Assembly: GCF_037975215.1 (NCBI RefSeq)
Contig: NZ_CP150239.1
Span: forward strand, 282,001-346,000
Direction: 5' to 3'
DNA from: Solibacillus sp. FSL R5-0449
Lineage (GTDB): Bacteria; Bacillota; Bacilli; Bacillales_A; Planococcaceae
Length of the DNA stretch: 64,000 nucleotides
Part shown: positions 1 through 64,000 of the stretch, piece by piece
Position numbering within the stretch: the first letter of the stretch is position 1
How the letters are laid out: each line of letters begins with the position of its first letter
The notes under the pieces: model-generated
What the model was told of the DNA's origin: nothing
The model's input: only the letters and a program-made list of their open reading frames with translations
Databases searched by the model: none
Program-made: the position numbers and the translations under genes

Positions 1-2
1 GA

Positions 3-1256
3 ATGAAAAAGCGTTTATGGTTAATTTTTGCGGTATTATCGATTTTCTTATTGGTTGCATGTAACAGTGATTCAACAGACGGCGATGATTCATCAACTAC
101 AAATTCAGCTGAGCAAGGTGAGAGCGGAACAACGGAGACAGCTGCATCCACAACCCCGATTAAAGTCGGTGTACTTGCATCGTTGACGGGAGCTCTTGAA
201 TCATATGGGAAGCAGACGAAAAACGGATTCGAGTTAGGTCTTGAATATGCGACTGACGGCACGATGGAAGTGGAAGGCCGTAAAATCGAAGTCGTTTGGG
301 AAGATACAGAAACGAAGCCTGAAGTAGCTGTTCAGAAGGCAACGAAGCTATTAGAGGATGACGCGGTTGATTTCTTAGTTGGTTCATCAAGTTCAGGTGA
401 CACATTGGCGGTACTTCCACTAGCAGAAGAATACGAGAAAATTATGATTGTAGAACCAGCAGTAGCTGACAGTATTACAGGTTCAGAATTTAACCCGTAC
501 ATTTTCAGAACGGCGCGTAACTCTTCACAGGATGCCTATGCAGCAGCAGCGGCAATTGCTGGAGAAGGTGTAAAAATTGCAACGTTCGCACCGGATTATT
601 CATTCGGTTGGGATGGTGTATCGGCATTTAAAGCAGCAGCTGAAGGTTTAGGTGCTGAAATTGTATTAGAAGAATATGCAGATCCGGCTGCAACAGACTT
701 CACGTCAAACTTGCAAAAAATTATTGATGCGAAACCGGATTTCTTATTCGTAGTATGGGCGGGTGCGAACTCTCCTTGGAATCAAATTGCGGATTTAAAA
801 CTGCAGGAAAAAGGCATTAAAATTTCAACGGGTGCACCGGACATTATTGCACTTCAGTTTATGGAGCCATTAGTTGGAATGGAAGGGTTCTCTGTATACC
901 ACCATACACTACCGAAAAATGAAGTGAATGATTGGCTAGTAGAGGAACATAAAGCACGTTTCAACGGTGAAGTGCCTGATTTATTTACACCGGGCGGATT
1001 TACGGCGGCAGTTGCGATTGTAGAAGCACTGAAAGCATCAGGTGGAGATGCGGATGGGAATACGTTAATTCCATTAATGGAAGGTATGTCATTTGAAACA
1101 CCGAAAGGAACGATGACATTCCGTGAAGAAGACCACCAGGCATTGCAGACAATGTACGCAATTCGCCTTGAAAAAGTAGCGGATTTTGACTATCCGGTAC
1201 CGGTATTGCTACGTGAATTACTGCCAGAAGAAACGGAACCTCCTATTTTAAACTAG
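3..1256 (+). CDS. ABC transporter substrate-binding lipoprotein, LivJ-like (type 1 periplasmic-binding fold)
   Basis: Extracellular binding component of a branched-chain-amino-acid-type (HAAT family) ABC importer. The N-terminus is a lipoprotein signal with lipobox LVAC and acylated Cys20, followed by a Ser/Thr/Asp-rich linker to about residue 50. A Leu/Ile/Val-binding domain then fills the rest of the 417 residues, opening with the typical segment KVGVLASLTGALESYG. The ATG lies two bases from the window edge, so the ribosome site is outside the window, but the signal peptide shows that the protein is complete. A terminator-like hairpin separates it from the ATPase genes. The family also binds aromatic acids, amides and urea, so the ligand cannot be named; the downstream CoA-type enzymes suggest a carboxylic acid (inference). 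Confidence 0.9.
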   Translation: MKKRLWLIFAVLSIFLLVACNSDSTDGDDSSTTNSAEQGESGTTETAASTTPIKVGVLASLTGALESYGKQTKNGFELGLEYATDGTMEVEGRKIEVVWEDTETKPEVAVQKATKLLEDDAVDFLVGSSSSGDTLAVLPLAEEYEKIMIVEPAVADSITGSEFNPYIFRTARNSSQDAYAAAAAIAGEGVKIATFAPDYSFGWDGVSAFKAAAEGLGAEIVLEEYADPAATDFTSNLQKIIDAKPDFLFVVWAGANSPWNQIADLKLQEKGIKISTGAPDIIALQFMEPLVGMEGFSVYHHTLPKNEVNDWLVEEHKARFNGEVPDLFTPGGFTAAVAIVEALKASGGDADGNTLIPLMEGMSFETPKGTMTFREEDHQALQTMYAIRLEKVADFDYPVPVLLRELLPEETEPPILN

Positions 1257-1266
1257 TAAATAAGTG

Positions 1267-1309
1267 AGGCTGTCTAAAAAGTGTTGAACTTTCAAGACAG
1301 CCTTTTGTT
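1267..1309 (+). terminator. Intra-operon terminator/attenuator after the binding protein
   Basis: Perfect 9-bp inverted repeat AGGCTGTCT / AGACAGCCT followed by TTTTGTT. It sits between the binding-protein gene and the ATPase genes, and no separate promoter is obvious in the short gap. Partial termination here would give more binding protein than membrane parts. Confidence 0.75.
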
Positions 1310-1346
1310 ATAAGAAGCACTAGGAAATCAACAACGAGAGGGTGAG

Positions 1347-2108
1347 ATGATGGAACCGATTTTAAAGACGAACAATTTATCGATCAAATTCGGCGAGCAT
1401 AAAGCGGTGGACGGTATTAATTTTGAAATGACAGCAAAGCATTTTAAATCGATTATTGGGCCAAACGGTGCGGGGAAAACGACTTTCTTCAATTTAATTA
1501 GCGGTGAGCTGGAGCCGACAGAAGGCGATGTGTACTTTAAAGGGCAATCACTTCAAAAAAAGTCATCGGTAGACCGCACGCGATTAGGGATTGGAAGGTC
1601 ATTTCAGATTACGAATGTGTTTCCGAATTTAACGGTGCTGGAAAATGTGCGCCTTGCTGTGCAATCGAAACGAAAAGTGCGCTTCCATATGCTTAATCAT
1701 TTTTTGAAATATAAAGAGATTACAAATGAAGCGGTTGAAATTTTGGAACAAGTGCTATTAACCGACAAAATGCATCAGGTGGCGAATCAGCTTTCCCACG
1801 GTGAAAAAAGGAAACTGGAAATCGGAATGTTACTGGCACTTGATACTGAAATTTTACTATTGGATGAGCCGACAGCCGGTATGTCATTGGAAGAAGTCCC
1901 TGCAATATTGGATGTGATTCGTTCGATTAAGGAGCGCGGCGATAAAACGATTTTACTGATCGAGCACAAAATGGATATGATTATCGACCTGTCCGATTCG
2001 ATTATGGTGCTGTTCAACGGTACGCTGTTAGCAGACGGGTCGCCGGAAGAAATTATGAACAATGAAACAGTACAACAAGCGTATTTAGGAGGCCTTGCAT
2101 ATGAGTAA
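1347..2108 (+). CDS. ABC transporter ATP-binding protein, LivG-like
   Basis: Cytoplasmic ATPase of the branched-chain-type importer. Walker A GPNGAGKTT is at about residues 38-46, a LivG-style signature LSHGE at about 149-153, Walker B ILLLDEP at about 169-175 and the H-loop in LLIEHKMD. The 253-residue length is normal for LivG. Two ATG codons follow the ribosome site, at 1347 and 1350; GAGG is 5 nt from the first and 8 nt from the second, so either may be used. The 3' end overlaps the next gene by 8 nt, with that gene's ribosome site inside this one, implying coupled translation. Confidence 0.93.
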   Translation: MMEPILKTNNLSIKFGEHKAVDGINFEMTAKHFKSIIGPNGAGKTTFFNLISGELEPTEGDVYFKGQSLQKKSSVDRTRLGIGRSFQITNVFPNLTVLENVRLAVQSKRKVRFHMLNHFLKYKEITNEAVEILEQVLLTDKMHQVANQLSHGEKRKLEIGMLLALDTEILLLDEPTAGMSLEEVPAILDVIRSIKERGDKTILLIEHKMDMIIDLSDSIMVLFNGTLLADGSPEEIMNNETVQQAYLGGLAYE

Positions 2109-2808
2109 TATTTTAACGCTGGAGCGTGTGGAGACCTTTATTTCTCAATATCATATTTTGCAGGGCATCAACTTTGAAGCGAAGGCGGGGGAAGTTTCGG
2201 TTTTACTGGGGCGGAACGGTGCTGGGAAAACGACGACACTCCGCACGATTATGGGATTAACGCCGGCAGCAAAAGGGTCGGTTCAATTCGATGGGAAAGA
2301 TATTACGAAAATGACGCCATATGATATTGCGAATAGCGGTATTGGCTATGTGCCTGAGGATCAGGGCATTTTTGGGCAGCTGACAGTTGAAGAAAATATG
2401 AAAGTGGCGATCCGAAAAGAAACGGACGCGACAATCCAAAAGCAGGCGTACATTTTAGAGTTATTCCCGGATTTGAAGAAATTCTGGAAAAAGCAAGGTG
2501 GCAATTTATCTGGTGGTCAAAAGCAAATGCTTGCGATGGCAAGGGCTTTTGTCAACGACAGCAAGCTGCTATTGATCGACGAACCATCCAAAGGTCTTGC
2601 ACCAATTGTGATCGAGAAAGTAATGGAAGCTATTACGGAAATGAAAAAACATACATCGATCGTGCTTGTCGAACAGAACTTTATGATGGCGAGTAAAATC
2701 GGCGATACATTTACATTGATCGATGACGGGCGGACTGTGCAATCAGGGGAAATGCAAAGTTTAATCGAAGACGAACAGCTTAAGCGTAAATATTTAGGAA
2801 TCGGATAA
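2101..2808 (+). CDS. ABC transporter ATP-binding protein, LivF-like
   Basis: Second ATPase of the same importer. Walker A GRNGAGKTT is at residues 37-45, signature LSGGQ at 136-140, Walker B LLLIDEP at 156-162, with the LivF-like stretch GYVPEDQGIF between them. The ATG at 2101 was chosen because AGGAGG at 2087-2092 is spaced 8 nt from it; an in-frame TTG at 2095 would be only 2 nt away. 235 residues is normal for the family. It overlaps the LivG-like gene by 8 nt and is followed after 13 nt by the first permease. Confidence 0.93.
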   Translation: MSNILTLERVETFISQYHILQGINFEAKAGEVSVLLGRNGAGKTTTLRTIMGLTPAAKGSVQFDGKDITKMTPYDIANSGIGYVPEDQGIFGQLTVEENMKVAIRKETDATIQKQAYILELFPDLKKFWKKQGGNLSGGQKQMLAMARAFVNDSKLLLIDEPSKGLAPIVIEKVMEAITEMKKHTSIVLVEQNFMMASKIGDTFTLIDDGRTVQSGEMQSLIEDEQLKRKYLGIG

Positions 2809-2821
2809 GGAGGGGAAGCGG

Positions 2822-3685
2822 GTGGAACTAATAATCAGTTTAACAATCAATGGACTAGCGACAGGGATGCTTATTTTCTTACTGGCAGCCGGATTGACGC
2901 TTATATTCGGGCTCATGGACGTACTAAACTTTGCGCACGGTGGACTGTTCGTATGGGGTGCCTATACAGGGGTGTTCACCTATTTATGGAGCAACAGTTT
3001 TATAGTCGGAATTATAATTGCGATTCTTACAGGTCTTGTTCTTGGATTTATTACAGAAAAGCTTATTATTAAGCCGGTTTACGGAAATCACGTACAGCAG
3101 ATTCTGATTACGCTCGGGTTCATGCTCGTGCTGCAGGAAATGATCAAGGTCGTATTCGGGCCAAACGGTGTACCTGTTAAAGTTCCTTCTTACTTGGCGG
3201 GCAGCTGGCAAATTGGCGATTTGACGATTATTAAATACCGGATTTTCATTATCGTTGTAGGGTTTGCTTTATTCGGTGTTCTGTATTTCATTTTAAATCG
3301 TACGAAAATAGGGTTAATTGTACGGGCTGGTGTTATGAATCGGGAAATGACACAGGCACTAGGTATCAATATTAAGCGCGTATTTTTACTTGTCTTTATG
3401 TGCGGTGCGGCATTGGCGGCATTAGGCGGAATGCTGATGGCTCCGTATTCAGGGGTTGTGTATGCGGAAATGGGCATGGAATATGCGATTTTAGGATTTA
3501 TCGTTGTAGTCATCGGTGGAATGGGAAGTTTCCAAGGTTCATTGATGGCAGCGATTTTAGTAGGGCTTGCCGGAAGTTTTATGGCGTACTATGTGCCGTT
3601 TCTATCTGTTGCGGTCAATATGATTTTAATGGCAAGTGTTCTGATTTTCCGTCCACAAGGCTTATTCACGGTTGCGAAGGGGTGA
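2822..3685 (+). CDS. ABC transporter permease, LivH-like
   Basis: Membrane permease of the importer, 287 residues with about eight hydrophobic segments and the LivH-like motifs LNFAHG near residue 36 and LGGMLMAPYSG in the second half. It starts with GTG at 2822, preceded by AAGGAGGGG at a good distance. It lies between the two ATPase genes and the second permease with almost no spacer, so it belongs to the same transcript. Confidence 0.92.
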   Translation: MELIISLTINGLATGMLIFLLAAGLTLIFGLMDVLNFAHGGLFVWGAYTGVFTYLWSNSFIVGIIIAILTGLVLGFITEKLIIKPVYGNHVQQILITLGFMLVLQEMIKVVFGPNGVPVKVPSYLAGSWQIGDLTIIKYRIFIIVVGFALFGVLYFILNRTKIGLIVRAGVMNREMTQALGINIKRVFLLVFMCGAALAALGGMLMAPYSGVVYAEMGMEYAILGFIVVVIGGMGSFQGSLMAAILVGLAGSFMAYYVPFLSVAVNMILMASVLIFRPQGLFTVAKG

Positions 3686-3689
3686 TTCT

Positions 3690-4715
3690 ATGTTAAAACA
3701 GCCATTAATTTTATCAAAATCAAATTTAGTGTATGCAGTCGCAGTAGGAATCATGGCTGTATTACCGTTTGTACTCGATTCTCGAACGATGACGATTTTA
3801 TTAACGCAGTTTTGTATTTTTGCAATACTTGCGATGAGTTACGATATTTTACTAGGTTACACGGGCATTATTTCATTCGGTCATGCGATGTTTTTCGGGA
3901 TTGGTGCGTATACGACCGCGATCATGCTGAGCGATTTCGGTCCGTCAATCGGTATATTCGCTGCTTCGATTGTAGTCGGTATCGTGCTATCCGCAATTAT
4001 TAGTGTAATAAGCGGTGCATTGACGCTCCGTTTGAAAAGTCACTTTTATGCAATGTTTACGTTAGCGATTTCAGGGTTGTTTTTAGTGCTGGCGGAAAAA
4101 TGGCGTACGGTAACGAAAGGGAATGACGGGTTTACATTCCGTGCACCGGAACTGTTTCGTGAGCGACTGTATTTTTACTTTTTAGTGCTCATTTGCCTCG
4201 TTGTCATTTTCATTTTACTGAAACGAATTGTGGCATCACCATTCGGGAAAGTGCTCGTTGCGATTCGTGAAAACGAGCAACGTACACGCTCGCTCGGATT
4301 TAAAACTTTAGGCTATAAAATCATCGCTTCCGTTATTGCAGGTGCCGTTGCAAGTTTGGCAGGTTCGCTGTATGCAATATCGCTGCGTTTCGTCAATACG
4401 AGTGTTCTGACGATGGACATTACACTCGACGCACTGATGATGACGATTATCGGGGGAGTCGGAACGTTAATCGGGCCGATCATCGGTGCAGGCGTCATCG
4501 AGTTTGCTCAGCATTACTTATCAGGTCTTGCAAGAGACTATCCGATTTTTGAACGCTGGATTATCTTCTTCGGTATTCTGTACATTTTAGCGGTTATCTT
4601 CTTCCCGCGAGGCATCGTCGGTACAGTCTCAATGCGCTACCATGAGTGGAAGATGAAAAAGGGGCAAAAAACAAAGGCGTCTGTAAAGCTTCGTGAAAAG
4701 GAGATACAACGATGA
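3690..4715 (+). CDS. ABC transporter permease, LivM-like
   Basis: Second permease subunit (341 residues, about ten hydrophobic segments). LivM hallmarks are LLGYTGIISFGHAMFFGIGAY near the N-terminus and IGGVGTLIGPIIGA in the C-terminal third. The ATG at 3690 has AAGGGG seven bases upstream; an earlier in-frame TTG at 3672 lacks a ribosome site. The stop codon overlaps the next start as ATGA at 4712-4715, so the transporter is translationally coupled to the condensing-enzyme gene that follows. Confidence 0.92.
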   Translation: MLKQPLILSKSNLVYAVAVGIMAVLPFVLDSRTMTILLTQFCIFAILAMSYDILLGYTGIISFGHAMFFGIGAYTTAIMLSDFGPSIGIFAASIVVGIVLSAIISVISGALTLRLKSHFYAMFTLAISGLFLVLAEKWRTVTKGNDGFTFRAPELFRERLYFYFLVLICLVVIFILLKRIVASPFGKVLVAIRENEQRTRSLGFKTLGYKIIASVIAGAVASLAGSLYAISLRFVNTSVLTMDITLDALMMTIIGGVGTLIGPIIGAGVIEFAQHYLSGLARDYPIFERWIIFFGILYILAVIFFPRGIVGTVSMRYHEWKMKKGQKTKASVKLREKEIQR

Positions 4716-5716
4716 TCGGAATAACTGGATTAGGAATGTATTTACCTGAAGGAAGAATGACCGGTGCCCAAATTGCGGAGAAGGCAAATATCCCAGCAGC
4801 TGTCGTTGAAACGAAAATGGGCATTATTGAAAAGGTCGTTGCCGGTCCAAATGATCATCCGGTTGAAATGAGTGTCAAAGCGGCAAAGGAAGCGATTTCC
4901 GAAGCGCAAGTGGATGCAAAAGATATTGATGTCGTCATTTATATCGGGGAAGAGCATAAAGAGTACCCGTTATGGACGGCTGCGATTAAAATTCAGGAAG
5001 AAATCGGGGCGGTGAATGCCTGGGCGTTCGATGTCCAGCTTCGTTGCGGTACTGCCATTATGGCGATGAAAGTGGCGAAAAGCTTAATGCTGGCCGATGA
5101 TTCCGTCAAAACCGTGCTATTGGCTGGCGGGTACCGCAACCATGATTTTATCGATTATGAAAATGAGCGGACACGTTTTATGTTCAATTTAGGCGCAGGT
5201 GCAGGTGCGATGATTTTACAAAAGAATGCGGGCGGACACGAAGTACTGGAAGCCTCGCTCATTACAGACGGTTCATTTTCGGAAGATGTCGTTGTTCCGG
5301 TTGGAGGTACAAAGGAACCGTTGACGGTTGATCATATTCGGGAAGGGCGCTATATATTGGACGTTCTCGATCCTGATGGTATGAAGCTTCGTTTGGAGCA
5401 GAAATCATTAAGCAATTTTTTAAAGGTGATTCGCCAGTCACTGCAGAAAAGTGGATATAGCGAAAATAATTTACATTATGTTGCGATGCTCCATATGAAA
5501 AAGTCTGCACATGACTATGTGTTAAAAGAGCTCGGCCTTTCAGAAGAAAATTCGATTTATCTATCACGTTACGGTCATATCGGGCAAATTGATCAGATTT
5601 TATCTCTTTGCCTCGCGCGTAAGGAAGGGAAGCTGCAAGAAGGGCAAATTGTTTCATTAGTGAGTGCGGGTATCGGTTATGCATGGGGTGCCATTACAGT
5701 AAAGTGGGGGGCTTAA
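4712..5716 (+). CDS. 3-oxoacyl-ACP synthase III-like (FabH/thiolase-fold) condensing enzyme
   Basis: Thiolase-superfamily protein of 334 residues, the usual size for KAS III. The likely nucleophile is Cys112 in the segment QLRCGTAIMA, the same position as Cys112 of E. coli FabH. A His at 261 (AMLHMKK) matches the KAS III histidine, but the segment that normally carries the Asn (GNTSAAS) reads YGHIGQID, so His289 replaces Asn. That makes a housekeeping FabH unlikely and suggests a specialised acyl-CoA condensation, cleavage or transfer. It overlaps the LivM-like gene (ATGA) and is followed 2 nt later by a hydrolase. The exact reaction is unknown. Confidence 0.8.
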   Translation: MIGITGLGMYLPEGRMTGAQIAEKANIPAAVVETKMGIIEKVVAGPNDHPVEMSVKAAKEAISEAQVDAKDIDVVIYIGEEHKEYPLWTAAIKIQEEIGAVNAWAFDVQLRCGTAIMAMKVAKSLMLADDSVKTVLLAGGYRNHDFIDYENERTRFMFNLGAGAGAMILQKNAGGHEVLEASLITDGSFSEDVVVPVGGTKEPLTVDHIREGRYILDVLDPDGMKLRLEQKSLSNFLKVIRQSLQKSGYSENNLHYVAMLHMKKSAHDYVLKELGLSEENSIYLSRYGHIGQIDQILSLCLARKEGKLQEGQIVSLVSAGIGYAWGAITVKWGA

Positions 5717-5717
5717 T

Positions 5718-6617
5718 ATGAATAAACTGGATGTTTTAGCAAAAGTGGAGTTATCGAATGGTGAAACTTTATCGTATCGGAAACGAGAAGGCGGCGATGA
5801 ACTTGTTCTGTTAGTTCATGGCAATATGACAAGTTCGAAGCATTGGGATTTGCTGATGGAATCAATGGATGAACGATTCACCATTTATGCGGTCGATATG
5901 CGCGGCTTTGGGGAATCGACGTATAACAAACGGATTACTTCGATCAAAGATTTCAGCGATGATATTAAGCTTTTCGTTGATGCCCTTGAGCTGAGGGACT
6001 TTACAATTGTCGGCTGGTCTACAGGCGGTAATGTGGCGATGCAGTTTTGTGCAGATTACCCGGGCTACAGTAAAAAGCTCGTCTTATTTGCTTCCGGTTC
6101 AACACGCGGGTATCCATTTTATAGTTCAAATGCGGACGGCACACCGAATCTTTCAAAGCGCTTATCAACAATCGAGCAAATTGAGCAGGACCCTGTCAAA
6201 ACAATTCCGATGCAGCAAATGTATGATACGAAAAATCGCGACGGGCTGAAATTTGTATGGAACAGTGCTATTTATACGCAGAAACAGCCGGACGAGGCGC
6301 GCTATGAGCAATATGTGGACGACATGCTGACACAGCGTAATTTGGCCGATGTGTACCATGCATTAAATACATTCAATATAAGTGCGGTCGATAATGAAAT
6401 CGCAAAAGGAACGAACCAGGTGAAAGATATTCACATTCCTGTATTTGTTTTATACGGCGACCGTGACTTTGTAGTGAACGGGGTAATGACAACCGAAATT
6501 ATCGAGGATTTTGGGGGCCGGGCCCAAATTATGAAGCTGGCAAACTGCGGACACTCACCGCTAGTCGATTGTCTGGATGAAACGAAAGAGGCAATCGAGG
6601 AATTTATTTTATCTTAA
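5718..6617 (+). CDS. Alpha/beta hydrolase
   Basis: Single-domain alpha/beta-hydrolase of 299 residues. The oxyanion region is LVHGNMTSS (about 32-40), the nucleophile elbow is GWSTGG with Ser101, an acid residue lies in LYGDRD (248 or 250), and the His is in NCGHSP (279). A serine nucleophile points to an esterase, thioesterase or C-C bond hydrolase rather than to a dehalogenase-type (Asp) enzyme. It lies two bases after the condensing enzyme and just before an SDR, with co-directional spacing typical of one operon. Substrate not determinable. Confidence 0.85.
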   Translation: MNKLDVLAKVELSNGETLSYRKREGGDELVLLVHGNMTSSKHWDLLMESMDERFTIYAVDMRGFGESTYNKRITSIKDFSDDIKLFVDALELRDFTIVGWSTGGNVAMQFCADYPGYSKKLVLFASGSTRGYPFYSSNADGTPNLSKRLSTIEQIEQDPVKTIPMQQMYDTKNRDGLKFVWNSAIYTQKQPDEARYEQYVDDMLTQRNLADVYHALNTFNISAVDNEIAKGTNQVKDIHIPVFVLYGDRDFVVNGVMTTEIIEDFGGRAQIMKLANCGHSPLVDCLDETKEAIEEFILS

Positions 6618-6633
6618 AAGGAGTCGGGGCTAT

Positions 6634-7365
6634 ATGCGTTTAGAAAATAAAGTAGCAATTATTACAGGTGGTGCGGGCGGTATTGGCCTTGCAGCGGTAA
6701 AGCGTTTTTTGGAAGAAGGCGCAAAAGTAGCCATCGTAGACTATGACAAGCAGCAAGGCGAGAAAATCGAAGCAGAGCTGGGGGAGAATGTGGCCTTCTT
6801 TGCAGTTGATGTATCGAAACTGGCGGACGTAAAGGAAATGGTACAACAAGTTGTTGATCGTTTCGGCAAAATCGATATTTTAATAAACAATGCGGGAATT
6901 ACCCGTGATGCAACACTTGTAAAAATGAGCGAAGAGGACTTTGAGAAGGTCATTCAAATTAACTTAAATGGTGTCTACTACTGTACTCAAGCAGTAGCAC
7001 CTCATATGATCGCACAGGGGTCAGGCAAAATTATCAGTACTTCATCGGTAAGTGGTGTATACGGTAATTTTGGTCAAACAAACTATGCCGCAACAAAGGC
7101 GGCCATTATCGGAATGACAAAAACTTGGGCAAAGGAACTCGGTCGTAAAGGAATCAATGTAAATGCTGTTGCGCCTGGATTTACGGCAACACCAATGGTC
7201 GAAAAAATGCCGGAAAAAGTGCTTCAGCAAATGGAGGGCATTACAAGTCTCCAACGATTAGGAAAACCGGAAGATATCGCAAATGCTTATTTATTTTTAG
7301 CATCGGATGAATCGAGTTATATTACAGGTCATGTTCTGCAAGTAGATGGCGGCATTATGATGTAG
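6634..7365 (+). CDS. SDR-family oxidoreductase, FabG-like 3-oxoacyl reductase / 3-hydroxyacyl dehydrogenase
   Basis: Classical short-chain dehydrogenase of 243 residues. The nucleotide motif TGGAGGIG is at 11-18, the NNAG motif at 85-88, and catalytic Ser138, Tyr151 and Lys155 appear in STSSVSG and YAATK. The ATG at 6634 is preceded by AAAAGGAG at 6616-6623; an upstream in-frame ATG at 6577 lies inside the hydrolase gene and is rejected. Asp36 at the end of strand beta-2 suggests NAD(H) preference (inference). In this operon it probably acts on a 3-hydroxy/3-oxoacyl thioester. Confidence 0.88.
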   Translation: MRLENKVAIITGGAGGIGLAAVKRFLEEGAKVAIVDYDKQQGEKIEAELGENVAFFAVDVSKLADVKEMVQQVVDRFGKIDILINNAGITRDATLVKMSEEDFEKVIQINLNGVYYCTQAVAPHMIAQGSGKIISTSSVSGVYGNFGQTNYAATKAAIIGMTKTWAKELGRKGINVNAVAPGFTATPMVEKMPEKVLQQMEGITSLQRLGKPEDIANAYLFLASDESSYITGHVLQVDGGIMM

Positions 7366-7380
7366 AAGGTGGGATGGCTA

Positions 7381-8859
7381 ATGCAACAGCTGGACTTTTG
7401 GATTGCGAAACGAGCAGGCCAAACACCGGATAAAACAGCCTTAATTCAGTTAGAAACAGGTGAAACGTGGACATATAAAGAGCTGATGCAGCATGCGTAT
7501 GGCTGGAGCCGAACTTTTTCCAAACAGCAGTTACAGCAGGGAGACCGAGTTGTAACGTTGATGGAAAATTCAATTGAAAGCTTTGCCATTTTAATCGCCT
7601 GTCGTTTAAACGAACTGATTTATGTTCCGTTGAATACAAAATTGTCTATATCCGAATTAGAGACGGTTTTATCCGATTGCTCACCTGCTTTATTAATTAC
7701 GGATGATACGCATTGTGAACGAGCAATGCAGCTTTCGCCAGCCAAATTTTTAACATGCGGTAGCTCTGAATTAGTTGAGCCTACTACATATAAGTGGCGT
7801 GATGAACCTCAGCTTCCGTGGATGATTATTTATACCGGGGGGACGACAGGTAAACCAAAAGGTGTTGTCCTGTCATATGAAGCGGTCACTACGAATGCGG
7901 TGAATACGGTCATTAGCTGGGGGTTAAACGATAAGGACTGTACATTGAATTATATGCCCCTTTTCCATACAGGCGGAATCAATGCACTTGCATTGCCGAT
8001 TTTAATGGCAGGGGGAACAGTAGTAATCGGCCGGAAATTTGACCCGGAAAGAGCGGTTCGGGCCATTGATGAATATAAAACGACGGTTTCCTTATTTGTA
8101 CCGACAATGTACCAGTCGATTATTGAAACGGAGTATTTTAAACAGTCCAGTTTCCCCACTGTGAAGGTGTTTTTATCGGGTGGGGCACCTTGTCCGAAGC
8201 CTATTTATGAATGTTTCCAAAAAAGAGGACTGTTTTTTAAAGAAGGATACGGGTTAACTGAAGCAGGTCCGAATAACTTTTCCATCGATGCAGAAGTGGC
8301 GATGAACAAAAAGGGCGCTATCGGGAAAAGTATGCTTTTTAATGAAGTAAAAATCATCAATAAAGAAGGTCAGCTATGTGCAGAAGGGGAAGTTGGCGAA
8401 CTCTGCTTAAAAGGCAGCCATGTTTTTTCACACTACTGGAAAAATGAAGAGGCAACGAGCGCAACTTTTGAAGATGGCTGGTTAAAAACAGGTGACTTGG
8501 CAAAGTTTGATGAGGACGGCGATTATTATATTGTCGGCCGGAAAAAGGAAATGATTATAACGGGCGGAGAGAATGTGTATCCGCAGGAAGTCGAACAATG
8601 TTTAATTGCCCATGAAGCGGTGCAGGAAGTATCCGTACTTGGAGTTCCGAACGAAAAATGGGGCGAATGTGTTGTGGCGTTTGTAATTTCCGAGAACCCG
8701 TCCGAACAGCTTCAATCGGAACTGTTAAAGTACTGTAAAGAACGCCTTGCCAATTATAAAGTGCCGAAGCAAATCTACTTTCTGCAGGAACTTCCGAAAA
8801 CCGTCGTCGGTAAAATTGATAAAAAACAGCTTTTGAACAGTGTATTCATAACGGAATAG
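7381..8859 (+). CDS. AMP-dependent acyl-CoA synthetase/ligase
   Basis: ANL-superfamily ligase of 492 residues. Visible motifs are the P-loop IYTGGTTGKPKG, the acyl/AMP motif GYGLTEAGP, the hinge motif TGDLAKFDEDGDYYIVGRKK, GGENVYPQEVE, and the C-terminal catalytic Lys segment KTVVGKIDKK. It adenylates a carboxylic acid and transfers it to CoA; the overall pattern resembles medium-chain or O-succinylbenzoate-type ligases. The ATG at 7381 follows AAGGTGGGA by about seven bases; an upstream GTG at 7369 overlaps that site. It is the last gene of the operon, followed by a terminator, and probably activates the imported substrate (inference). Confidence 0.88.
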   Translation: MQQLDFWIAKRAGQTPDKTALIQLETGETWTYKELMQHAYGWSRTFSKQQLQQGDRVVTLMENSIESFAILIACRLNELIYVPLNTKLSISELETVLSDCSPALLITDDTHCERAMQLSPAKFLTCGSSELVEPTTYKWRDEPQLPWMIIYTGGTTGKPKGVVLSYEAVTTNAVNTVISWGLNDKDCTLNYMPLFHTGGINALALPILMAGGTVVIGRKFDPERAVRAIDEYKTTVSLFVPTMYQSIIETEYFKQSSFPTVKVFLSGGAPCPKPIYECFQKRGLFFKEGYGLTEAGPNNFSIDAEVAMNKKGAIGKSMLFNEVKIINKEGQLCAEGEVGELCLKGSHVFSHYWKNEEATSATFEDGWLKTGDLAKFDEDGDYYIVGRKKEMIITGGENVYPQEVEQCLIAHEAVQEVSVLGVPNEKWGECVVAFVISENPSEQLQSELLKYCKERLANYKVPKQIYFLQELPKTVVGKIDKKQLLNSVFITE

Positions 8860-8883
8860 AAACTATAGATGAGTTAGTCACAG

Positions 8884-8920
8884 GACCAAAATGTCGGAAA
8901 GTCGACATATTGGTCTTTTC
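8884..8920 (+). terminator. Rho-independent terminator of the Liv/CoA operon
   Basis: Inverted repeat GACCAAAATGTCG / TCGACATATTGGTC with loop GAAAG, then TTTTC. Good stem with one internal mismatch. Confidence 0.8.
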
Positions 8921-9001
8921 TATTGATTTGATTTAATAGAAGTTTATATGAAGTTCATATAGCTCCTTTATACTGCAGATGTGTTAAAAAGGAGGATATC
9001 G

Positions 9002-11104
9002 ATGAATAAGTTTTTAAATCCAATTACAGATTGGGTCTCAACAAAACGCGGTGCCTGGATTACACTTATTGTCTGGCTTGTGTTGATGATTGGCTTAAGC
9101 GCCGGTCCGATGCTAAGTGAATATAAAGTGACCAACTTCCAATCACTGCCAGATGATGCACAATCAATTATCGTTGAAAATAAGTTAAGCGAGTACTTCC
9201 CGAATGATGAAGGAACACCAGGTATATTGGTTTTCCATAATGAAAACAGGGAAATTAACGTCGAAAGCGTAAAAGAAATTTTAAATGCAGTAATTGCGGA
9301 AAATATTGAAGGTGTTGACCAGATTGTTGACATTTCAAACTTGCCGCCACAAGCTTTAGCAGGATTTACGTCGGAAGATAAATCGACGATGATCGTACCG
9401 ATGACGCTTGAGCAAGGTCTTGGAAATTCGGCTTATGCGGAAATTAACGATTTTGCTTCTGAAATCGGAAATGAAGCAGCTGAAAAAACAGGGGATACAC
9501 AATTTTACATTACTGGTCCAGCAGGGATTGCCGGCGATACTGTAAAACTGTTTGAACAAGCAGACTTACAGCTATTATTTGCGACAATCGGGATTATTTT
9601 AGTTCTATTAATTATCATTTACCGTTCACCGCTATTAGCGATTATTCCATTACTTGCAACGGTAATTGTTTATCAAGTAGTAAATCAGTCGGTTGCTTTA
9701 ATGGGGGCAGCTGGTTTAGAAATTAATAACTCTACCACATCGATTATGAGTATCCTTTTGTTTGCTGCAGTAATCGATTACTCATTATTCGTGTTCTCGC
9801 GTTACCGTGAAGAACTGAACCATTACGAAAACAAATATGAAGCAATGAAGTATGCGATGCGTGCAACTGGCGAGCCAGTATTCTTTGCAGGCGGAACCGT
9901 GTTGGCGGCAATGCTTGTCCTATTCTTGGCCGATTTCCGTGACTATCAAAACTTCGCGCCAATCTTTGGTACAGCAGTATTTGTTATTATGCTAGGTTCA
10001 GTTACATTAGTTCCGGCGTTATTTGCCTTGTTTGGCCGTAAAGCATTCTGGCCGAAAGTACCGAAATTTGGTGAGACAAAAGAAGTAAAACATGGAATTT
10101 GGGGAGCAATTGCCAAGTTTGTTGTAAACAAACCTTATTTATCAGGTGGATTAGTCCTGATTTTCATGATTATTACTTCATTAAATGTGTTCAACTTAGA
10201 TTATGAGTTTGATACGGTGAAATCTTTCCCTGAAGAATTGCCATCACGTGTCGGCTATGAAATTGTCGAGTCACGCTTTGATAAAGGGGAACTTGCTCCT
10301 ACATCACTTTTAGTCGAAAGTGAACAGGCATTAACAGAGCAGCAAAAGCAAGATTTAACGGAAGCATTATTAGCAGAAGATGAAATTGCATCTGTTCGCC
10401 CGTCAGCTGTTTCAGAAGACGAAACAAAAATGAAATTAACAATGGCTTTTGATTTAAATCCATATGATCCGGAAGCAATCGATAAGCTTGAAGAAATGCG
10501 TGAAAACAGTGCGGATTACTTAGCGGCAGCCGGAATTGACGGTGAGATGCACTTTGCGGGAACAACAGCGAAATTGCTGGATGAGCGCAATGTAAACAAT
10601 GCTGATATTATTAAAATTGTCCTTTTAGAAACAATTTTAATTTTAGTATTATTATTTGTCCTTACAAAATCTTGGAAAATGCCGATTTACATGATGGCAA
10701 CCATTTTAGTGTCGTATTTATCGGCATTGGGATTAGGATTATTCCTAGTTGATGTATTATTTGGCTATGATGCAATCAGTACTCGTGTACCTGTCTATGC
10801 ATTCATATTCCTTGTTGCGCTAGGTATAGACTACAATATTATTTTAGTGTCCCGATTCCTTGAAGAGCGCAAACACACAACAGTGAAACAGGCGCTTGAA
10901 ATTGCTATCCGTAATACAGGCGGTGTTATTTCGTCAGCAGGGATTATACTTGCAGCAACTTTCGCGGCATTAATGACAATGCCAATTGCCGATCTGTTCG
11001 TATTCGGCTTTATCGTTGCAGTAGGTATTTTGATTGATACATTCCTAGTACGCGGTATGTTATTGCCGATGCTGATATTAACATTTGAAAAAGACAAGAA
11101 GTAA
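9002..11104 (+). CDS. MMPL/RND-family membrane transporter (YdfJ-like)
   Basis: Large exporter of 700 residues with the two-fold RND architecture: one hydrophobic segment near residues 15-35, an extracytoplasmic domain to about 190, a bundle of hydrophobic segments at about 190-345, another segment near 380-400, a second extracytoplasmic domain to about 535 and a final bundle. The segments AAVIDYSLFVFSRYREE and VALGIDYNIILVSRF are the duplicated MMPL signatures with intramembrane Asp. The ATG at 9002 follows AAAGGAGG (8988-8995); an earlier in-frame GTG at 8981 has no such site. Relatives export lipids or drugs. The two-component genes just downstream may control it (inference). Confidence 0.88.
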   Translation: MNKFLNPITDWVSTKRGAWITLIVWLVLMIGLSAGPMLSEYKVTNFQSLPDDAQSIIVENKLSEYFPNDEGTPGILVFHNENREINVESVKEILNAVIAENIEGVDQIVDISNLPPQALAGFTSEDKSTMIVPMTLEQGLGNSAYAEINDFASEIGNEAAEKTGDTQFYITGPAGIAGDTVKLFEQADLQLLFATIGIILVLLIIIYRSPLLAIIPLLATVIVYQVVNQSVALMGAAGLEINNSTTSIMSILLFAAVIDYSLFVFSRYREELNHYENKYEAMKYAMRATGEPVFFAGGTVLAAMLVLFLADFRDYQNFAPIFGTAVFVIMLGSVTLVPALFALFGRKAFWPKVPKFGETKEVKHGIWGAIAKFVVNKPYLSGGLVLIFMIITSLNVFNLDYEFDTVKSFPEELPSRVGYEIVESRFDKGELAPTSLLVESEQALTEQQKQDLTEALLAEDEIASVRPSAVSEDETKMKLTMAFDLNPYDPEAIDKLEEMRENSADYLAAAGIDGEMHFAGTTAKLLDERNVNNADIIKIVLLETILILVLLFVLTKSWKMPIYMMATILVSYLSALGLGLFLVDVLFGYDAISTRVPVYAFIFLVALGIDYNIILVSRFLEERKHTTVKQALEIAIRNTGGVISSAGIILAATFAALMTMPIADLFVFGFIVAVGILIDTFLVRGMLLPMLILTFEKDKK

Positions 11105-11115
11105 TGGTTAGATGA

Positions 11116-11146
11116 AGGGACATCGAGTAATTCGATGTCTCTTTTT
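11116..11146 (+). terminator. Rho-independent terminator
   Basis: Hairpin with arms GGGACATCGA and TCGATGTCTC followed by TTTTT, directly after the MMPL transporter. Confidence 0.85.
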
Positions 11147-11214
11147 ATGGATAGAATAAGGAACAGTATTTGAGAGATAGGAGTTCCTTAAAAATAGATA
11201 AGGCGGTGATTTCA

Positions 11215-11883
11215 ATGCGGATATTAGTTGTAGATGACGATGCATTTATACGGAAATTAATTGGCATTCATTTGAAAAAAGAAGGGTTCGAAGCGCTGTT
11301 TGCAAGTGACGGAATGGAAGCATTAAATTTATTGCAGCAGGAGCCGGTCGATCTGGCGATTGTCGATGTAATGATGCCGAAAATGGATGGCATAAGCTTG
11401 ACGAAAAATCTCGCTGAAATCGGTGTACCTGTATTGATGCTGACTGCCAAAACAACACTCGATGATAAGGAAAAAGGTTTTTTGGCGGGCGCGGACGACT
11501 ATATGGTGAAGCCATTTGAACCGAAAGAACTGCTGTTTAGAGTACGGGCGATTTTACGGCGCTTTCAAAAAGTGGAACGAAGTCAAATAAAGATTGCCAA
11601 TATGCTCATTGATCGGCAAACATATGAAGTAAAAGTAGGGGAGCAAGTATCACTGCTGCCTTTAAAAGAATTTGAGCTATTGGGCATTTTATGTTCAAGA
11701 CCGGAAGTCGTATTTACGCGAGACCAGTTAATGGAACAAGTATGGGGCTATGATTATGACGGGGATGACTTTACACTGACAACACATATTAAGCGTCTGC
11801 GCAGCCGGTTGGAAGAAGTGAATGCACAGGTGAAAATTCAAACCGTACGCGGAATCGGCTATAAAATTGAGGAACTGAAATGA
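11215..11883 (+). CDS. Two-component response regulator, OmpR/PhoB family
   Basis: Receiver domain residues 1-115 with acidic pocket VVDDD, phospho-acceptor Asp51 in IVDVMMPKMDG, Thr in LMLTAK and Lys in MVKPF. A winged-helix DNA-binding domain follows at about 125-222. Total 222 residues, normal for the family. The start at 11215 was taken because the receiver fold begins there (MRILVVDDD) and AAGGCGG lies upstream; an in-frame TTG at 11170 adds 15 unlikely residues. The stop overlaps the kinase start by 4 nt. Separated from the MMPL gene by a terminator, so it has its own promoter. Confidence 0.92.
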   Translation: MRILVVDDDAFIRKLIGIHLKKEGFEALFASDGMEALNLLQQEPVDLAIVDVMMPKMDGISLTKNLAEIGVPVLMLTAKTTLDDKEKGFLAGADDYMVKPFEPKELLFRVRAILRRFQKVERSQIKIANMLIDRQTYEVKVGEQVSLLPLKEFELLGILCSRPEVVFTRDQLMEQVWGYDYDGDDFTLTTHIKRLRSRLEEVNAQVKIQTVRGIGYKIEELK

Positions 11884-13253
11884 AAACATTATACAGGCAA
11901 TATATTGTCGTGACATTGGCTGTCATCGTCATAAGCATTACAATGTCGATGCTGTTAATCGGACAAATTTATAAATCGCAAATTCGACCTGATACAGACG
12001 CCAAAAATTATGGGGTAGCCCAGGAAGTACAGCAAATTTTAAAAGCAATGCCGAAAGAAAGTGCGGATGCCTACTTTCAGTCAATAGCAAAGCTTGGCTA
12101 CCAAATAGGGGTTATTTATCCTGATGGTAGCTTAACTTCATACGGAAGTGAGTTTAAAAAAACAAAGCTCACACCTGAGATGCTAGATATCGTCGGTACC
12201 GATGATGTGTATCACGGCATTCGCGACTATAATGGTTCTTCCTACTTTATGAATCATTTCGCAAATGATATTCGAAATACAATCGGTATATCATTTCAAC
12301 TAAATGATGAAAGCTATGCATTTTTCATTCGTCAGGAAAATGCGACACTGTTTTCTGAAATGCATTTATTGATCGTTAGCTTCATTATTATTACGGCTTT
12401 AGTTATTTTATTGACAATGATTCTACTTGCCCGTCAGCTTGTCAGACCATTGAAGCAATTGCAGCAGGCAACAAAGCAAATCGCTCTTGAAAATTATGAT
12501 ATCCAGTTATCGATTGATCGTGATGATGAGCTCGGTCAGCTTGCAACTCAATTTCAAAAGATGGCCAATCGCCTCGCGGAAAATGATCAGATTAAGAAAG
12601 ACTTCATAAATAATGTGTCACACGATTTCCAATCACCGTTGCTCAACATTCAAGGCTATGCAAATGTATTGAAGGACGCGGACAATACAGAGGAAGAACG
12701 TGTGCAATATTTGGAGATTATTGAGCAGGAAACGAAGCGCCTTTCCGCATTAACAAAGCAGTTGCTGTTACTGAGCTCGCTTGACCAGAAGAATTTACCG
12801 GTTCAAAAGAAAAACTATTCGTTAGATAAACAGTTGAAGGAACGGCTATTTGCAAAGCGTTGGAAACTGGATGATAAGCAGATGGAGCTTGTATATGAAC
12901 TGGAACCGGTTGAAGTTTTTGCAGATGAACAGTTAATGGAACAAGTTTGGGACAATCTGTTGTCAAATGCTATTCGCTACAGTGAAGATAAAGGAAAAAT
13001 TATTGTCACATGCAGTAAAAAGGATAATCAGATTTTTGTAACGATAAAAGATAAAGGGATCGGTATACCGGAAGAAGCACTTGAAAAGGTGAAGGAACGA
13101 TTTTACCGGGTAGACCCTTCACGCTCGAGTCAAAGCAGCGGGTTAGGTTTGGCGATTGTAACAGAAATCGTGAACCGTCATGGGGGACAGTTTACTATTG
13201 AAAGTGAGCTTGGAAAAGGAACTAAAGTAACAGTTGTTTTAAATGTCCAATAA
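11880..13253 (+). CDS. Sensor histidine kinase
   Basis: Membrane sensor kinase of 457 residues: TM1 about 8-28, extracytoplasmic sensor region about 30-160, TM2 about 163-185, HAMP about 185-235, phospho-acceptor His248 in NNVSHDFQSP, N-box DNLLSNAIRYS, G1 DKGIGIPE and G2 SSGLGLAIV. The residue after the usual HD pair is Phe (SHDFQSPL) rather than the common Leu/Ile. It overlaps the response-regulator stop as ATGA, so the two form a cognate pair. Signal unknown; the adjacent MMPL exporter is a possible target. Confidence 0.92.
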   Translation: MKTLYRQYIVVTLAVIVISITMSMLLIGQIYKSQIRPDTDAKNYGVAQEVQQILKAMPKESADAYFQSIAKLGYQIGVIYPDGSLTSYGSEFKKTKLTPEMLDIVGTDDVYHGIRDYNGSSYFMNHFANDIRNTIGISFQLNDESYAFFIRQENATLFSEMHLLIVSFIIITALVILLTMILLARQLVRPLKQLQQATKQIALENYDIQLSIDRDDELGQLATQFQKMANRLAENDQIKKDFINNVSHDFQSPLLNIQGYANVLKDADNTEEERVQYLEIIEQETKRLSALTKQLLLLSSLDQKNLPVQKKNYSLDKQLKERLFAKRWKLDDKQMELVYELEPVEVFADEQLMEQVWDNLLSNAIRYSEDKGKIIVTCSKKDNQIFVTIKDKGIGIPEEALEKVKERFYRVDPSRSSQSSGLGLAIVTEIVNRHGGQFTIESELGKGTKVTVVLNVQ

Positions 13254-13258
13254 AAGAA

Positions 13259-13302
13259 GGGCGCGTTAAAAGTGGAATGAAACTTTTAGCGCGCCCGTTT
13301 TA
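13259..13302. terminator. Bidirectional terminator between convergent genes
   Basis: Long hairpin with arms GGGCGCGTTAAAAGT and ACTTTTAGCGCGCCC followed by GTTTT on the plus strand. It serves the kinase gene and probably the convergent sugar kinase. Confidence 0.85.
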
Positions 13303-14241
13303 TTACGAAAGTTCTTTTAAGGAAGAGAGGGCATCAATTGCACCGACTTTTTCGCATACTTTTGCTGCAGCTTGGTTGGCAAATTCGATAACGGTTACCC
13401 ATTCATTGAACGAAATATTTGTATCTGCATATTTACTTAACTGATACATAACGGCACCGACAAAAGCATCACCTGCACCGGTTGTATCAATCGGTTTTAC
13501 AGGAAATGCCGGAACATTTGTAATTTGTCCGTTACGGATAAGCATTGTACCGGAAGCGCCTTGTGTAATGGCGATAGTTTTATCACTAAACTGTGTCAGC
13601 CATTCGATTGCCTGTTCGAAATTATCAGTCCTAGCGAATAATAACAGTTCTTCATCACTCATCTTAATGAAATTTGCAGCTTCAAGGAATGGTTCACATT
13701 TATGGATGAACAAATCGGAATCACCCTTCCATAAGTCTGCCCGGTAGTTTGGATCAAATGAAATAAAATGATTTTGAAGATGTAAAGTTTGCATTAGCTG
13801 TTCGTACGTTTTACTGAAAGGTTCACTTAAAAGGGCTGTAGCAGAGCCGAAATGAATCATATCCAGCGTCATGAGCTGTTGCAGGTCCAGATCTTCAACA
13901 GTGAGCAATTCGTCGGCACCACGATTAAAGATAAAATCCCGCTCCCCATCTTTTTGTCTTGAAACAAAGGCTAAAGTAGTCGGTGCAGACGGATCCATTA
14001 TTAATTGATCTGTATGAACACCAGCTTGCTCCAACGTTTGTTTTAAAAAGTGACCAAATGCATCATCGCCTACTTTTCCGCAAAAATATGCCTGTCCACC
14101 AAGCATCGCAATCGTTGCCGCAACATTTGCCGGAGCACCGCCTGCCTGCTTTTCAAACGATTTCGCTTCGATAATGGACACTTCCGTATGAGTTGTAAAA
14201 AAATCGATGAGCAATTCGCCAATACAAAGAATTTTTTTCAT
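13303..14241 (-). CDS. scrK: PfkB-family carbohydrate kinase, probable fructokinase
   Basis: Ribokinase-like sugar kinase of 312 residues. The N-terminal signature is GGAPANVAATIAMLGG, and the C-terminal signature DTTGAGDAFVGAV carries the catalytic Asp and anion hole. GKVGDDAFG and the overall pattern resemble fructokinases (ScrK), though 2-keto-3-deoxygluconate kinases share the fold. The start at 14241 was chosen because GGAGGAG lies at the proper distance; an upstream in-frame ATG would put that site inside the gene. It stands alone, with a shared terminator at its 3' end and no sugar transporter nearby. Confidence 0.8.
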   Translation of the reverse strand: MKKILCIGELLIDFFTTHTEVSIIEAKSFEKQAGGAPANVAATIAMLGGQAYFCGKVGDDAFGHFLKQTLEQAGVHTDQLIMDPSAPTTLAFVSRQKDGERDFIFNRGADELLTVEDLDLQQLMTLDMIHFGSATALLSEPFSKTYEQLMQTLHLQNHFISFDPNYRADLWKGDSDLFIHKCEPFLEAANFIKMSDEELLLFARTDNFEQAIEWLTQFSDKTIAITQGASGTMLIRNGQITNVPAFPVKPIDTTGAGDAFVGAVMYQLSKYADTNISFNEWVTVIEFANQAAAKVCEKVGAIDALSSLKELS

Positions 14242-14359
14242 AGCCGTCTCCTCCAAATATATGTGTTTCACTAAATATTGGCATAAAATTACTGGAATTA
14301 AAAATATTTACCCTAGGAGTTTATTAATTTAGAACAGGATTTTATTGAATAGCACAACA

Positions 14360-14391
14360 AAAACGTGAGTACGGAAATGTACTCACGTTTT
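14360..14391. terminator. Terminator downstream of madLM (bidirectional look)
   Basis: Perfect 13-bp inverted repeat AAAACGTGAGTAC / GTACTCACGTTTT with a 6-nt loop. Read on the minus strand it ends in TTTT and closes the madL-madM transcript. Confidence 0.8.
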
Positions 14392-14522
14392 ATCTATGCC
14401 AATTCAATTTTCGGAAGGTGGAATTTATCTTATAAAATTCTGGGGGAATGTTATAGAGAAAAATGTGACACCTTTTTGAAAATATGAAATTGCACCCTAT
14501 ATATCGAGAATGAATGATTAAC

Positions 14523-15284
14523 TTACCAAATCATATCTGTTAAGATGAATAACAGGGTAGGGCATAGTAAACAGCCTAAACCTGTGTAGAAAGTAGCTGT
14601 AACGGCGCCATACGGGACCAATCGTACATCCGTTGCAGCTAATCCTCCCGTAACACCGGAAGTAGTTCCCATTAAACCACCGTAAACCATTGCTGTTAAT
14701 GGATTGTTTAAACCGATGAATCGTGCGATAAACGGTGTTCCTACCATTACTAATACCGATTTTACTAACCCTGCGGCAATACTGATTGCAATAACTTCTG
14801 AACTAGCACCTAATGCAGCTCCTGTTACTGGACCAACAATATAAGTAACTGTACCGGCACCGATTGTAGCAAGACTTACAGCATCTGTATAACCGAAAAT
14901 AAGTGCAAAAATAATACCAACTACAAACGATAATCCAACACCGATAAATAGTGATGAAATCCCGCGAATACCAGCTTTTTTGATTTCGTCAAAGTTTGCT
15001 CCGAATGATGTAGCTACAATAGCGAAGTCACGAAGCATGCTGCCACCTAAAAGACCGATACCTGCAAATAGCGAAACATCAGCTAAACCTTTTGTACCTT
15101 CACTGTAAACACCGCCGAAATAAGCTAATACTAAACCGAGAACAATCGCAATAGCCGACCCATGAATAAGCCCCTTTGTTAACTTATTTGAAATCAAGTA
15201 AGCGACATACATTGTAATCCCGACAATAACGAATCCCGTAATTAAACCATTCGATTCTAGTGCAGTTTTTAGAGCTTCCCACAT
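14523..15284 (-). CDS. madM: Malonate transporter subunit MadM
   Basis: Large membrane subunit of the two-component malonate:sodium (MadLM/MSS) symporter, 253 residues, almost entirely hydrophobic with around eight or nine membrane segments. Segments such as GGSMLRDFAIVATSFGANFD are typical of MadM. It follows madL by one base on the same strand and ends before a hairpin terminator. The malonate decarboxylase genes are divergent from this pair, so it supplies malonate to them. Confidence 0.9.
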   Translation of the reverse strand: MWEALKTALESNGLITGFVIVGITMYVAYLISNKLTKGLIHGSAIAIVLGLVLAYFGGVYSEGTKGLADVSLFAGIGLLGGSMLRDFAIVATSFGANFDEIKKAGIRGISSLFIGVGLSFVVGIIFALIFGYTDAVSLATIGAGTVTYIVGPVTGAALGASSEVIAISIAAGLVKSVLVMVGTPFIARFIGLNNPLTAMVYGGLMGTTSGVTGGLAATDVRLVPYGAVTATFYTGLGCLLCPTLLFILTDMIW

Positions 15285-15285
15285 A

Positions 15286-15693
15286 TTAGTTTACCTCCCC
15301 TGTTGCCGGGTGATTTTTATTGAACTCAATGGCAGATTCCTTCGCCTTTTTCCCGCTTAACAATGGAACAACTAACCAGCTAATAAGTACGACTGCAATT
15401 CCTGCGATAATCGCTAGAGGACCTCCAGTTAATGCACCTAATACATTTTGACTTGCTGCCATTGCGATAACGATTGGGATATACATTGCATTCCAGAAAG
15501 CTAAGCCACTTTGGGCAGCTATACTGATTTTCCCGCTCTTCTGCAACTTATCAACCACCACAATTAATAGTAACATCGCAATACCTACGCCACCCACATT
15601 CGAATCAATCCCCATTAAAGCTCCGATTAATTCACCACAGAACATCCCAAATAAGAAACACCCAGCTAAAATGGCAACACCATATATAACCAT
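15286..15693 (-). CDS. madL: Malonate transporter subunit MadL
   Basis: Small subunit (135 residues) of the malonate:sodium symporter, with four hydrophobic segments and the conserved stretch MGIDSNVGGVGIAMLLLI. It is the first gene of the minus-strand madLM operon. The ribosome site AAAGGGGTG precedes its ATG at 15693. The promoter TTGATT-17-TATTCT and a palindrome overlapping the probable transcription start lie just upstream, next to the divergent GntR regulator. Confidence 0.9.
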   Translation of the reverse strand: MVIYGVAILAGCFLFGMFCGELIGALMGIDSNVGGVGIAMLLLIVVVDKLQKSGKISIAAQSGLAFWNAMYIPIVIAMAASQNVLGALTGGPLAIIAGIAVVLISWLVVPLLSGKKAKESAIEFNKNHPATGEVN

Positions 15694-15718
15694 AATTACA
15701 CCCCTTTGATTGTTTAGA

Positions 15719-15730
15719 ACAGTCGACTGT
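15719..15730. promoter_or_regulatory. Palindromic operator at the madL transcription start
   Basis: Perfect 12-bp palindrome ACAGTCGACTGT lying about 12 bp downstream of the madL -10 box. The core CAGTCGAC is repeated at the divergent regulator promoter (15843-15856). Likely bound by the GntR regulator (inference). Confidence 0.6.
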
Positions 15731-15741
15731 ATTCTGAATAT

Positions 15742-15770
15742 AGAATAAACAATAATAAATACATAATCAA
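15742..15770 (-). promoter_or_regulatory. Sigma-A-type promoter of madLM
   Basis: On the minus strand TTGATT (15765-15770), 17-bp spacer, TATTCT (15742-15747). The palindromic operator lies immediately downstream. Confidence 0.6.
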
Positions 15771-15810
15771 GAAAAATATTATTTTTTTTAGAGAAAAGTA
15801 GATAATACGA

Positions 15811-15839
15811 TTGAAATTTATGTTTTAAAGATATATTAT
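15811..15839 (+). promoter_or_regulatory. Sigma-A-type promoter of the GntR-mdc operon
   Basis: TTGAAA (15811-15816), 17-bp spacer, TATTAT (15834-15839). The expected start point falls in the operator at 15843-15856. Confidence 0.65.
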
Positions 15840-15842
15840 AAA

Positions 15843-15856
15843 TTGTATACAGTCGA
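15843..15856. promoter_or_regulatory. Candidate GntR operator at the mdc transcription start
   Basis: TTGTATACAGTCGA contains the GTATAC palindrome known from malonate-responsive GntR regulators (MatR-type core TTGTATACA) and shares TACAGTCGAC with the divergent madL operator region. Confidence 0.55.
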
Positions 15857-15884
15857 CCAAGTTCTTATAGAAGGAGAAGGTTAA

Positions 15885-16535
15885 ATGAATTATTTTGAAA
15901 GAGCATTGGACAATGCCTTATCAATTAGAATTGCCAATAACTTGCTCGAACAAGTATTGAATGGTGAGTTAAGACCTGGAGATCAAGTCGTTGAATCCAT
16001 TTATGCAGAACAGTACGAAACGAGCCGCTCTCCTGTAAGAGAAGCGATTTATTTATTAGCTACTGAAGGAATTATTGAACGTGTCCCTCGAAAAGGGGCA
16101 TTCATTAAAGGCTATACATTGGATGATATGAAAGATTTACTGGATGTGCGAAACCATTTGGAAATGCTGGCAGCAGAACGTATCGAAAATCCGAGTAAAG
16201 AAAAAGGCACTCTGAAAGAAATGAAAGCCGTCCTAACGAAGATGACGAAAACAAAAAGCTATACAGAATATACGCACTTAAACTATCAATTTCACTTTCT
16301 CATATTCAAATTAAGTAATAGCTTAGTGCTAAATGATATGTACAGTAAAATAGCTATCCCATTATTACGAATTCAAGTAATCCACTTTTCAAATAACGAA
16401 ATTATTGATAAGTCGATTTTGGAGCATACAAGTATTTACGAATGTTTAAAGAATGATGATTTGGATCAGCTGAAGTCCATTTTAAGAAAGCATACAGAGG
16501 ATGTAATCTTCAGTGTCCGTAATAAGCAGTTGTAA
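15885..16535 (+). CDS. GntR-family regulator (FCD/FadR subfamily), malonate-responsive candidate
   Basis: 216 residues: an N-terminal winged helix (about 10-75) with the GntR motif YETSRSPVREAIYLLATEGIIER, and an all-helical FCD-type effector domain (about 85-216) with His residues that could bind metal or ligand. Strong ribosome site AGAAGGAGAAGG. It is the first gene of the mdc operon and divergent from madL; operators with a shared core lie at both promoters. Mdc clusters are usually controlled by GntR (MdcY/MatR) or LysR (MdcR) proteins, so control by malonate or malonyl-CoA is likely (inference). Confidence 0.85.
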   Translation: MNYFERALDNALSIRIANNLLEQVLNGELRPGDQVVESIYAEQYETSRSPVREAIYLLATEGIIERVPRKGAFIKGYTLDDMKDLLDVRNHLEMLAAERIENPSKEKGTLKEMKAVLTKMTKTKSYTEYTHLNYQFHFLIFKLSNSLVLNDMYSKIAIPLLRIQVIHFSNNEIIDKSILEHTSIYECLKNDDLDQLKSILRKHTEDVIFSVRNKQL

Positions 16536-16559
16536 AACAAAGGGAGGGGGAAGTTAACG

Positions 16560-17486
16560 ATGAAACAGGCATGGCTTTTTCCAGGGCAAGGTTCGCAATA
16601 TGGCGGTTTTTTGGAGTCACTTCCTACACACCCTGCTATTAAAGAAACTTTGGATGAAGCTTCGGATGTTTTAAAAACAGACATTAAGCTGCTCGCAACA
16701 GCAGAAAAACTAATGAGTACCAAAAACGTCCAGATTACAATGCTGGCAGCCGGTGTTGCAACAGCCCGAGCCTTTTTAAATGAAGGAGCAAAACCGGACT
16801 ATTTGGCGGGTCACTCGGTAGGGGCATTTGCCGCTGCAGTGACGAGCGAAGTACTAACATTTAGTGATGCCCTGGGTTTAGTCTCACTTCGGGGAGAACT
16901 GATGGAATCTTTACAGGATGAGGCGTATGGAATGGCAGTTGTTGTAGGGTTACCTGAATCAACTCTTATAGAAATAACTCAGAAATTCCATACGGATGAA
17001 AAACCGGTCTATGTATCCAACCGCAATGCACCGCAGCAGTTGACTTTATCAGGGCATAAAGAAGCCATGCAAAATGTATTGGATTACGTAGCAGGAAAGG
17101 GCGCAAGTTCAGCAAAGATGCTGAATGTTTCTACACCATCCCATTGTCCTTTGTTTTTACCGGTTCAGGACCGATTGGCAAAAGAGATGGAGAGCATAAC
17201 GCTCCAAAGGCCGAAATTTCCGTTGATTTCAAATCGAAATGCACGAGTACTTCGCCAGCCTTCCCGTATTATTCAGGATTTGGCTGAAAGTATTGCGTTA
17301 CCTGTCAGGTGGCATGATGCGACTTCGATTTTATTCGAAAATGGTGTTCGTCAATTTATTGAAATGTCGCCAGGAGATGTATTAAAAAAACTTGCCAAAA
17401 ATGCGTTTCCGGAAGCGGATAGCTATAGTGTGGAAAAGAACGGATTTAATGATTGTCTATATTTAGCAAAAAATGAAGGGGTGTAA
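16560..17486 (+). CDS. mdcH: Malonate decarboxylase, malonyl-CoA:ACP malonyltransferase subunit (MdcH)
   Basis: FabD-like acyltransferase of 308 residues. The N-terminal motif is FPGQGSQY, and the nucleophile elbow GHSVG carries Ser86. In malonate decarboxylase this epsilon subunit primes the holo-ACP with malonate from malonyl-CoA. Strong ribosome site AAAGGGAGGGGG. It lies 24 nt after the regulator and 2 nt before mdcA. In many other organisms mdcH is the last gene; here it is the first enzyme gene of the operon. Confidence 0.88.
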   Translation: MKQAWLFPGQGSQYGGFLESLPTHPAIKETLDEASDVLKTDIKLLATAEKLMSTKNVQITMLAAGVATARAFLNEGAKPDYLAGHSVGAFAAAVTSEVLTFSDALGLVSLRGELMESLQDEAYGMAVVVGLPESTLIEITQKFHTDEKPVYVSNRNAPQQLTLSGHKEAMQNVLDYVAGKGASSAKMLNVSTPSHCPLFLPVQDRLAKEMESITLQRPKFPLISNRNARVLRQPSRIIQDLAESIALPVRWHDATSILFENGVRQFIEMSPGDVLKKLAKNAFPEADSYSVEKNGFNDCLYLAKNEGV

Positions 17487-17488
17487 AT

Positions 17489-19138
17489 ATGGTATTAATA
17501 CAACAACAGCGTTCTTGGTCAACAAGATTAGAAGGAAAGAAAAAGAGATTGGCGGAAGTGGAGCATCTAGTGAATGGTGTAACAATTCCTACAGAAAAAA
17601 TTGTAGACGTACTTGAATTGCTTATTAAACCGGGGGATCGGGTTGTTCTTGAAGGAAACAATCAAAAGCAGGCGTCATTTTTATCTCAAGCGCTAGTGAA
17701 GGTCGATCCAGAGCGTGTACATGATTTACATATGATTATGTCCAGTGTGTCGCGTCCGGAACATTTAGATATTTTTGAAGAAGGAATCGCAAAGAAAATC
17801 GATTTAAGTTTTGCAGGGCCTCAAAGTTTACGTATCGCACAGATGATCGAAGATGGCCGATTGATTTTAGGGGATCTGCACACATATGTTGAGCTTTATG
17901 GGAGACTTTTTATCGATTTAATTCCGAATATTGCGTTAGTCGCGGCGGATAAAGCAGACCGCTTCGGAAACTTATATACAGGACCAAATACGGAAGAAAC
18001 GCCGACAATTGTAGAGGCAGCGGCTTTCCGTGACGGAATTGTAATCGCTCAAGTAAATGAAATTGTGGATGAATTGCCACGTGTCGATATTCCGGGTTCT
18101 TGGGTAGATTTCATCGTTGAAGCGGATGAGCCGTATGAACTGGAGCCGTTATTTACTCGTGATCCACGCCATATTACGGATATCCAGATTTTACAGGCGA
18201 TGATGTGTATTCGAGGTATTTATGAAAAACACGGCGTTCAATCTTTAAACCATGGGATTGGCTTTAATACCGCTGCAATCGAGCTGCTGTTACCTTCTTA
18301 TGGTGAGCAATTAGGCTTGAAGGGGAAAATATGCAAAAACTGGGTTCTGAATCCGCACCCGACACTGATCCCGGCGATTGAAACAGGATGGGTAGAAAGT
18401 GTTCACTGTTTTGGCGGTGAGCTAGGGATGGAAAAATATGTAGAGGCACGTCGCGATATTTTCTTCACAGGGAAAGATGGCAGCCTTCGTTCGAATCGTA
18501 CATTGGCACAGCTTGCAGGTCAGTATGCAGTAGATTTATTTATCGGATCGACACTGCAAATGGATGCATACGGAAATTCTTCGACAGTAACAAAAGGGCG
18601 CGTTGCAGGTTATGGTGGTGCACCGAATATGGGACATGATCCAGGCGGACGCCGTCACTCAACGGAAGCTTGGTACAACATGATGACGAGTCAGGATGAA
18701 TTGGCTCGCGGGAAAAAACTGGTGGTTCAAGTAGCAGAAACATTCCAGGATGCCAATACACCTGTCTTTGTTGAACGCCTAGATGCGATTGACGTAAAGA
18801 AACAGGCGAACTTGGCAGTTGCTCCGGTTATGATTTATGCGGAAGATGTTACACATGTTGTGACAGAAGAAGGGATTGCCTACTTATATAAAACAGATAG
18901 CCCGGCAGAACGTAGAGAAATGATCGCTTCGATTGCAGGGGTAACACCATTAGGAATGGAAAATGATGTGAAGCGTACAAAATCACTTCGCGAGCGCGGT
19001 TTAGTGGCAATGCCGGAAGACTTGAATATTTTACGCGGTGAAGCGAACCGTTCATTATTGGCGGCAAAAAATATTGATGAACTTGTTCAATGGTCTGGTG
19101 GATTATATGAGCCACCAACGAAATTCAAAAGTTGGTAA
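17489..19138 (+). CDS. mdcA: Malonate decarboxylase alpha subunit, acetyl-S-ACP:malonate ACP transferase (MdcA)
   Basis: Alpha subunit of the biotin-independent malonate decarboxylase, 549 residues, the normal size. It exchanges acetate for malonate on the prosthetic thiol of the acyl carrier protein. Family-typical segments include GYGGAPNMGHDPGGRRHSTE and EGIAYLYKTDSPAERREMIA in the CoA-transferase-like fold. ATG at 17489 with ribosome site AAGGGGTG just upstream. It is followed 12 nt later by mdcB. Confidence 0.92.
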   Translation: MVLIQQQRSWSTRLEGKKKRLAEVEHLVNGVTIPTEKIVDVLELLIKPGDRVVLEGNNQKQASFLSQALVKVDPERVHDLHMIMSSVSRPEHLDIFEEGIAKKIDLSFAGPQSLRIAQMIEDGRLILGDLHTYVELYGRLFIDLIPNIALVAADKADRFGNLYTGPNTEETPTIVEAAAFRDGIVIAQVNEIVDELPRVDIPGSWVDFIVEADEPYELEPLFTRDPRHITDIQILQAMMCIRGIYEKHGVQSLNHGIGFNTAAIELLLPSYGEQLGLKGKICKNWVLNPHPTLIPAIETGWVESVHCFGGELGMEKYVEARRDIFFTGKDGSLRSNRTLAQLAGQYAVDLFIGSTLQMDAYGNSSTVTKGRVAGYGGAPNMGHDPGGRRHSTEAWYNMMTSQDELARGKKLVVQVAETFQDANTPVFVERLDAIDVKKQANLAVAPVMIYAEDVTHVVTEEGIAYLYKTDSPAERREMIASIAGVTPLGMENDVKRTKSLRERGLVAMPEDLNILRGEANRSLLAAKNIDELVQWSGGLYEPPTKFKSW

Positions 19139-19150
19139 GGAGCTGAAGGA

Positions 19151-20020
19151 ATGAAACAGCATGTAATTTGTAAACGGATTGCTGATGAGGCAGTTGCAGC
19201 ATTAATCGAAGAAGTTCAATTAACACCAAAGCCTGGTTTAGTAGATACAGACAATAATGGTGCACATCATGATTTATCTTTAACAAAAATGCAAAATTCA
19301 GCCCATTCATTGCACAATACGTTTTATCAAATGGCAATGCTGAGTTTCAACCGACAGCCGACAGTAGAAATAAGGGAACAATTTGGGGCAATAGGACGGA
19401 ATGGCGAAAAGGAAATGTTTGCGGTTACTGAAAATAGTAACACGCACAAAGGGGCGATCTGGTCGATTGGATTACTTTGCTCTGCAATTGCAAGAAGACA
19501 GGGCCAAGTACTTTTTCCGCAAGTATTTAATGATGCTGCAGAATTGGCCAATCTTCCGGATCAATATATTCCAAAGTCCAAAACGAACGGAAGCAAAGTA
19601 AAAGAGAATTATGGAATTCCGGGTGCGAGAGAAGAAGCCCAACAGGCATTCCCTCACATTCAAAAATATAGTTTGCCAGCGTTTTTACAGGCGGCACAGA
19701 AGATGTCGCTAAGAGATGCGAAGCTTACGACATTGTTAGTACTGATCGCAAATTTAAACGACACTTGTTTACTTCATCGAGGCGGTCTTGAAGGATTGGA
19801 AATGGCGAAGCGGGAAGCGAAAAAACTGCTGACTAACTTTTCAATTTCAAATATGAAGAAACTTGATGAATTGTATATTAAGCACTGGTTATCTCCAGGG
19901 GGTTCGGCTGATTTGTTGGCAGCCACAATATTCGTAATTAATATGTCAGATAAACTGAAAAGGGGTGCACAGCATGGAAAAGTTGAATTACACGTTTCAG
20001 GCAAATCGTCCGGTTACTAA
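19151..20020 (+). CDS. mdcB: Triphosphoribosyl-dephospho-CoA synthase (MdcB)
   Basis: CitG/MdcB-family enzyme of 289 residues that makes the prosthetic-group precursor 2'-(5''-triphosphoribosyl)-3'-dephospho-CoA from ATP and dephospho-CoA. Conserved segments EVQLTPKPGLVDTDNNGAH near the N-terminus, THKGAIWSIGLL in the middle and LSPGGSADLLAATIF at the end are typical. Ribosome site AAGGAG. It overlaps the start of mdcC by about 47 nt, which indicates coupled translation. Confidence 0.92.
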   Translation: MKQHVICKRIADEAVAALIEEVQLTPKPGLVDTDNNGAHHDLSLTKMQNSAHSLHNTFYQMAMLSFNRQPTVEIREQFGAIGRNGEKEMFAVTENSNTHKGAIWSIGLLCSAIARRQGQVLFPQVFNDAAELANLPDQYIPKSKTNGSKVKENYGIPGAREEAQQAFPHIQKYSLPAFLQAAQKMSLRDAKLTTLLVLIANLNDTCLLHRGGLEGLEMAKREAKKLLTNFSISNMKKLDELYIKHWLSPGGSADLLAATIFVINMSDKLKRGAQHGKVELHVSGKSSGY

Positions 20021-20270
20021 GCAGGCGCATATCGGGGTTGTAGGATCGGGGGATTTAGAAATACTGATCCAGCCAATCGAAGGCTCGGAAACAAAAGTAG
20101 AAGTTCGTACAGGAATTACAGGTTATGCTGAAACTTGGCAAAAAGTAGTGGAGCGCTTTGTTTCTCAGCAGGATATATTGGCTTCGATTAAGATTAATGA
20201 TTTCGGTGCAACACCAGGTGTCGTATCGATACGACTTGCACAGGCAGCGGAGGTGGTTTTCGGTGAATAA
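19974..20270 (+). CDS. mdcC: Malonate decarboxylase acyl carrier protein, delta subunit (MdcC)
   Basis: Small acyl carrier subunit of 98 residues. Ser25 in GVVGSGDLEI is the attachment site for the triphosphoribosyl-dephospho-CoA arm, matching the CitD/MdcC family. The ATG at 19974 is chosen because AAAAGGGG lies 8 nt upstream; the alternative GTG at 19965 overlaps that site. It begins inside mdcB and its end overlaps the next gene by 8 nt. Confidence 0.9.
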   Translation: MEKLNYTFQANRPVTKQAHIGVVGSGDLEILIQPIEGSETKVEVRTGITGYAETWQKVVERFVSQQDILASIKINDFGATPGVVSIRLAQAAEVVFGE

Positions 20271-21951
20271 TTCTATTACATTACCTGTAAGTATAGTAGA
20301 AAGTAAGGCTAGAGAACGTGCACTTTTACTATTAGATGAAGGAACAGCACATGAAATATTAGGTCCATTCGACTTTTTTGAATCACCTCATCTAGAAGCG
20401 CAAAATATCGTTCCGCAAAGTGATGATGGAATGATTATCATGCAAGGGACCATCCGTGGCCGTCGTTCATTAGTTATTTCAATAGAAGGAAGTTTCCAAG
20501 GCGGAGGAATCGGTGAAGTTTCCGGCGCGAAATTTGCAGGGGCTTTAGAGCGTGCATATGCGTCATGTGAAGCAGGAGAACTTATTTATCCGGTTATCAT
20601 TTACGATACAGGCGGCGTTCGTCTGCAAGAAGCGAACTACGGACTTCTTTCGATTGCTGAAATTAGTTCAGCGATTGTCGCTTTGAAAAAATATGTACCT
20701 GTCATCGGTATCATTCCTGGGAAAGTCGGTTCTTTCGGAGGGATGTCATTAACAGCAGGTCTTTGTTCCGCTTTAATTATGACACGAGAAGGGCGTCTTG
20801 GTATGAACGGTCCTGAAGTAGTTCAGCAGGAAGCGGGTATCCAAGAGCTGAATGCAAAACAAAAGCCGTTTATCTGGAAAATGATTGGCGGGTCAATGCG
20901 CCATAATTCAAACTTAGTGGATGCAATCGTTGAAGATGATGTCGTAAACTACTTAGATACGCTGGAAGACTTATGGGCAAAAAACAGCTTCAAACAAAGA
21001 ACAACAGAGTACGATACATTTTTAAATATGCTGAAGCACTTACAGTTTGAAGAAAAAATCAGTACGGAAGAAGCACAGGAAATTTTGAGCAACCGAGCTG
21101 AATTGGCAAATGCTGAAGCAACGGTGGCGGATGGGGAAAATCCAAGCAGAGGCCGTACATGGTTTAATGCATTTACAAATAATGCACCATCGATCTCAGA
21201 GACACCATCAGTCTTAGTGGCTGATGCTGAATTAAATGGAGAAAAAGCGCGTTTTATCGCTGTCGTGCCAAACAGTGAAAGTAAATTTTACCGTGCCCGC
21301 AATGGGGAGTTTGGTCTGCAGGAAGCATGGACTGTTGCGAAATATATTCGTCAGGCAATTGAAGAAGATAAAAATTCAGCGGTTAAAAGATTAATCGTTC
21401 CTATTGTCGATGTTCCAGGTCAGGCATTCGGCTATCACGAAGAATTATTCGGTATTTACTTAGCTTGTGCAGCAAGTGTTGAAGCGTATGCAGTTGCGCG
21501 ACAAAGCGGACATCCAATCGTTACATGTGTTGTAGGTAAAGCGATTTCAGGAGCATTTTTAGCACACGGTATGCAAGGTAACCGTATTATTTCGCTTGAT
21601 GATTCAGAAGTGCAAGTACATGTAATGTCAAAAAAATCAGCAGCGCTTGTTACAATGCGTACTGTTGAAGAGCTGGACGAATTTGCAAAATCTGTTCCAT
21701 CGATGGCGTATGATGTCCATTCATTCCAAACGCTTGGCGCATTACATGAGTTGATCGACGGTATTAACGCAGACGAACCATCTAAAGAACAAGTTCGAAA
21801 AGTTCTTCATACAATTGTAATGGCAAAAGAAGATATTATTCAATCTGGAGACAGAACGTTAGCAAATCGAATTCAATCAAAAGTAGCGGTTGAAAACGGC
21901 CGTAAAGCATCGATTGCTGTACGTGAAAAGATCACACAGCAATGGAACTAA
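20263..21951 (+). CDS. mdcDE: Malonate decarboxylase fused beta-gamma subunit (MdcD-MdcE)
   Basis: A single 562-residue chain carries both carboxylase-like domains that decarboxylate malonyl-S-ACP. MdcD-like residues about 1-290 contain the crotonase-fold stretch YDTGGVRLQEANYGLL; MdcE-like residues about 295-562 contain DVPGQAFGYHEELFGIYL and GKAISGAFLAHGMQGNRI. In Klebsiella and Pseudomonas these are two separate proteins. The start is GTG at 20263 with GGAGGTGG upstream (20249-20256); the open frame extends further 5' but only inside mdcC. Its stop overlaps the start of mdcG. Confidence 0.88.
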   Translation: MNNSITLPVSIVESKARERALLLLDEGTAHEILGPFDFFESPHLEAQNIVPQSDDGMIIMQGTIRGRRSLVISIEGSFQGGGIGEVSGAKFAGALERAYASCEAGELIYPVIIYDTGGVRLQEANYGLLSIAEISSAIVALKKYVPVIGIIPGKVGSFGGMSLTAGLCSALIMTREGRLGMNGPEVVQQEAGIQELNAKQKPFIWKMIGGSMRHNSNLVDAIVEDDVVNYLDTLEDLWAKNSFKQRTTEYDTFLNMLKHLQFEEKISTEEAQEILSNRAELANAEATVADGENPSRGRTWFNAFTNNAPSISETPSVLVADAELNGEKARFIAVVPNSESKFYRARNGEFGLQEAWTVAKYIRQAIEEDKNSAVKRLIVPIVDVPGQAFGYHEELFGIYLACAASVEAYAVARQSGHPIVTCVVGKAISGAFLAHGMQGNRIISLDDSEVQVHVMSKKSAALVTMRTVEELDEFAKSVPSMAYDVHSFQTLGALHELIDGINADEPSKEQVRKVLHTIVMAKEDIIQSGDRTLANRIQSKVAVENGRKASIAVREKITQQWN

Positions 21952-22544
21952 CTGTACATGATTTAGTTTATTTGAAGGCCATGGATCAAATCGAGTATTT
22001 CGGTGAATATCCGGATTGGTTGAGTGAGGATGAAATGGCTCAAGGCATTGCTGTTGTAAGACGTATGAAAGTAGAGGATGGGAAAGTGGCGATAGGCTTC
22101 CGGGGGAATAATCGCTCGAAACGGTTTGCAGCGGTTACAACAATCTCGAATATTAAACGTGTAATTCGGCCGTTTGATATTTTAGGAAATTCATATCCCA
22201 AGACGCATCTTCAATCACTTGCTCACATTGAAAAGGTATTGGATGGTTTTAAATGGGGCATTGGAGGAAGTGTCGGCTTTTCCATGGCAACGGGAATCAA
22301 TGTGTGCCATGAAAAGAGTGATATTGACATTGTCATGTACTGTGAAAAACTGCAGCAGCTGGATCAGTTGAAACCTATTCTTGCACAGCTGCAAAAGAGT
22401 GAGCACCGTGTGGATGTCCAAGTGGAGATTTTAGGCGTTGGAGCGGTTGTTTTAGCCGATTATTTACAACACTCTTCTTTTATCGTAAGGACGGGTACTG
22501 GGCCGATTCTGCTTGAAAAAGAATCATTAATTTATAAAGGGTAG
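21942..22544 (+). CDS. mdcG: Malonate decarboxylase holo-ACP synthase (MdcG)
   Basis: Phosphoribosyl-dephospho-CoA transferase of 200 residues that loads the prosthetic group onto MdcC. The nucleotidyltransferase pattern is GGSVGFSMATG followed by SDIDI with the metal-binding Asp127 and Asp129. It starts at ATG 21942 inside the end of mdcDE, with no strong ribosome site, so translation is probably coupled. Last gene of the operon; a terminator follows directly. Confidence 0.88.
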   Translation: MELTVHDLVYLKAMDQIEYFGEYPDWLSEDEMAQGIAVVRRMKVEDGKVAIGFRGNNRSKRFAAVTTISNIKRVIRPFDILGNSYPKTHLQSLAHIEKVLDGFKWGIGGSVGFSMATGINVCHEKSDIDIVMYCEKLQQLDQLKPILAQLQKSEHRVDVQVEILGVGAVVLADYLQHSSFIVRTGTGPILLEKESLIYKG

Positions 22545-22550
22545 TCTGTT

Positions 22551-22594
22551 TTCCCATTGAGTAACTAGCGGTTATTCAATGGGAATTTTTTTTT
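22551..22594 (+). terminator. Terminator of the mdc operon
   Basis: Inverted repeat TTCCCATTGA / TCAATGGGAA followed by eight T residues. Confidence 0.9.
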
Positions 22595-22600
22595 ACCCAC

Positions 22601-22853
22601 AAAAAAACACTTTCACCATTTCAGTGAAAGTGCTTGTAAGTATAACTGTTATAGGCTGTTATGTAAGCAGCCACATTGCCGTAGTTATTATAGAAAGTTT
22701 TAAACCACCACTCCTCAAAGTGGGTGTTCGCAAATGCTATCCTGTCTATCCTGAAGTCAAAAGAGTCCAGGCACGCCATTCCAACATCGATGTAAAACTC
22801 CCTGTATAAGTATAAAGGTTAAAACTTAATATTCGTACGTACAACGTAGCCTT
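22601..22853 (-). ncRNA. ssrS: Probable 6S RNA (SsrS; Bacillus 6S-2-like)
   Basis: A gene-free stretch that, read on the minus strand, has its own promoter (22860-22888), a start near 22853 and an intrinsic terminator ending in seven T (22601-22632). The two ends can pair: AATAAGGCT and GTTGTA near the 5' end with UAC, AAC and AGCCUAU near the 3' end. About 37-40 nt from the start lies CCUUU, whose complement on the other strand reads AAAGGTTAAAACTTAAT; this resembles, from memory, the product RNA made on B. subtilis 6S-2. A strong apical hairpin CCACU/AGUGG closes the middle. Together these fit a 6S RNA; no covariance model was run. Confidence 0.62.
22608..22632 (-). terminator. Terminator of the 6S RNA candidate
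   Basis: Perfect 9-bp inverted repeat CACTTTCAC / GTGAAAGTG; on the minus strand it is followed by seven T residues. Confidence 0.85.
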
Positions 22854-22859
22854 ATTGTT

Positions 22860-22888
22860 ATCTTATAGTAAGTTAAATCGGATTGCAA
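22860..22888 (-). promoter_or_regulatory. Promoter of the 6S RNA candidate
   Basis: On the minus strand TTGCAA (22883-22888), 17-bp spacer, TAAGAT (22860-22865); no coding sequence follows until the downstream terminator. Confidence 0.5.
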
Positions 22889-22978
22889 TAAAGTATGTTT
22901 TTAAAAAAAAGTCAAATGATTTGAATGGGATTATTGAAGATTTTGCGGAATAAAATGCTGGAATTATTTCCAAAATAA

Positions 22979-23008
22979 AAAAGCCTTCCTTATAAGTCGG
23001 AAGCCTTC
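22979..23008 (-). terminator. Terminator of the HD-domain gene
   Basis: Hairpin with arms AAGCCTTCC and GGAAGCCTT (one mismatch), A-rich on the plus side, giving a U-tract on the minus strand. Confidence 0.65.
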
Positions 23009-23013
23009 TGTTA

Positions 23014-23652
23014 TTATTCTGTATGCTGTTGTAAAATGTTTTCCGTTAGAATTGCTATATCGATGACCGTCTTTTCCGCTACAACATCAGATAAAATTTC
23101 GTTACGGAAATAGTCCACAGATACCGGGAGGTCGATTAAAAGTAACTTGCTGAGTGCTGTTTCATACATATGAACAAACTCTTTGTCGGTATTTCCGCGC
23201 TTCAGCTCTGAGAATGACTCGTAAAACTGATCCAGCTTATCGGCAAACTCAAGCAGCCTTCCTTCTATTGTTTCGTCTTTGCCTTCTTTCATGCGGTCAA
23301 AAAATACGTCTTGTAAATCAAGTGGAATTTCTTCTCGGATGAATTTCTCCATCATTTTTTCTTCGACATGTGAAAGCATCTGCTTTAGTTCGACACTTGC
23401 ATGTTTGACAGGTGTTTTAATATCTCCGATAAATACTTCGGCAAAATCGTGATTAATCGTTTTTTCGTATAACGATTTCCAGTCGATTTTACTGCCTGCA
23501 CGTTCTTCCAATGTTGCAAAGAACATCGCGTACTGAGAAACCTTCCATGAGTGTGCTGCCACATTATGCTCTTCAAATTTAAAGCGACCGGGACAGCGGA
23601 TGATGCGCTCTAAATCATTTAAACTTGTAAAAAATGTATGAATACCTATAAT
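23014..23652 (-). CDS. HD-domain phosphohydrolase, YfbR/5'-nucleotidase-like
   Basis: HD-superfamily protein of about 212 residues resembling YfbR-type 5'-deoxynucleotidases. Metal-binding residues are visible in the order His (AAHSWKV), His-Asp (NHDFAE), and Asp in FADKLDQ. The start is uncertain. The only standard codon upstream is GTG at 23658, but the sole ribosome site AAAGGAG (23658-23664) runs into it. The codons at a workable distance are ATT (23652, 5 nt) and ATA (23649, 8 nt), both just before the conserved GIHTFF start, so a rare non-AUG start is suggested. 23652 is given here. Single-gene unit with its own terminator. Confidence 0.78.
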   Translation of the reverse strand: MIGIHTFFTSLNDLERIIRCPGRFKFEEHNVAAHSWKVSQYAMFFATLEERAGSKIDWKSLYEKTINHDFAEVFIGDIKTPVKHASVELKQMLSHVEEKMMEKFIREEIPLDLQDVFFDRMKEGKDETIEGRLLEFADKLDQFYESFSELKRGNTDKEFVHMYETALSKLLLIDLPVSVDYFRNEILSDVVAEKTVIDIAILTENILQQHTE

Positions 23653-23907
23653 AATCACTCCTTTACATTTTTATCATCAGTATACTATTAGTTATACCCG
23701 AAAAATGTTTCTTTAAAAGTGTTTAACTGAAATTTAACACATCGTTTACATAAGGGAGAATGCCAAAAATTACGTTCAATTTTCTCATATAAATTCGTTC
23801 ATCTAATATAGTATGTAAAATTTTTAAAATGTCTCCTTCGATTGTTCATATGTAATTCAAATTGCCAATAACAGACGCCCAGTCGAAATACTTATATTTA
23901 AAAACAG

Positions 23908-23946
23908 AAAGGACGCTCACGTGAAATTGTGAGCGTCCTTTCGTTT
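23908..23946. terminator. Terminator of the YjfB-like gene
   Basis: Perfect 13-bp inverted repeat AAAGGACGCTCAC / GTGAGCGTCCTTT with an 8-nt loop, immediately downstream of the minus-strand gene; it could also act on the plus strand. Confidence 0.88.
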
Positions 23947-23953
23947 TTAGATT

Positions 23954-24142
23954 CTAAACCTGGATATCAATCGTTTGTCCTTTATAAGGATGGGGTGCTG
24001 GAGTTGCTTGTGGCTGAGGCATCTCTTCAATCATTTGAACAGCAGTTGCCACACCGGTATTCATTGCCTTGTCTAAAATACTCATCTGGACAGTTTGCTG
24101 CAACGATGCCAACTGAGCTGACATAATGGCGTTTAATTCCAT
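23954..24142 (-). CDS. YjfB-family small protein (putative motility protein)
   Basis: 62-residue protein with the YjfB pattern: helical N-terminus LQQTVQMSILDKAMNT, a Pro/Gln-rich linker, then APHPYKGQTIDIQV at the end. Strong ribosome site AAAAGGAGGGATT before ATG 24142. The family is annotated as putative motility-related because of Firmicute context, but its function is not established. Its 5' leader holds a structured repeat (24165-24262) whose sibling precedes the FhuF-like gene. Single-gene unit with a strong terminator. A plus-strand open frame over the same bases was rejected. Confidence 0.8.
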   Translation of the reverse strand: MELNAIMSAQLASLQQTVQMSILDKAMNTGVATAVQMIEEMPQPQATPAPHPYKGQTIDIQV

Positions 24143-24164
24143 AGTAATCCCTCCTTTTCATGTA

Positions 24165-24262
24165 TCCCGCATTAACGGACACAGGTATGACGATTTAACT
24201 TGTGTTCCTTCAAATAGTGGATTTGGAAGAATACCACTGTTTAAAGTTGCACTTTATATCGT
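24165..24262 (-). repeat. Structured leader repeat, copy 1 (upstream of the YjfB-like gene)
   Basis: Read on the minus strand this begins ATATAAAGTGCAACTT, has an AGTGG/CCACT hairpin, and ends GTTAATGCGGGATA just before the ribosome site. The same ends and hairpin layout recur at 33133-33238 before the FhuF-like gene, so this is a dispersed ~100-nt palindromic element or a leader RNA. The remaining gap to 24538 shows no gene. Confidence 0.55.
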
Positions 24263-24298
24263 CAAAATAGAAAGAATTATTAAAGGAATAAGGGGATT

Positions 24299-24315
24299 TG
24301 TAATAAGTCTGACAA
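24299..24315 (+). promoter_or_regulatory. Possible WalR (YycF) box upstream of the LysM-3D gene
   Basis: TGTAAT-AAGTC-TGACAA fits the WalR direct repeat TGTWAH-N5-TGTWAH with one mismatch. B. subtilis yocH, a LysM-3D enzyme like the gene downstream, is a known WalR target. The distance to the start (about 220 nt) is long, so this is tentative. Confidence 0.3.
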
Positions 24316-24538
24316 CGGATTTCCAATTATTTTTTGCTCCTTTCCTGTCTCTCCGCAAAAAAATGGTAAATCTATGTATAAATCGCTTCAAATTTAGTAA
24401 TAATTATCCAAAAGCTCTGCAATGTGCTTGTAATGGAGGGTTCATATCCGCGTCATCGTGTTGCAATGTATTTGCTGTAAGGTTATAGGCAGAGTCTAAA
24501 AAACCTAAATTTATTTGGGATTATGGAGGGACAGAAAT

Positions 24539-25282
24539 TTGACAAAGAAAAAATTAATGGCAGTTCTATTAGCAGGAGTATTCGCTACAGGGGGGCTATT
24601 TGCATCTCAAGCTTCTGCAGATACTTATACGATCCAACCTGAAGATACACTTTATAAAATAAGTAAACAATTCCAAACATCAGTGGAAGAGATAAAGGAA
24701 TTAAATAATTTAACGAGTAATACAATTTATGTTGGAGATACATTAAAAGTTGGCGGTCATGATGAGAAAGTATATACGATTGCACCAGGCGATACATTAT
24801 TCCATATTGCATTGGCTCATGATGCCACTGTAGACCAGCTGCAAAAATGGAACAATATCAACTCGGACTTAATTTTCCCGGGTGATTCGATTACTGTATC
24901 CGGTCCACATCAGGAATATTCTAAGAGTGAAGTGAAAAGCGCTTCAGGTAGCACACAGGCAAAAACTTCAACAAGTTCAGCTCCTGATTCAGGAAGAACA
25001 CTGACTGTTGAAGCGACAGCGTATACAGCCTATTGTGAGGGTTGTTCAGGGACAACAGCAAACGGTACGAATTTACGCGCCAATCCAAATTTAAAAGTAA
25101 TTGCGGTAGACCCACGTGTCATTCCATTAGGGACAAAAGTTTGGGTTGAAGGATATGGAGAAGCAGTTGCAGCTGACACAGGCGGGGCAATTAAAGGCAA
25201 TAAAATTGATGTATTTATTCCAGACCTAGGTAATGCCTATGAATGGGGCCGTCGTACAGTGCAAGTAAAAATTCTAGACTAA
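24539..25282 (+). CDS. LysM and 3D-domain cell-wall protein (YocH-like)
   Basis: Secreted peptidoglycan-active protein of 247 residues. A Sec signal peptide ends near ASA (about residue 27); two LysM modules follow at about 28-72 (YTIQPEDTLYKIS) and 80-123 (YTIAPGDTLFHIA). A Ser/Thr-rich linker leads to a C-terminal 3D domain (about 160-247), with its acidic residues in AVDPRVIPLG, ADTGGAI and KIDVFI. Such proteins bind and probably cut peptidoglycan. The start is TTG at 24539, 8 nt after GGAGGG; an upstream in-frame TTG includes that site and is rejected. Monocistronic, with a terminator. Confidence 0.88.
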   Translation: MTKKKLMAVLLAGVFATGGLFASQASADTYTIQPEDTLYKISKQFQTSVEEIKELNNLTSNTIYVGDTLKVGGHDEKVYTIAPGDTLFHIALAHDATVDQLQKWNNINSDLIFPGDSITVSGPHQEYSKSEVKSASGSTQAKTSTSSAPDSGRTLTVEATAYTAYCEGCSGTTANGTNLRANPNLKVIAVDPRVIPLGTKVWVEGYGEAVAADTGGAIKGNKIDVFIPDLGNAYEWGRRTVQVKILD

Positions 25283-25292
25283 TACGAAAAGA

Positions 25293-25319
25293 AGCCACTC
25301 AATTTTGGGTGGCTTTTTG
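25293..25319 (+). terminator. Terminator of the LysM-3D gene
   Basis: Stem AGCCAC / GTGGCT followed by TTTTTG. Confidence 0.75.
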
Positions 25320-25367
25320 TATATTCAGCCTTCTTTATTGAAATACTAGCTGTAAGGAGGGGATAGT

Positions 25368-25907
25368 GTGCGAGTATTTAGCTTATTTTTATGTGTACTA
25401 TTGTTAAGCGGATGCGGTTTATTTCAAAAGGAAACCGTCCCGGTAAGTGCACCGGAAACACTATCTGCGAAGGCGCAGATGTATGATACAGAAAACAATC
25501 TAGTTGGTGAGATTTTATTTAAGGAATCCTCTAAAGGAGTCGAACTGACTGCTGTATTAAATAGTTTACCGCCGGGTGATCATGGAATCCATCTTCATGA
25601 AGTAGGGAAATGTGAACCCCCTAGCTTTGAATCGGCAGGTGGTCATTTCAATCCTACGAAAAAGCAGCATGGTGTGAAGAATCCAGAAGGACCACATTTA
25701 GGTGATTTACCGAATATTACTGCGGATGAATCAGGTGAAGTGGAATTAAATTTTGTGACAGCCGATTTTACACTGGAAAAAGGAAAAGAAAATTCACTGT
25801 TTGATGCAGATGGCACGTCAATTGTTATTCATGAAAAAGCCGATGACTATAAAACAGATCCATCAGGAAATTCAGGTGCGCGAATTGTGTGTGGGGTAGT
25901 CGAGTAA
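25368..25907 (+). CDS. Cu/Zn superoxide dismutase-family lipoprotein
   Basis: 179-residue extracellular lipoprotein with lipobox LLSGC (Cys16). The Cu/Zn SOD fold spans about 32-179. All expected ligand positions are present: HLH and the bridging His of GGHFNP, His in KQHG and GPHLGDL, Asp in GDLPN, and the copper His in IVIHEKADD. The two cysteines (KCEPP, RIVCGVV) and the guiding Arg (GARIV) are also there. B. subtilis YojM is known to lack part of the copper site, so this copy looks closer to an active enzyme. GTG start with AAGGAGGGG. Monocistronic. Confidence 0.85.
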   Translation: MRVFSLFLCVLLLSGCGLFQKETVPVSAPETLSAKAQMYDTENNLVGEILFKESSKGVELTAVLNSLPPGDHGIHLHEVGKCEPPSFESAGGHFNPTKKQHGVKNPEGPHLGDLPNITADESGEVELNFVTADFTLEKGKENSLFDADGTSIVIHEKADDYKTDPSGNSGARIVCGVVE

Positions 25908-25936
25908 TAGCGCAAAAGCAAGAAACGGAAAATATG

Positions 25937-25980
25937 AAAAACACCTTTTTCTCATAGTGGGGAAGGGTGTTTTTTCTTTT
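25937..25980 (+). terminator. Terminator of the SOD-like gene
   Basis: AAAACACC and GGGTGTTTTTT arms around an approximately 20-nt loop, then a T-rich run. Confidence 0.6.
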
Positions 25981-26025
25981 TTTGAATAATATTTTTGAGT
26001 TATTAATTTACAGATTATTCAAAAA
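25979..26025. other. 12-bp inverted repeat in an AT-rich gap
   Basis: TTTTTGAATAAT and ATTATTCAAAAA are perfect inverted arms 23 nt apart, about 180 bp upstream of the TAXI-TRAP promoter. It could be an operator or a weak hairpin. The rest of the 360-bp gap shows only the promoter described separately. Confidence 0.4.
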
Positions 26026-26203
26026 CATTATATATATTAGAAAAATAATTTTATTCATTTTTTATGCATTTTGCTACAGCCTTTAAAGGGCAAGAAGGAT
26101 TTTGCAATCGAAGGCCCTTAGTGAAAAACATCATTTTATAGCACTTTTATGATTTTTATAGAATATTATAGTTAGCTTAATAATTAGATTTGTAAGATAT
26201 TAA

Positions 26204-26233
26204 TTGACTTTTGAATATTCGTGTATGTAAAAT
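26204..26233 (+). promoter_or_regulatory. Promoter of the TAXI-TRAP operon
   Basis: TTGACT (26204-26209), 18-bp spacer, TAAAAT (26228-26233), about 36 bp upstream of the ATG. Confidence 0.6.
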
Positions 26234-26268
26234 GAAATTTATAATGAGGTAAAAAGGGGGAAAAATTT

Positions 26269-27279
26269 ATGTTCAAAACTAAAAATATGCTTTTTTTACT
26301 AGTACTTAGTGCTTTCATTTTAGTCTTGGCTGCATGTGGCGGAGACGACGAAGCCGAAACATCTACTGGTACAGACACAACAGATTCTGGTTCTGAAAAG
26401 GCGGATTTCGGTGATGTTAAGTTCTTAAGTATTTTGACAGGTGGAACTCAAGGTACTTACTACCCATTAGGGGGAACATTTGCAGATTTAATCACAACGG
26501 AAACAGGGGTAAAAACAACTGCTGAAGTATCACAAGCTTCTGCAGCAAACATGACAGCTTTAGCTGCAGGTGACGGAGAAGTTGCATTCGTTCAGACAGA
26601 TATCGCTTACTATGCAACTCAAGGGACTTTAATGTTCGAAGGTCAAAAAATTGACTCTGTAGTAGCATTAGGTGCTTTATATCCAGAGACAGTTCAATTA
26701 GTAACATTGGCTGATTCAGGCATTAAAACATTTGCAGATTTAAAAGGTAAAAAAGTTTCTGTAGGTGCACCAGGTTCTGGTACTTATGCAAACGCTGAAC
26801 AATTATTGGAAATCCACGGATTATCAATTGAAACTGATATTCAAGCACAAAACTTAGACTTCGGTGAGTCTACTGATGGTATTCAATCAGGACAAATTGA
26901 TGCTGCATTCATTACAGCTGGTTACCCAACTGGTGCTGTAGAAGCTTTAAACGCAACAAATGGTGTACACATCATTCCGGTTGAAGCAGACAAAGCGGCA
27001 GAGTTAATCGAGAAATACCCATACTATGCTGTGGATAATATCCCTGCTGGCACATACGGTTTGGAAGCAGAAGTTCCTGCAGTTTCTGTAGGTGCAATGT
27101 TAGCGGTAAATAAAGACCTGCCAGAAGATTTAGTTTATGCAATGACAAAAGCAATCTATGATAATACAGATAAAATTGGTCACGCAAAAGGCGAATTTAT
27201 TAAAGCTGAAACAGGCTTAGACGGAATCGGTATTGACGTACACCCAGGTGCACAACGATACTTTGACGAAGTAAAGTAA
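26269..27279 (+). CDS. TRAP transporter solute-binding protein, TAXI family
   Basis: Lipoprotein of 336 residues; lipobox LAAC with Cys23, then an acidic Thr-rich linker. The TAXI pattern is clear: LTGGTQGTYYPLGGTFADLI, TEVSQASAANMTALAAGDGE-like core, and GAPGSGTYANAEQLL in the second lobe. It captures the substrate for the fused TRAP permease two genes downstream; TAXI ligands (for example glutamate or dicarboxylates) cannot be told from sequence. A terminator-like hairpin after it probably lowers expression of the membrane parts relative to this receptor. Confidence 0.92.
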   Translation: MFKTKNMLFLLVLSAFILVLAACGGDDEAETSTGTDTTDSGSEKADFGDVKFLSILTGGTQGTYYPLGGTFADLITTETGVKTTAEVSQASAANMTALAAGDGEVAFVQTDIAYYATQGTLMFEGQKIDSVVALGALYPETVQLVTLADSGIKTFADLKGKKVSVGAPGSGTYANAEQLLEIHGLSIETDIQAQNLDFGESTDGIQSGQIDAAFITAGYPTGAVEALNATNGVHIIPVEADKAAELIEKYPYYAVDNIPAGTYGLEAEVPAVSVGAMLAVNKDLPEDLVYAMTKAIYDNTDKIGHAKGEFIKAETGLDGIGIDVHPGAQRYFDEVK

Positions 27280-27293
27280 TTAGGGAAAACGAA

Positions 27294-27335
27294 GGGCCTC
27301 TGTCGCAAAGATAGCTTCAGAGGCCTTTGTTGTAT
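27294..27335 (+). terminator. Intra-operon attenuator after the TAXI receptor
   Basis: Perfect 8-bp inverted repeat GGCCTCTG / CAGAGGCC followed by TTTGTTG, placed before the DUF1850 and permease genes. Confidence 0.7.
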
Positions 27336-27362
27336 TTTCAATTTAAGCGAGTGATCTTCCAA

Positions 27363-27869
27363 ATGAAAAAGTGGATTTTTATTATCCTGGTTTTTCTAGG
27401 TGTTATTGTGTTGTTTATTCCTTTTGAACGGAGTATCACTTTTACCGAGACAAGAGTTCAAAAGCCTGTCCAACATTTTTTGCCGTTAAAGGATGAAAAT
27501 GAGTTCCAGCTTGTTTTTACACATTCCATACATTTAACGGATGTGACAGAGAGTTATAAAGTGCTGCCTACAAATGAATTTCAGCTGCTTGCAATGGAGT
27601 ACACGGATGTGGCAATAGGGATGCCGGGTCATGCTGAAGAAGGGCAGACACTGCATTACGAAGATGGTGTTTATACACTTCAATATAACGATGCAAAATT
27701 AGAAGAATTTACGTTACATATTGGGAATGTCGACTATAAATTAAATCTGCAACATAAAGGGAAAATCATTCCTTTAAAAAAGCATTTAATACGAGGGAAA
27801 TCGTATACAGTAACAATTCAAAAGTTGTCTTTATATGACAAATTGAAAGGAGTCGATTTAGGTGGCTGA
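27363..27869 (+). CDS. DUF1850 family protein associated with TRAP transporters
   Basis: 168 residues with one N-terminal membrane anchor (about 3-22) and an extracytoplasmic domain holding the DUF1850 pattern FTHSIHLTDVTESY and GMPGHAEEG. Genes of this family are found between TAXI receptor and TRAP permease genes, but their role is not established. The ATG at 27363 is used; the open frame extends to 27327, inside the hairpin region, without a ribosome site. It overlaps the permease start by 8 nt. Confidence 0.82.
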   Translation: MKKWIFIILVFLGVIVLFIPFERSITFTETRVQKPVQHFLPLKDENEFQLVFTHSIHLTDVTESYKVLPTNEFQLLAMEYTDVAIGMPGHAEEGQTLHYEDGVYTLQYNDAKLEEFTLHIGNVDYKLNLQHKGKIIPLKKHLIRGKSYTVTIQKLSLYDKLKGVDLGG

Positions 27870-29877
27870 CAAAAAAGAGACTTTAGATCCGGGAGCTTTA
27901 CACGAATCACTGACTTTGGAACAGCAGAAGGAATTACTTGAAAAATATGATTTGGAATCAAATCAGCGTAACCCGCAAAATTTCATGAAGTATATCATCT
28001 ATTTTGGTTTGCTGGCATTTACACTATTCCAAGTATACACAGCAATTTTCGGACAGTTTCCTGCGCAAATTCAGCGTACGGTTCACTTAGGATTTGCTTT
28101 AACGTTTGTATTTTTACTCTTCCCGGCAAGTCGTAAGCTATCGAAACGGACAATACCGTTTTACGACTATATTTTAGCGATTATTGCTATTGTTGTGGGA
28201 AGTTATTGGGTAATCAATTATGACCGGCTTGTTCAAAGTTTAGGTCAACTACAAACAATGGATTTCTATATTGGAATCCTGGCGGTAATTATCGTATTGG
28301 AAGGTGCCCGTAGAGCAGTCGGTTTACCAATCACTATTATTGCCGGGCTGTTTTTACTTTACGCATTTTTCGGTCCATACATGCCGGACTTTATGGCACA
28401 CCGTGGTCAAAGCTTGGATAGTATTGTGAACTTAATGTTCTTCTCGACAGACGGTATTTTAGGGACACCATTAGCAGTATCTTCTACATTTATTTTCGCG
28501 TTCCTATTATTCGGGGCGTTTCTTGTAAAAACAGGGGTAGGAGAATACTTCAATGACTTAGCAATTGCGATTGCCGGAAAATTAACGGGTGGTCCTGCAA
28601 AAGTTGCGATTTTCTCTTCTGCACTGCAAGGGACAATTTCAGGAAGTTCTGTAGCGAACGTAGTAACTTCCGGTTCCTATACAATTCCGATGATGAAACG
28701 TCTCGGTTACAACAAAAACTTCGCAGGTGCTGTAGAGGCATCGGCATCTACAGGTGGTCAGTTAATGCCACCGATCATGGGTGCTGCAGCGTTCTTAATG
28801 GTTGAGTTTATTGGTCGTGGCGTCACATATTGGGATATTGCCAAGGCTGCTGCCATTCCGGCAATTTTATACTTTACAGGTATTTGGATCATGACACACT
28901 TTGAAGCAAAACGTTTAGGATTACGCGGCTTAAAAGACGAGGAAATGCCTGATCGTTCGAAAGTATTCAAGAAAATTTACTTACTTATTCCGATTGTACT
29001 GATTATCATTCTGATGATGTCAGGTGTACCGGTAATCCACGCGGCACTATACGGAATTATTTCTTGTATAGTTGTAGGATTCATTAACCCGGATATTAAA
29101 TTCGGTTTTAAAGAAATTATCGACGGGATGGTTGAGGGTGCACGCTCGGCATTGGCAGTTGCTGCTGCAACAGCTTGTGCGGGTATTATCGTCGGCGTTG
29201 TTGTAAAGACAGGATTAGGGCTGTCTCTTGCAAACAGCTTAGTTAAATTAGCAGGAGGAAGCATTCTCCTTACATTATTCTTTGTAATGATTGCTTCGTT
29301 AATTTTAGGTATGGGTGCACCGACAACAGCAAACTATGTTATTACATCAACGATTGCTGCACCAGCAATCATCGCGTTACTGGCGCCTGATGTACCAGCA
29401 AGTGCAGCACCGCTTGTTATTGTTTTATCAGCACACTTCTTCGTGTTCTATTTCGGTATTATTGCGGATATTACACCGCCTGTTGCGCTCGCCGCCTTTG
29501 CAGCATCCGGTATTTCAGGAGGAGACCCGATTCGTACTGGTGTGAATTCCTCGAAACTTGCTATTGCGGCATTCATTATCCCGTATATGATCATCTTCTC
29601 ACCGGCACTGCTTATGATTGATGTGACGATATGGCAAATTTTATGGGTAGTGTTCACTGCAATCATGGGTATGATTGCTATAGGTGTCGGAGTTATTGGT
29701 TACTGGTACCGTGCTGTAAGCTGGATTGAACGTATTGTTTTACTTGGTGCAGGTTTAGCAATGATTTACCCTGAATCATTATCAGATACAATTGGACTTA
29801 TTGTATTTGGTGTTATGTTCGTGATTCAATATATTACTAGAAATAAAGGAAATGGATCCAAAGTGGCCATTTCATAA
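27862..29877 (+). CDS. TRAP transporter permease, fused DctQ-DctM type (4TM/12TM)
   Basis: 671-residue membrane protein with a cytoplasmic N-terminal helix, a four-segment DctQ-like part (about 45-150) and a twelve-segment DctM-like part. The TRAP motif GTISGSSVANVVTSGSYTIPMMKRLGY and the stretch GGQLMPPIMGAAAF are typical of the TAXI-linked fused permeases. It works with the TAXI receptor as a secondary importer driven by an ion gradient. GTG start at 27862 after AAAGGAG. Last gene of the operon. Confidence 0.92.
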   Translation: MADKKETLDPGALHESLTLEQQKELLEKYDLESNQRNPQNFMKYIIYFGLLAFTLFQVYTAIFGQFPAQIQRTVHLGFALTFVFLLFPASRKLSKRTIPFYDYILAIIAIVVGSYWVINYDRLVQSLGQLQTMDFYIGILAVIIVLEGARRAVGLPITIIAGLFLLYAFFGPYMPDFMAHRGQSLDSIVNLMFFSTDGILGTPLAVSSTFIFAFLLFGAFLVKTGVGEYFNDLAIAIAGKLTGGPAKVAIFSSALQGTISGSSVANVVTSGSYTIPMMKRLGYNKNFAGAVEASASTGGQLMPPIMGAAAFLMVEFIGRGVTYWDIAKAAAIPAILYFTGIWIMTHFEAKRLGLRGLKDEEMPDRSKVFKKIYLLIPIVLIIILMMSGVPVIHAALYGIISCIVVGFINPDIKFGFKEIIDGMVEGARSALAVAAATACAGIIVGVVVKTGLGLSLANSLVKLAGGSILLTLFFVMIASLILGMGAPTTANYVITSTIAAPAIIALLAPDVPASAAPLVIVLSAHFFVFYFGIIADITPPVALAAFAASGISGGDPIRTGVNSSKLAIAAFIIPYMIIFSPALLMIDVTIWQILWVVFTAIMGMIAIGVGVIGYWYRAVSWIERIVLLGAGLAMIYPESLSDTIGLIVFGVMFVIQYITRNKGNGSKVAIS

Positions 29878-29883
29878 AAATGA

Positions 29884-29915
29884 AGGCGCCTGAAATTTAT
29901 TTTAGGCGCTTTTTC
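29884..29915 (+). terminator. Terminator of the TAXI-TRAP operon
   Basis: GCGCCT / AGGCGC stem with additional A-T pairs, then TTTTT. Confidence 0.8.
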
Positions 29916-29974
29916 CTATTGATCTCAGAAATAGATAGATTTAATACTTTTTATGCATTAAACGCAATTATTTG

Positions 29975-30003
29975 TTGATTTTCTTGAAAAACCATTATAT
30001 TAT
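29975..30003 (+). promoter_or_regulatory. Promoter of the 45-residue mini-gene
   Basis: TTGATT (29975-29980), 17-bp spacer, TATTAT (29998-30003), about 45 bp before the ATG. Confidence 0.6.
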
Positions 30004-30047
30004 TTAAATTAACTAAAAATTCAAATAATTAAAAGGGGAGAAATGAT

Positions 30048-30185
30048 ATGTCAACACTTTTAAAGTCGACGTTTGAAACATACTTATTTGATGAAGAGGT
30101 GGAGTTTGAGTTAGCCGAGCAGCAAGAGGTAACGGAAAGCGAAGAACGCACGCAATATCCGCAAGGGTTTTTCTCAAGCTTATAA
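30048..30185 (+). CDS. Small acidic hypothetical peptide (45 residues)
   Basis: Short open frame starting MSTLLKSTFETYLF and ending YPQGFFSSL, with a strongly acidic middle (Glu-rich). A ribosome site AAAAGGGGAG lies 7 nt upstream, a near-consensus promoter 45 bp upstream, and a terminator hairpin 30 bp downstream, so it looks like a self-contained transcription unit. No signal peptide, membrane segment or known domain is visible. A second tiny frame (30199-30300) with AAAGGAG follows, but it runs through the terminator. Function unknown. Confidence 0.5.
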   Translation: MSTLLKSTFETYLFDEEVEFELAEQQEVTESEERTQYPQGFFSSL

Positions 30186-30216
30186 AGGAGTCTTTAAAAT
30201 GAAAATAAAATTATTA

Positions 30217-30261
30217 CGGCGTCTATCCAACAAAACTGATTGGATAGATGTCGTTTTTTTA
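30217..30261 (+). terminator. Terminator after the mini-gene
   Basis: Stem CGGCGTCTATCCA / TGGATAGATGTCG (two G-U pairs) with about a 10-nt loop, followed by seven T. Confidence 0.85.
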
Positions 30262-30333
30262 GGCACTAATAATGTAGTATGCAAAAATTGTACTGTATAA
30301 TAGAAGTACTAAATAATATTTGAGGTGCGTTTC

Positions 30334-31446
30334 ATGTTAGCGGTTAACTCTACAGAACAAATGATTTTTGATTGGTTTCAATATTTCCATGCAAACCCTG
30401 AAGTAAGCTGGAAAGAATTAAAAACAACAGCAAAATTAGCAGAAATCTTAGATGATATGGGCGTCAGCTATAAAAAATTTGATGATGTAACGGGCCTTGT
30501 CGCGGAAATCGGAAAAGGCGAAGAGATAATAGCGGTTCGCGCTGATATAGATGCACTATGGCAGGAAGTGGATGGCGTTATGCAGGCAAACCACTCTTGT
30601 GGACATGATGCAAACATATCTATTGTACTAGGTGCGCTTTATGCATTAAAAAATGAATCATTAAATAAGAAAATCCGTTTTATTTTCCAACCGGCTGAGG
30701 AGACAGGTGGCGGGGCATTGGCAATGATTGACCGCGGTGTTATGGAAGATGTTACGCATTTATTCGGTGTTCATCTACGTCCGATGGAAGAGCTGCCATT
30801 AGGGAAAGTGTCACCTGCAATTTATCATGGCGCAGCAGCATTCTTAACTGGGACAATTACTGGCATTGATGCACATGGCGCTCGTCCGCACCAAGGGAAA
30901 AATGCAATCGATGTTGTGGTAGCGATTCAGCAAATGCTGAAAAACATCCACGTCGATCCGTTTGAAGTGTACTCAGCGAAGTTAACGAAGATTGTAGCGG
31001 ATGGCGGAAGCGTCAATATTATTCCGGGCAATGCAACTTTCTCGATTGATGTACGTGCACAGAAAAATGAAGTATTGGCGCAAGTGCAACGTGATGTGGA
31101 TAAAGGCTTGAAACAAATTGCAGAAATGTTCGATATCGGGGTTGCATGGGACTGGATGGACGTTACACCAGGTGCGGAAGTATCATCGGAAGCAGCAGCA
31201 ATTGCAGAACGCTCGATTGTGGAAGCACTTGGAGAGAAAAGTCTGGCACCGGCAGTAATAACACCGGGAAGTGATGATTTCCACTTCTATACGATTAAAA
31301 ATACAGAGTTGAAGGCGACGATGATCGGTGTTGGTGCAGATCTTGGTCCGGGACTCCATCACCCGAAAATGACCTTTGATGCAAAGGCATTAATCGATGG
31401 CGCCAAAGTAATGGCAGCAACATTGAAAAACAGTGCAATGAAATAA
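30334..31446 (+). CDS. M20 family amidohydrolase (N-acyl-amino-acid/hippurate hydrolase-like)
   Basis: Zinc-dependent M20D peptidase/amidohydrolase of 370 residues. Metal-site motifs are AVRADIDALW, HSCGHDANISI and PAEETGGGALAMID; a dimerisation insert lies at about 175-285, and a late metal ligand His occurs in LGPGLHHPKM. Members cleave N-acyl amino acids or related amides. The ATG at 30334 is chosen since GAGGTG (30322-30327) lies 6 nt upstream; a GTG at 30325 overlaps that site. Monocistronic and followed by a terminator and the largest repeat array. Confidence 0.88.
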   Translation: MLAVNSTEQMIFDWFQYFHANPEVSWKELKTTAKLAEILDDMGVSYKKFDDVTGLVAEIGKGEEIIAVRADIDALWQEVDGVMQANHSCGHDANISIVLGALYALKNESLNKKIRFIFQPAEETGGGALAMIDRGVMEDVTHLFGVHLRPMEELPLGKVSPAIYHGAAAFLTGTITGIDAHGARPHQGKNAIDVVVAIQQMLKNIHVDPFEVYSAKLTKIVADGGSVNIIPGNATFSIDVRAQKNEVLAQVQRDVDKGLKQIAEMFDIGVAWDWMDVTPGAEVSSEAAAIAERSIVEALGEKSLAPAVITPGSDDFHFYTIKNTELKATMIGVGADLGPGLHHPKMTFDAKALIDGAKVMAATLKNSAMK

Positions 31447-31453
31447 GATGGTG

Positions 31454-31487
31454 GGCGATGCTATGTAGTTGGTAGCATCGTTTTTTT
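31454..31487 (+). terminator. Terminator of the amidohydrolase gene
   Basis: Perfect 8-bp stem CGATGCTA / TAGCATCG followed by seven T. Confidence 0.85.
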
Positions 31488-31523
31488 GTGTGGTTTTAGT
31501 TGTAGTTGAAGCGGCGCTGCGAT

Positions 31524-32333
31524 ATTAGAAAAGTTTGACCGGATATTAGAAAACCGGGGAGACTTATTGGAACTTTTCAAGGTTTATTAGAACAAGTGGG
31601 CTATATATTAGAAGATCTCCCTTGGCCTATAAAGAGCTGTGACTGTGCCCCGGACTTTTACTGGCAGGTCACCGGTTTATTAGAACTTTTTCAGCGATAT
31701 TAGAAAAACCGGGTTACTTATTAGAAGATCGGATACCTTTATTTGAACATCTGTAACTTTTATTAGCACATCGGCCTACTTTATTAGAAGATCCGGAATT
31801 TATTAGAACTTTTCAAGGTTTATTAGAACAAGCTGGCTATATATTAGAAGATCTCCCCCGGCCTAAAAGAGCTGTGACTGTGCCCCGGACTTTTTCTGGC
31901 AGGTCACCGGTTTATTAGAACTTTTTCAGCGATATTAGAAAAACCTGGTTACATATTAGAAGATTGAGTACCTTTATTTGAACTTCTGTAACTTTTATTA
32001 GCACATCGGTCTACTTTATTAGAAGATCCGGAGTTTATTAGAACTTCTTAAGCTTTATTAGAACAATTGGGCGATATATTAGAAAATCTCCCCTTGGCCT
32101 AAAAATGCTGTGACTGTGCACCGGACCTTTTCAGGAAGTTCACCGGTTTATTAGAACTTTTTAAGCGATATTAGAAAAACCGGGTTACATATTAGAAAAT
32201 CGGATACCTATATTTGAACTTCTGTAACTTTTATTAGCACATCGGCCTACTTTATTAGAAGATCCGGAATTTATTAGAACTTTTCAAACTTTATTAGAAC
32301 AAGTGGGCTATATATTAGAAAATCTCCCCCCGG
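31524..32333 (+). repeat. ATTAGAA phased array A, with 235-bp higher-order repeat
   Basis: About 810 bp without a credible gene. It holds about 25 exact copies of ATTAGAA and about seven one-base variants (ATTTGAA, ATTAGCA, ATTGGAA), mostly stepped by 19-21 nt. On top of this lies a tandem repeat of about 235 bp: the segment GCTGTGACTGTG recurs at 31636, 31871 and 32107, and the TCGG of ATCGGYCTACTTT at 31771, 32006 and 32242. Each large unit contains the same ordered set of ATTAGAA units plus one motif-free block of roughly 55-65 bp. The array lies between convergent genes. Confidence 0.95.
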
Positions 32334-32353
32334 ACAACCAACCTCAGCCATAC

Positions 32354-32384
32354 AAAAAAGTGCCGCTATTATTAAGCGGCACTT
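32354..32384 (-). terminator. Terminator of the FhuF-like gene
   Basis: Perfect 10-bp inverted repeat AAGTGCCGCT / AGCGGCACTT, with an A-run on the plus side giving a U-run on the minus-strand transcript. Confidence 0.85.
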
Positions 32385-32397
32385 ACAAAACAAAACC

Positions 32398-33105
32398 CTA
32401 CTTCATCGGGCAAAATCCGCACGCCATTAAGCCGGGGATATCCTTTGAAAAACAGCAGCTTTTCCGAACAGGCTGATTGATGAGAGCGGAAGGGCTTTTC
32501 CCGCCTGTGTATTTTAAAAACAGCGATTTATCCGAGAAGTAACGCCAAACATTTTTATCTTCGAGCATGTCCAGATCCTCGAAAGCGCGGTCAGCCAATG
32601 CCGGATTTTCAAGTAAAGTATGGAAGTGCCAAAGCATGTATCCGAAAATATTTTCCCACAAAGTCAGCGGTGAAATGGATGTTGTTTTCCGTAACTGGCC
32701 AATAACAACGGATGTCTTGTATAAAATATCCGTCATTACTCGTTCGCGTTCATCATCCTCCACATAGCGGAAATCATTCGGGTTTATATACATCCCGAGT
32801 GTATGAATACCGAACTCCTGAACAATAGCAAAACGCAGATCTTCCGGCTTGCCGTCCCAAACTTCATCATACGTCGTCAGCATATAAAACTGCATCGCCA
32901 CAAACATGCCGTAGCGACGCCCGAAGTGGGAGATGGCCGCAGCTTCCGTAGCAGCATTTGTAATACCCATCATCAAATTGCGAAAATCCGTCAAATAAAA
33001 GTCTTTATGTAGATTCGCCAATGTAAATAATGGGCGGTCCGGTTCTTCGGTAAAAATACTATAGGAATTTAATTGTCGTACTTGATCATAAGAAAGTGCA
33101 GGCAT
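32398..33105 (-). CDS. FhuF-like / IucA-IucC C-terminal-type ferric iron reductase family protein
   Basis: 235-residue cytoplasmic protein ending in the FhuF-type iron-sulphur motif Cys-Cys-x10-Cys-x2-Cys (Cys217, 218, 229, 232). The FhuF family binds a [2Fe-2S] cluster and reduces ferric siderophores inside the cell; the body of the protein also resembles the C-terminal region of siderophore synthetases. The ATG at 33105 follows AAAAGGTG; an upstream in-frame ATG lies inside a repeated leader element. No siderophore genes are adjacent, but a Fur-box promoter lies about 660 bp away across a DUF4395 gene. Confidence 0.8.
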   Translation of the reverse strand: MPALSYDQVRQLNSYSIFTEEPDRPLFTLANLHKDFYLTDFRNLMMGITNAATEAAAISHFGRRYGMFVAMQFYMLTTYDEVWDGKPEDLRFAIVQEFGIHTLGMYINPNDFRYVEDDERERVMTDILYKTSVVIGQLRKTTSISPLTLWENIFGYMLWHFHTLLENPALADRAFEDLDMLEDKNVWRYFSDKSLFLKYTGGKSPSALINQPVRKSCCFSKDIPGLMACGFCPMK

Positions 33106-33132
33106 ATGTATCACCTTTTCTAAAAAATATTT

Positions 33133-33238
33133 ATCCCGCATTAACCGGTAGTAGAACGACCTGTTAATGCCCGATTGGTTCGACTAACAATCGTTGGGGG
33201 AGGAACACATCCCGCTGATTGAAGTTTTACTTTATATT
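33133..33238 (-). repeat. Structured leader repeat, copy 2 (upstream of the FhuF-like gene)
   Basis: Minus-strand reading begins ATATAAAGTAAAACTTC and ends GTTAATGCGGGATA, like copy 1 at 24165-24262. Three local hairpins are visible: GCGGGA with TCCCCC, CGATTG with CAATCG, and GCATTAAC with GTTAATGC. Confidence 0.6.
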
Positions 33239-33313
33239 TACTATACCATTTCTCTTCCTAAACGAGGTGAAAAACGCTATAATAAATTAAACATATAAGA
33301 AAGGTTGGTATTT

Positions 33314-33742
33314 ATGGCGAAACCTATTTCTGTACCAAGACCATTAGTGCGTGTAAATCAGTGGGTTATATTTTTATCAGTCGTTATCACATGGGTGACA
33401 GGACAGTACTGGATTTTGGCGATTCCGTTAATTGCAAATTTACTTGGGATTTTCACCGGGTTTAATCCGATAATGCGCTTTGCGAAAATATTTTTAACAA
33501 AAGACATCAAATCTTATATTCCTGAAGATATCGGACAGCAAAAGTTCAATTCAGCGATTGCGAGCATTTGTCTGGCGGGCGGAATAGTAGGGTTTGCCTT
33601 TAATTGGCCGGTCGTTGCATACAGCTTTACGATTATGGTGGCTGTTGCATCCTTTGTCGCAATTTTAGGTTTTTGCATTGGATGCTTTATGTTATTTCAA
33701 TTCAAACAATACCAATATCGTCGAACAGTAAAAAATTCTTAA
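33314..33742 (+). CDS. DUF4395 family membrane protein
   Basis: 142-residue integral membrane protein with four hydrophobic segments, an early VRVNQW motif and a late Cys pair GFCIGCFMLFQ, as in the DUF4395 family. Function unknown; the paired cysteines hint at thiol or metal chemistry. The ATG at 33314 follows AAGAAAGG by 9 nt; a TTG at 33305 is too close to that site. A TATAAT -10 box lies near 33272. Confidence 0.75.
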   Translation: MAKPISVPRPLVRVNQWVIFLSVVITWVTGQYWILAIPLIANLLGIFTGFNPIMRFAKIFLTKDIKSYIPEDIGQQKFNSAIASICLAGGIVGFAFNWPVVAYSFTIMVAVASFVAILGFCIGCFMLFQFKQYQYRRTVKNS

Positions 33743-33761
33743 GAAGAATATTGGAAATGGG

Positions 33762-33790
33762 TTGACAATGATATTGATAATCATTATCAT
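33762..33790 (+). promoter_or_regulatory. Sigma-A promoter overlapped by a Fur box
   Basis: TTGACA (33762-33767), 17-bp spacer, TATCAT (33785-33790). The 19-mer GATATTGATAATCATTATC at 33770-33788 matches the classical Fur consensus at 18 of 19 positions and covers the spacer and most of the -10 box, so iron-bound Fur would block this promoter. Confidence 0.85.
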
Positions 33791-33796
33791 TATAAC

Positions 33797-33938
33797 TGTA
33801 GCAAGAGCTTATTTGTAATACAGTACAAATAAGTCTGGGCTAACAACTTTTCTCCAGGAGTTTGTTAGCTCAGCCATAGCGTTCTAAACCCCCTCATTTA
33901 GAATGTAAGTTTGACTGTGTGTCAGACACTTAGTTTTT
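33797..33938 (+). ncRNA. Candidate Fur-repressed small RNA
   Basis: No usable open frame follows the Fur-box promoter, but a chain of strong hairpins does. They are a perfect 10-bp stem at 33808-33833, a perfect 8-bp stem at 33839-33869, and a 7-bp stem at 33882-33903 whose loop is CCCCCTCA. A terminator-like stem TTTGAC/GTCAGA follows, then TTTTT at about 33933-33938. The C-rich loop is complementary to Shine-Dalgarno sequences, as in the Fur-controlled FsrA RNA of B. subtilis, with which no primary homology is claimed. It probably represses iron-using genes under iron shortage (inference). Confidence 0.65.
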
Positions 33939-33989
33939 CACCCTTTATATTTTTCTTTTAGTTTTTCTTCCTTAATTGGGAGACCCATT

Positions 33990-34020
33990 GCCCGTGTCGC
34001 TTACAGATACGGGTATTTTT
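33990..34020 (+). terminator. Second terminator downstream of the Fur-controlled transcript
   Basis: Stem CCCGTGTC / GATACGGG (one G-U pair) followed by TATTTTT. It backs up the weaker hairpin at 33910-33938. Confidence 0.75.
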
Positions 34021-34047
34021 GTGTGCAAAAAATTTCTTAAACTTTTT

Positions 34048-34073
34048 TGAAACTTATTTTGAATTTCTCCGTC
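34048..34073 (+). promoter_or_regulatory. ECF-type sigma promoter
   Basis: TGAAAC (34048-34053), 16-bp spacer, CGTC (34070-34073), which matches the ECF promoter form TGAAAC-N16-CGT(A/C). It lies 36 bp before an operon that encodes an ECF sigma factor, implying autoregulation. Confidence 0.65.
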
Positions 34074-34109
34074 TGTACGTTGCTTAAGCAAAAAAGATAG
34101 GCGGAGGAA

Positions 34110-35388
34110 ATGATGAAAAAGTTAATTGCTGTAGGGTTTATCGCTGTTTGCGTATTATTCCTGACAATTGAATATAGAGGTTCAAGTGAAAAGATTGAAC
34201 GGGCCGTTGCAAATGAAAAGGATTTGGCGGGTCTGGAAAATGGAAACCCAATCGAACAAGCTACACATCTATTTGAAAAAGTTATTGTCCTGAATGAGGA
34301 GCAGCCGATTTATATAAAAGGAAATGCGCTCACTGAAATTGGAGTTGTTCATGCGAATACTTCATTTGCGATTGTTGGGGAAGATGAACTTTATTATGAA
34401 CTGCGATTCGGGAAAATTTCGGCCTTTATTAAAAAGGGAAGTGCTGCTGTAGAAAAACGTCCGCTTGAGACATTGGTAAATACAGAAATAACAAATTCAA
34501 TTAAAACGACAAAAAAAACAATTGTATATGAAGAAAAAAGCCTTAAGAGCAGTGCACTGATGCAGCTTTCACAAGGGTTCCGCTACCCGGTAGTGGGGGA
34601 GATTGATGAGTGGTTTGTCATTAAAGTAGGAGAACGTGCCGGTTATATACATAAAACATCAGTTGAAATAGATGAAGGAATTCCAGTTTTAGTGTATCAT
34701 CATATTTTGCCGAAAGAAGAAATGGTGACAAATGCAAGTACGGTTTCTGTACAATCATTTGAACAGCAAATGGCCTTTTTAGCTGAAGAGCAATTTACAA
34801 CAATTTCGACAACGCAGCTTTATGATTATTTGGAAGGTCGCCAAATTTTACCGGTTAATTCAATACTCATTACATTTGATGATGGTTTACTATCGACAAA
34901 GGTCTATGCTTATCCGATTTTAAAGGAACATGGATTTTCTGCCGTACAGCATATTATATCTTCTCGTACAGAACGTTTCGAAGGTGAACAAGTTTTTGAT
35001 GCGAAAGGACCGCTTCAATTTTTCACAGCCGAAGAGATGCAGCAAATGACGGATGTGTTTCAGTACGAAGCGCATACACATAATTTGCATCAGTTCAGCA
35101 ATGGGGCAGGGATCCGCATTAGAACTTTCAGCTGATGACATTGCGAAGGATTTGCAGCAAAATGTTAATATGCTGACGAATGCGACTTCTTTAGCGTATC
35201 CATTCGGTCATTACGATGAAGATATGATCGCAGCGATGAAGGAAGTCGGACTGTTAATCGGTTTTACGACAAATAAAGGCTATGCGAATATGCATCAATC
35301 AAATTATGAGGTCAATCGTTTCGGTATAACTGAAAATAATACATTTGAACAGTTCACGTCCTTTGTAAAGGGGGTGGGCTGGTCTTAA
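34110..35388 (+). pseudogene. Polysaccharide deacetylase with SH3-like domain, frameshifted
   Basis: Membrane-anchored or secreted protein with an N-terminal hydrophobic segment (about 4-20), an SH3-like region (YEEKSLKSSALMQL ... YIHKTSVEID) and a NodB-type carbohydrate esterase domain starting LVYHHILPKE and ITFDDGLLSTK. The first frame stops at 35135; the rest of the domain (ELSADDIAKDL ... YPFGHYDEDM) continues in the next frame to 35388. Removing one G from GGGG at 35103-35106 restores a continuous protein reading FSNGQGSALELS. So this is either a real single-base frameshift or a sequencing error. First gene of the ECF sigma operon. Confidence 0.8.
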
Positions 35389-35414
35389 GGATATAAGAAG
35401 GTGTAAATCGTTAC

Positions 35415-35909
35415 ATGAGAGAATTTGATGCAATTGTTGATGAGCACACGCGTTATTTAGTACGCATCGCTTATTTGTACGTTAAAAATTGGGCTACCGC
35501 CGAGGACATCGTACAGGAAGTGTTTGTAACATACTTTCAAAAGAGCGACCAGTTTCGCAATGAGTCGTCATTGAAAACGTATTTAACAAAAATGACAGCC
35601 AATCGCGCAAAAGATTATTTACGCTCATGGAAGCATAAAAAGGATGTTGTTTTTGAAACGATCTTTGCTCAAACAAAAGGTACGGACGAGGAAGTTATAC
35701 AAAAAGAGCATCTTGCATCACTTGAACAGAAGTTATTCCAGCTACCACTGAAATACCGTGAGCCGCTCATTTTATTTTATTATGACGAACAGTCCATTGC
35801 CGATATTGCCCTGTATTTACAACTGAATGAAAATACGGTCAAAACACGTTTGCGCCGAGCAAAGCAACAATTGAAAGAGTTTTTTAGCGAAGAGGGATTG
35901 GAGGAATGA
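35415..35909 (+). CDS. ECF-subfamily RNA polymerase sigma factor
   Basis: 164-residue sigma-70 family member with only regions 2 (about 10-75, containing WATAEDIVQEVFVTYF) and 4 (about 105-160, containing LPLKYREPLILFYYDEQSIADIA). The ATG at 35415 has a rather distant AAGAAGG. It follows the deacetylase gene by 26 nt and precedes the probable anti-sigma gene by 3 nt. The ECF-type promoter at 34048 probably is its own target. Confidence 0.9.
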   Translation: MREFDAIVDEHTRYLVRIAYLYVKNWATAEDIVQEVFVTYFQKSDQFRNESSLKTYLTKMTANRAKDYLRSWKHKKDVVFETIFAQTKGTDEEVIQKEHLASLEQKLFQLPLKYREPLILFYYDEQSIADIALYLQLNENTVKTRLRRAKQQLKEFFSEEGLEE

Positions 35910-35912
35910 TGC

Positions 35913-36989
35913 ATGGATCCATTTAAAAAACAACTGGATGAAATGATGGGTGATACACGCTTGCAGGAAAGTCGTATTAAGCAGCGCGTGAAATCCGAAT
36001 TGACTCCGGCCCCCCGAAAACAGAAACGTTCGTGGCATGTTCAATTAGTAACGGCAGCTGTTGCAGCAGTTGCGGTATTTCTATTTATGACGGCCGTTCC
36101 TTTTACGCAAAATTCGGGAAATGAAGGGCGGGGTGCCCCTTATGATCCGCTTGATGATTTAGCGGAAATTGCTACTCTTCAAAAAAAGAAGCAATTATCA
36201 ACAATCGATTATGATTCTTTTGCACAGCTACCAGTGCTGGAACAATTATCGGATTTACAATATGTAGATAAAGAAACCTTTACACTTGCAGGGAAAAAGG
36301 GACTTTACCATACAGTGATAGAACGTCAGGAAAATCTATTTGATGAAGCCGTGTATGAAGCAGGCGATATTGTACGAACAATGACGAATACGAGCAGTCA
36401 TTTACCAATTTACGAAAACGCCTATTATGAAGTAGTCGCTGTACCAGGAGACCGTGTCGTTTTGCAGGACGGCAAGTTAACGGTAAATGGGAAGCCTGTT
36501 AGATCGGAATTAAAGGAAATGTATGAGGAAAACGGCAATACGATTGCAGGAGGCTACGATCAGTTATTAAATGCGCGTGAATACTTTTTGGTAAATCATT
36601 TCCCGGCAAAAAATACAATGCAGGCAGGTACAATTACCGCTGTGCATAAAATTTACGGGGAAGTCGTAGCTCTGGCAGAGGAAAGTACAACAACATCCAT
36701 TTATTTGGAGTTGGAAAATGACTATACACCCGAACAATATTTTGATCTTTATTTGTACGATCAGATTTTTGGAGATGGGTCAATTAGTGAAAGATTATCG
36801 GCAAGCGATCTTCCATTTACACATTCGAACCGTTTAGGCGAGTTGTTTTTGGAAGCATCCTACCGAAATATTACGTATTTATCCGATACAGAAGTGGAAA
36901 TACGCTACCAGTATGACCGTGAAGCAGTAGGAGAATATGTATTTAAAATGTATAAAGATCCGACTGGCATTTGGCAGTGGGGAATGTAG
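35913..36989 (+). CDS. Probable anti-sigma factor with degenerate signal-peptidase-I-like domain
   Basis: 358-residue membrane protein directly after the ECF sigma gene. Cytoplasmic N-terminus 1-42, one membrane helix about 44-63, then a large extracytoplasmic part. Residues about 150-255 follow the signal peptidase I (S26) layout: GDIV, VAVPGDRVVLQDGKLTVNGKPV, then REYFLVNHFPAKNTMQAGTI and KIYGEVVAL. The catalytic Lys position (normally KRVIG before the PGD motif) is Glu (YYEVVAV), and no SM-type serine motif is seen, so it looks inactive. A C-terminal domain (about 265-358) is unrecognised. Anti-sigma role is inferred from position and topology. Confidence 0.65.
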   Translation: MDPFKKQLDEMMGDTRLQESRIKQRVKSELTPAPRKQKRSWHVQLVTAAVAAVAVFLFMTAVPFTQNSGNEGRGAPYDPLDDLAEIATLQKKKQLSTIDYDSFAQLPVLEQLSDLQYVDKETFTLAGKKGLYHTVIERQENLFDEAVYEAGDIVRTMTNTSSHLPIYENAYYEVVAVPGDRVVLQDGKLTVNGKPVRSELKEMYEENGNTIAGGYDQLLNAREYFLVNHFPAKNTMQAGTITAVHKIYGEVVALAEESTTTSIYLELENDYTPEQYFDLYLYDQIFGDGSISERLSASDLPFTHSNRLGELFLEASYRNITYLSDTEVEIRYQYDREAVGEYVFKMYKDPTGIWQWGM

Positions 36990-37012
36990 CAAAAGAGGCC
37001 GGGACATAACCC

Positions 37013-37053
37013 AAAAATGATATTTTTCTCTCAGAGAAAAATATCATTTTTTT
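37013..37053 (+). terminator. Strong terminator after the sigma operon
   Basis: Nearly perfect long stem AAAATGATATTTTTCTCT / AGAGAAAAATATCATTTT followed by more T residues. Confidence 0.9.
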
Positions 37054-37063
37054 GCTGAGCATT

Positions 37064-37169
37064 AAAATTGATTTCCATTCCGGGACGCTTTCCGCGGGCG
37101 TGGCCTGAGCCTGTAGTCTCAGGCGTCACGCTATTCCCGCAGGAGTCGCCCTGCATTCCAATCAATTTT
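37064..37169. repeat. Palindromic intergenic element (about 106 bp)
   Basis: Bounded by the perfect inverted repeat AAAATTGATT / AATCAATTTT. Inside are GCGGG/CCCGC and GCCTGAG/CTCAGGC arms, so the whole can fold into one long interrupted hairpin. It is GC-rich compared with its surroundings and resembles the dispersed TTTCCGCGGGCG-type repeats common in Bacillaceae (from memory). Only one copy is in this window. A 67-codon open frame over it is not a gene. Confidence 0.65.
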
Positions 37170-37202
37170 GCAAAATATCCGTTTCTTAATAAAGGATTCC
37201 TG

Positions 37203-38195
37203 TTATTTATCGGTTATTCTACTTATGTCCCAGTTCTTTTCATGTGCTGCTTGCAATCTTTTATTCATTAGTACTGTGTGATAGCTATGTAGCAGCATGC
37301 CGATAATGATAACCGCCAGTCCGATTAGCGCGATCGGCTGCGGGAGCGGAACACTTAGTAAAATCATTTCACCGACCATCGCAAAAATAACTTCTGTCGA
37401 TTGTGTCGCTTCAACGGCCGCCAGCTTTCCTTGATCGTGGCGCACCCGGTCTGTTGCGATAAAGAAAAGGGTTGTCGCAATGACACCGGAAGAAACCGCA
37501 ACAAGCAGTGATTGGTACACTTGGCTCGCAGAGGGCAGGCCGACCGTAAGTAATGCATAGACGGCGAGCAAAATCCATGCGGGCAGAGAAGCAATTGTCA
37601 TGCCTAGAACCCGTTGAAACGGATCGACTCTTCCTTTGCATAGCTCCATCATTTTCCGGTTACCTAGCGGGTAGGCAAAAGCTGCGATGATTACAGGCAG
37701 TATACCGAGAAGCAGAGTTTTCATAGAAACTGACTGTGCCTGCGGAATTTGGATTAGTAAAATCCCGATTAAAATAATGCCCGAGATGCCTAGTGAAATA
37801 AGCGGAATTTTTGCCCTGACATCTTTTCCGGCGATAGTTGTAATAAACAAGGGGGCCAGCAAAACACCTGCTACAATCGTAAACTGCCATGTACCCGATA
37901 CGAGCCAGCCTGGACCGAATGCCGCGGCAAATGTAAGTGGTGCATAAAATAATACGAACCCGACAAAGCTCCAAACGAGCCATGCACCCGGATGTTCTTT
38001 CATTTCATTTGATAATAAACGAAAACCGCCTTTTCCCCGTATGGCGACAATGGCAATGAGGAAGGGGAGCATGAAAAAGTAGCGGAGTGAAGAACTCCAT
38101 AGCCAGCTGCCGCCTTCCAATTCCATTGAATGATTCAATACAAAAGTAACCGCAAAAAATAAGGCAGCTAAAATGCCAATCAGTATTTCCTTCAT
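37203..38195 (-). CDS. DMT-superfamily multidrug-efflux-type membrane transporter
   Basis: 330-residue protein with about ten hydrophobic segments and the two-fold repeat of drug/metabolite transporters; it resembles the family annotated as multidrug resistance efflux transporter (EmrE-like, PF13536) more than classical EamA proteins. Segments FAVTFVLNHSMELEGGSWLW and EATQSTEVIFAMVGEMILL belong to the two halves. Start at 38195 (MKEILIG) with GAGGTG upstream; the open frame extends 26 codons further without a ribosome site. Substrate unknown. Confidence 0.8.
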   Translation of the reverse strand: MKEILIGILAALFFAVTFVLNHSMELEGGSWLWSSSLRYFFMLPFLIAIVAIRGKGGFRLLSNEMKEHPGAWLVWSFVGFVLFYAPLTFAAAFGPGWLVSGTWQFTIVAGVLLAPLFITTIAGKDVRAKIPLISLGISGIILIGILLIQIPQAQSVSMKTLLLGILPVIIAAFAYPLGNRKMMELCKGRVDPFQRVLGMTIASLPAWILLAVYALLTVGLPSASQVYQSLLVAVSSGVIATTLFFIATDRVRHDQGKLAAVEATQSTEVIFAMVGEMILLSVPLPQPIALIGLAVIIIGMLLHSYHTVLMNKRLQAAHEKNWDISRITDK

Positions 38196-38307
38196 CACAC
38201 ACCTCACTTGATTGTATTGAATTTTCTGTCTATTAAGTATACAAAAAAAATGGAGCGAAAGTAATCGCCCCATTTAATTTCAGTCATTATAATTTCACCG
38301 TCTAGGC

Positions 38308-38416
38308 TAAAGCGCCAACTCCTCGCACCATTAGGTCCCTCCGTGCAAAAGTGGTAAAGCGTTTACTTTTGCGTCGGGCCCTCCAATGTCTCTCGGAGTT
38401 AGACGGGCGCTTTAGC
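38308..38416. repeat. GC-rich palindromic repeat, family R1 copy 1
   Basis: The ends TAAAGCGCC and GGGCGCTTTA pair, as do ACTCC and GGAGT inside. The right half, TTTGCGTCGGGCCCTCCAAT through GGAGTTAGACGGGCGCTTTA, recurs with few changes at 47027-47080. It sits between two minus-strand genes. Confidence 0.7.
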
Positions 38417-38425
38417 GCTTTTGGT

Positions 38426-39649
38426 CTAACGTTGTTCAAATAACTGAACGATTTCGATAATGACTTCCGTCGCTTTTTCCATCGTTTCTGCTGATACAAA
38501 TTCATACTTACCGTGCATATTTTCGCCGCCTGCAAAAATATTCGGTGTCGGCAAGCCCATGTATGAAAGTTGGGAACCATCAGTACCACCGCGGATTGGC
38601 TCGACAATCGGTGTAATGTTGAACTTGGCAAACGCTTCTTTTACTATATCGACAATTTCCATCACAGGCTCGATTTTTTCGCCCATATTGTAATATTGAT
38701 CATCGATTGCTACAGTAATTGCCTCTTCCCCGTATTTTGCCTGTAACGCTTTGCCGACCTTTGCCATATACTCTTTTTTCTCTTCGAATTTTGCGCGATC
38801 ATGGTCACGGATAATATATGACATTGTTGTTTCTTCAATTCCGCCGTTGAAATGCATTAAGTGGATAAAGCCTTCATAGCCGTCCGTTTTTTCAGGAACT
38901 GCATCTTTAGGCATTTCATTTTGGAATTCAATCGCCATTGTAATCGAGTTCACCATTTTATCTTTTGCAGAACCAGGGTGAATGTTCGTGCCGCGTGTCG
39001 TTACCTTTACGCCAGCTGCATTAAAGCTTTCGTATTGTAACTCACCAAGTGGACCGCCATCCATTGTGTACGCATAATCCGCACCGAATTTCTCGACATC
39101 AAACTTGTGTGGACCGCGCCCGATTTCTTCGTCCGGTGTAAAGGCTACACGAATTTTCCCGTGCTTAATTTCCGGATTGTTCACTAAGTATTCCATCGCC
39201 GTCATAATTTCAGCGATGCCGGCTTTATCATCCGCACCAAGCAATGTATTGCCGTCTGTTGTAATTAACGTTTGGCCAACATAGTTTTTCAAGTTCGGGA
39301 AGTAGTCCGGTGCCATCACTAAACCATTTTTTAATGTAATCGCTTCACCGTCATAGTTATCGATGCGCTGAGGCTGTACATTTGTTCCTGTGTAATCCGA
39401 TGTCGTATCAACATGCGCCAAAAAGCCAAGTGTCGGTACGTCTTTATCTGTATTTGATTCAAGTGTTGCAAAAAGGTAGCCGTTTTCGTCAAGTGTAATA
39501 TCTGTTAAACCGATTGCTGCCAATTCATCTTTTAATACATGTAATAAATCGAATTGCTTCATTGTTGAAGGGGTTGTGTCAGAGTTGAAATCTGATTGTG
39601 TATCAATTTTTGCATAGCGTACTAAACGTTCAATTACTTTCTCTTTCAT
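38426..39649 (-). CDS. pepT: Peptidase T (tripeptide aminopeptidase)
   Basis: Zinc aminopeptidase of the M20B family, 407 residues, the normal size. Motifs in order: [12 protein letters not shown] with metal His and Asp, [34 protein letters not shown], and the C-terminal [17 protein letters not shown]. It removes N-terminal residues from tripeptides in the cytoplasm. ATG 39649 with AGGAGGTC upstream. Co-directional with the lysoplasmalogenase-like gene 30 bp upstream, so the two may share a transcript. Confidence 0.93.
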
Positions 39650-39679
39650 CCGAAAAAGACCTCCTAATACTTATTGCTT

Positions 39680-40342
39680 TTATTCTACACTTTTTATTTC
39701 GGTTTTTGAACTAATTTTGTCATAATCCATTATGCTGAGCATGAGGAGAAACTGTGCGCCGTAATACGTGAACATGATCAGAATATGGGAAGCGGGAACA
39801 TCAAACATGAAGCGGTTGATCGCCAATACCGAGTCCGACATGATAAAGAGGATAGCACCGATGACAGCAAACTTACTGCCTGTTCGGAATGATGTCCACC
39901 CCATCGTTAAAATAACGAAAATATAGGCAGTCACTGCAATGGCAAGTACCGTATCTCCTTTTTGCAGCAGGCTTCCCGCAATCCAGAACATCATAACTAC
40001 ACCGAATAAAGCTAAAATAACTTTTACATATAGTGGTGTGTTCTGGTGGTTTGTTGAACGGAAAGCAAAAATATAGAAAATATGACCGATCAGGAAAAAG
40101 CTAAGTCCCACGATGAACCACTGCAATGTATAATCGCCAACAGCGCAGAAAATTAAACCGGTTGAGATGAGCCAATAATACGGAGATTTCACTTGAACTT
40201 TTGTTAAAAAGGCAAGCGCTATAAGCAAAATCATTGGCAAAAGCTTAAAGACCATTTTTAGAGAACTATCGATCGTTTCAAAAAAGAATACATAGTAAAA
40301 GCCAAGCCCAAAGAACAGTAAAATCAGAACTTTACGTGCCAT
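39680..40342 (-). CDS. Lysoplasmalogenase-like membrane protein (YhhN/TMEM86 family)
   Basis: 220 residues with about eight hydrophobic segments. Family features include the Asp in CAVGDYTLQ, LIGHIFYIFAF and MSDSVLAINRF. Characterised relatives hydrolyse the vinyl-ether bond of lysoplasmalogens; whether this bacterium has such lipids is unknown. Ribosome site AGGGGG. Likely transcribed before pepT. Confidence 0.8.
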   Translation of the reverse strand: MARKVLILLFFGLGFYYVFFFETIDSSLKMVFKLLPMILLIALAFLTKVQVKSPYYWLISTGLIFCAVGDYTLQWFIVGLSFFLIGHIFYIFAFRSTNHQNTPLYVKVILALFGVVMMFWIAGSLLQKGDTVLAIAVTAYIFVILTMGWTSFRTGSKFAVIGAILFIMSDSVLAINRFMFDVPASHILIMFTYYGAQFLLMLSIMDYDKISSKTEIKSVE

Positions 40343-40512
40343 CCATTAACCCCCTAAATAAAAATGTTTATATATAATTACTAAATAACAAAACTATGAT
40401 TTCAAGAAAATTCAATATATGTTCTATTATGCCAGAAATTATGCGGTTTTACTTGTTTATGAATCTTTTTGGAAGGTTATTCGTACATAATAAGTAAGAG
40501 AGGGTGATAGTT

Positions 40513-42192
40513 ATGGGACAATTATTGCTAATAACGGCAATTGGATCACTTTTGATCACATTATTATTAATGCCGTTATCAAAAAAGGTACGCAATAAGG
40601 AGCTTTCATCAAAAACATTTACGAGCTTATTTATTACAACATTTATAGTAAGTTTTATTTCAGTATTTTTAACTGTATATATTTCTAAAATCGATCTGAA
40701 CTGGACGATTTTTCTATACGTAATACCTGTTGTAGCAATTATCGGAGCAATTTTTGCAGTCGGTAAGGAGCAAAAAGTTAAATCGGCAATCGTGCTTGTC
40801 AGCATTATTGGGATCGGCTATTTAGTAAGTGCGCCATTTTTAAATGCAGATGAAAAATTCAAGTCTTCAGAGATGAAGGAAAAAACGGAAATTTCGCCGT
40901 TTGATGAGACGAAAACACCGGCAAGTGTACCACCAAAGTTCGCTAAAAATAAAATGAAAAAAGCGTTTGGACAAGTGCCAAACACAAGCTATTATGAATT
41001 AGGAAACCTGCAAATTCAAAAAGTAAATGGTAACTATGTTTACATTGCACCTGTAGAGTTTTCAGGATTCTTTAAGTGGTTCAACGGAAAAACAACACCT
41101 GGTTATTTCACGATGAGTGCAACAGACTCAAGCGATAATCCAAAGTTTGTGAAGGCTGAAATGAGCTATGTTCCATCAGCTTATTTAAATAAAAATCTGG
41201 AGCGTCATATTCGTCTTCAAAATCCATCATTAATTTTCTATGGTGATCCGCAGCTGGAAATTGATGAAGAGGGAAAACCGTATTACATCCGTTCTTACGG
41301 CGAATTTATTTCGGCACGTAACGGCTTTGATGTAAAAGGGATTGTACTTGTTGATGCGGAGACGGGTGCTACAGAAAAAATTGCGATTGCGGATGTACCG
41401 GAATTTATTGATGGTGCTGTATCACCGGAAGCAGTAAGTTTGCAGAATAGTTATTACGGTAACTATGTACACGGCTTCTGGAATAGTCTAGTCGGCAAAA
41501 AGGATGTTAAGTTGCCGAGTGATGAAGGTACGGAAGCAAATGTAAGCCCGATCTTTATGGAAGACGGGGAAATGTATTACTTCACTGACTTTACAAGTCC
41601 TAAAGAGGGCGTTGACTCGATGCTTGGTTATGCATTAACACATGCACGTACGGGTGAAGCAACGTACTATACCGGAAATCTGGAAGAGTCTTATATGGAT
41701 TCCCAAGGGGCTCTTGAAATTATCGAGAAAAAGTTCATCGAAAAAGAATGGGAAGGCGAAATGCCGATCCTTTACAACTTCTATGGTGAAGCGAGCTGGC
41801 TGTCAGCTGTACTGGATGCGAACGGATTCCTGCAAAATTACTTCATCGTCTCTGCAGCAAATCCTGAAATTTCGGCATTTGGTACGACGCCAAATGAAGC
41901 ATTAAGACTTTATAAAACAGCGCTAAGCCGTGGTGGAAGTACGGTAGATGGTACTTCGAATGCTGAAGAAGCTAAAGCGACAGTAAAAGTCGTGCGTGTT
42001 TATAAAGAACGTGTAGGTGATTTCACGATCGTATCATTCCTGGCGAACACAGGCGAAAACTTCATCGTATCTACAGAAGTTGCACCATTTGCAATCTACT
42101 TGCAAGAAGGTGACCAGGCGACGATTACGTATGCAAAAACAGGAGAAGACTTCCAACCTGTAAAAACATTGCAGATTGAAGGGTTGAAATAA
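40513..42192 (+). CDS. Unrecognised large membrane protein
   Basis: 559 residues that I do not recognise. Four hydrophobic segments lie at about 3-22, 37-57, 65-84 and 90-107, followed by a soluble region of some 450 residues. That region contains repeated-looking acidic beta-rich stretches (for example FVKAEMSYVPSAYLNKNLERH and SPIFMEDGEMYYFTDF) and a C-terminal small domain from about 485 (KATVKVVRVYKERVGDFTIV) that resembles an OB-like fold (weak). The ATG at 40513 follows GAGAGGGTG; a GTG at 40504 overlaps that site. Monocistronic and divergent from the lysoplasmalogenase gene. Confidence 0.75.
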   Translation: MGQLLLITAIGSLLITLLLMPLSKKVRNKELSSKTFTSLFITTFIVSFISVFLTVYISKIDLNWTIFLYVIPVVAIIGAIFAVGKEQKVKSAIVLVSIIGIGYLVSAPFLNADEKFKSSEMKEKTEISPFDETKTPASVPPKFAKNKMKKAFGQVPNTSYYELGNLQIQKVNGNYVYIAPVEFSGFFKWFNGKTTPGYFTMSATDSSDNPKFVKAEMSYVPSAYLNKNLERHIRLQNPSLIFYGDPQLEIDEEGKPYYIRSYGEFISARNGFDVKGIVLVDAETGATEKIAIADVPEFIDGAVSPEAVSLQNSYYGNYVHGFWNSLVGKKDVKLPSDEGTEANVSPIFMEDGEMYYFTDFTSPKEGVDSMLGYALTHARTGEATYYTGNLEESYMDSQGALEIIEKKFIEKEWEGEMPILYNFYGEASWLSAVLDANGFLQNYFIVSAANPEISAFGTTPNEALRLYKTALSRGGSTVDGTSNAEEAKATVKVVRVYKERVGDFTIVSFLANTGENFIVSTEVAPFAIYLQEGDQATITYAKTGEDFQPVKTLQIEGLK

Positions 42193-42194
42193 AC

Positions 42195-42232
42195 AAAAGG
42201 AGTATGCCATTTTGAGGCATACTCCTTTTTAA
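42195..42232. terminator. Bidirectional terminator between convergent genes
   Basis: Perfect 14-bp inverted repeat AAAAGGAGTATGCC / GGCATACTCCTTTT with T-run on the plus strand and an A-rich left flank. Confidence 0.92.
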
Positions 42233-42237
42233 TTGGA

Positions 42238-42972
42238 TTACTTCCAAGTAAAGCCTCGTGAAGCAAGGAAGTCTTTCATATGCGGACGGTTTTGCTGAAC
42301 TAAGTAATCAGCCATTTGTTTCGTCCATGTCGCAGTCTTCTGATTTGAAGAACGGCTGCTGTAATAGTCTTCCATAATTCCATCGTACTCATCCAGAAGT
42401 GTTTCATACTTATCAACGTCATAACCGTTTTCATGCAACACCGCAGCTACCGGTAAACGCGGCTTTGTTTCGTTACGTTTTGTCGGTGTACCGATTGTCA
42501 TCGCAAACAACGGGAAAACGTATTCCGGTAAATTGAAAAGCTCGCTGATTTCTTTAGGATTAGTACGGGCACCACCGATATAGCAAATGCCATAACCCAT
42601 TGATTCAGCTGCAATAACGAAGTTTTGGGCAAATAACGCAACATCTGCTACCCCTACAAGAACATTTTCAGCAGAGTCAGCAGAAATATCAACCCCATGC
42701 TTTTGACCCGCTACTTGCAAACGTTTGAAATCTACACAAAACAAGAAAGAGGCACCTGCTGTTTTGAACTGGAATTCGTTTTTAGACAGTTCCCCAAGCT
42801 TCTTTTTCTTTTCTTCATCCGTTACCCAAATGACACTGTATGCCTGGACAAAATGCGAACTTGCTGCCATTTGTGCCGTTTCGATTAAATCGATGACCGT
42901 TTCTTTTGAAATTTCCTCACCTGTATATTTACGAACAGATGTATGACTGCGTAATAATTCTTTTGTATTCAC
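42238..42972 (-). CDS. nfrA: NADPH-dependent flavin oxidoreductase/nitroreductase (NfsA/NfrA type)
   Basis: FMN-binding nitroreductase-fold protein of 244 residues. The N-terminal SVRKYTGEEI, the middle GYGICYIGGARTNP and FAMTIGTPT are typical of the NfsA/FRP group (B. subtilis NfrA1). It reduces FMN, nitro compounds or disulfides using NADPH. GTG start at 42972 with AGGGAG 8 nt upstream. Convergent with the unknown membrane protein and sharing its terminator. Confidence 0.85.
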   Translation of the reverse strand: MNTKELLRSHTSVRKYTGEEISKETVIDLIETAQMAASSHFVQAYSVIWVTDEEKKKKLGELSKNEFQFKTAGASFLFCVDFKRLQVAGQKHGVDISADSAENVLVGVADVALFAQNFVIAAESMGYGICYIGGARTNPKEISELFNLPEYVFPLFAMTIGTPTKRNETKPRLPVAAVLHENGYDVDKYETLLDEYDGIMEDYYSSRSSNQKTATWTKQMADYLVQQNRPHMKDFLASRGFTWK

Positions 42973-43154
42973 GTGAACATCTCCCTTTTATGTAATAAAA
43001 CTTAATGGTGTATCCTTCATGCTTATTTTAGTCAATATTTTACTTGAAGTCGATTATTAGCGTCTGTTCAATTCTTAGTGAGGGAATTTTTGCATATCGT
43101 TAAATACAGATAAGAGCAATCAGAATTAAATCTGAAAATTTTAAATTTTTTGTA

Positions 43155-43184
43155 TTGACATATCGGATTAGTATGTTTTATACT
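43155..43184 (+). promoter_or_regulatory. Promoter of the SAM-riboswitch transcript
   Basis: TTGACA (43155-43160), 18-bp spacer, TATACT (43179-43184), about 25-30 bp before the riboswitch. Confidence 0.8.
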
Positions 43185-43213
43185 GAGACACAACGATGGA
43201 ACACAAATCACAT

Positions 43214-43383
43214 AACTCTTATCAAGAGCGGCGGAGGGAATAGGCCCTGAGATGCCCGGCAACCAGTAAGTGATGAACTGACTAAGGTGCTAAATCCTAC
43301 AAAATGGACAATCATTTTGAAAGATAAGAGGAGGCAAACTTGCTCATGCGCAACCCTCTTCTTAACTGAAGAGGGTTTTTTTC
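43214..43383 (+). promoter_or_regulatory. SAM-I riboswitch (S-box) with terminator
   Basis: The aptamer begins CTCTTATCAAGAGCGGCGGA, continues through GGCCCTGAGATGCCCGGCAACC and closes with GATAAGAG at about 43323-43330, the S-box consensus order. The expression platform is a terminator with arms AACCCTCTT (43352-43360) and AAGAGGGTT (43369-43377) plus seven T. With SAM bound, transcription stops; without it, the sulfhydrylase gene is expressed. Confidence 0.97.
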
Positions 43384-43447
43384 ATTTAAAAAATCCTCCT
43401 CAAAAAACACCGATTTCACCATCGATTAAATTTTTGGGGGTAATAAA

Positions 43448-44752
43448 ATGACAAATTTAAGACCAGAAACATTATTATTACACGGGGGTCAAAAACCAGA
43501 TCCTGAAACAGGAGCAATCGCTGTTCCGGTTTACCGTACAACGGCTTATGCATTTAACGACACTGCTCATGCGCAACGTCTATTTGCATTACAGGAGACA
43601 GGCAATATTTATTCCCGTATTATGAACCCGACAGTCGGGGCATTTGAAGAACGGGTTGCTTTATTAGAAGGGGGTACAGCTGCAGTAGGGCTTTCATCTG
43701 GCGCAGCAGCAGTAGCATTTTCTATTTTAAACGTAGCCGGTGCAGGGGATGAAATTGTTGCGGCAGGCTCTCTTTACGGCGGGACTTACAATTTATTCGC
43801 AACTACATTGCCTCGCTACGGCATTACAGTAAAATTTGTGGATGAATCAGATCCTGCAAACTTCCAGGCGGCAATCACGGATAAAACGAAGGCAATCTTC
43901 GCTGAAATTATCGGAAATCCAAGCTTAAAAGTACTGGATATTGAAGCGGTAGCAAACATTGCTCATGACAATGGTCTTCCTTTATTAATCGACAGCACAT
44001 TTGCTTCCCCATACGGAAGTAATCCGATCGAATTCGGCGCGGATGTTGTCATTCATTCTGCAACAAAGTGGATTGGCGGTCATGGAACGACGATCGGCGG
44101 GATTGTTGTTGATGCAGGGAAGTTTGATTGGACGCAAGGAAGACATCCAGGATTTACAGAACCGGATACTTCCTACCATGGTCTACGCTACGGAATTGAC
44201 ACAGCAGGCGCTGCATTTGCGACAAAGCTTCGTGTTCAACTATTGCGTGATTTTGGTCCAACATTATCTGCTGACGCGGCATTTAACTTCCTGCAAGGAC
44301 TTGAAACGCTTCATTTGCGTATTGTCCGACACAATGAAAATACACAAAAAGTAGCCGAGTATTTAAGAAACCACCCATTTGTGGAATACGTAAATTACAA
44401 CGGCTTTGAAGATTTTGCGACACATGATCTAGCGAAGAAGTATTTGAAAAATGGCTTCGGATCGATCATTACATTCGGTATTAAAGGTGGGCGTGAAGCA
44501 GGCCGCCAAGTAATCGATAACGTGGAACTGTTCTCTCATGTAGCGAACGTTGGGGATGCCCGTTCATTGATCATCCACCCTGCGAGCACAACACATCAAC
44601 AGTTATCTGCTGAAGAATTAAAAACTGCCGGCGTATCGGAAGAGCTCATTCGCTTATCGATCGGGTTAGAAGCAGCAGAAGATATTATCGCTGATTTAGA
44701 ACAGGCACTAGCAAAAGTTGCGGCTGAAGTAGGCGTAGAAACAAACGTATAA
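43448..44752 (+). CDS. metY: O-acetylhomoserine sulfhydrylase / aminocarboxypropyltransferase
   Basis: PLP enzyme of the Cys/Met metabolism family, 434 residues, matching the longer MetY type rather than the ~380-residue MetI/MetB type. Lys207 in HSATKWIGGHG forms the PLP Schiff base. ISRIMNPT-like motif YSRIMNPTVGAFEERVALLEGG and the C-terminal HPASTTHQQL are typical. It makes homocysteine from O-acetylhomoserine and sulfide. SAM riboswitch control fits methionine synthesis. Ribosome site TTGGGGG. Confidence 0.93.
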   Translation: MTNLRPETLLLHGGQKPDPETGAIAVPVYRTTAYAFNDTAHAQRLFALQETGNIYSRIMNPTVGAFEERVALLEGGTAAVGLSSGAAAVAFSILNVAGAGDEIVAAGSLYGGTYNLFATTLPRYGITVKFVDESDPANFQAAITDKTKAIFAEIIGNPSLKVLDIEAVANIAHDNGLPLLIDSTFASPYGSNPIEFGADVVIHSATKWIGGHGTTIGGIVVDAGKFDWTQGRHPGFTEPDTSYHGLRYGIDTAGAAFATKLRVQLLRDFGPTLSADAAFNFLQGLETLHLRIVRHNENTQKVAEYLRNHPFVEYVNYNGFEDFATHDLAKKYLKNGFGSIITFGIKGGREAGRQVIDNVELFSHVANVGDARSLIIHPASTTHQQLSAEELKTAGVSEELIRLSIGLEAAEDIIADLEQALAKVAAEVGVETNV

Positions 44753-44763
44753 ATGTGATGAAA

Positions 44764-44801
44764 GGCTTAGCTTCTCCCATTCGAGAAGTTAAGCAATTTT
44801 T
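44764..44801 (+). terminator. Terminator of metY
   Basis: Stem GCTTAGCTTCTC / GAGAAGTTAAGC followed by AATTTTT. Confidence 0.8.
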
Positions 44802-44939
44802 AGAAAATTAATCCCTACTATTTTTATAAGTTTTATTGACAAATATAAAACCTAGTAATACAATGGGGATAATAAAATACCAACCAGAAAAATTTAAAAT
44901 GATGTTGCAGCATCATTGGAAGAAAAGGAGTTGTTCAAC

Positions 44940-45338
44940 ATGGGGAAAGTATACAGTGCACAAAACATTGCAGCCTATATTATTTATGAACTTAATGACG
45001 TAAAGGAATTTGTGAACGCTTGCGCTATCCAGCAAATTTTGGCCGATGTGAATACGATGTGGCAGCATGTTTTTGGACACAATGCTTTCTCAGAACAAGC
45101 TCACGATCTTTCCACAGAAGGTTATGTTGTAAAAGAAGTAGCCGAAGCATACAAAATTCATGGTACAGCCCATATTTTATCGCCAGCAAGAGAATGGTTT
45201 TTAAAGTACGGGGAATTTCAGTTAGTGGAGCGCCCATACGCGGTTCCTGACTACTCGGCAAAAGAGGAAATCGTCATGACCAAAATTTTAACTGCCTATC
45301 GTTTACGGGCTTTTAATGATATAAACGTGGCAGTATAA
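44940..45338 (+). CDS. Small protein with Panacea (SocA/DUF4065)-like pattern
   Basis: 132 residues. The N-terminal half reads like a Panacea domain: KVYSAQNIAAYIIYEL, then a helix with QQILADVNTMWQ, the FG..AFSE loop, and GYVVKEVAEAYKIHG. Panacea domains act as antitoxins or proteolytic adaptors in many systems. The canonical leucine/lysine-rich KLQKLLY segment is altered (AIQQILADV), so similarity is partial and based on memory. The ATG at 44940 follows AAAAGGAG; an upstream TTG at 44916 overlaps it. No toxin-like gene adjoins it; a terminator and array B follow. Confidence 0.45.
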   Translation: MGKVYSAQNIAAYIIYELNDVKEFVNACAIQQILADVNTMWQHVFGHNAFSEQAHDLSTEGYVVKEVAEAYKIHGTAHILSPAREWFLKYGEFQLVERPYAVPDYSAKEEIVMTKILTAYRLRAFNDINVAV

Positions 45339-45349
45339 AATAATTTCGG

Positions 45350-45383
45350 AACACTAGCGAGCCCCCTTGCTAGTGTTTTTTAT
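45350..45383 (+). terminator. Terminator of the Panacea-like gene
   Basis: Stem AACACTAGC / GCTAGTGTT plus extra pairs, followed by TTTTTT. Confidence 0.88.
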
Positions 45384-45421
45384 TTTGAAGATTTTTGCGG
45401 GTGATGTGATGTATGGGTTTT

Positions 45422-45738
45422 ATTGGAAGAATTAAGAAGGTTATTAGAAGAAGTTTTGGGAATATTAGAAGAAATGGCGATGTTATTAGAATTTGAGGGG
45501 AATCGTGGTTTGGGTACGTGCTTTTTTAGCCGAAAAATGGATGCAAAAACCGGTATGCCGGTTTTATTAGAACAATGGAGTGGGATATTAGAAGAAGTGT
45601 GAGTGATATTAGCACATTGAGCTCGGATATTAGCATGTTTTGCATCCATATTAGAACATTGGCCGGATATATTAGAAGATCGCAATTTTATTAGAACATT
45701 TTAAAATATATTAGATGATTTCCGAATATATTAGAAAA
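45422..45738 (+). repeat. ATTAGAA phased array B
   Basis: Motif starts at 45422, 45443, 45464 and 45485, then, after an 81-nt break, at 45566, 45587, 45608, 45629, 45650, 45671, 45690, 45710 and 45730. Nine of the twelve steps are 21 nt and the final ones are 19, 20 and 20 nt. Eight units are exact ATTAGAA; the others differ by one or two bases. The 12-14 nt between motifs are not conserved. No credible gene lies here. Confidence 0.93.
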
Positions 45739-45848
45739 TAACAAAACGCCCTCACTACATAGCCTCAACTACAAGAAATGACTGGAAATCTTTACGCCCT
45801 CCACCCTAAAATAGCTCTTAAAAAATAAAATTTGGATGAATATTGACC

Positions 45849-45861
45849 GTTTACAGTAAAC
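45849..45861. promoter_or_regulatory. Perfect 13-bp palindrome upstream of homoserine dehydrogenase
   Basis: GTTTACAGTAAAC, preceded by TTGACC (45844-45849), a possible -35. It could be an operator for the hom gene 125 bp downstream; the regulator is unknown. Confidence 0.35.
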
Positions 45862-45985
45862 AAATGTCCTTCTAGGCGAGATTTCCCTTGTTTTCATGTA
45901 TTATATAAGATAGAATTTGCTTTAAGATAAATTTTTTGAATTATTCGTTAATATATGCGTGTTAAGAATTTGGAGGAGAAAGGCA

Positions 45986-46972
45986 ATGGCAACAATCAAG
46001 GCAGCGATCTTAGGATTTGGCACAGTAGGTCAGGGAATTTACCATATTTTAAATGAGAAGAGGCAGGAGCTTCGCGAAAAGCTAGGTGTTGAACTGGAGG
46101 TCGCGAAGATTTTAGTTACCGATGCAAGCCGTGAGCGTGTACCGGGGACAAAGCATTTAATGACGGAATCAATGGATGACGTACTGGCAGAAAATAATCT
46201 GCAAGTTGTTTTTGAAGCGATTGTAAATGAAGAACCTGCATTTACTTATTTAAAGCGCGCTGTTGAGGCGAAATGCCATGTCATTACAGCAAATAAAGTA
46301 ATGCTTGCGAAACGGGGCGAGGAGCTCGAAGCATTGGCGAAAGTAAATGGTGTGTTTGTAGGATACGAGGCGACAGTAGCAGGCGGTGTGCCGATTATCA
46401 AAACAATGAAAAACATTCTTCTAGTCAATGAAGTAAGCTGTGTTCAAGGAATTTTAAATGGAACAACGAACTATATTTTGACGAAGATGCGTGCGGAAGG
46501 CTGGAGCTTTGAACAGGCATTAAAAGAAGCGCAGGAATTAGGCTATGCAGAAGCGGATCCATTTAACGATGTATCGGGGCAGGACGCATTCAAAAAGCTG
46601 ATGATTTTATCGAGCCTTGCATTTGGAGAACAGCCAAATTGGGCGGATGTGGAAGTAATCGGCATTGATACAATCTCACCGGAGCAAGTAGCGGAAGCAA
46701 CAGCACAAGGATTGCGTTATCGTCATGTGGCGGAAGTGGAAAAACTCGAAGATGGTACGATTCAGGCAAAAGTGGCACCACTATTGGTGAACAATGAACA
46801 TCCGCTTTATCCTGTGGACGATGTGTTCAATGCTGTAACGATGGAGACAAACTACATCGGAACATTATCTGTAATTGGCCCGGGAGCGGGAATGTATCCG
46901 ACTGCAAGTGTAATGGTAGAGGATTACGCTGAAATTATCGGTAAACGCGCGGGGTTTACAGTAACTATATAA
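45986..46972 (+). CDS. hom: Homoserine dehydrogenase, short form without ACT domain
   Basis: NAD(P)-dependent enzyme converting aspartate semialdehyde to homoserine. The Rossmann motif GFGTVGQG is at residues 10-17, ITANKVMLA binds NADP, and the catalytic region is EATVAGGVPIIKTMKNIL with NGTTNYILTKM and ADPFNDVSGQDAFKKL. At 328 residues it lacks the C-terminal ACT domain of the usual ~430-residue enzyme, so threonine feedback through that domain is absent. The ATG at 45986 follows GGAGGAG. Near metY, which uses a homoserine derivative. Confidence 0.92.
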   Translation: MATIKAAILGFGTVGQGIYHILNEKRQELREKLGVELEVAKILVTDASRERVPGTKHLMTESMDDVLAENNLQVVFEAIVNEEPAFTYLKRAVEAKCHVITANKVMLAKRGEELEALAKVNGVFVGYEATVAGGVPIIKTMKNILLVNEVSCVQGILNGTTNYILTKMRAEGWSFEQALKEAQELGYAEADPFNDVSGQDAFKKLMILSSLAFGEQPNWADVEVIGIDTISPEQVAEATAQGLRYRHVAEVEKLEDGTIQAKVAPLLVNNEHPLYPVDDVFNAVTMETNYIGTLSVIGPGAGMYPTASVMVEDYAEIIGKRAGFTVTI

Positions 46973-46986
46973 TAAGAAGAGATTAA

Positions 46987-47023
46987 AAAAGAAGCGAACT
47001 CGATGAACGAATTCGCTTCTTTT
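46987..47023 (+). terminator. Terminator of hom
   Basis: Perfect 12-bp stem AAAAGAAGCGAA / TTCGCTTCTTTT. Confidence 0.88.
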
Positions 47024-47026
47024 CTG

Positions 47027-47080
47027 TTTACTTTGCGTCGGGCACTCCAATGACTGACGGAGTTAAACGGGCGCTTTAAC
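47027..47080. repeat. GC-rich repeat, family R1 copy 2 (half element)
   Basis: TTTACTTTGCGTCGGGCACTCC through GGAGTTAAACGGGCGCTTTA-like sequence, matching the right half of 38308-38416 with a few substitutions. The left half is missing. Confidence 0.7.
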
Positions 47081-47090
47081 AATTTTGTTC

Positions 47091-47324
47091 TTAGTCTTCA
47101 TCTTTTATATCGACATCTTCTGGAATTGGTGTATTCCTCCAGATCTCGATCTCTTCTTTGATTCGTTCGAGTTGCTGATGGTATGTTTCAAATTGCGCAC
47201 TATTAATTAAAAAGTGTTCACCATCATGCACTGCTTTAATGCGACCGGCATAAATGTACTGTAAAACCTGATGTTCAGGCATGCCTATATCTGCTGCAGT
47301 TTGTTCTACCGTTTTATACATCAT
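47091..47324 (-). CDS. Small helix-turn-helix protein, excisionase/MerR-like
   Basis: 77 residues. The N-terminal half has the HTH_17 (excisionase-family) pattern TVEQTAADIGMPEHQVLQYIYAGRIKAVHDGEHFLI, a DNA-binding winged helix. The C-terminal half is a charged helix (QLERIKEEIEIW) that may form a coiled coil. Strong ribosome site AAGGAGG before ATG. It stands alone between hom and the divergent EamA gene, and no integrase or prophage gene is nearby, so it is probably a chromosomal regulator. Confidence 0.7.
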   Translation of the reverse strand: MMYKTVEQTAADIGMPEHQVLQYIYAGRIKAVHDGEHFLINSAQFETYHQQLERIKEEIEIWRNTPIPEDVDIKDED

Positions 47325-47442
47325 GATGCCTCCTTTTTAGTTTTAGTTAACCTTATTATAAAACGATTTTAATAAAACTTCATCTCGAATAGACTTACAA
47401 CGTATGATAGCATAATTAATATAATTTAATGAGGTGTGGGAC

Positions 47443-48309
47443 GTGAATATTTTACCGTATCTGTTTGTGCTGCTGGCCGCAATGCTATGGGGGACGGTCG
47501 GGACAACGCAAACTTTTTTATCGGAAGGGGTTTCCTCCTTTGCGGTAGCGGGTGTAAGGTCTGGTATTGGCGGCGGGGTGTTGCTGCTGGCGGTTTTGGC
47601 CATGCGGAAAATCTCGTTCCGTAACTGGTCATGGAAGTGGACCATTTTAGCGGCGATCGCGATTGCTTTATTCCAAAGCCTGTTTTTCACATCCGTCCGA
47701 TTTACAGGAGTTGCAGTAGGGACGGTTGTGACAATCGGAAGTGCGCCGGTATTTGCGGGTTTCATCGAGTGGGTCTTTTGGAAAGTCCGTCCAACACTCG
47801 TATGGGCAATCGCCACAGTGCTCGCCATTGCCGGCTGCCTGCTGTTGTTTATGAACCAAAGTGAGACGGCGATCAACCCGCTTGGTATAGGGTTGGCATT
47901 GGCAGCTGGTTCCATGTTTGCGCTTTATACGAATGTGAGCAAGCAGTTGATGAAACGGGAAGAAACATTGCCTGCTGTTGCAATGACTTTTTCCATTTGC
48001 GCATTGTTATTGTTGCCGCTCGCAGCAAAAGACGGTTTTGGCTGGCTGACAGAAGGCGTGAATATTTGGCAGATTCTTTTTATGGCACTTGCTGCTACAA
48101 GTTTGGCATACATATTATTTTTAGGCGGCTTAAAGAAAATCAGTTCGTCAGCCGCCGTCACATTGAGCCTAGCCGAACCATTAACAGCCGCATTACTCGG
48201 TGTGTTTTTAGTAGGGGAACATTTAACATTTGTTGCATGGATCGGTGTTAGTTTATTATTAGGTGGAATAATAGTGCTAACATTCGGCACAAAGAAAGCT
48301 GCTTCATAG
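47443..48309 (+). CDS. EamA/DMT-family transporter
   Basis: Ten-segment membrane protein of 288 residues with two EamA repeats (about 1-135 and 145-285). Repeat starts show LLAAMLWGTVGTTQTFL and GIGLALAAGSMFALYTNVSKQL; the second ends with AVTLSLAEPLTAALLGVFLVGEHL. Such proteins export amino acids or other metabolites. GTG at 47443 is chosen since GAGGTG (47431-47436) lies 6 nt upstream; the in-frame GTG at 47434 overlaps it. Array C lies directly downstream. Confidence 0.85.
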   Translation: MNILPYLFVLLAAMLWGTVGTTQTFLSEGVSSFAVAGVRSGIGGGVLLLAVLAMRKISFRNWSWKWTILAAIAIALFQSLFFTSVRFTGVAVGTVVTIGSAPVFAGFIEWVFWKVRPTLVWAIATVLAIAGCLLLFMNQSETAINPLGIGLALAAGSMFALYTNVSKQLMKREETLPAVAMTFSICALLLLPLAAKDGFGWLTEGVNIWQILFMALAATSLAYILFLGGLKKISSSAAVTLSLAEPLTAALLGVFLVGEHLTFVAWIGVSLLLGGIIVLTFGTKKAAS

Positions 48310-48343
48310 GAGGCAGTTTTTTTATTGCCATAAGTCCGCGATG

Positions 48344-48457
48344 AAAGTGGAACAAACTGTGCATAAAGTGGAAAGTTGAGCGGGAAAAGTAGAACTTTTT
48401 GAATGAAAAGTAGAACCTTACGCAAAGAAAGTAGAACAAATCACATATAAAGTAGAA
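48344..48457 (+). repeat. AAAGTRGAA phased array C
   Basis: Six copies of AAAGTGGAA or AAAGTAGAA at 48344, 48365, 48386, 48407, 48428 and 48449, every step exactly 21 nt. Between copies the bases differ freely. The array fills the gap between the EamA gene and the promoter region of the next two-component system. Confidence 0.93.
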
Positions 48458-48570
48458 TCTCTTTTAATTCAAATAAGAAATCTTAAGAATTTCTTCAGAT
48501 TTACAGTAGTGAGATGTTAAGAAATGGGCTTTATTATAAACTTATAAGAAAAAGTTGTGAGGTGAGCAAG

Positions 48571-49257
48571 ATGAATCAGCTGACGGTGCTCGTTACAGAT
48601 GACGATCAGGACATTCGGGACGGCATAGAAATTTATTTGAAAAATGAAGGCTACCGGGTGTTAAAAGCGGCAGACGGGCTTGAGGCAATCGAACTGCTTG
48701 AACAAAATGAAGTACACTGCATTATTTTAGACATTATGATGCCGAACATGGACGGGATTACCGCCACATTCAAAATTCGTGCAGAACGCAATATCCCGAT
48801 TATTATGCTGAGTGCAAAGGCGGAACAAACCGATAAGATCCACGGGCTTTCAGTAGGGGCGGACGATTATATTACAAAGCCGTTCCACCCTCTTGAACTG
48901 ATGGCACGCGTAAAGTCGCAGCTACGACGCTATGTGAACCTCGGTACGGCAGGGGAATCCGCTCCGCTTGTTGAAGGACTCGAGCTGGATGCTGCGGCGC
49001 GGGAAATCCGTGTGGACGGAGAGCCTGTCAAACTGACACCGACTGAGTATAAAATAACCGAGCTTCTATTAAGGAATGCGGGGCGCGTCTATTCGATCAG
49101 CGATATTTATGAGCTCGTATGGAATGAACCCGCTTATAATGCCGAAAATATTGTTGCCGTGCATATCCGAAAAATCCGGGAAAAAATTGAAGCAGATCCG
49201 AAAAACCCCCGCTATTTAAAAGTCGTATGGGGACTAGGTTACAAAATTGAAAAGTAA
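48571..49257 (+). CDS. Two-component response regulator, OmpR/PhoB family
   Basis: 228 residues: receiver domain about 5-120 with VTDDDQD, phospho-acceptor Asp54 in ILDIMMPNMDG, Thr/Ser position LSAKAE and Lys in ITKPF; winged helix about 130-228. The pattern resembles VanR-type regulators of Bacillales. The ATG at 48571 follows GTGAGGTGAG; an in-frame upstream ATG at 48514 has no ribosome site. Its kinase gene lies 380 bp downstream after a small open frame and a repeat element rather than overlapping, which is unusual. Confidence 0.9.
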   Translation: MNQLTVLVTDDDQDIRDGIEIYLKNEGYRVLKAADGLEAIELLEQNEVHCIILDIMMPNMDGITATFKIRAERNIPIIMLSAKAEQTDKIHGLSVGADDYITKPFHPLELMARVKSQLRRYVNLGTAGESAPLVEGLELDAAAREIRVDGEPVKLTPTEYKITELLLRNAGRVYSISDIYELVWNEPAYNAENIVAVHIRKIREKIEADPKNPRYLKVVWGLGYKIEK

Positions 49258-49411
49258 GATTTTCTCTTGGGTTGGAGCACTCGGCGCGGCATTCGGTTTT
49301 TATTTTCTCGGGACATATTTTATCGACTATTTGACAGGACGTTTTGTGCCTTTAGTAAAGCAATTTCTATACTTTCTATCTTCATTCAGCGGAATACAAC
49401 CCTTTATGTAA
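49247..49411 (+). CDS. Possible small membrane protein between regulator and kinase
   Basis: 54-codon frame starting TTG inside the last codons of the response regulator (11-nt overlap) and running KSKIFSWVGALGAAFGFYFL to SFSGIQPFM. It contains one clear membrane segment (about 6-27) and a second hydrophobic stretch (about 36-50). There is no separate ribosome site, so it would depend on coupled translation. It could be a true small subunit or the remnant 5' end of a lost kinase. Not recognised. Confidence 0.35.
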   Translation: MKSKIFSWVGALGAAFGFYFLGTYFIDYLTGRFVPLVKQFLYFLSSFSGIQPFM

Positions 49412-49439
49412 GTGGGTAAGGAATACTTGTTTTATTTGA

Positions 49440-49625
49440 TGAAGCGGTTACTTCAATAGCCTGCTGAATGAAGATATGCCCCTGGCGGATGTCACAGATT
49501 TTCAAAGGGGAGGATGTCAGCCTAAAAACGTCGCGTCGTGCGACAAAGGCTGACTGAACTGACCCACGTCCTGTGGGTCTAAAATCTGGACGCAATTACG
49601 CCGAGGCGTAATTGATAACTAAGTG
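49440..49625. repeat. Compound palindromic element, family R2 copy 1
   Basis: A nested set of perfect arms: CAGATTTT (49495) with AAAATCTG (49581); inside it TCAGCCT/AGGCTGA (49517, 49547) and GACCCAC/GTGGGTC (49561, 49573); and at the right end CAATTACGCC/GGCGTAATTG (49593-49614). The right end, TCTGGACGCAATTACG, recurs at 56662-56694. The element separates a response regulator from its kinase. Confidence 0.8.
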
Positions 49626-49638
49626 AGGAGGAAGAAAA

Positions 49639-51831
49639 ATGAAAAACAATAAATTATACCTCCAGCTTTTTCTTATATTTGTAGTCGTAACGGCAGTCAG
49701 TTTAATTTTTACGAATGGCGGTCGTTATTTAGGAAAAACTTTTTATGAATCGCAAAATTATAACAACGAAGCGGAGAACTTAGTATTTGAGTTTTCGCAG
49801 TATGTGTTTAATACGCCGACGGAAGAAGAATTTAAAGGGGCTTTAACAGTATCGGATGAGGAAATGGACGATTACCGTACATATTACGGTTCCCTTGCTG
49901 AGCAAATTCAAAATATTAAAGAGCAGTATGCAGGCGAAATAGACTCAACACAAGATCAGGAAGTTATCGAGGCAATCAAACAAGAACGTGATGCCAAAAT
50001 TGCCGACATTAAGAAAAACTTTGAAGATGATGAGTATGTAAAAGAAAAAATTCTAGCAATTAAGAAAAAAGCGATTCAGCAGAAGCTAAAAGAAATTGAA
50101 AGAGATAAAAAAGAAACTTTGAGCAAATATGATTACTTTGCTTATGAATTTAAAGATGAGAAAACCGGGGAAGTTTACCGCAATGGCGATATTAGTGAAA
50201 AGAGCGTCTTTAAAAAAACAATTAACAACTTAGGGAAAAACCTCTTGGGTCTCTATCCGCTTAATTATTATGAGCAAGATACCATGGGGATTCTGCAAGA
50301 CAGCTACACACTTGAGCAGGATTTATCGGATATTTCGGGTGTTGTAACAGTCCCGGTTAGTTGGATCGAAAACAATCATAGCAATGAAAAAAGTGCATTT
50401 ATCATTACGAAATATGTTTATTATGGGATTATTCTTGCAGGGGTTATCAGTTTCATTTTATTGATGACGTCTTTAGAACCAACGCTTGAGCAATTCAATC
50501 GTAAGTTCCAGCTACGTGAAATATTTGAACGTTTCCCGGTTGATATTCGCATCGTAGCAACGCTTATTGCAACATACTTCGCGTTTATATTTAACGGTTC
50601 TTTTACAAGATCCATCCATGGGCTAATCTATTACTTTACCGATAATCGTTTCGACTTTTTAATCGATTTCATCGTAACTGGTGTTATCAGTTTTGCGCTT
50701 ATTGCCGCGGTCGTCTTTATGGTTGTCTCCATATGGGTAAGCTTAAAAGGGCAGCATGATCTGGAGAAAATCTGGCCGGAGACATTTACGGCGAAGTTCG
50801 TAGATGGTGCCATCTCAATGTTTGAAAATCGTTCAATCGGAATGCAGTCACTAATATTGTTAGTTGTTGTTTTCCTTGGTGGTTTTGGATTTGCAGTTGT
50901 AATGGCAGCAGCAAGTTTCGGTATTTTCCTGTTTTATATGTTTTTATTTGTAGTGTTCTTCATTCCGGCGCTCTTCATTTTTATGCGTCGTATGGGCTAC
51001 CTGAACCGTATTATGCAGCATACTGAGAACATGGCACATGGCCGTCTTACAAAGGATTTAAAGGTAAGAGGAAAATCTCCTTTAGCGAGACACGCAGAAA
51101 ATTTAAATGGTCTTCGTGAAGGTGTCCGTAACAGTATGAATGAACAGGCGAAAAGTGAGCAGATGAAAACGGAGTTGATTACGAACGTCAGCCATGATTT
51201 GCGTACACCGCTTACGTCGATCATTACGTATACGGATTTACTGAAAAATCCATCGATCTCAGAGGAAGAGCGAAAAAAATATATCGAAATTTTAGATGCG
51301 AAATCGAATCGTTTGAAAACATTAATAGAAGATTTATTTGAAGTATCGAAAATGGCAAGCGGCAATGTAGAAATTACGAAACAGCGCATCGACTTAGCAC
51401 AACTGTTGCAGCAGGCGGTCGGTGAGCATGGGGAAGACTTTACAGCAGCCAATTTGGATTTACGTATCAATATCGCGGAGCAGCCGATTTATGCTTATGT
51501 GGACGGGCAAAAGTGGTGGCGTGTCATTGATAACTTAATTATTAACGCAAGGAAATATTCGTTGGAGGGCACACGTATTTACGTCAATTTAAAGTCCTAT
51601 GAAGGAAATGCGGAGTTGACTGTAAAAAATGTGGCGAAATACGAACTGAACGAGGAAGCGTCCCAATTAATCGAGCGTTTCAAACGTGCCGATACATCAC
51701 GTCATACAGAAGGCTCAGGGCTAGGGCTAGCGATTGCACAGTCGATCGTTGATTTGCATGACGGACAATTGGACATCGCCGTTGATGGGGATCTGTTTAA
51801 AGTAACGGTTAGTATTCCAACAGAAAAATAA
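49639..51831 (+). CDS. Sensor histidine kinase with multi-segment membrane domain
   Basis: Large kinase of 730 residues. TM1 about 7-27, an extracytoplasmic region to about 255 with a Lys/Glu-rich coiled-coil stretch (about 95-180), then some six hydrophobic segments between about 255 and 450. A HAMP-like linker follows, then phospho-acceptor His519 in TNVSHDLRTPLTS, N-box DNLIINARKYS and G2 EGSGLGLAIAQS. Such long multi-segment sensors accompany VanR-like regulators in Bacillales. Ribosome site GGAGGAAG. Probably cognate to the regulator at 48571. Signal unknown; UppP and a phosphoesterase lie downstream, so envelope stress is one possibility. Confidence 0.88.
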   Translation: MKNNKLYLQLFLIFVVVTAVSLIFTNGGRYLGKTFYESQNYNNEAENLVFEFSQYVFNTPTEEEFKGALTVSDEEMDDYRTYYGSLAEQIQNIKEQYAGEIDSTQDQEVIEAIKQERDAKIADIKKNFEDDEYVKEKILAIKKKAIQQKLKEIERDKKETLSKYDYFAYEFKDEKTGEVYRNGDISEKSVFKKTINNLGKNLLGLYPLNYYEQDTMGILQDSYTLEQDLSDISGVVTVPVSWIENNHSNEKSAFIITKYVYYGIILAGVISFILLMTSLEPTLEQFNRKFQLREIFERFPVDIRIVATLIATYFAFIFNGSFTRSIHGLIYYFTDNRFDFLIDFIVTGVISFALIAAVVFMVVSIWVSLKGQHDLEKIWPETFTAKFVDGAISMFENRSIGMQSLILLVVVFLGGFGFAVVMAAASFGIFLFYMFLFVVFFIPALFIFMRRMGYLNRIMQHTENMAHGRLTKDLKVRGKSPLARHAENLNGLREGVRNSMNEQAKSEQMKTELITNVSHDLRTPLTSIITYTDLLKNPSISEEERKKYIEILDAKSNRLKTLIEDLFEVSKMASGNVEITKQRIDLAQLLQQAVGEHGEDFTAANLDLRINIAEQPIYAYVDGQKWWRVIDNLIINARKYSLEGTRIYVNLKSYEGNAELTVKNVAKYELNEEASQLIERFKRADTSRHTEGSGLGLAIAQSIVDLHDGQLDIAVDGDLFKVTVSIPTEK

Positions 51832-51837
51832 TGATTG

Positions 51838-51876
51838 AACTGCAGCGAGGGGAGATTACCTTGCTGCAGTTTTTTG
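51838..51876 (+). terminator. Terminator of the kinase gene
   Basis: Stem AACTGCAGC / GCTGCAGTT with further pairs AGG/CCT, followed by TTTTTT. Confidence 0.85.
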
Positions 51877-51907
51877 TTTTGGCTGGGGCGGGGGCAGGCG
51901 AGTACTT

Positions 51908-52080
51908 ATTAGAAGAAAAAAGTTTTTATTAGAAGAAGTGTACCGGATATTTGAAGATGTGAACCGGTTATTCGAAAATGTTACACACATATTAGAAGAA
52001 CGGGCCAGGATATTAGAAACTCAAGGATTTATTAGAACAACTGAATGTTATATTAGACAAAAACAGATTTTATTAGAAAA
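51908..52080 (+). repeat. ATTAGAA phased array D
   Basis: Nine motif units at 51908, 51928, 51949, 51970, 51991, 52012, 52031, 52052 and 52072; steps 20, 21, 21, 21, 21, 21, 19, 21, 20. Six are exact ATTAGAA; the others are ATTTGAA, ATTCGAA and ATTAGAC. It lies directly after the kinase terminator. The rest of the 350-bp gap shows nothing else. Confidence 0.92.
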
Positions 52081-52183
52081 CCCCACCCACAGTCACAATG
52101 TAAAAGCTTATTGACTAACGCCATTTACTCAAAATATAGTAAAATGGCAACATTGCAGATGACAAAATAAGGTTAGGAGCAAC

Positions 52184-53260
52184 ATGACGATGCGTATACT
52201 TTGGGGCATAGTAGCATTAGCGATATATAGTGGTCTTACATTTTATCTTGGATGGAATTTTAGAGCATGGCTGTTGTCGATTCAGCAATTCCGCTGGCCG
52301 ATTATTTATTGGACAGTGCTGTTTCTTGTTTCATACGGCTATTTTATTGGAAAGCTCCATCCACTGTTAACGCCATTTACGGTGATCGGCAGTTATTGGA
52401 TGTTCTTTTTGCAGTACGGGCTCATCCTTTGTATCGTGGCAAACTTGATCATTAAGTTTACGCCGCTTACAACAAGAATGGTCGGTACAGGAGTGGTTGG
52501 TTTACTGATCATTTTATTGATTGCAGGTACATATTTTGCATATTCACCGGTAGTTCGAAAAGCTACGATAAACATCGATAAGCCTGGAGACGATATGCGT
52601 ATCGTGATGGCATCGGATTTCCACCTCGGTTTGTTGTCAGGGAAAGGGCATTTGGACAAGTTTGTCGCGCTTTCCAATGAACAAAATCCCGATTTAGTGC
52701 TTCTTCCGGGTGATATTGTCGATGATAGTCCAAAGCGCTTTGTCGAAAAAGATATGGGCGAAGTAATGAAAAATTTGAAGGCGACATATGGTGTATACGG
52801 AGTACTGGGTAACCATGAATATTACGGCAATGAAATTCCGGAATTTAAGAAGGAAATGGCTGAGGCGAATGTTAAAATTTTAATGGATGAAACCATTTTA
52901 GTGGCAAATCGTTTTTATTTAACAGGGCGTGAAGATGCGACGAACAAGAACCGCCTAGCCTTAAATGAAATACAGCCAGAAAATGTTGACTTGCCTTGGT
53001 TTGTCATGAACCATACACCGCTGGATTTGGATGAGCCAGCCAATTTAGGTGTGGATTTTCATGTTTCCGGACATACGCATCGCGGTCAAATGTGGCCAAA
53101 CCATCTCATAACGGAAAGAGTTTTTGAGTTGGATTATGGCCTGGTTGAAAAAGAGCAGATGCACGCGCTTGTTTCGAGCGGCTTTGGTTTTTGGGGGCCT
53201 CCGACACGGCTTGGCAGTCGATCCGAATTATGGGTTATAGATGTGAAATTTAGCGAATAG
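52184..53260 (+). CDS. Membrane-anchored metallophosphoesterase
   Basis: 358 residues with four N-terminal hydrophobic segments (about 5-125) and a calcineurin-like phosphoesterase domain (about 140-355). Metal ligands are in ASDFHLG, LLPGDIVDD, GNHEYYG, NHTP and SGHTHRGQ. Relatives (YkuE/YpbG-type) act on phospho-lipids or unknown phosphoesters near the membrane. ATG 52184 follows TAGGAGC; a second ATG two codons later is also possible. It precedes uppP by 23 nt, so both may be expressed together. Confidence 0.87.
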   Translation: MTMRILWGIVALAIYSGLTFYLGWNFRAWLLSIQQFRWPIIYWTVLFLVSYGYFIGKLHPLLTPFTVIGSYWMFFLQYGLILCIVANLIIKFTPLTTRMVGTGVVGLLIILLIAGTYFAYSPVVRKATINIDKPGDDMRIVMASDFHLGLLSGKGHLDKFVALSNEQNPDLVLLPGDIVDDSPKRFVEKDMGEVMKNLKATYGVYGVLGNHEYYGNEIPEFKKEMAEANVKILMDETILVANRFYLTGREDATNKNRLALNEIQPENVDLPWFVMNHTPLDLDEPANLGVDFHVSGHTHRGQMWPNHLITERVFELDYGLVEKEQMHALVSSGFGFWGPPTRLGSRSELWVIDVKFSE

Positions 53261-53283
53261 GATAGGAAAAAGGGGAACGTGAA

Positions 53284-54108
53284 ATGGAATGGATTGAGCT
53301 TTTAAAAGCTTTAATTTTAGGATTTGTCGAAGGGATGACCGAGTTTGCACCGGTTTCTTCAACAGGACATATGATTATCGTTGATGATATGTGGCTGCAA
53401 ACAAAGGAATTTTTAGGTTCCGGCTCGGCAAATACATTTAAAATTGTAATTCAGCTTGGATCGATATTGGCGGTCGTTTTCGTTATGTGGAAACGATTAC
53501 TGAGTCTAGTTGGATTATATAAAATAGAAGGACAGAAAAAAACGCGTTTTAATTTAGGACATGTAATCGTCGGTATCATTCCAGCAGGTATTTTCGGCTT
53601 GCTGTTTGAAGATTTTATCGATGAAAATTTATTCAGTATCAAAACTGTCATTGTAGGATTAATTATCGGGGCCATCTTTATGATTATTGCCGATAAGTTT
53701 GGTCCGAGAAGACCGGCTATTACGTCATTGGATGATATTTCATACAGTAAAGCATTGAAAATAGGGTTTATCCAATGTTTATCGCTTTGGCCAGGGTTTT
53801 CACGCTCAGGCTCAACGATTTCAGGCGGGGTACTGCTTGGGTTGGATCATAAAACAGCTGCGGACTTTACGTTCATAATGGCGGTGCCGATTATGGCGGG
53901 GGCAAGCGGTTTGTCGCTAGTTAAAAACTGGGATCAAATTAATGCCGATCACTTTTGGTTTTATGTAGTCGGTTTTGTGAGCGCATTTGTATTTGCACTT
54001 ATTTCGATTAAGTTCTTCCTGAAGCTGATTTCAAAAGTAAAATTAACGCCATTTGCGATTTACCGAATCGTGCTGGCACTAATCTTAATTATTGTTTTAG
54101 CTGTATAA
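53284..54108 (+). CDS. uppP: Undecaprenyl-diphosphate phosphatase (UppP/BacA)
   Basis: Integral membrane phosphatase of 274 residues that recycles the cell-wall lipid carrier. The two BacA motifs are present: GFVEGMTEFAPVSSTGHMII near the N-terminus with the catalytic Glu, and LWPGFSRSGSTISGG with the essential Arg. Around eight hydrophobic segments. Ribosome site AAAAAGGGG. Provides bacitracin tolerance in other species. Terminator follows, shared with the convergent AIM24 gene. Confidence 0.93.
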   Translation: MEWIELLKALILGFVEGMTEFAPVSSTGHMIIVDDMWLQTKEFLGSGSANTFKIVIQLGSILAVVFVMWKRLLSLVGLYKIEGQKKTRFNLGHVIVGIIPAGIFGLLFEDFIDENLFSIKTVIVGLIIGAIFMIIADKFGPRRPAITSLDDISYSKALKIGFIQCLSLWPGFSRSGSTISGGVLLGLDHKTAADFTFIMAVPIMAGASGLSLVKNWDQINADHFWFYVVGFVSAFVFALISIKFFLKLISKVKLTPFAIYRIVLALILIIVLAV

Positions 54109-54110
54109 AA

Positions 54111-54153
54111 AGGAAAAGGAGCTGTCCTGAATTCGGGACCGCCCCTTTTTTGT
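54111..54153. terminator. Bidirectional terminator between uppP and the AIM24 gene
   Basis: Interrupted stem AAAAGGAGC-GTCC with GGAC-GC-CCTTTT around GAATTC, followed by a T-run; A-rich left side serves the other strand. Confidence 0.75.
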
Positions 54154-54155
54154 GC

Positions 54156-54953
54156 TTACTTGTTGAACAGGTCAAATAATCCGCCGATACCGCCTTCACC
54201 TGCGTCTTTACCGCCACCACCTTGAGTAACTGGTGCTGCAGCAAACACACGGCTTGCGAGACGGCTGAATGGCAATGATTGTACCCAAACTGTACCAGGA
54301 CCGGATAGCGTTGCAAAAAATAGTCCTTCTCCACCGAATAAAGCTGTTTTAATACCGCTTACCATTTCGATATCGTAATTTACATCTTGTGTCATCGCGA
54401 CTAAACAGCCTGTATCAATACGCAATTTTTCACCGGGCTGAAGTTTGCGTTCGTAAATTGTTCCGCCTGCATGTACAAAAGCCATACCGTCTCCTTCAAG
54501 CTTCTGCATAATGAACCCTTCACCACCGAAGAATCCTGTACCTAATTTTTTCTGGAATTCTACGCCGACCGATACACCTTTTGCAGCAGCTAGAAATGCA
54601 TCTTTCTGGCAGATGATTTTGCCGTCCAATTCGCTTAAATTCATCGGAATGATTTTACCTGGATATGGGGAAGCAAAGTATACTTTACGTTTGCCCATGC
54701 CGTTATTTGTAAACATCGTCATGAATAAGCTTTCGCCTGTAATTAAACGTTTTCCTGCACCAAGTAATTTCCCCATTAAACCGGAGCCATGATTTGCCGA
54801 GCCATCACCGAAAACGGTTTCCATCTCAATTTGATCTTCCATCATCATTAAACTTCCGGCTTCCGCCACAACCGTTTCCTGCGGGTCAAGCTCCACCTCT
54901 ACAAACTGCATATCATCGCCGTGTAAGACATAGTCGATTTCATGATTTTTCAT
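54156..54953 (-). CDS. AIM24 family protein (TIGR00266)
   Basis: 265-residue beta-rich protein of the AIM24/TIGR00266 family. Typical features are AGSLMMMEDQIEMET near the N-terminus, EGFIMQKLEGDGMAFVHAGG in the middle and GEGLFFATLSGPGTVWVQSLPFSRLA near the end, with a Gly-rich tail. Function unknown in bacteria; it forms oligomeric assemblies in the structures I recall. Ribosome site AAGGAG. Single gene. Confidence 0.87.
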   Translation of the reverse strand: MKNHEIDYVLHGDDMQFVEVELDPQETVVAEAGSLMMMEDQIEMETVFGDGSANHGSGLMGKLLGAGKRLITGESLFMTMFTNNGMGKRKVYFASPYPGKIIPMNLSELDGKIICQKDAFLAAAKGVSVGVEFQKKLGTGFFGGEGFIMQKLEGDGMAFVHAGGTIYERKLQPGEKLRIDTGCLVAMTQDVNYDIEMVSGIKTALFGGEGLFFATLSGPGTVWVQSLPFSRLASRVFAAAPVTQGGGGKDAGEGGIGGLFDLFNK

Positions 54954-55147
54954 TTTTTTATCTCCTTACAATTCAATTTTATATTCACAATAATAGATAC
55001 GCTTGAAGATTCCAAAAGTTTCAAAATGACGAAAATAATATTTATCACCGAATAATATTACTCTATTATTCTTTTTGAGAAAAAAAGGGAATAAAGTAGA
55101 GAATGTCGAATAATTAAAAGGTAAATGAGAATTTGTGAGGTGGAGAA

Positions 55148-56629
55148 ATGAAGCTGTTAAATTTTATTGGTGGAGAATGGATAGAAGACAATTCATTGCA
55201 AACGATGCCTGTGATTAATCCTGCAAATGGTGAACAGTTAGGAACGATACCACTTTCGACAAAATTCCAAGTCGAACTCGCTGCACAAAAGGCGAAAGCG
55301 GCCCAAAAAGATTGGGCGCTTGTTCCGGCACCAAAACGTGCGGAGTATTTATATGAAATTGCTTTTAAACTGAAAGAAAAGAAAGAACATCTCGCGCAAA
55401 TATTAACGAAGGAAATGGGCAAGGTCATTGAAGAAGCACGCGGAGAAGTACAAGAAGGAATCGATATGGCACTTTATATGGCAGCAGAAGGTAGACGTTT
55501 ATTTGGAGAAACGGTCCCGTCGGAATTGCCGAATAAGTTTGCGATGAGTGTACGCGCACCGATTGGGGTGGCAGGACTTATTACGCCATGGAATTTCCCG
55601 ATTGCAATTGCGACATGGAAGTCTTTCCCTGCACTTGTTGCAGGTAATACGGTTGTCTGGAAGCCTTCCAACGAAACACCTTTTATGGCTTACGAGCTTG
55701 CAAAAATATTTGAGGAGGTCGGCTTGCCGCCTGGTGTCGTCAATGTTGTATTTGGTTCGGGTCCTACAGTCGGAACAGCGATTGTCGAGCATCCGGACAT
55801 CCGTGTCATTTCCTTTACGGGGTCAACAACGACAGGCAGCAAAGTAGCCGAACTCGGCGGAAAACATCTGAAAAAAGTTTCGCTTGAAATGGGCGGGAAA
55901 AATGCGGTCATTGTAATGGATGATGCTGATCTTGACTTGGCACTTGAAGGCATTTTATGGAGCGCATTTGGTACGGCAGGGCAGCGCTGTACCGCATGCA
56001 GCCGTGTAATTGTGCATAAAAATGTAAAACAGGAGTTGGAAAAACGTCTTGTGGAAGCGACGAAGCAGCTGACAATCGGAGACGGATTGGATCCTTCGGT
56101 TAAAGTAGGACCTGTCATCAATAAGGCTGCACTGGAGAAAATCAATCATTATGTACAGATCGGTAAGCAGCAAGGTGCAAATTTGCTGATTGGCGGAGAA
56201 ATTTTATCTGAAGGTGAATTGGCAAAAGGCTATTACTATGCCCCGACCATTTTCACCGATGTGGAGGCATCAAGCATTCTTGCACAAGAGGAAATTTTCG
56301 GTCCTGTCATTAGTATGATTGAAGTCAGCAGTTTGGAAGAGGCAATTGAAGTGAATAACGGTGTAAAGTTTGGCTTGTCAAGCTCGATTTTCTCACAAGA
56401 TGTCAACAAAATTTTCAAAGCACAGCAGTTGCTTGATACAGGGATTGTCTATGTAAATGCCGGAACAACAGGCGCGGAAATTCATTTGCCGTTTGGCGGG
56501 ACAAAAGGCACCGGAAACGGTCACCGCGATTCAGGTCAGGCAGCGCTTGATGTGTATACGGAATGGAAGAGTGTCTACGTAGACTACAGCGGCAAATTGC
56601 AACGTGCCCAAATCGATAATAACGCTTGA
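55148..56629 (+). CDS. Aldehyde dehydrogenase, probable semialdehyde dehydrogenase
   Basis: NAD(P)-dependent aldehyde dehydrogenase of 493 residues. Catalytic Cys281 lies in [11 protein letters not shown], the general base Glu247 in SLEMGGKN, the cofactor site in [10 protein letters not shown] and [12 protein letters not shown] lysine 6-dehydrogenase-like gene follows 90 bp later, so the likely substrate is 2-aminoadipate 6-semialdehyde (in equilibrium with piperideine-6-carboxylate), giving 2-aminoadipate (inference). Ribosome site GTGAGGTGGAG. A short hairpin and an R2 repeat separate it from that gene. Confidence 0.85.
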
Positions 56630-56651
56630 TGATTCCTCTATTCGAATCATC
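56628..56651 (+). terminator. Possible weak terminator after the aldehyde dehydrogenase
   Basis: Perfect 8-bp stem GATGATTC / GAATCATC without a clear T-run; it overlaps the stop codon. It may be a processing or stability hairpin rather than a terminator. Confidence 0.4.
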
Positions 56652-56656
56652 GCATC

Positions 56657-56697
56657 TCAAAATTCTGGACGCAATCACGCATGATGCGTAATTGACT
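56657..56697. repeat. Palindromic repeat, family R2 copy 2 (right end only)
   Basis: AAAATTCTGGACGCAATCAC followed by a CAATCACGCAT / ATGCGTAATTG stem. It matches the right end of the 49440-49625 element; the larger nested arms are missing. Confidence 0.7.
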
Positions 56698-56719
56698 TAA
56701 TAAAAAAGGGGATGTTTAC

Positions 56720-57892
56720 ATGAAAGTAGTAGTGTTAGGTGCAGGGTTGATGGGGAAAGAAGTAGCGCGCGATTTAGTCCAAAGTGAAGATGTGAAAAAG
56801 ATTTTTTTAGCCGATGTTTCAACAGGTCCTGCAAAGGAATTCGTCAATACATTGAATACAGATAAGGTTGAAGTAGTGCAGCTTGATGCAGAAGATGACA
56901 AAGCATTGCGTGATGTCATCGGCCGCGGTGATGTAGTTGTGAATGCGCTGTTCTATAAATTCAATAAACGAGTTGCCCAAGCGGCAATTGATGCAGGGGT
57001 GCACTCAGTAGATTTAGGCGGCCATATTGGCGGAATTACTGAATCTATTTTCGAGCTGCACGGTCAGGCAGTCGATAATGGCGTGACGATTATTCCGGAT
57101 TTAGGTGTAGCACCGGGAATGATCAATATTTTGACGGGTTACGGGGCGACAAAGTTTGATTCTGTCGATTCGATCAAACTTTATGTAGGTGGTATTCCAA
57201 CAACACCGCAGCCTCCATTGCATTATATTCGTGTGTTCTCGCTGGATGGGGTATTTGACCATTATACAGAGCCTTCGAAAATGATCCAAAAAGGTGTGCT
57301 GACAGAAGTTGAGTCTTTAACAGGACTTGAGCCGATCTACTTTGACGAGTTCGGAGTATTGGAGGCCTTCTACACATCCGGCGGTATTTCAACGTTATAT
57401 AAAACATTCCCGCATGTGAAAACACTTGAATACAAAACGATCCGCTATAAAGGTCACGCGGAGCAGTTTAAATTGCTTGCCGATTTAGGCTTCCTTGATA
57501 AAAATAATACCGTTGAAGCTGGCGGTCGTGAAGTAAATGTCCGGGAAGTAACGAGGGAAGTATTGCAGAAAAAACTGGATATCGGCGATAATGTCGATGC
57601 CGTATTATTACGTGCAATTATTTCAGGTGAAAAGTCGGAAGAACAAATTACGTATGAATATGAAATGGTCGTACGAAAAGATACAGATCATAACGTGACG
57701 GCGATGGCCCGCGCAACGGCAAATACGATTTCAATCGTGGCTCAAATGGTTGGCAAGGGGCTGATTGGGGAGCGCGGTGTATTTGCACCGGAAACAGTTG
57801 TGCCAGGTCGTGAGTTTATTCAGGAAATGGCAAAGCGTGGTGTTGATATTAAAGAAACATCACACCGTTCATCCATGATTGTAAAGTGGTAG
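56720..57892 (+). CDS. Saccharopine dehydrogenase-fold protein, probable L-lysine 6-dehydrogenase
   Basis: 390 residues; the Rossmann motif GAGLMGKEVARDL starts at residue 7. The family pattern includes DLGGHIGGITESIFEL, IPDLGVAPGMINIL and GGIPTTPQPPLHYIRVFSLDG. The length and pattern fit the L-lysine 6-dehydrogenase group known from Geobacillus, which deaminates the epsilon-amino group of lysine with NAD; true saccharopine reductases share the fold, so the substrate is inferred. Ribosome site AAAAAGGGG. It lies 10 nt before an acyl-CoA dehydrogenase. Confidence 0.75.
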   Translation: MKVVVLGAGLMGKEVARDLVQSEDVKKIFLADVSTGPAKEFVNTLNTDKVEVVQLDAEDDKALRDVIGRGDVVVNALFYKFNKRVAQAAIDAGVHSVDLGGHIGGITESIFELHGQAVDNGVTIIPDLGVAPGMINILTGYGATKFDSVDSIKLYVGGIPTTPQPPLHYIRVFSLDGVFDHYTEPSKMIQKGVLTEVESLTGLEPIYFDEFGVLEAFYTSGGISTLYKTFPHVKTLEYKTIRYKGHAEQFKLLADLGFLDKNNTVEAGGREVNVREVTREVLQKKLDIGDNVDAVLLRAIISGEKSEEQITYEYEMVVRKDTDHNVTAMARATANTISIVAQMVGKGLIGERGVFAPETVVPGREFIQEMAKRGVDIKETSHRSSMIVKW

Positions 57893-57902
57893 GAGTGAGG
57901 GT

Positions 57903-59093
57903 ATGAACTTCGAATTTTCAGAAGAACAGAAACTTTTACGAAAAACAGTAAGGCAATTCGTTGATGCGGAAATTATCCCTTATATTGCCGATTGGGATGC
58001 GGGCGGCGGTTTTGATCCGAAATTATGGAAGCGACTTGCCGAGCTTGGTTTGATGGGCGTTTGTGTACCGGAAAAATACGGCGGAGCAGGAATGGACTAT
58101 AATTCGCTCGCAATTGTATGCGAGGAGCTTGAGCGCGGGGATACGGCGTTTCGTACGGCCGTTTCCGTGCATACGGGCTTAAATAGTATGACGCTCATGC
58201 AATGGGGCACAGAGCAGCAGAAGGAGAAATATTTGCTGCCTCAGGCAAAGGGCGAGAAAATCGGCGCATTCGGTCTGACAGAACCTGGTGCCGGCTCGGA
58301 TGTAGCGGCGGTGAGTTCATTTGCGAAACGTGATGGGGACCACTATATTTTGAACGGTCAAAAAACGTGGATTTCTTTATGTGATATCGCAGATCATTTC
58401 CTTGTATTTGCCTATACAGATAAGGAAAAAGCACATCACGGTATTTCCGCTTTTATCGTTGAGCGTGAATGGGCTGGTTTTAGCTCAAAGGCGATTAAGG
58501 GCAAATACGGTATTCGCGCAGGAAATACAGGTGAACTGTTCTTTGAAGATGTCAAAATTCCGGTAGAAAACTTGCTTGGGGAAGAAGGAGAAGGTTTTAA
58601 AATTGCAATGTCCGCACTCGATAACGGCCGTTTTACTGTTGCTGCAGGGGCTGTCGGCTTAATACAGGCGTGTATCGAAGCGAGCGTCAAGTACTGCAAA
58701 GAACGCGAAACATTCGGCAAACCGATCGGTGAACATCAACTGGTCGGTCAAATGCTCGCAAAAATGGAAGCCGGCTATGAAATGAGTCGTCTGCTCGTGT
58801 ATCGCGCAGGAGAGCTGAAAAATAAAGGCGTACGCAACACGAGGGAAACATCGCTCGCCAAATGGCAGGCGTGTGACTTTGCGAATAAAGCGGCAGATGA
58901 TGCGGTTCAAATCCACGGGGCATACGGTTATTCCGATGAATATCCGGTAGCCCGCTATTTACGGAATTCCAAAGCACCGGTCATTTATGAAGGGACACGC
59001 GAAATTCATACAATGATGCAGGCAGATTATGTGCTTGGCAAACGTGCAGATAAGAAGTTACGCTGTATGCTGCCAAGCTGGCCGTTTGAATAA
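57903..59093 (+). CDS. Acyl-CoA dehydrogenase
   Basis: FAD-dependent acyl-CoA dehydrogenase of 396 residues. Signature 1 is GAFGLTEPGAGSD, the flavin region LNGQKTWIS follows, signature 2 lies in AADDAVQIHGAYGYSDEYPV, and the catalytic Glu is in VIYEGTREIHTMM near residue 362. Ten bases after the lysine dehydrogenase-like gene. In lysine catabolism through 2-aminoadipate the expected enzyme is glutaryl-CoA dehydrogenase, but a general short-chain enzyme is equally possible. Ribosome site AGGAGTGAGGG. Terminator and array E follow. Confidence 0.85.
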   Translation: MNFEFSEEQKLLRKTVRQFVDAEIIPYIADWDAGGGFDPKLWKRLAELGLMGVCVPEKYGGAGMDYNSLAIVCEELERGDTAFRTAVSVHTGLNSMTLMQWGTEQQKEKYLLPQAKGEKIGAFGLTEPGAGSDVAAVSSFAKRDGDHYILNGQKTWISLCDIADHFLVFAYTDKEKAHHGISAFIVEREWAGFSSKAIKGKYGIRAGNTGELFFEDVKIPVENLLGEEGEGFKIAMSALDNGRFTVAAGAVGLIQACIEASVKYCKERETFGKPIGEHQLVGQMLAKMEAGYEMSRLLVYRAGELKNKGVRNTRETSLAKWQACDFANKAADDAVQIHGAYGYSDEYPVARYLRNSKAPVIYEGTREIHTMMQADYVLGKRADKKLRCMLPSWPFE

Positions 59094-59102
59094 TTTGATG
59101 AG

Positions 59103-59133
59103 GCGAAAGGTTGTAGTGACCTTTCGCTTTTTT
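59103..59133 (+). terminator. Terminator of the lysine/acyl-CoA gene group
   Basis: Perfect 9-bp stem GCGAAAGGT / ACCTTTCGC followed by TTTTTT. Confidence 0.9.
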
Positions 59134-59180
59134 GTATTGCAAGCGGGGGACTGGTGATTCGGTTATTTTGGATGAGGCTT

Positions 59181-59294
59181 GGCGGACATGTAGCTGGAGT
59201 TGGCGAATATGTATAGTGAAATGACGAATAAGGAAAAGAAGTTGACGAATAAGTAAGTCTAAGTGGCGAAAACCATCTAGAAACTGGCTAATAC
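59181..59294 (+). repeat. GRCGAATA phased array E
   Basis: Six units at 59181, 59202, 59223, 59244, 59265 and 59286, every step exactly 21 nt: GGCGGACAT, GGCGAATAT, GACGAATAA (twice), GGCGAAAAC and GGCTAATAC, mostly preceded by T. A degenerate seventh unit may start near 59160. It lies directly downstream of the acyl-CoA dehydrogenase terminator. Confidence 0.88.
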
Positions 59295-59374
59295 ATTAAG
59301 GTGTCGTTATATTTTGGGAATTCATGTTAATATTGACTTATATAACTAAACAGAGTGAAGGAGGAGAGATTAAA

Positions 59375-59857
59375 ATGGCAATAATTCGTACAATGCATGC
59401 TGAAGATATTCCACAAGTTCAGGATGTGGCGAAAAAATCTTGGAATGCAACATATGAGGGGATTATTCCTGTGGAGATCCAAGAAAAGTTCCTAAAGATG
59501 GCCTACAATGCTGAACGGATGAAACAGCGAATGGAACGTTCTTTTCTTTTTGTAGCTGAAATCGAAAGTAATATTATAGGGTTCGCGAATTTTTCTCCTG
59601 TTAATGAAGAAGGGAAAGCTGAATTAGGGGCTATTTACCTTTATCCGGAATACCAGGGAAAAGGGGTTGGCTCGGCTTTATTGCAAAAAGGAATTAATGA
59701 GCTGAACGGCATAAAAGAAATATATATAAATGTTGAAAAGGACAATAAAATTGGCAAGAGCTTTTATGACGCAAAAGGCTTTCAAGTATTGAAAGAGTTC
59801 GATGATCAATTTGAGGGCCATACGTTAAAAACAGTGCGAATGGTATTAAATGTGTAG
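59375..59857 (+). CDS. GNAT family N-acetyltransferase
   Basis: 160-residue acetyl-CoA-dependent N-acyltransferase. The acetyl-CoA pyrophosphate loop is YQGKGVGSALL (motif A) preceded by LGAIYLYPE; motif B is NVEKDNKIGKSFYDAKGF. Substrate unknown. The ATG at 59375 follows GGAGGAGAG; the frame extends upstream to 59324 without a ribosome site. It is the first of four co-directional small genes up to 61245. Confidence 0.85.
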   Translation: MAIIRTMHAEDIPQVQDVAKKSWNATYEGIIPVEIQEKFLKMAYNAERMKQRMERSFLFVAEIESNIIGFANFSPVNEEGKAELGAIYLYPEYQGKGVGSALLQKGINELNGIKEIYINVEKDNKIGKSFYDAKGFQVLKEFDDQFEGHTLKTVRMVLNV

Positions 59858-59890
59858 CTTTGTCAGTAAAATCAAGGGGGAGAATTTAAT

Positions 59891-60325
59891 ATGAATACTG
59901 AAGTTCAAAACCTTTACACTAAACTAATTGATGCCTGGAATAGACGTGATGCCAAAGGGATGTCTGATCAATTTGCCGATCAGGGAGTCCCAATTGGATT
60001 TGATGGCAGTAAGTTAATTGGCAAAGAAGAAATTTTGGCGCATCTTACGCCTATTTTTTTAGATCATCCAACAGCTCCTTTTATAACGAAAGTAAAAGAG
60101 ATACGGTCACTTGGAATAGATACAGCAATTTTATATGCGATTGCGGGAATGATTCCTCCCGGAAAATCGGATATTGAGCCTGCCGTAAACGCCCATCAAA
60201 CACTGGTCGCGGTGAAAATGAACAACAGCTGGCAAGTGGAGCTATTTCAAAATACTCCGGCACAGTTTCATGGAAGACCGGAATTAGTGGAGGAAATGAC
60301 GGAAGAATTAAGGCAGTTGCTTTAG
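59891..60325 (+). CDS. SnoaL-like / SgcJ-EcaC family protein
   Basis: 144-residue NTF2-fold protein. The pattern NLYTKLIDAWNRRDAKGMSDQFADQG and GKEEILAHLTPIFLDHPTAPF matches the SgcJ/EcaC group, whose members include small hydrolases, isomerases and proteins of unknown function. Ribosome site AAGGGGGAG before ATG 59891. Probably cotranscribed with the GNAT gene 33 bp upstream and the gene 21 bp downstream. Confidence 0.8.
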   Translation: MNTEVQNLYTKLIDAWNRRDAKGMSDQFADQGVPIGFDGSKLIGKEEILAHLTPIFLDHPTAPFITKVKEIRSLGIDTAILYAIAGMIPPGKSDIEPAVNAHQTLVAVKMNNSWQVELFQNTPAQFHGRPELVEEMTEELRQLL

Positions 60326-60346
60326 TTTCAGTGGAGAGTGATAGGA

Positions 60347-60874
60347 ATGGTAAGCTGGAAAAATAGTAAGGGAGTGCTGGGTGCGGTCGTTTTATGTGGT
60401 GTAGTTTGGTTTGCCCACCCGGCACAAGACAGGGTAAACGAGTTGGAAGAACAAATAAGTTTGCAATATACATACGCAAATCCTCTATTGAGAGATACGG
60501 TTAAAGCTCTGCTTGAATACGACTTTAGTGAACCTTTAACTGATGAAAATGAAGAGGATTTCAATAGACTTGCTAAAGAGTTTAGAGATGTAACGGATCT
60601 GTTTTTCAGTGGAGGTACAGTACATTACGAATGGCAAGACAGATTGGATGATACGAAGTTCTATCTTATGGATTATGCGAGTGGTTCACCGCTTTCGGAG
60701 GAGGAGGTTGCAGATTTGTACCAAGTACTGAAGGCTACCCGGTATATTTGTATGGATTTTAGGGATTATGATAATCGTAGTGACTTTTATAACGCAATGC
60801 ATTCAGAGAATCACGAAATGGTGGAACAAGTGGAAAAACGATTAGCCTGGAAATATAAAAATCAGGGGGAATAA
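60347..60874 (+). CDS. Unrecognised protein with N-terminal membrane segment
   Basis: 175 residues that I do not recognise. A single hydrophobic segment (about 10-25) may be a signal anchor, followed by an acidic, largely helical extracytoplasmic domain rich in Asp, Glu, Tyr and Arg. Start at ATG 60347, about 10 nt after GGAG; a GTG at 60338 lies too close to that site. It ends 2 nt before the hot-dog gene, so the two are probably cotranslated. Confidence 0.6.
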   Translation: MVSWKNSKGVLGAVVLCGVVWFAHPAQDRVNELEEQISLQYTYANPLLRDTVKALLEYDFSEPLTDENEEDFNRLAKEFRDVTDLFFSGGTVHYEWQDRLDDTKFYLMDYASGSPLSEEEVADLYQVLKATRYICMDFRDYDNRSDFYNAMHSENHEMVEQVEKRLAWKYKNQGE

Positions 60875-60876
60875 CT

Positions 60877-61245
60877 TTGAAAATAGGCGATATCATTACA
60901 TTTGAACGTACATTTACAACTAAAGACGTATTTACAGAAGTTTCTTGTGATGAAGGTGTTCATCATATTACACCGGATGAACAGGGAAGGCTTGTAATTC
61001 AGGGATTGCTTACAGCGACGTTGCCGACGAAAATTGGCGGGGATGCCAATGTATTGGCTCGGACAATGAATTTTGAATTTATAAGACCTGTTTTTACCGG
61101 GGATACAATCAAATGCGAAGTGGAAATTCAGAGTTTTGAATGGGCGGAAAGTAAGAAAAGAACATCAATTGGTACAACGTTCACCTGCAAAAATCAGGAT
61201 GGAAAAGAAGTATTAAAGGGCAGTTTTGCGGGCGTTATTCTTTAG
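60877..61245 (+). CDS. MaoC-like hot-dog fold protein
   Basis: 122-residue hot-dog protein of the MaoC/R-specific enoyl-CoA hydratase type. The N-terminal FERTFTTKDV, the segment CDEGVHHITPDEQGRLVIQG (a likely Asp/His active site) and NFEFIRPVFTGDTIKCEVEI support this. It may hydrate an enoyl-CoA or act as a thioesterase. TTG start with AGGGGG upstream. Last gene of the small cluster; no clear T-run terminator follows, only a weak GCACC/GGTGC stem at 61260-61305. Confidence 0.78.
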   Translation: MKIGDIITFERTFTTKDVFTEVSCDEGVHHITPDEQGRLVIQGLLTATLPTKIGGDANVLARTMNFEFIRPVFTGDTIKCEVEIQSFEWAESKKRTSIGTTFTCKNQDGKEVLKGSFAGVIL

Positions 61246-61317
61246 ATTTTTCATACATGCACCAGCCCCTCAAAATAACGTCTTGCAGGAGCTGAGCAGG
61301 TGCTATGGTTTCTAATG

Positions 61318-61968
61318 TTAAAGTGAAAAGCCGAGCCAATTATATAATGGCGCTTTGAAATATTTAATAATGACCCCAACAATTTTGCCGGTAAAGTATG
61401 CGGCAATAAGTGTACCGATGCCAATTGAACCGAATGTTTGGATAAACAGTAAACAGATCAGGGCAGAAATGGTTATGTTAACGAGGTCGCTTATCGTTTT
61501 AGCTTTACCGAACGGTTTCTTCAATTTTTCACCGACAATCGGAATTAGTGCATCATAAGACGCGAGAGGCAAACGTGCGTTTACATATAAAAAGACACCG
61601 AGTGCAATGATGAACAGGCTAATTACTAAATAAACAATTTTTAATGTCCAGTTTGTCGCGTCTGGTAAAAAGATACCGAGTGCTAATGTCGCATCAATAA
61701 ATACACTAACAAGCACTGAACTTATGAGTTGAAGCAAATAATTCTTTGCTTCAAATTTCCCTGACAGCAAAAATTGAACGGCAATAAAGACGAGATTTGA
61801 TAAAAATACGGCAGTCCCTACAGAAATGGACGTAATGAGCGCAATTGCATAACCGAGCGAGGACACGGGTGAGACTCCTAAATCGGCCTTAATTGAAAAG
61901 GTTACGCCAATGCCAAGCAAAAATGTACCTAGTATGTAAATAAAAATACGTTTTGTGATTTGATTCAT
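61318..61968 (-). CDS. YczE/YitT-like integral membrane protein
   Basis: 216 residues with five or six hydrophobic segments. The N-terminal GIGVTFSIKADLGVSPVSSLGYA and the segment ARLPLASYDALIP match the YczE/YyaS family of unknown function; B. subtilis YczE affects surfactin production. Start at 61968 chosen because GGAGG precedes it at the proper distance; the TTG at 61980 overlaps that site. Divergent from the LysR gene, which probably controls it. Confidence 0.78.
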   Translation of the reverse strand: MNQITKRIFIYILGTFLLGIGVTFSIKADLGVSPVSSLGYAIALITSISVGTAVFLSNLVFIAVQFLLSGKFEAKNYLLQLISSVLVSVFIDATLALGIFLPDATNWTLKIVYLVISLFIIALGVFLYVNARLPLASYDALIPIVGEKLKKPFGKAKTISDLVNITISALICLLFIQTFGSIGIGTLIAAYFTGKIVGVIIKYFKAPLYNWLGFSL

Positions 61969-62075
61969 AAATACCTCCAATGCTAATTAATTTAGTCTAT
62001 CATGTTTTACTTATATGAAATAATATATAAAATTTTATAATGGTATAATAAATTTGTTATAAAAGGAGGACGAAA

Positions 62076-62942
62076 ATGGATCATCAGCACTTACAGTATT
62101 ATGTTGAAATTGTGAAGCACGGCAGTATTTCAAAGGCGGCCGAAAAACTACATATCGCACAGCCACAGCTAAGTCAGCTGCTGAGAAAGCTGGAGGATGA
62201 TTTAGGTACTGTCCTCATCGAACGTTACCGGAAGAAATGGGATTTAACGGAGGCGGGGAAGCTGTTTTATGACTACGCGATCACGACGTTAAATAATTTC
62301 AGCTTTATGGCGAACCAAATTAACGAGTTAGAGAACGGGGCTACAGGAACGATTCGCATCGGTGTTGCTACATCGTGTGTACACTTGTTTATCGATTATT
62401 ACGCAGCATTTTTAGAAAAATTTCCAAATGTGAAAGTACTGTTGACAACTAGCCCTTCTGAAAATATTCGAAAACAATTAGAAAAACGGGCAGTTGATAT
62501 CGCATTCATGCTAAAGCCGCAAAATGTAACGCTCTATGATTATAAAGTTTTACGTGAACAAAATTGTGTAGCCGTTGTGCCGAAAAGCTGGAACTGGGGC
62601 AATGAGGTGAACGTGCGCCAATTCCATGGACACCCATTTATTGCTCTTGGTGAAATGAAGGACTTTTATTTAACTCATGAGCTACAGCATCATTTTTCTG
62701 CACAAAAAATTAAGCCGCAAACAATTATGGAGTGTAAAGATATTGCAGTCGCAATCCGAATGGTGGAAAAGGGGCTTGGTGCAACGATTGTACCGAATAT
62801 GCACCTATTTTCGAGTGAATCAGAAGAGGTAGATTACATTCCACTTGCAGATTTTGATTATGCAATGTTTCCGGTGCTGCTGAGATTGAAAGATGCAAGC
62901 TTTAATAAAATAACGGAGCGTCTTTGGGCATTTATAGAGTGA
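62076..62942 (+). CDS. LysR-family transcriptional regulator
   Basis: 288 residues: an N-terminal winged helix-turn-helix (about 1-62) with GSISKAAEKLHIAQPQLSQLLRKLEDDLGTVLIER, a linker helix and a substrate-binding domain (about 90-285). Divergent from the YczE-like gene across a 107-bp AT-rich gap, the usual LysR arrangement in which the regulator controls its neighbour. Ribosome site AAAAGGAGG. Effector unknown. Confidence 0.9.
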   Translation: MDHQHLQYYVEIVKHGSISKAAEKLHIAQPQLSQLLRKLEDDLGTVLIERYRKKWDLTEAGKLFYDYAITTLNNFSFMANQINELENGATGTIRIGVATSCVHLFIDYYAAFLEKFPNVKVLLTTSPSENIRKQLEKRAVDIAFMLKPQNVTLYDYKVLREQNCVAVVPKSWNWGNEVNVRQFHGHPFIALGEMKDFYLTHELQHHFSAQKIKPQTIMECKDIAVAIRMVEKGLGATIVPNMHLFSSESEEVDYIPLADFDYAMFPVLLRLKDASFNKITERLWAFIE

Positions 62943-62980
62943 AAAGGGTGAGCTTAGTATACTGAGCTTGCTCTTTTTTT
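62943..62980 (+). terminator. Terminator of the LysR gene
   Basis: Stem GGGTGAGCTTAG / CTGAGCTTGCTCT with a G-U pair, followed by seven T. Confidence 0.85.
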
Positions 62981-63195
62981 ATGAAGCAAATTTGCCATTC
63001 GAAGTTATAAATAAGCTAAAAGAGCGAATGCTAAATGAAATATAAATGACTAAAAGAAGTGTAGGTTATGATTCTATATACGGATAAAGAATAGGTTATA
63101 TTAACCGAATTTTAATATTCCAGTATATTTATTTGGATAAAATAATTATATATGGAATAATTTTATTATTCTAGAGATTAAAGGAGCTACAGGAG

Positions 63196-63996
63196 ATGAA
63201 AAAACATAGATACTTATTTTTGGCGATGTTCTCAAGTTTGATGCTTGCTGCATGCGCGGAAGAAAAAAGTGAAGAAAAAGAAGTAATTACAACAAGTGCT
63301 AATCAGAGTGACTGGTCTTATGAGGAATCGACTGGACCTGAACACTGGGGGAAACTTGATCCCAAAAATTTAACATGTGTGAATGGAAGCGAACAATCGC
63401 CGATTAATGTTGAAATTCCTGAAGTAAAAGCAGATGAAAATTTAAAAGGGAATGAGATTCACTATGAACCAACACCGTTTACATTAGAAAATAATGGCCA
63501 TACGATACAAGCGAATGCGGTAACAGAAAGCAATCACATTATTATTGAAAATAATGAGTACAAGCTTTCACAATTTCATTTCCATACACCAAGCGAGCAC
63601 CAGTTTAACGGTCAAAACTATGATATGGAACTTCATCTAGTACATAGTGACGAGAATGGAAAGCTGGCTGTTATTGGATTGATGATTCAAGAAGGAAATG
63701 AAAACAAACTGCTTGCTTCAATGTGGAATGAATTACCGACAGATAAAACGGCAAAAGGTGATTCCGAAAAGCATGTAATTGACTTACAGGCTCTACTGCC
63801 TGAAAATGAAACGACTTTCCAATACTCCGGTTCATTAACGACACCGCCTTGTACCGAAGAAGTACAGTGGATTGTTTTTGAACAGCCGATTGAAATGTCA
63901 AAAGCACAAATAAAAGCATTCCAGCAAATTTTTCCGGATAACCACCGTCCTGTTCAGCCGATAAATGAACGGGAAATTAATAAAAGTGGGGAATAA
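63196..63996 (+). CDS. Alpha-class carbonic anhydrase lipoprotein
   Basis: 266-residue extracellular lipoprotein; lipobox LAAC with Cys20 and a charged linker. The alpha carbonic anhydrase fold begins near WSYEESTGPEHWGKL. Zinc ligands are the two His of QFHFHTPSEH and the His of ELHLVH; the second signature is YSGSLTTPPCTEEVQW. Two cysteines (LTCVNG, PPCTEE) can form the usual disulfide. It interconverts CO2 and bicarbonate at the cell surface. ATG follows AAAGGAG; the stop codon is four bases before the window end. The AT-rich upstream gap has a GGTTATATTAACC palindrome near 63100. Confidence 0.92.
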   Translation: MKKHRYLFLAMFSSLMLAACAEEKSEEKEVITTSANQSDWSYEESTGPEHWGKLDPKNLTCVNGSEQSPINVEIPEVKADENLKGNEIHYEPTPFTLENNGHTIQANAVTESNHIIIENNEYKLSQFHFHTPSEHQFNGQNYDMELHLVHSDENGKLAVIGLMIQEGNENKLLASMWNELPTDKTAKGDSEKHVIDLQALLPENETTFQYSGSLTTPPCTEEVQWIVFEQPIEMSKAQIKAFQQIFPDNHRPVQPINEREINKSGE

Positions 63997-64000
63997 TTTG

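Follow-up and report, generated by a model that had tools for sequence, protein, structure and literature searches.

Intergenic word arrays with a 21-nt phase in the genome of Solibacillus sp. FSL R5-0449

Five intergenic arrays in the window (the whole stretch of 64,000 nucleotides that was analysed) are built from short words that recur at a basic step of 21 nt, and comparisons between species suggest that the words and their spacing are maintained by selection in place while the intervening bases change freely. This genome uses about six words and further genera use different ones, with a spacing of 21 nt in nearly all, and the constancy of the phase despite a changing word, first remarked in the initial annotation, holds both within this genome and across genera. 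We tentatively read the arrays, which lie between transcription units, as multi-site DNA platforms for a putative lineage-specific oligomeric protein, a reading that we find plausible without quite calling it probable. The arrays occur genome-wide in the non-coding DNA of ordinary, culturable bacteria, and a description of them was not found in open PMC papers.

The five arrays and the strength of the 21-nt signal

All five arrays that had been claimed at a 21-nt phase are present on direct reading. We refer to them as A to E, and they and their neighbours are placed as follows.

31453..31483, plus strand: intrinsic terminator immediately upstream of array A (terminator scan)
31523..32320, plus strand: array A, class I, TATTAGAA units, read directly; M20 peptidase gene on one side, convergent gene on the other
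32358..32384, minus strand: terminator of the convergent gene, directly past array A (terminator scan)
45348..45379, plus strand: intrinsic terminator immediately upstream of array B (terminator scan)
45421..45736, plus strand: array B, a class I element consisting of a first block, an internal gap and a second block, read directly
48344..48457, plus strand: array C, class C (AAAGTRGAA), 6 units, every step 21 nt; in the gap separating the genes of an EamA transporter and a response regulator
51837..51872, plus strand: intrinsic terminator immediately upstream of array D (terminator scan)
51905..52078, plus strand: array D, class I, 9 units, words kept across six species (direct reading and alignment)
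52111..52140, plus strand: promoter-like TTGACT/TATAGT past array D, kept in the six-species alignment
59100..59130, plus strand: intrinsic terminator upstream of array E (terminator scan)
59180..59291, plus strand: array E, TGRCGAATA / TGGCTAATA, 6 units, 21 nt; in the gap separating the genes of an acyl-CoA dehydrogenase and a GNAT protein

The top lag is 21 in each of the five arrays, and in C and E the top three are 21, 42 and 63. The window contains 50 copies of ATTAGAA where 16 are expected, and 0 of 100 shuffles attain 50. For an 866-kb sample of this genome, we call a non-coding segment strongly periodic if its identity is at least 0.48, and 88 of 6297 overlapping segments qualify; 21 is the best lag in 67 of these, followed by 42 (9) and 20 (6). 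The same sample contains 74 intergenic ATTAGAA pairs spaced 19–21 nt apart, compared with a mean of 0.02 and a maximum of 1 in 100 shuffles, and the signal is thus absent from shuffled intergenic DNA, where the initial annotation had proposed to look for it. Ten more pairs at 21 nt fall within stretches called coding by a crude ORF caller. The whole genome has 332 pairs (207 forward, 125 reverse) and the reversed-pattern control 0. Mixed contigs picked by the ATTAGAA pattern, which are an unfair control, show many periods, with 21 the commonest. Two of 19 clusters (3341925 and 3351141) resemble A/T-rich noise.

Unit syntax and position relative to genes

The conserved core of each unit, for units selected by exact word, is 8–12 nt long. 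The ATTAGAA arrays are copies of a single dispersed element (class I, one family at 35 anchored sites) in which the order of the steps is fixed. The 19- and 20-nt steps reported earlier among those of 21 nt occupy fixed positions within this element. Class C has a two-word syntax, with an ATTAG-type unit after an 18- or 19-nt step in 15 of the 16 internal cases. Because such steps recur regularly, the earlier suggestion that proteins on all units would sit on one face of the DNA is unsupported as stated. Predicted intrinsic curvature, computed from wedge values, is not consistent over six arrays (z from -1.0 to 2.2, and above 2 only in C).

Array A is flanked by two terminators, and array D by a terminator and a promoter-like site. 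The observation that each array lies just past a plus-strand gene and its terminator stands for A, B, D and E, but for C the scan reported no preceding terminator, and by eye there is only a weak hairpin with a T run. Convergent genes flank 11 of 26 class I arrays, tandem genes flank 14 and divergent genes flank 1 (orientations from crude ORF calls; 5 of the 35 sites, lacking a locus, are omitted), while the base line for intergenic base pairs in the 866-kb sample is 15% convergent, 64% tandem and 21% divergent. Five of the 26 are oriented against both flanking genes. The arrays of the window all point the same way, as first noted, but genome-wide the elements divide into 19 forward and 16 reverse, and because of this split we withdraw a leading-strand polarity that had been considered. 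The array-adjacent genes have no common theme (10 proteins, 2 of them without a Pfam match).

Conservation, turnover and competing explanations

Twelve ortholog comparisons covering four arrays, all made against one common reference genome, show changes at 23 of 518 word positions, 286 of 1238 spacer positions and 355 of 1820 positions outside the arrays; indels in the arrays are few. Few changes in words, many in spacers and few indels argue for selection on both word and spacing, so that the original proposal of a selected spacing is borne out for word plus spacing, which appear to be kept in place. This combination of constrained word and spacing with free spacer is the pattern of a protein-bound array. 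In the six-species alignment of array D, gaps occupy 0 of 171 array columns versus 43 of 203 columns outside, and the variant ATTYGAA of units 3 and 4 is retained in all six. The contrast between word and spacer is weak for array E taken alone (8/84 versus 20/126 changed), and in array C the flanks (18/275 changed) are better conserved than the spacers (38/210).

The same comparisons bear on the possibility that a functionless 21-nt slippage or duplication process produces the arrays. Units and blocks of 103, 124 or 236 nt do undergo duplication and deletion, and array A consists mostly of a 236-nt block in 3.2 serial copies, so slippage would account for the gain and loss of units. It would, however, copy word and spacer equally, whereas the words are kept and the spacers are not, and it would not select words common to many loci; we consider this explanation hardly credible.

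Turnover is rapid, and the arrays are dispensable. Among the 12 genomes with the gene upstream of array C, the array is left with one unit in 1 and is absent in 5, and among 15 genomes array E is reduced to two units in 2 and absent in 9. Array A is nearly lost in one genome (G012), and 5 of 16 genus members have only 0–3 ATTAGAA pairs. In G010, G028, G030, G031, G033 and G049, samples of 40–140 kb per genome contained no 21-nt array above threshold. A class-wide search gives matches in 27 of 398 genomes. Outside the family, many of these are by eye coding-like repeats, and many scattered matches occur in G430 only, where ORFs of 80 codons or more overlap both of the two loci viewed. In genus g2, near-identical arrays with a common leader and end occupy separate loci (e.g., 97% over 170 bp) whose flanks partly differ, and these copies look recently dispersed.

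Dispersal of this kind would also be expected of selfish repeats, that is, small non-autonomous mobile elements with 21-nt units that bind a transposase or recombinase encoded elsewhere. The occurrence of a single class I family at so many sites, the g2 copies, the patchy presence and the fast turnover all fit such elements. A dead insertion, however, would not predict purifying selection in place on words and spacing. In addition, an inverted-repeat scan of B to E finds none that reach 10 nt in C, D or E, and the only arms in B are imperfect or internal; loci A, C and E, viewed by eye, offer no clean empty site bearing a target duplication. Decay from a mobile repeat, which the initial annotation set as a check, may still apply in view of the recent look of the g2 copies. 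We judge selfish repeats of this type unlikely.

It is rather improbable that the arrays act at the RNA level, with a transcribed array in which the repeated word is a binding site for a protein or sRNA, or part of a fold. G-U pairing would accommodate the A/G tolerance of the words, array B contains an internal hairpin, and one covariation score of 0.34 exceeds 19 of 20 null maxima, which we judge too weak (26 of 30 copies, with L390, L400, L402 and L416 dropped and related copies kept). The arrays, however, follow terminators and precede promoters or convergent terminators, and they have no Rfam match at the gathering score. Folding of arrays B to E and two elements reveals no simple repeated hairpin, and pairing between halves of one copy is not above pairing between copies (p 0.96 by permutation, for the 13 copies left after omission of L393, L394, L404, L405 and those whose left block is unclear). 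On the same test we rejected a model in which AGUAGAA words form back-to-back loop-E motifs in a giant hairpin. With Rfam, folding and pairing negative and covariation borderline, the arrays do not resemble a structured RNA family, and the RNA alternative raised initially finds no support.

Since 21 nt equals 7 codons, the arrays might also encode, or once have encoded, coiled-coil heptads, with TTA GAA read as LE and GTR GAA as VE. Read in the TTA GAA frame, the spacers of class I have 1 stop in 47 units versus 20.9 with shuffled spacers, L, V or M is frequent at heptad residue 4, and every word is preceded by I or L. Array D is open across 58 codons in G000, its changes are 30 synonymous and 65 not (24% synonymous expected), and a 19-nt plus a 20-nt step puts the frame back. 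Under a column-preserving null, however, the class I stop deficit is weak (1 versus 3.4, sd 1.6; 10% of permutations are as low), and the 91 units of class C contain 21 in-frame stops, versus 17.6 expected by column permutation. The array D frame has a stop in 2 of 6 species, and third positions of its spacers are not the most variable (10/16, versus 13/20 and 9/20). Steps of 19, 20, 40, 103 and 124 nt shift the frame, and the arrays come after terminators. Decay from coding DNA, a second check set at the outset, is disfavoured by the stops in C and D in spite of the near-open class I heptads, and we regard a coding origin as very improbable.

A putative array-binding protein and likeness to known systems

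If the arrays are platforms for an oligomeric protein, each unit would comprise a word of ~8–12 bp (one helical turn) and a free spacer, which together span two turns. A putative DNA-binding protein would occupy each word, with adjacent protomers in contact across the 21-bp step; the spacing would therefore be fixed and the spacer sequence free. The earlier idea of a protein on each unit fits the selection on word and spacing, though its strict one-face form does not suit the 18- and 19-nt steps, and no word-binding protein was found in this analysis. The dispensability of the arrays, the few ATTAGAA pairs in some genus members, the lack of a theme among adjacent genes, the weak contrast in E, the well-conserved flanks of C, the use of a single reference genome and the near-open class I heptads also count against a protein platform. 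Word classes are lineage-specific and several occur per genome, so we propose that recognition evolves or that paralogous proteins exist. The elements may spread by copying, with recombination adding and removing units and blocks and selection then retaining some sites. The likely outcome would be architectural or insulating at the ends of transcription units, with the arrays serving as roadblocks, bridges or supercoil sinks. That a spacing rule outlasts its own word points towards a hidden family of proteins and towards a principle by which the chromosome is organised at gene ends. It is possible, though we advance it with considerable reserve, that the arrays are a new class of chromosomal sites marking transcription-unit ends in Bacilli, with a 21-bp ruler, a block syntax, lineage-changing words and, reading them, a fast-evolving family of oligomeric DNA-binding proteins with a role in organising or insulating the chromosome.

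Several known systems share features with the arrays. CRISPR loci also combine repeats with regularly sized non-repeated spacers, but their repeats are 24–48 bp and their spacers are acquired whole, whereas here the core is 8–12 nt, the spacers drift via point changes between species and there are many loci. KOPS and Chi are polar chromosome signals, many short words spread over the chromosome, whereas the present words are arrayed, intergenic and on both strands. The iterons of plasmid origins are protein-binding direct repeats about two helical turns apart. Iterons accompany a replication origin and a cognate Rep gene, while the arrays occur in many chromosomal copies beside unrelated genes with the 8–12-nt word alone conserved; array B has no match among phage records and one among plasmid records, inside a coding gene.

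MITEs are likewise small dispersed non-coding elements, and they carry terminal inverted repeats and a target-site duplication; one of them, Bcr1, is named in a passage of PMC3733652. Dispersal is observed in g2, where copies share a leader and an end without an evident duplication, but C, D and E lack inverted arms and the words appear to be under selection in place. REPs are palindromes of 20–40 bp, while the arrays consist of direct words whose phase is fixed at 21 nt and whose spacers are free; in the scan of B to E, inverted repeats are absent from C, D and E, and B has imperfect or internal arms only. According to passages of PMC3733652 and PMC1525189, REP/BIME sequences are non-coding repeats that reach high copy numbers, lie mostly in gaps between tandem or convergent genes and form many families per genome. 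The arrays are similar in position, as 25 of the 26 class I arrays examined lie between tandem or convergent genes by crude ORF calls.

The 21-nt phase and the words that carry it

The window (G000:C1:282001-346000, within a 3.58-Mb chromosome) contains all five of the arrays that the initial annotation had described:

31523-32320 (+), array A, ATTAGAA units (class I)
45421-45736 (+), array B, class I
48344-48457 (+), array C, AAAGTRGAA units (class C)
51905-52078 (+), array D, class I
59180-59291 (+), array E, TGRCGAATA units

In all of them, each unit consists of a conserved word and a free spacer. Every word-to-word step in arrays C and E is 21 nt, as had been claimed, and the steps of array D run 20, 21, 21, 21, 21, 19, 21 and 20. 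ATTAGAA occurs 50 times in the window (versus 16 in window shuffles), and the whole genome of the strain (G000) holds 332 spaced ATTAGAA pairs and none of the reversed pattern. When phase was set against shuffled sequence, as the annotation had proposed, an 866-kb sample of G000 gave 74 intergenic ATTAGAA pairs at 19-21 nt versus 0.02. In a word-free scan of 6297 overlapping non-coding windows from this sample, 88 exceeded 0.48 identity, and lag 21 was the best lag in 67 of them. Mean intergenic identity is 0.298 at lag 21 versus 0.281 (sd 0.002) at the remaining lags between 12 and 69 (20, 42 and 63 excluded). The 21-nt signal is well beyond chance.

The sample contains 19 clusters, two of which are probably noise. 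The TGRC words listed below may form a single class.

Words of the arrays
Class I, G000: TATTAGAA
Class C, G000: AAAGTRGAA
Further words, G000: TGRCGAATA, TGRCTAATA, TTGGCTAAAAA, TTAATCCTCA
Other genera of the family: AAACGTRGAATAAA, TTCTATCGGCAACTT, TTATCTGCG, TTAGTGTACTTTC

An array of TTGGAGTAACG in another genome (L374:845-980; G018:C6, ~300.8-301.0 kb) is an exception, having a 20-nt step.

Additional extended GTRGAA units were found in the family search, in which 18 of 101 genomes and 8 of 19 genera had strict-21 GTRGAA triples (reversed control 0 in most); some of these matches are coding. RCTAAWA triples occur in six of the 101, with the reversed control scoring in more genomes than the pattern itself, possibly by matching other arrays. 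TAATCC triples occur in four, and their control gave 96 matches in one genome (G132); these are CCTAAT triples at 21 nt, probably another word class (ATTAGG on the opposite strand). Across class Bacilli, GTRGAA triples are present in 27 of 398 genomes, and one genome of a different family (G430) has 52 scattered matches. Three spaced ATTAGAA words were found in at least 120 named stretches, including at least nine from Solibacillus and at least three from Ureibacillus manganicus. Among the matches listed, all 12 stretches from these two step at 20 or 21 nt, while many of the other 108 are probably single coding matches. One array-bearing stretch of Solibacillus faecavium aligns to G000 at 80%, in two pieces of ~2.5 kb.

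Architecture and genomic setting

Class I is a single dispersed element. Anchored on its 19-then-20 step, it has 35 sites in G000 (19 forward, 16 reverse), and placement was determined for 30 of these, representing 26 distinct arrays. Two-block copies consist of 21-nt units, a gap of ~82 nt (63+19), further 21-nt units and terminal steps of 19, 20 and 20; 6 of the 26 measure 307-309 nt from first to last. For class C, 14 arrays were counted and 11 read for syntax, and in seven of the latter an ATTAG-type word interrupts the AAAGTRGAA units. With four off-phase look-alikes excluded, this internal word is preceded by an 18/19-nt step in 15 of 16 cases (one of the 15 being read as 21+19 over a missing unit, and the exception being 21), and the step after it is 21 in 14 of 15. 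At 1117562, an additional array steps by 61, 82 and 40 nt, in each case two short of a multiple of 21. The pattern 21, 21, 21, 40 recurs in another genome (G067), where the word is CTAATA, and also in U. manganicus, there with some 20s and one 60, although the blocks within a single array duplicate one another. In genus g2, the units sit in an interspersed repeat, which in 14 copies opens with a fixed leader, continues with three to five GTAGAA units and closes with a related end. At four g2 loci (G016: L473, L475, L480, L481), GGTGACAGGCACC words recur next to array elements.

The 26 class I arrays include 11 in convergent gaps, 9 in tandem gaps with the same direction, 5 in tandem gaps against it, and 1 divergent case that depends on a 75-aa ORF. 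Convergent gaps make up 15% of the intergenic bases in the 866-kb sample, where gene calls are crude, tandem gaps 64% and divergent gaps 21%. Two terminators bracket array A, and array D has a terminator on one side and a conserved promoter-like site on the other. The arrays thus occupy gaps expected to be little transcribed. No common function was found among ten neighbouring proteins. Structured RNAs in the window are:

22664-22855 (-), 6S RNA (RF00013)
43216-43330, SAM riboswitch (Rfam RF00162, 86 bits), upstream of the 43448 gene
49506-49577, Bacillaceae-1 RNA (Rfam RF01690), upstream of a histidine kinase gene

Going by tabulated lengths, G005, G007 and G008 have a gap at the last of these that is ~240 nt shorter.

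No RNA structure in the arrays was supported and no DNA curvature over them was consistent; together with the word size, the two-turn step and the place outside transcripts, this points to protein binding. Such a protein would bind each word, spanning about one helical turn, and contact its neighbour on the adjacent word two turns away, leaving the spacer sequence free. The 18/19-nt steps speak against the earlier proposal that bound units lie on one DNA face, at least as a simple assembly. Iterons are likewise direct repeats two turns apart, but are parts of origins. In their location the arrays resemble REPs/BIMEs (PMC3733652, PMC1525189), which, however, are palindromic. No published account of such arrays was found in the accessible open PMC literature.

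Selection, coding potential and turnover

Twelve ortholog comparisons, each with G000 as the reference and covering between one and five species for each of arrays C, D, E and the one immediately preceding the window, show differences at 23 of 518 word positions versus 286 of 1238 spacer positions (Fisher p = 7e-25, with non-independent rows), and at 355 of 1820 positions outside the arrays. Words were exact G000 words alone, and three variant D units were therefore scored as spacer. Array A was left out because its blocks differ, as were orthologs that have lost the array (C in G003; E in G003 and G005; remoter species).

Differing positions by array (word; spacer)
Array just before the window: 6/98; 64/257
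Array D: 3/210; 164/645
Array C: 6/126; 38/210
Array E: 8/84; 20/126 (weak)

Insertions inside arrays amount to three bases in the array before the window and one in D of G012, with no deletions; a six-species alignment of D has gap columns at 0 of 171 positions inside the array versus 43 of 203 outside. Given the dispersal of copies in g2, the arrays may have a mobile origin; selection in place on words and spacing is an argument that some copies, at least, are of use.

A reading of the arrays as protein-coding heptad repeats is disfavoured. The class I unit translates roughly as L-E-[QEKHN]-[LVM]-x-x-[IL], and in the TTA GAA frame its spacers give one stop in 47 units, versus 20.9 with shuffled spacers but 3.4 (sd 1.6) under per-column permutation; the 91 units of class C contain 21 stops in frame, where 17.6 are expected. 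While the frame runs open through array D in G000, it is broken in two of six species, and the changes in D are synonymous in 30 cases and not in 65 (24% synonymous expected). The frame is also shifted by 19-, 20- and 40-nt steps, although 19 and 20 together restore it.

Array C is present in 6 of 12 genomes with the upstream gene, reduced to one unit in 1 and absent from 5; array E is present in 4 of 15, reduced to two units in 2 and absent from 9. The gap holding array A ranges from 154 to 951 nt across six genomes, and ATTAGAA pair totals from 0 to 419 across members of the genus. In G005 and G007, the orthologs of 48460-48514 carry an extra GGAATGGAGGGGAGGCGACTCCTGCGG... sequence in the stretch from array C to the following gene, which looks like a separate interspersed repeat.
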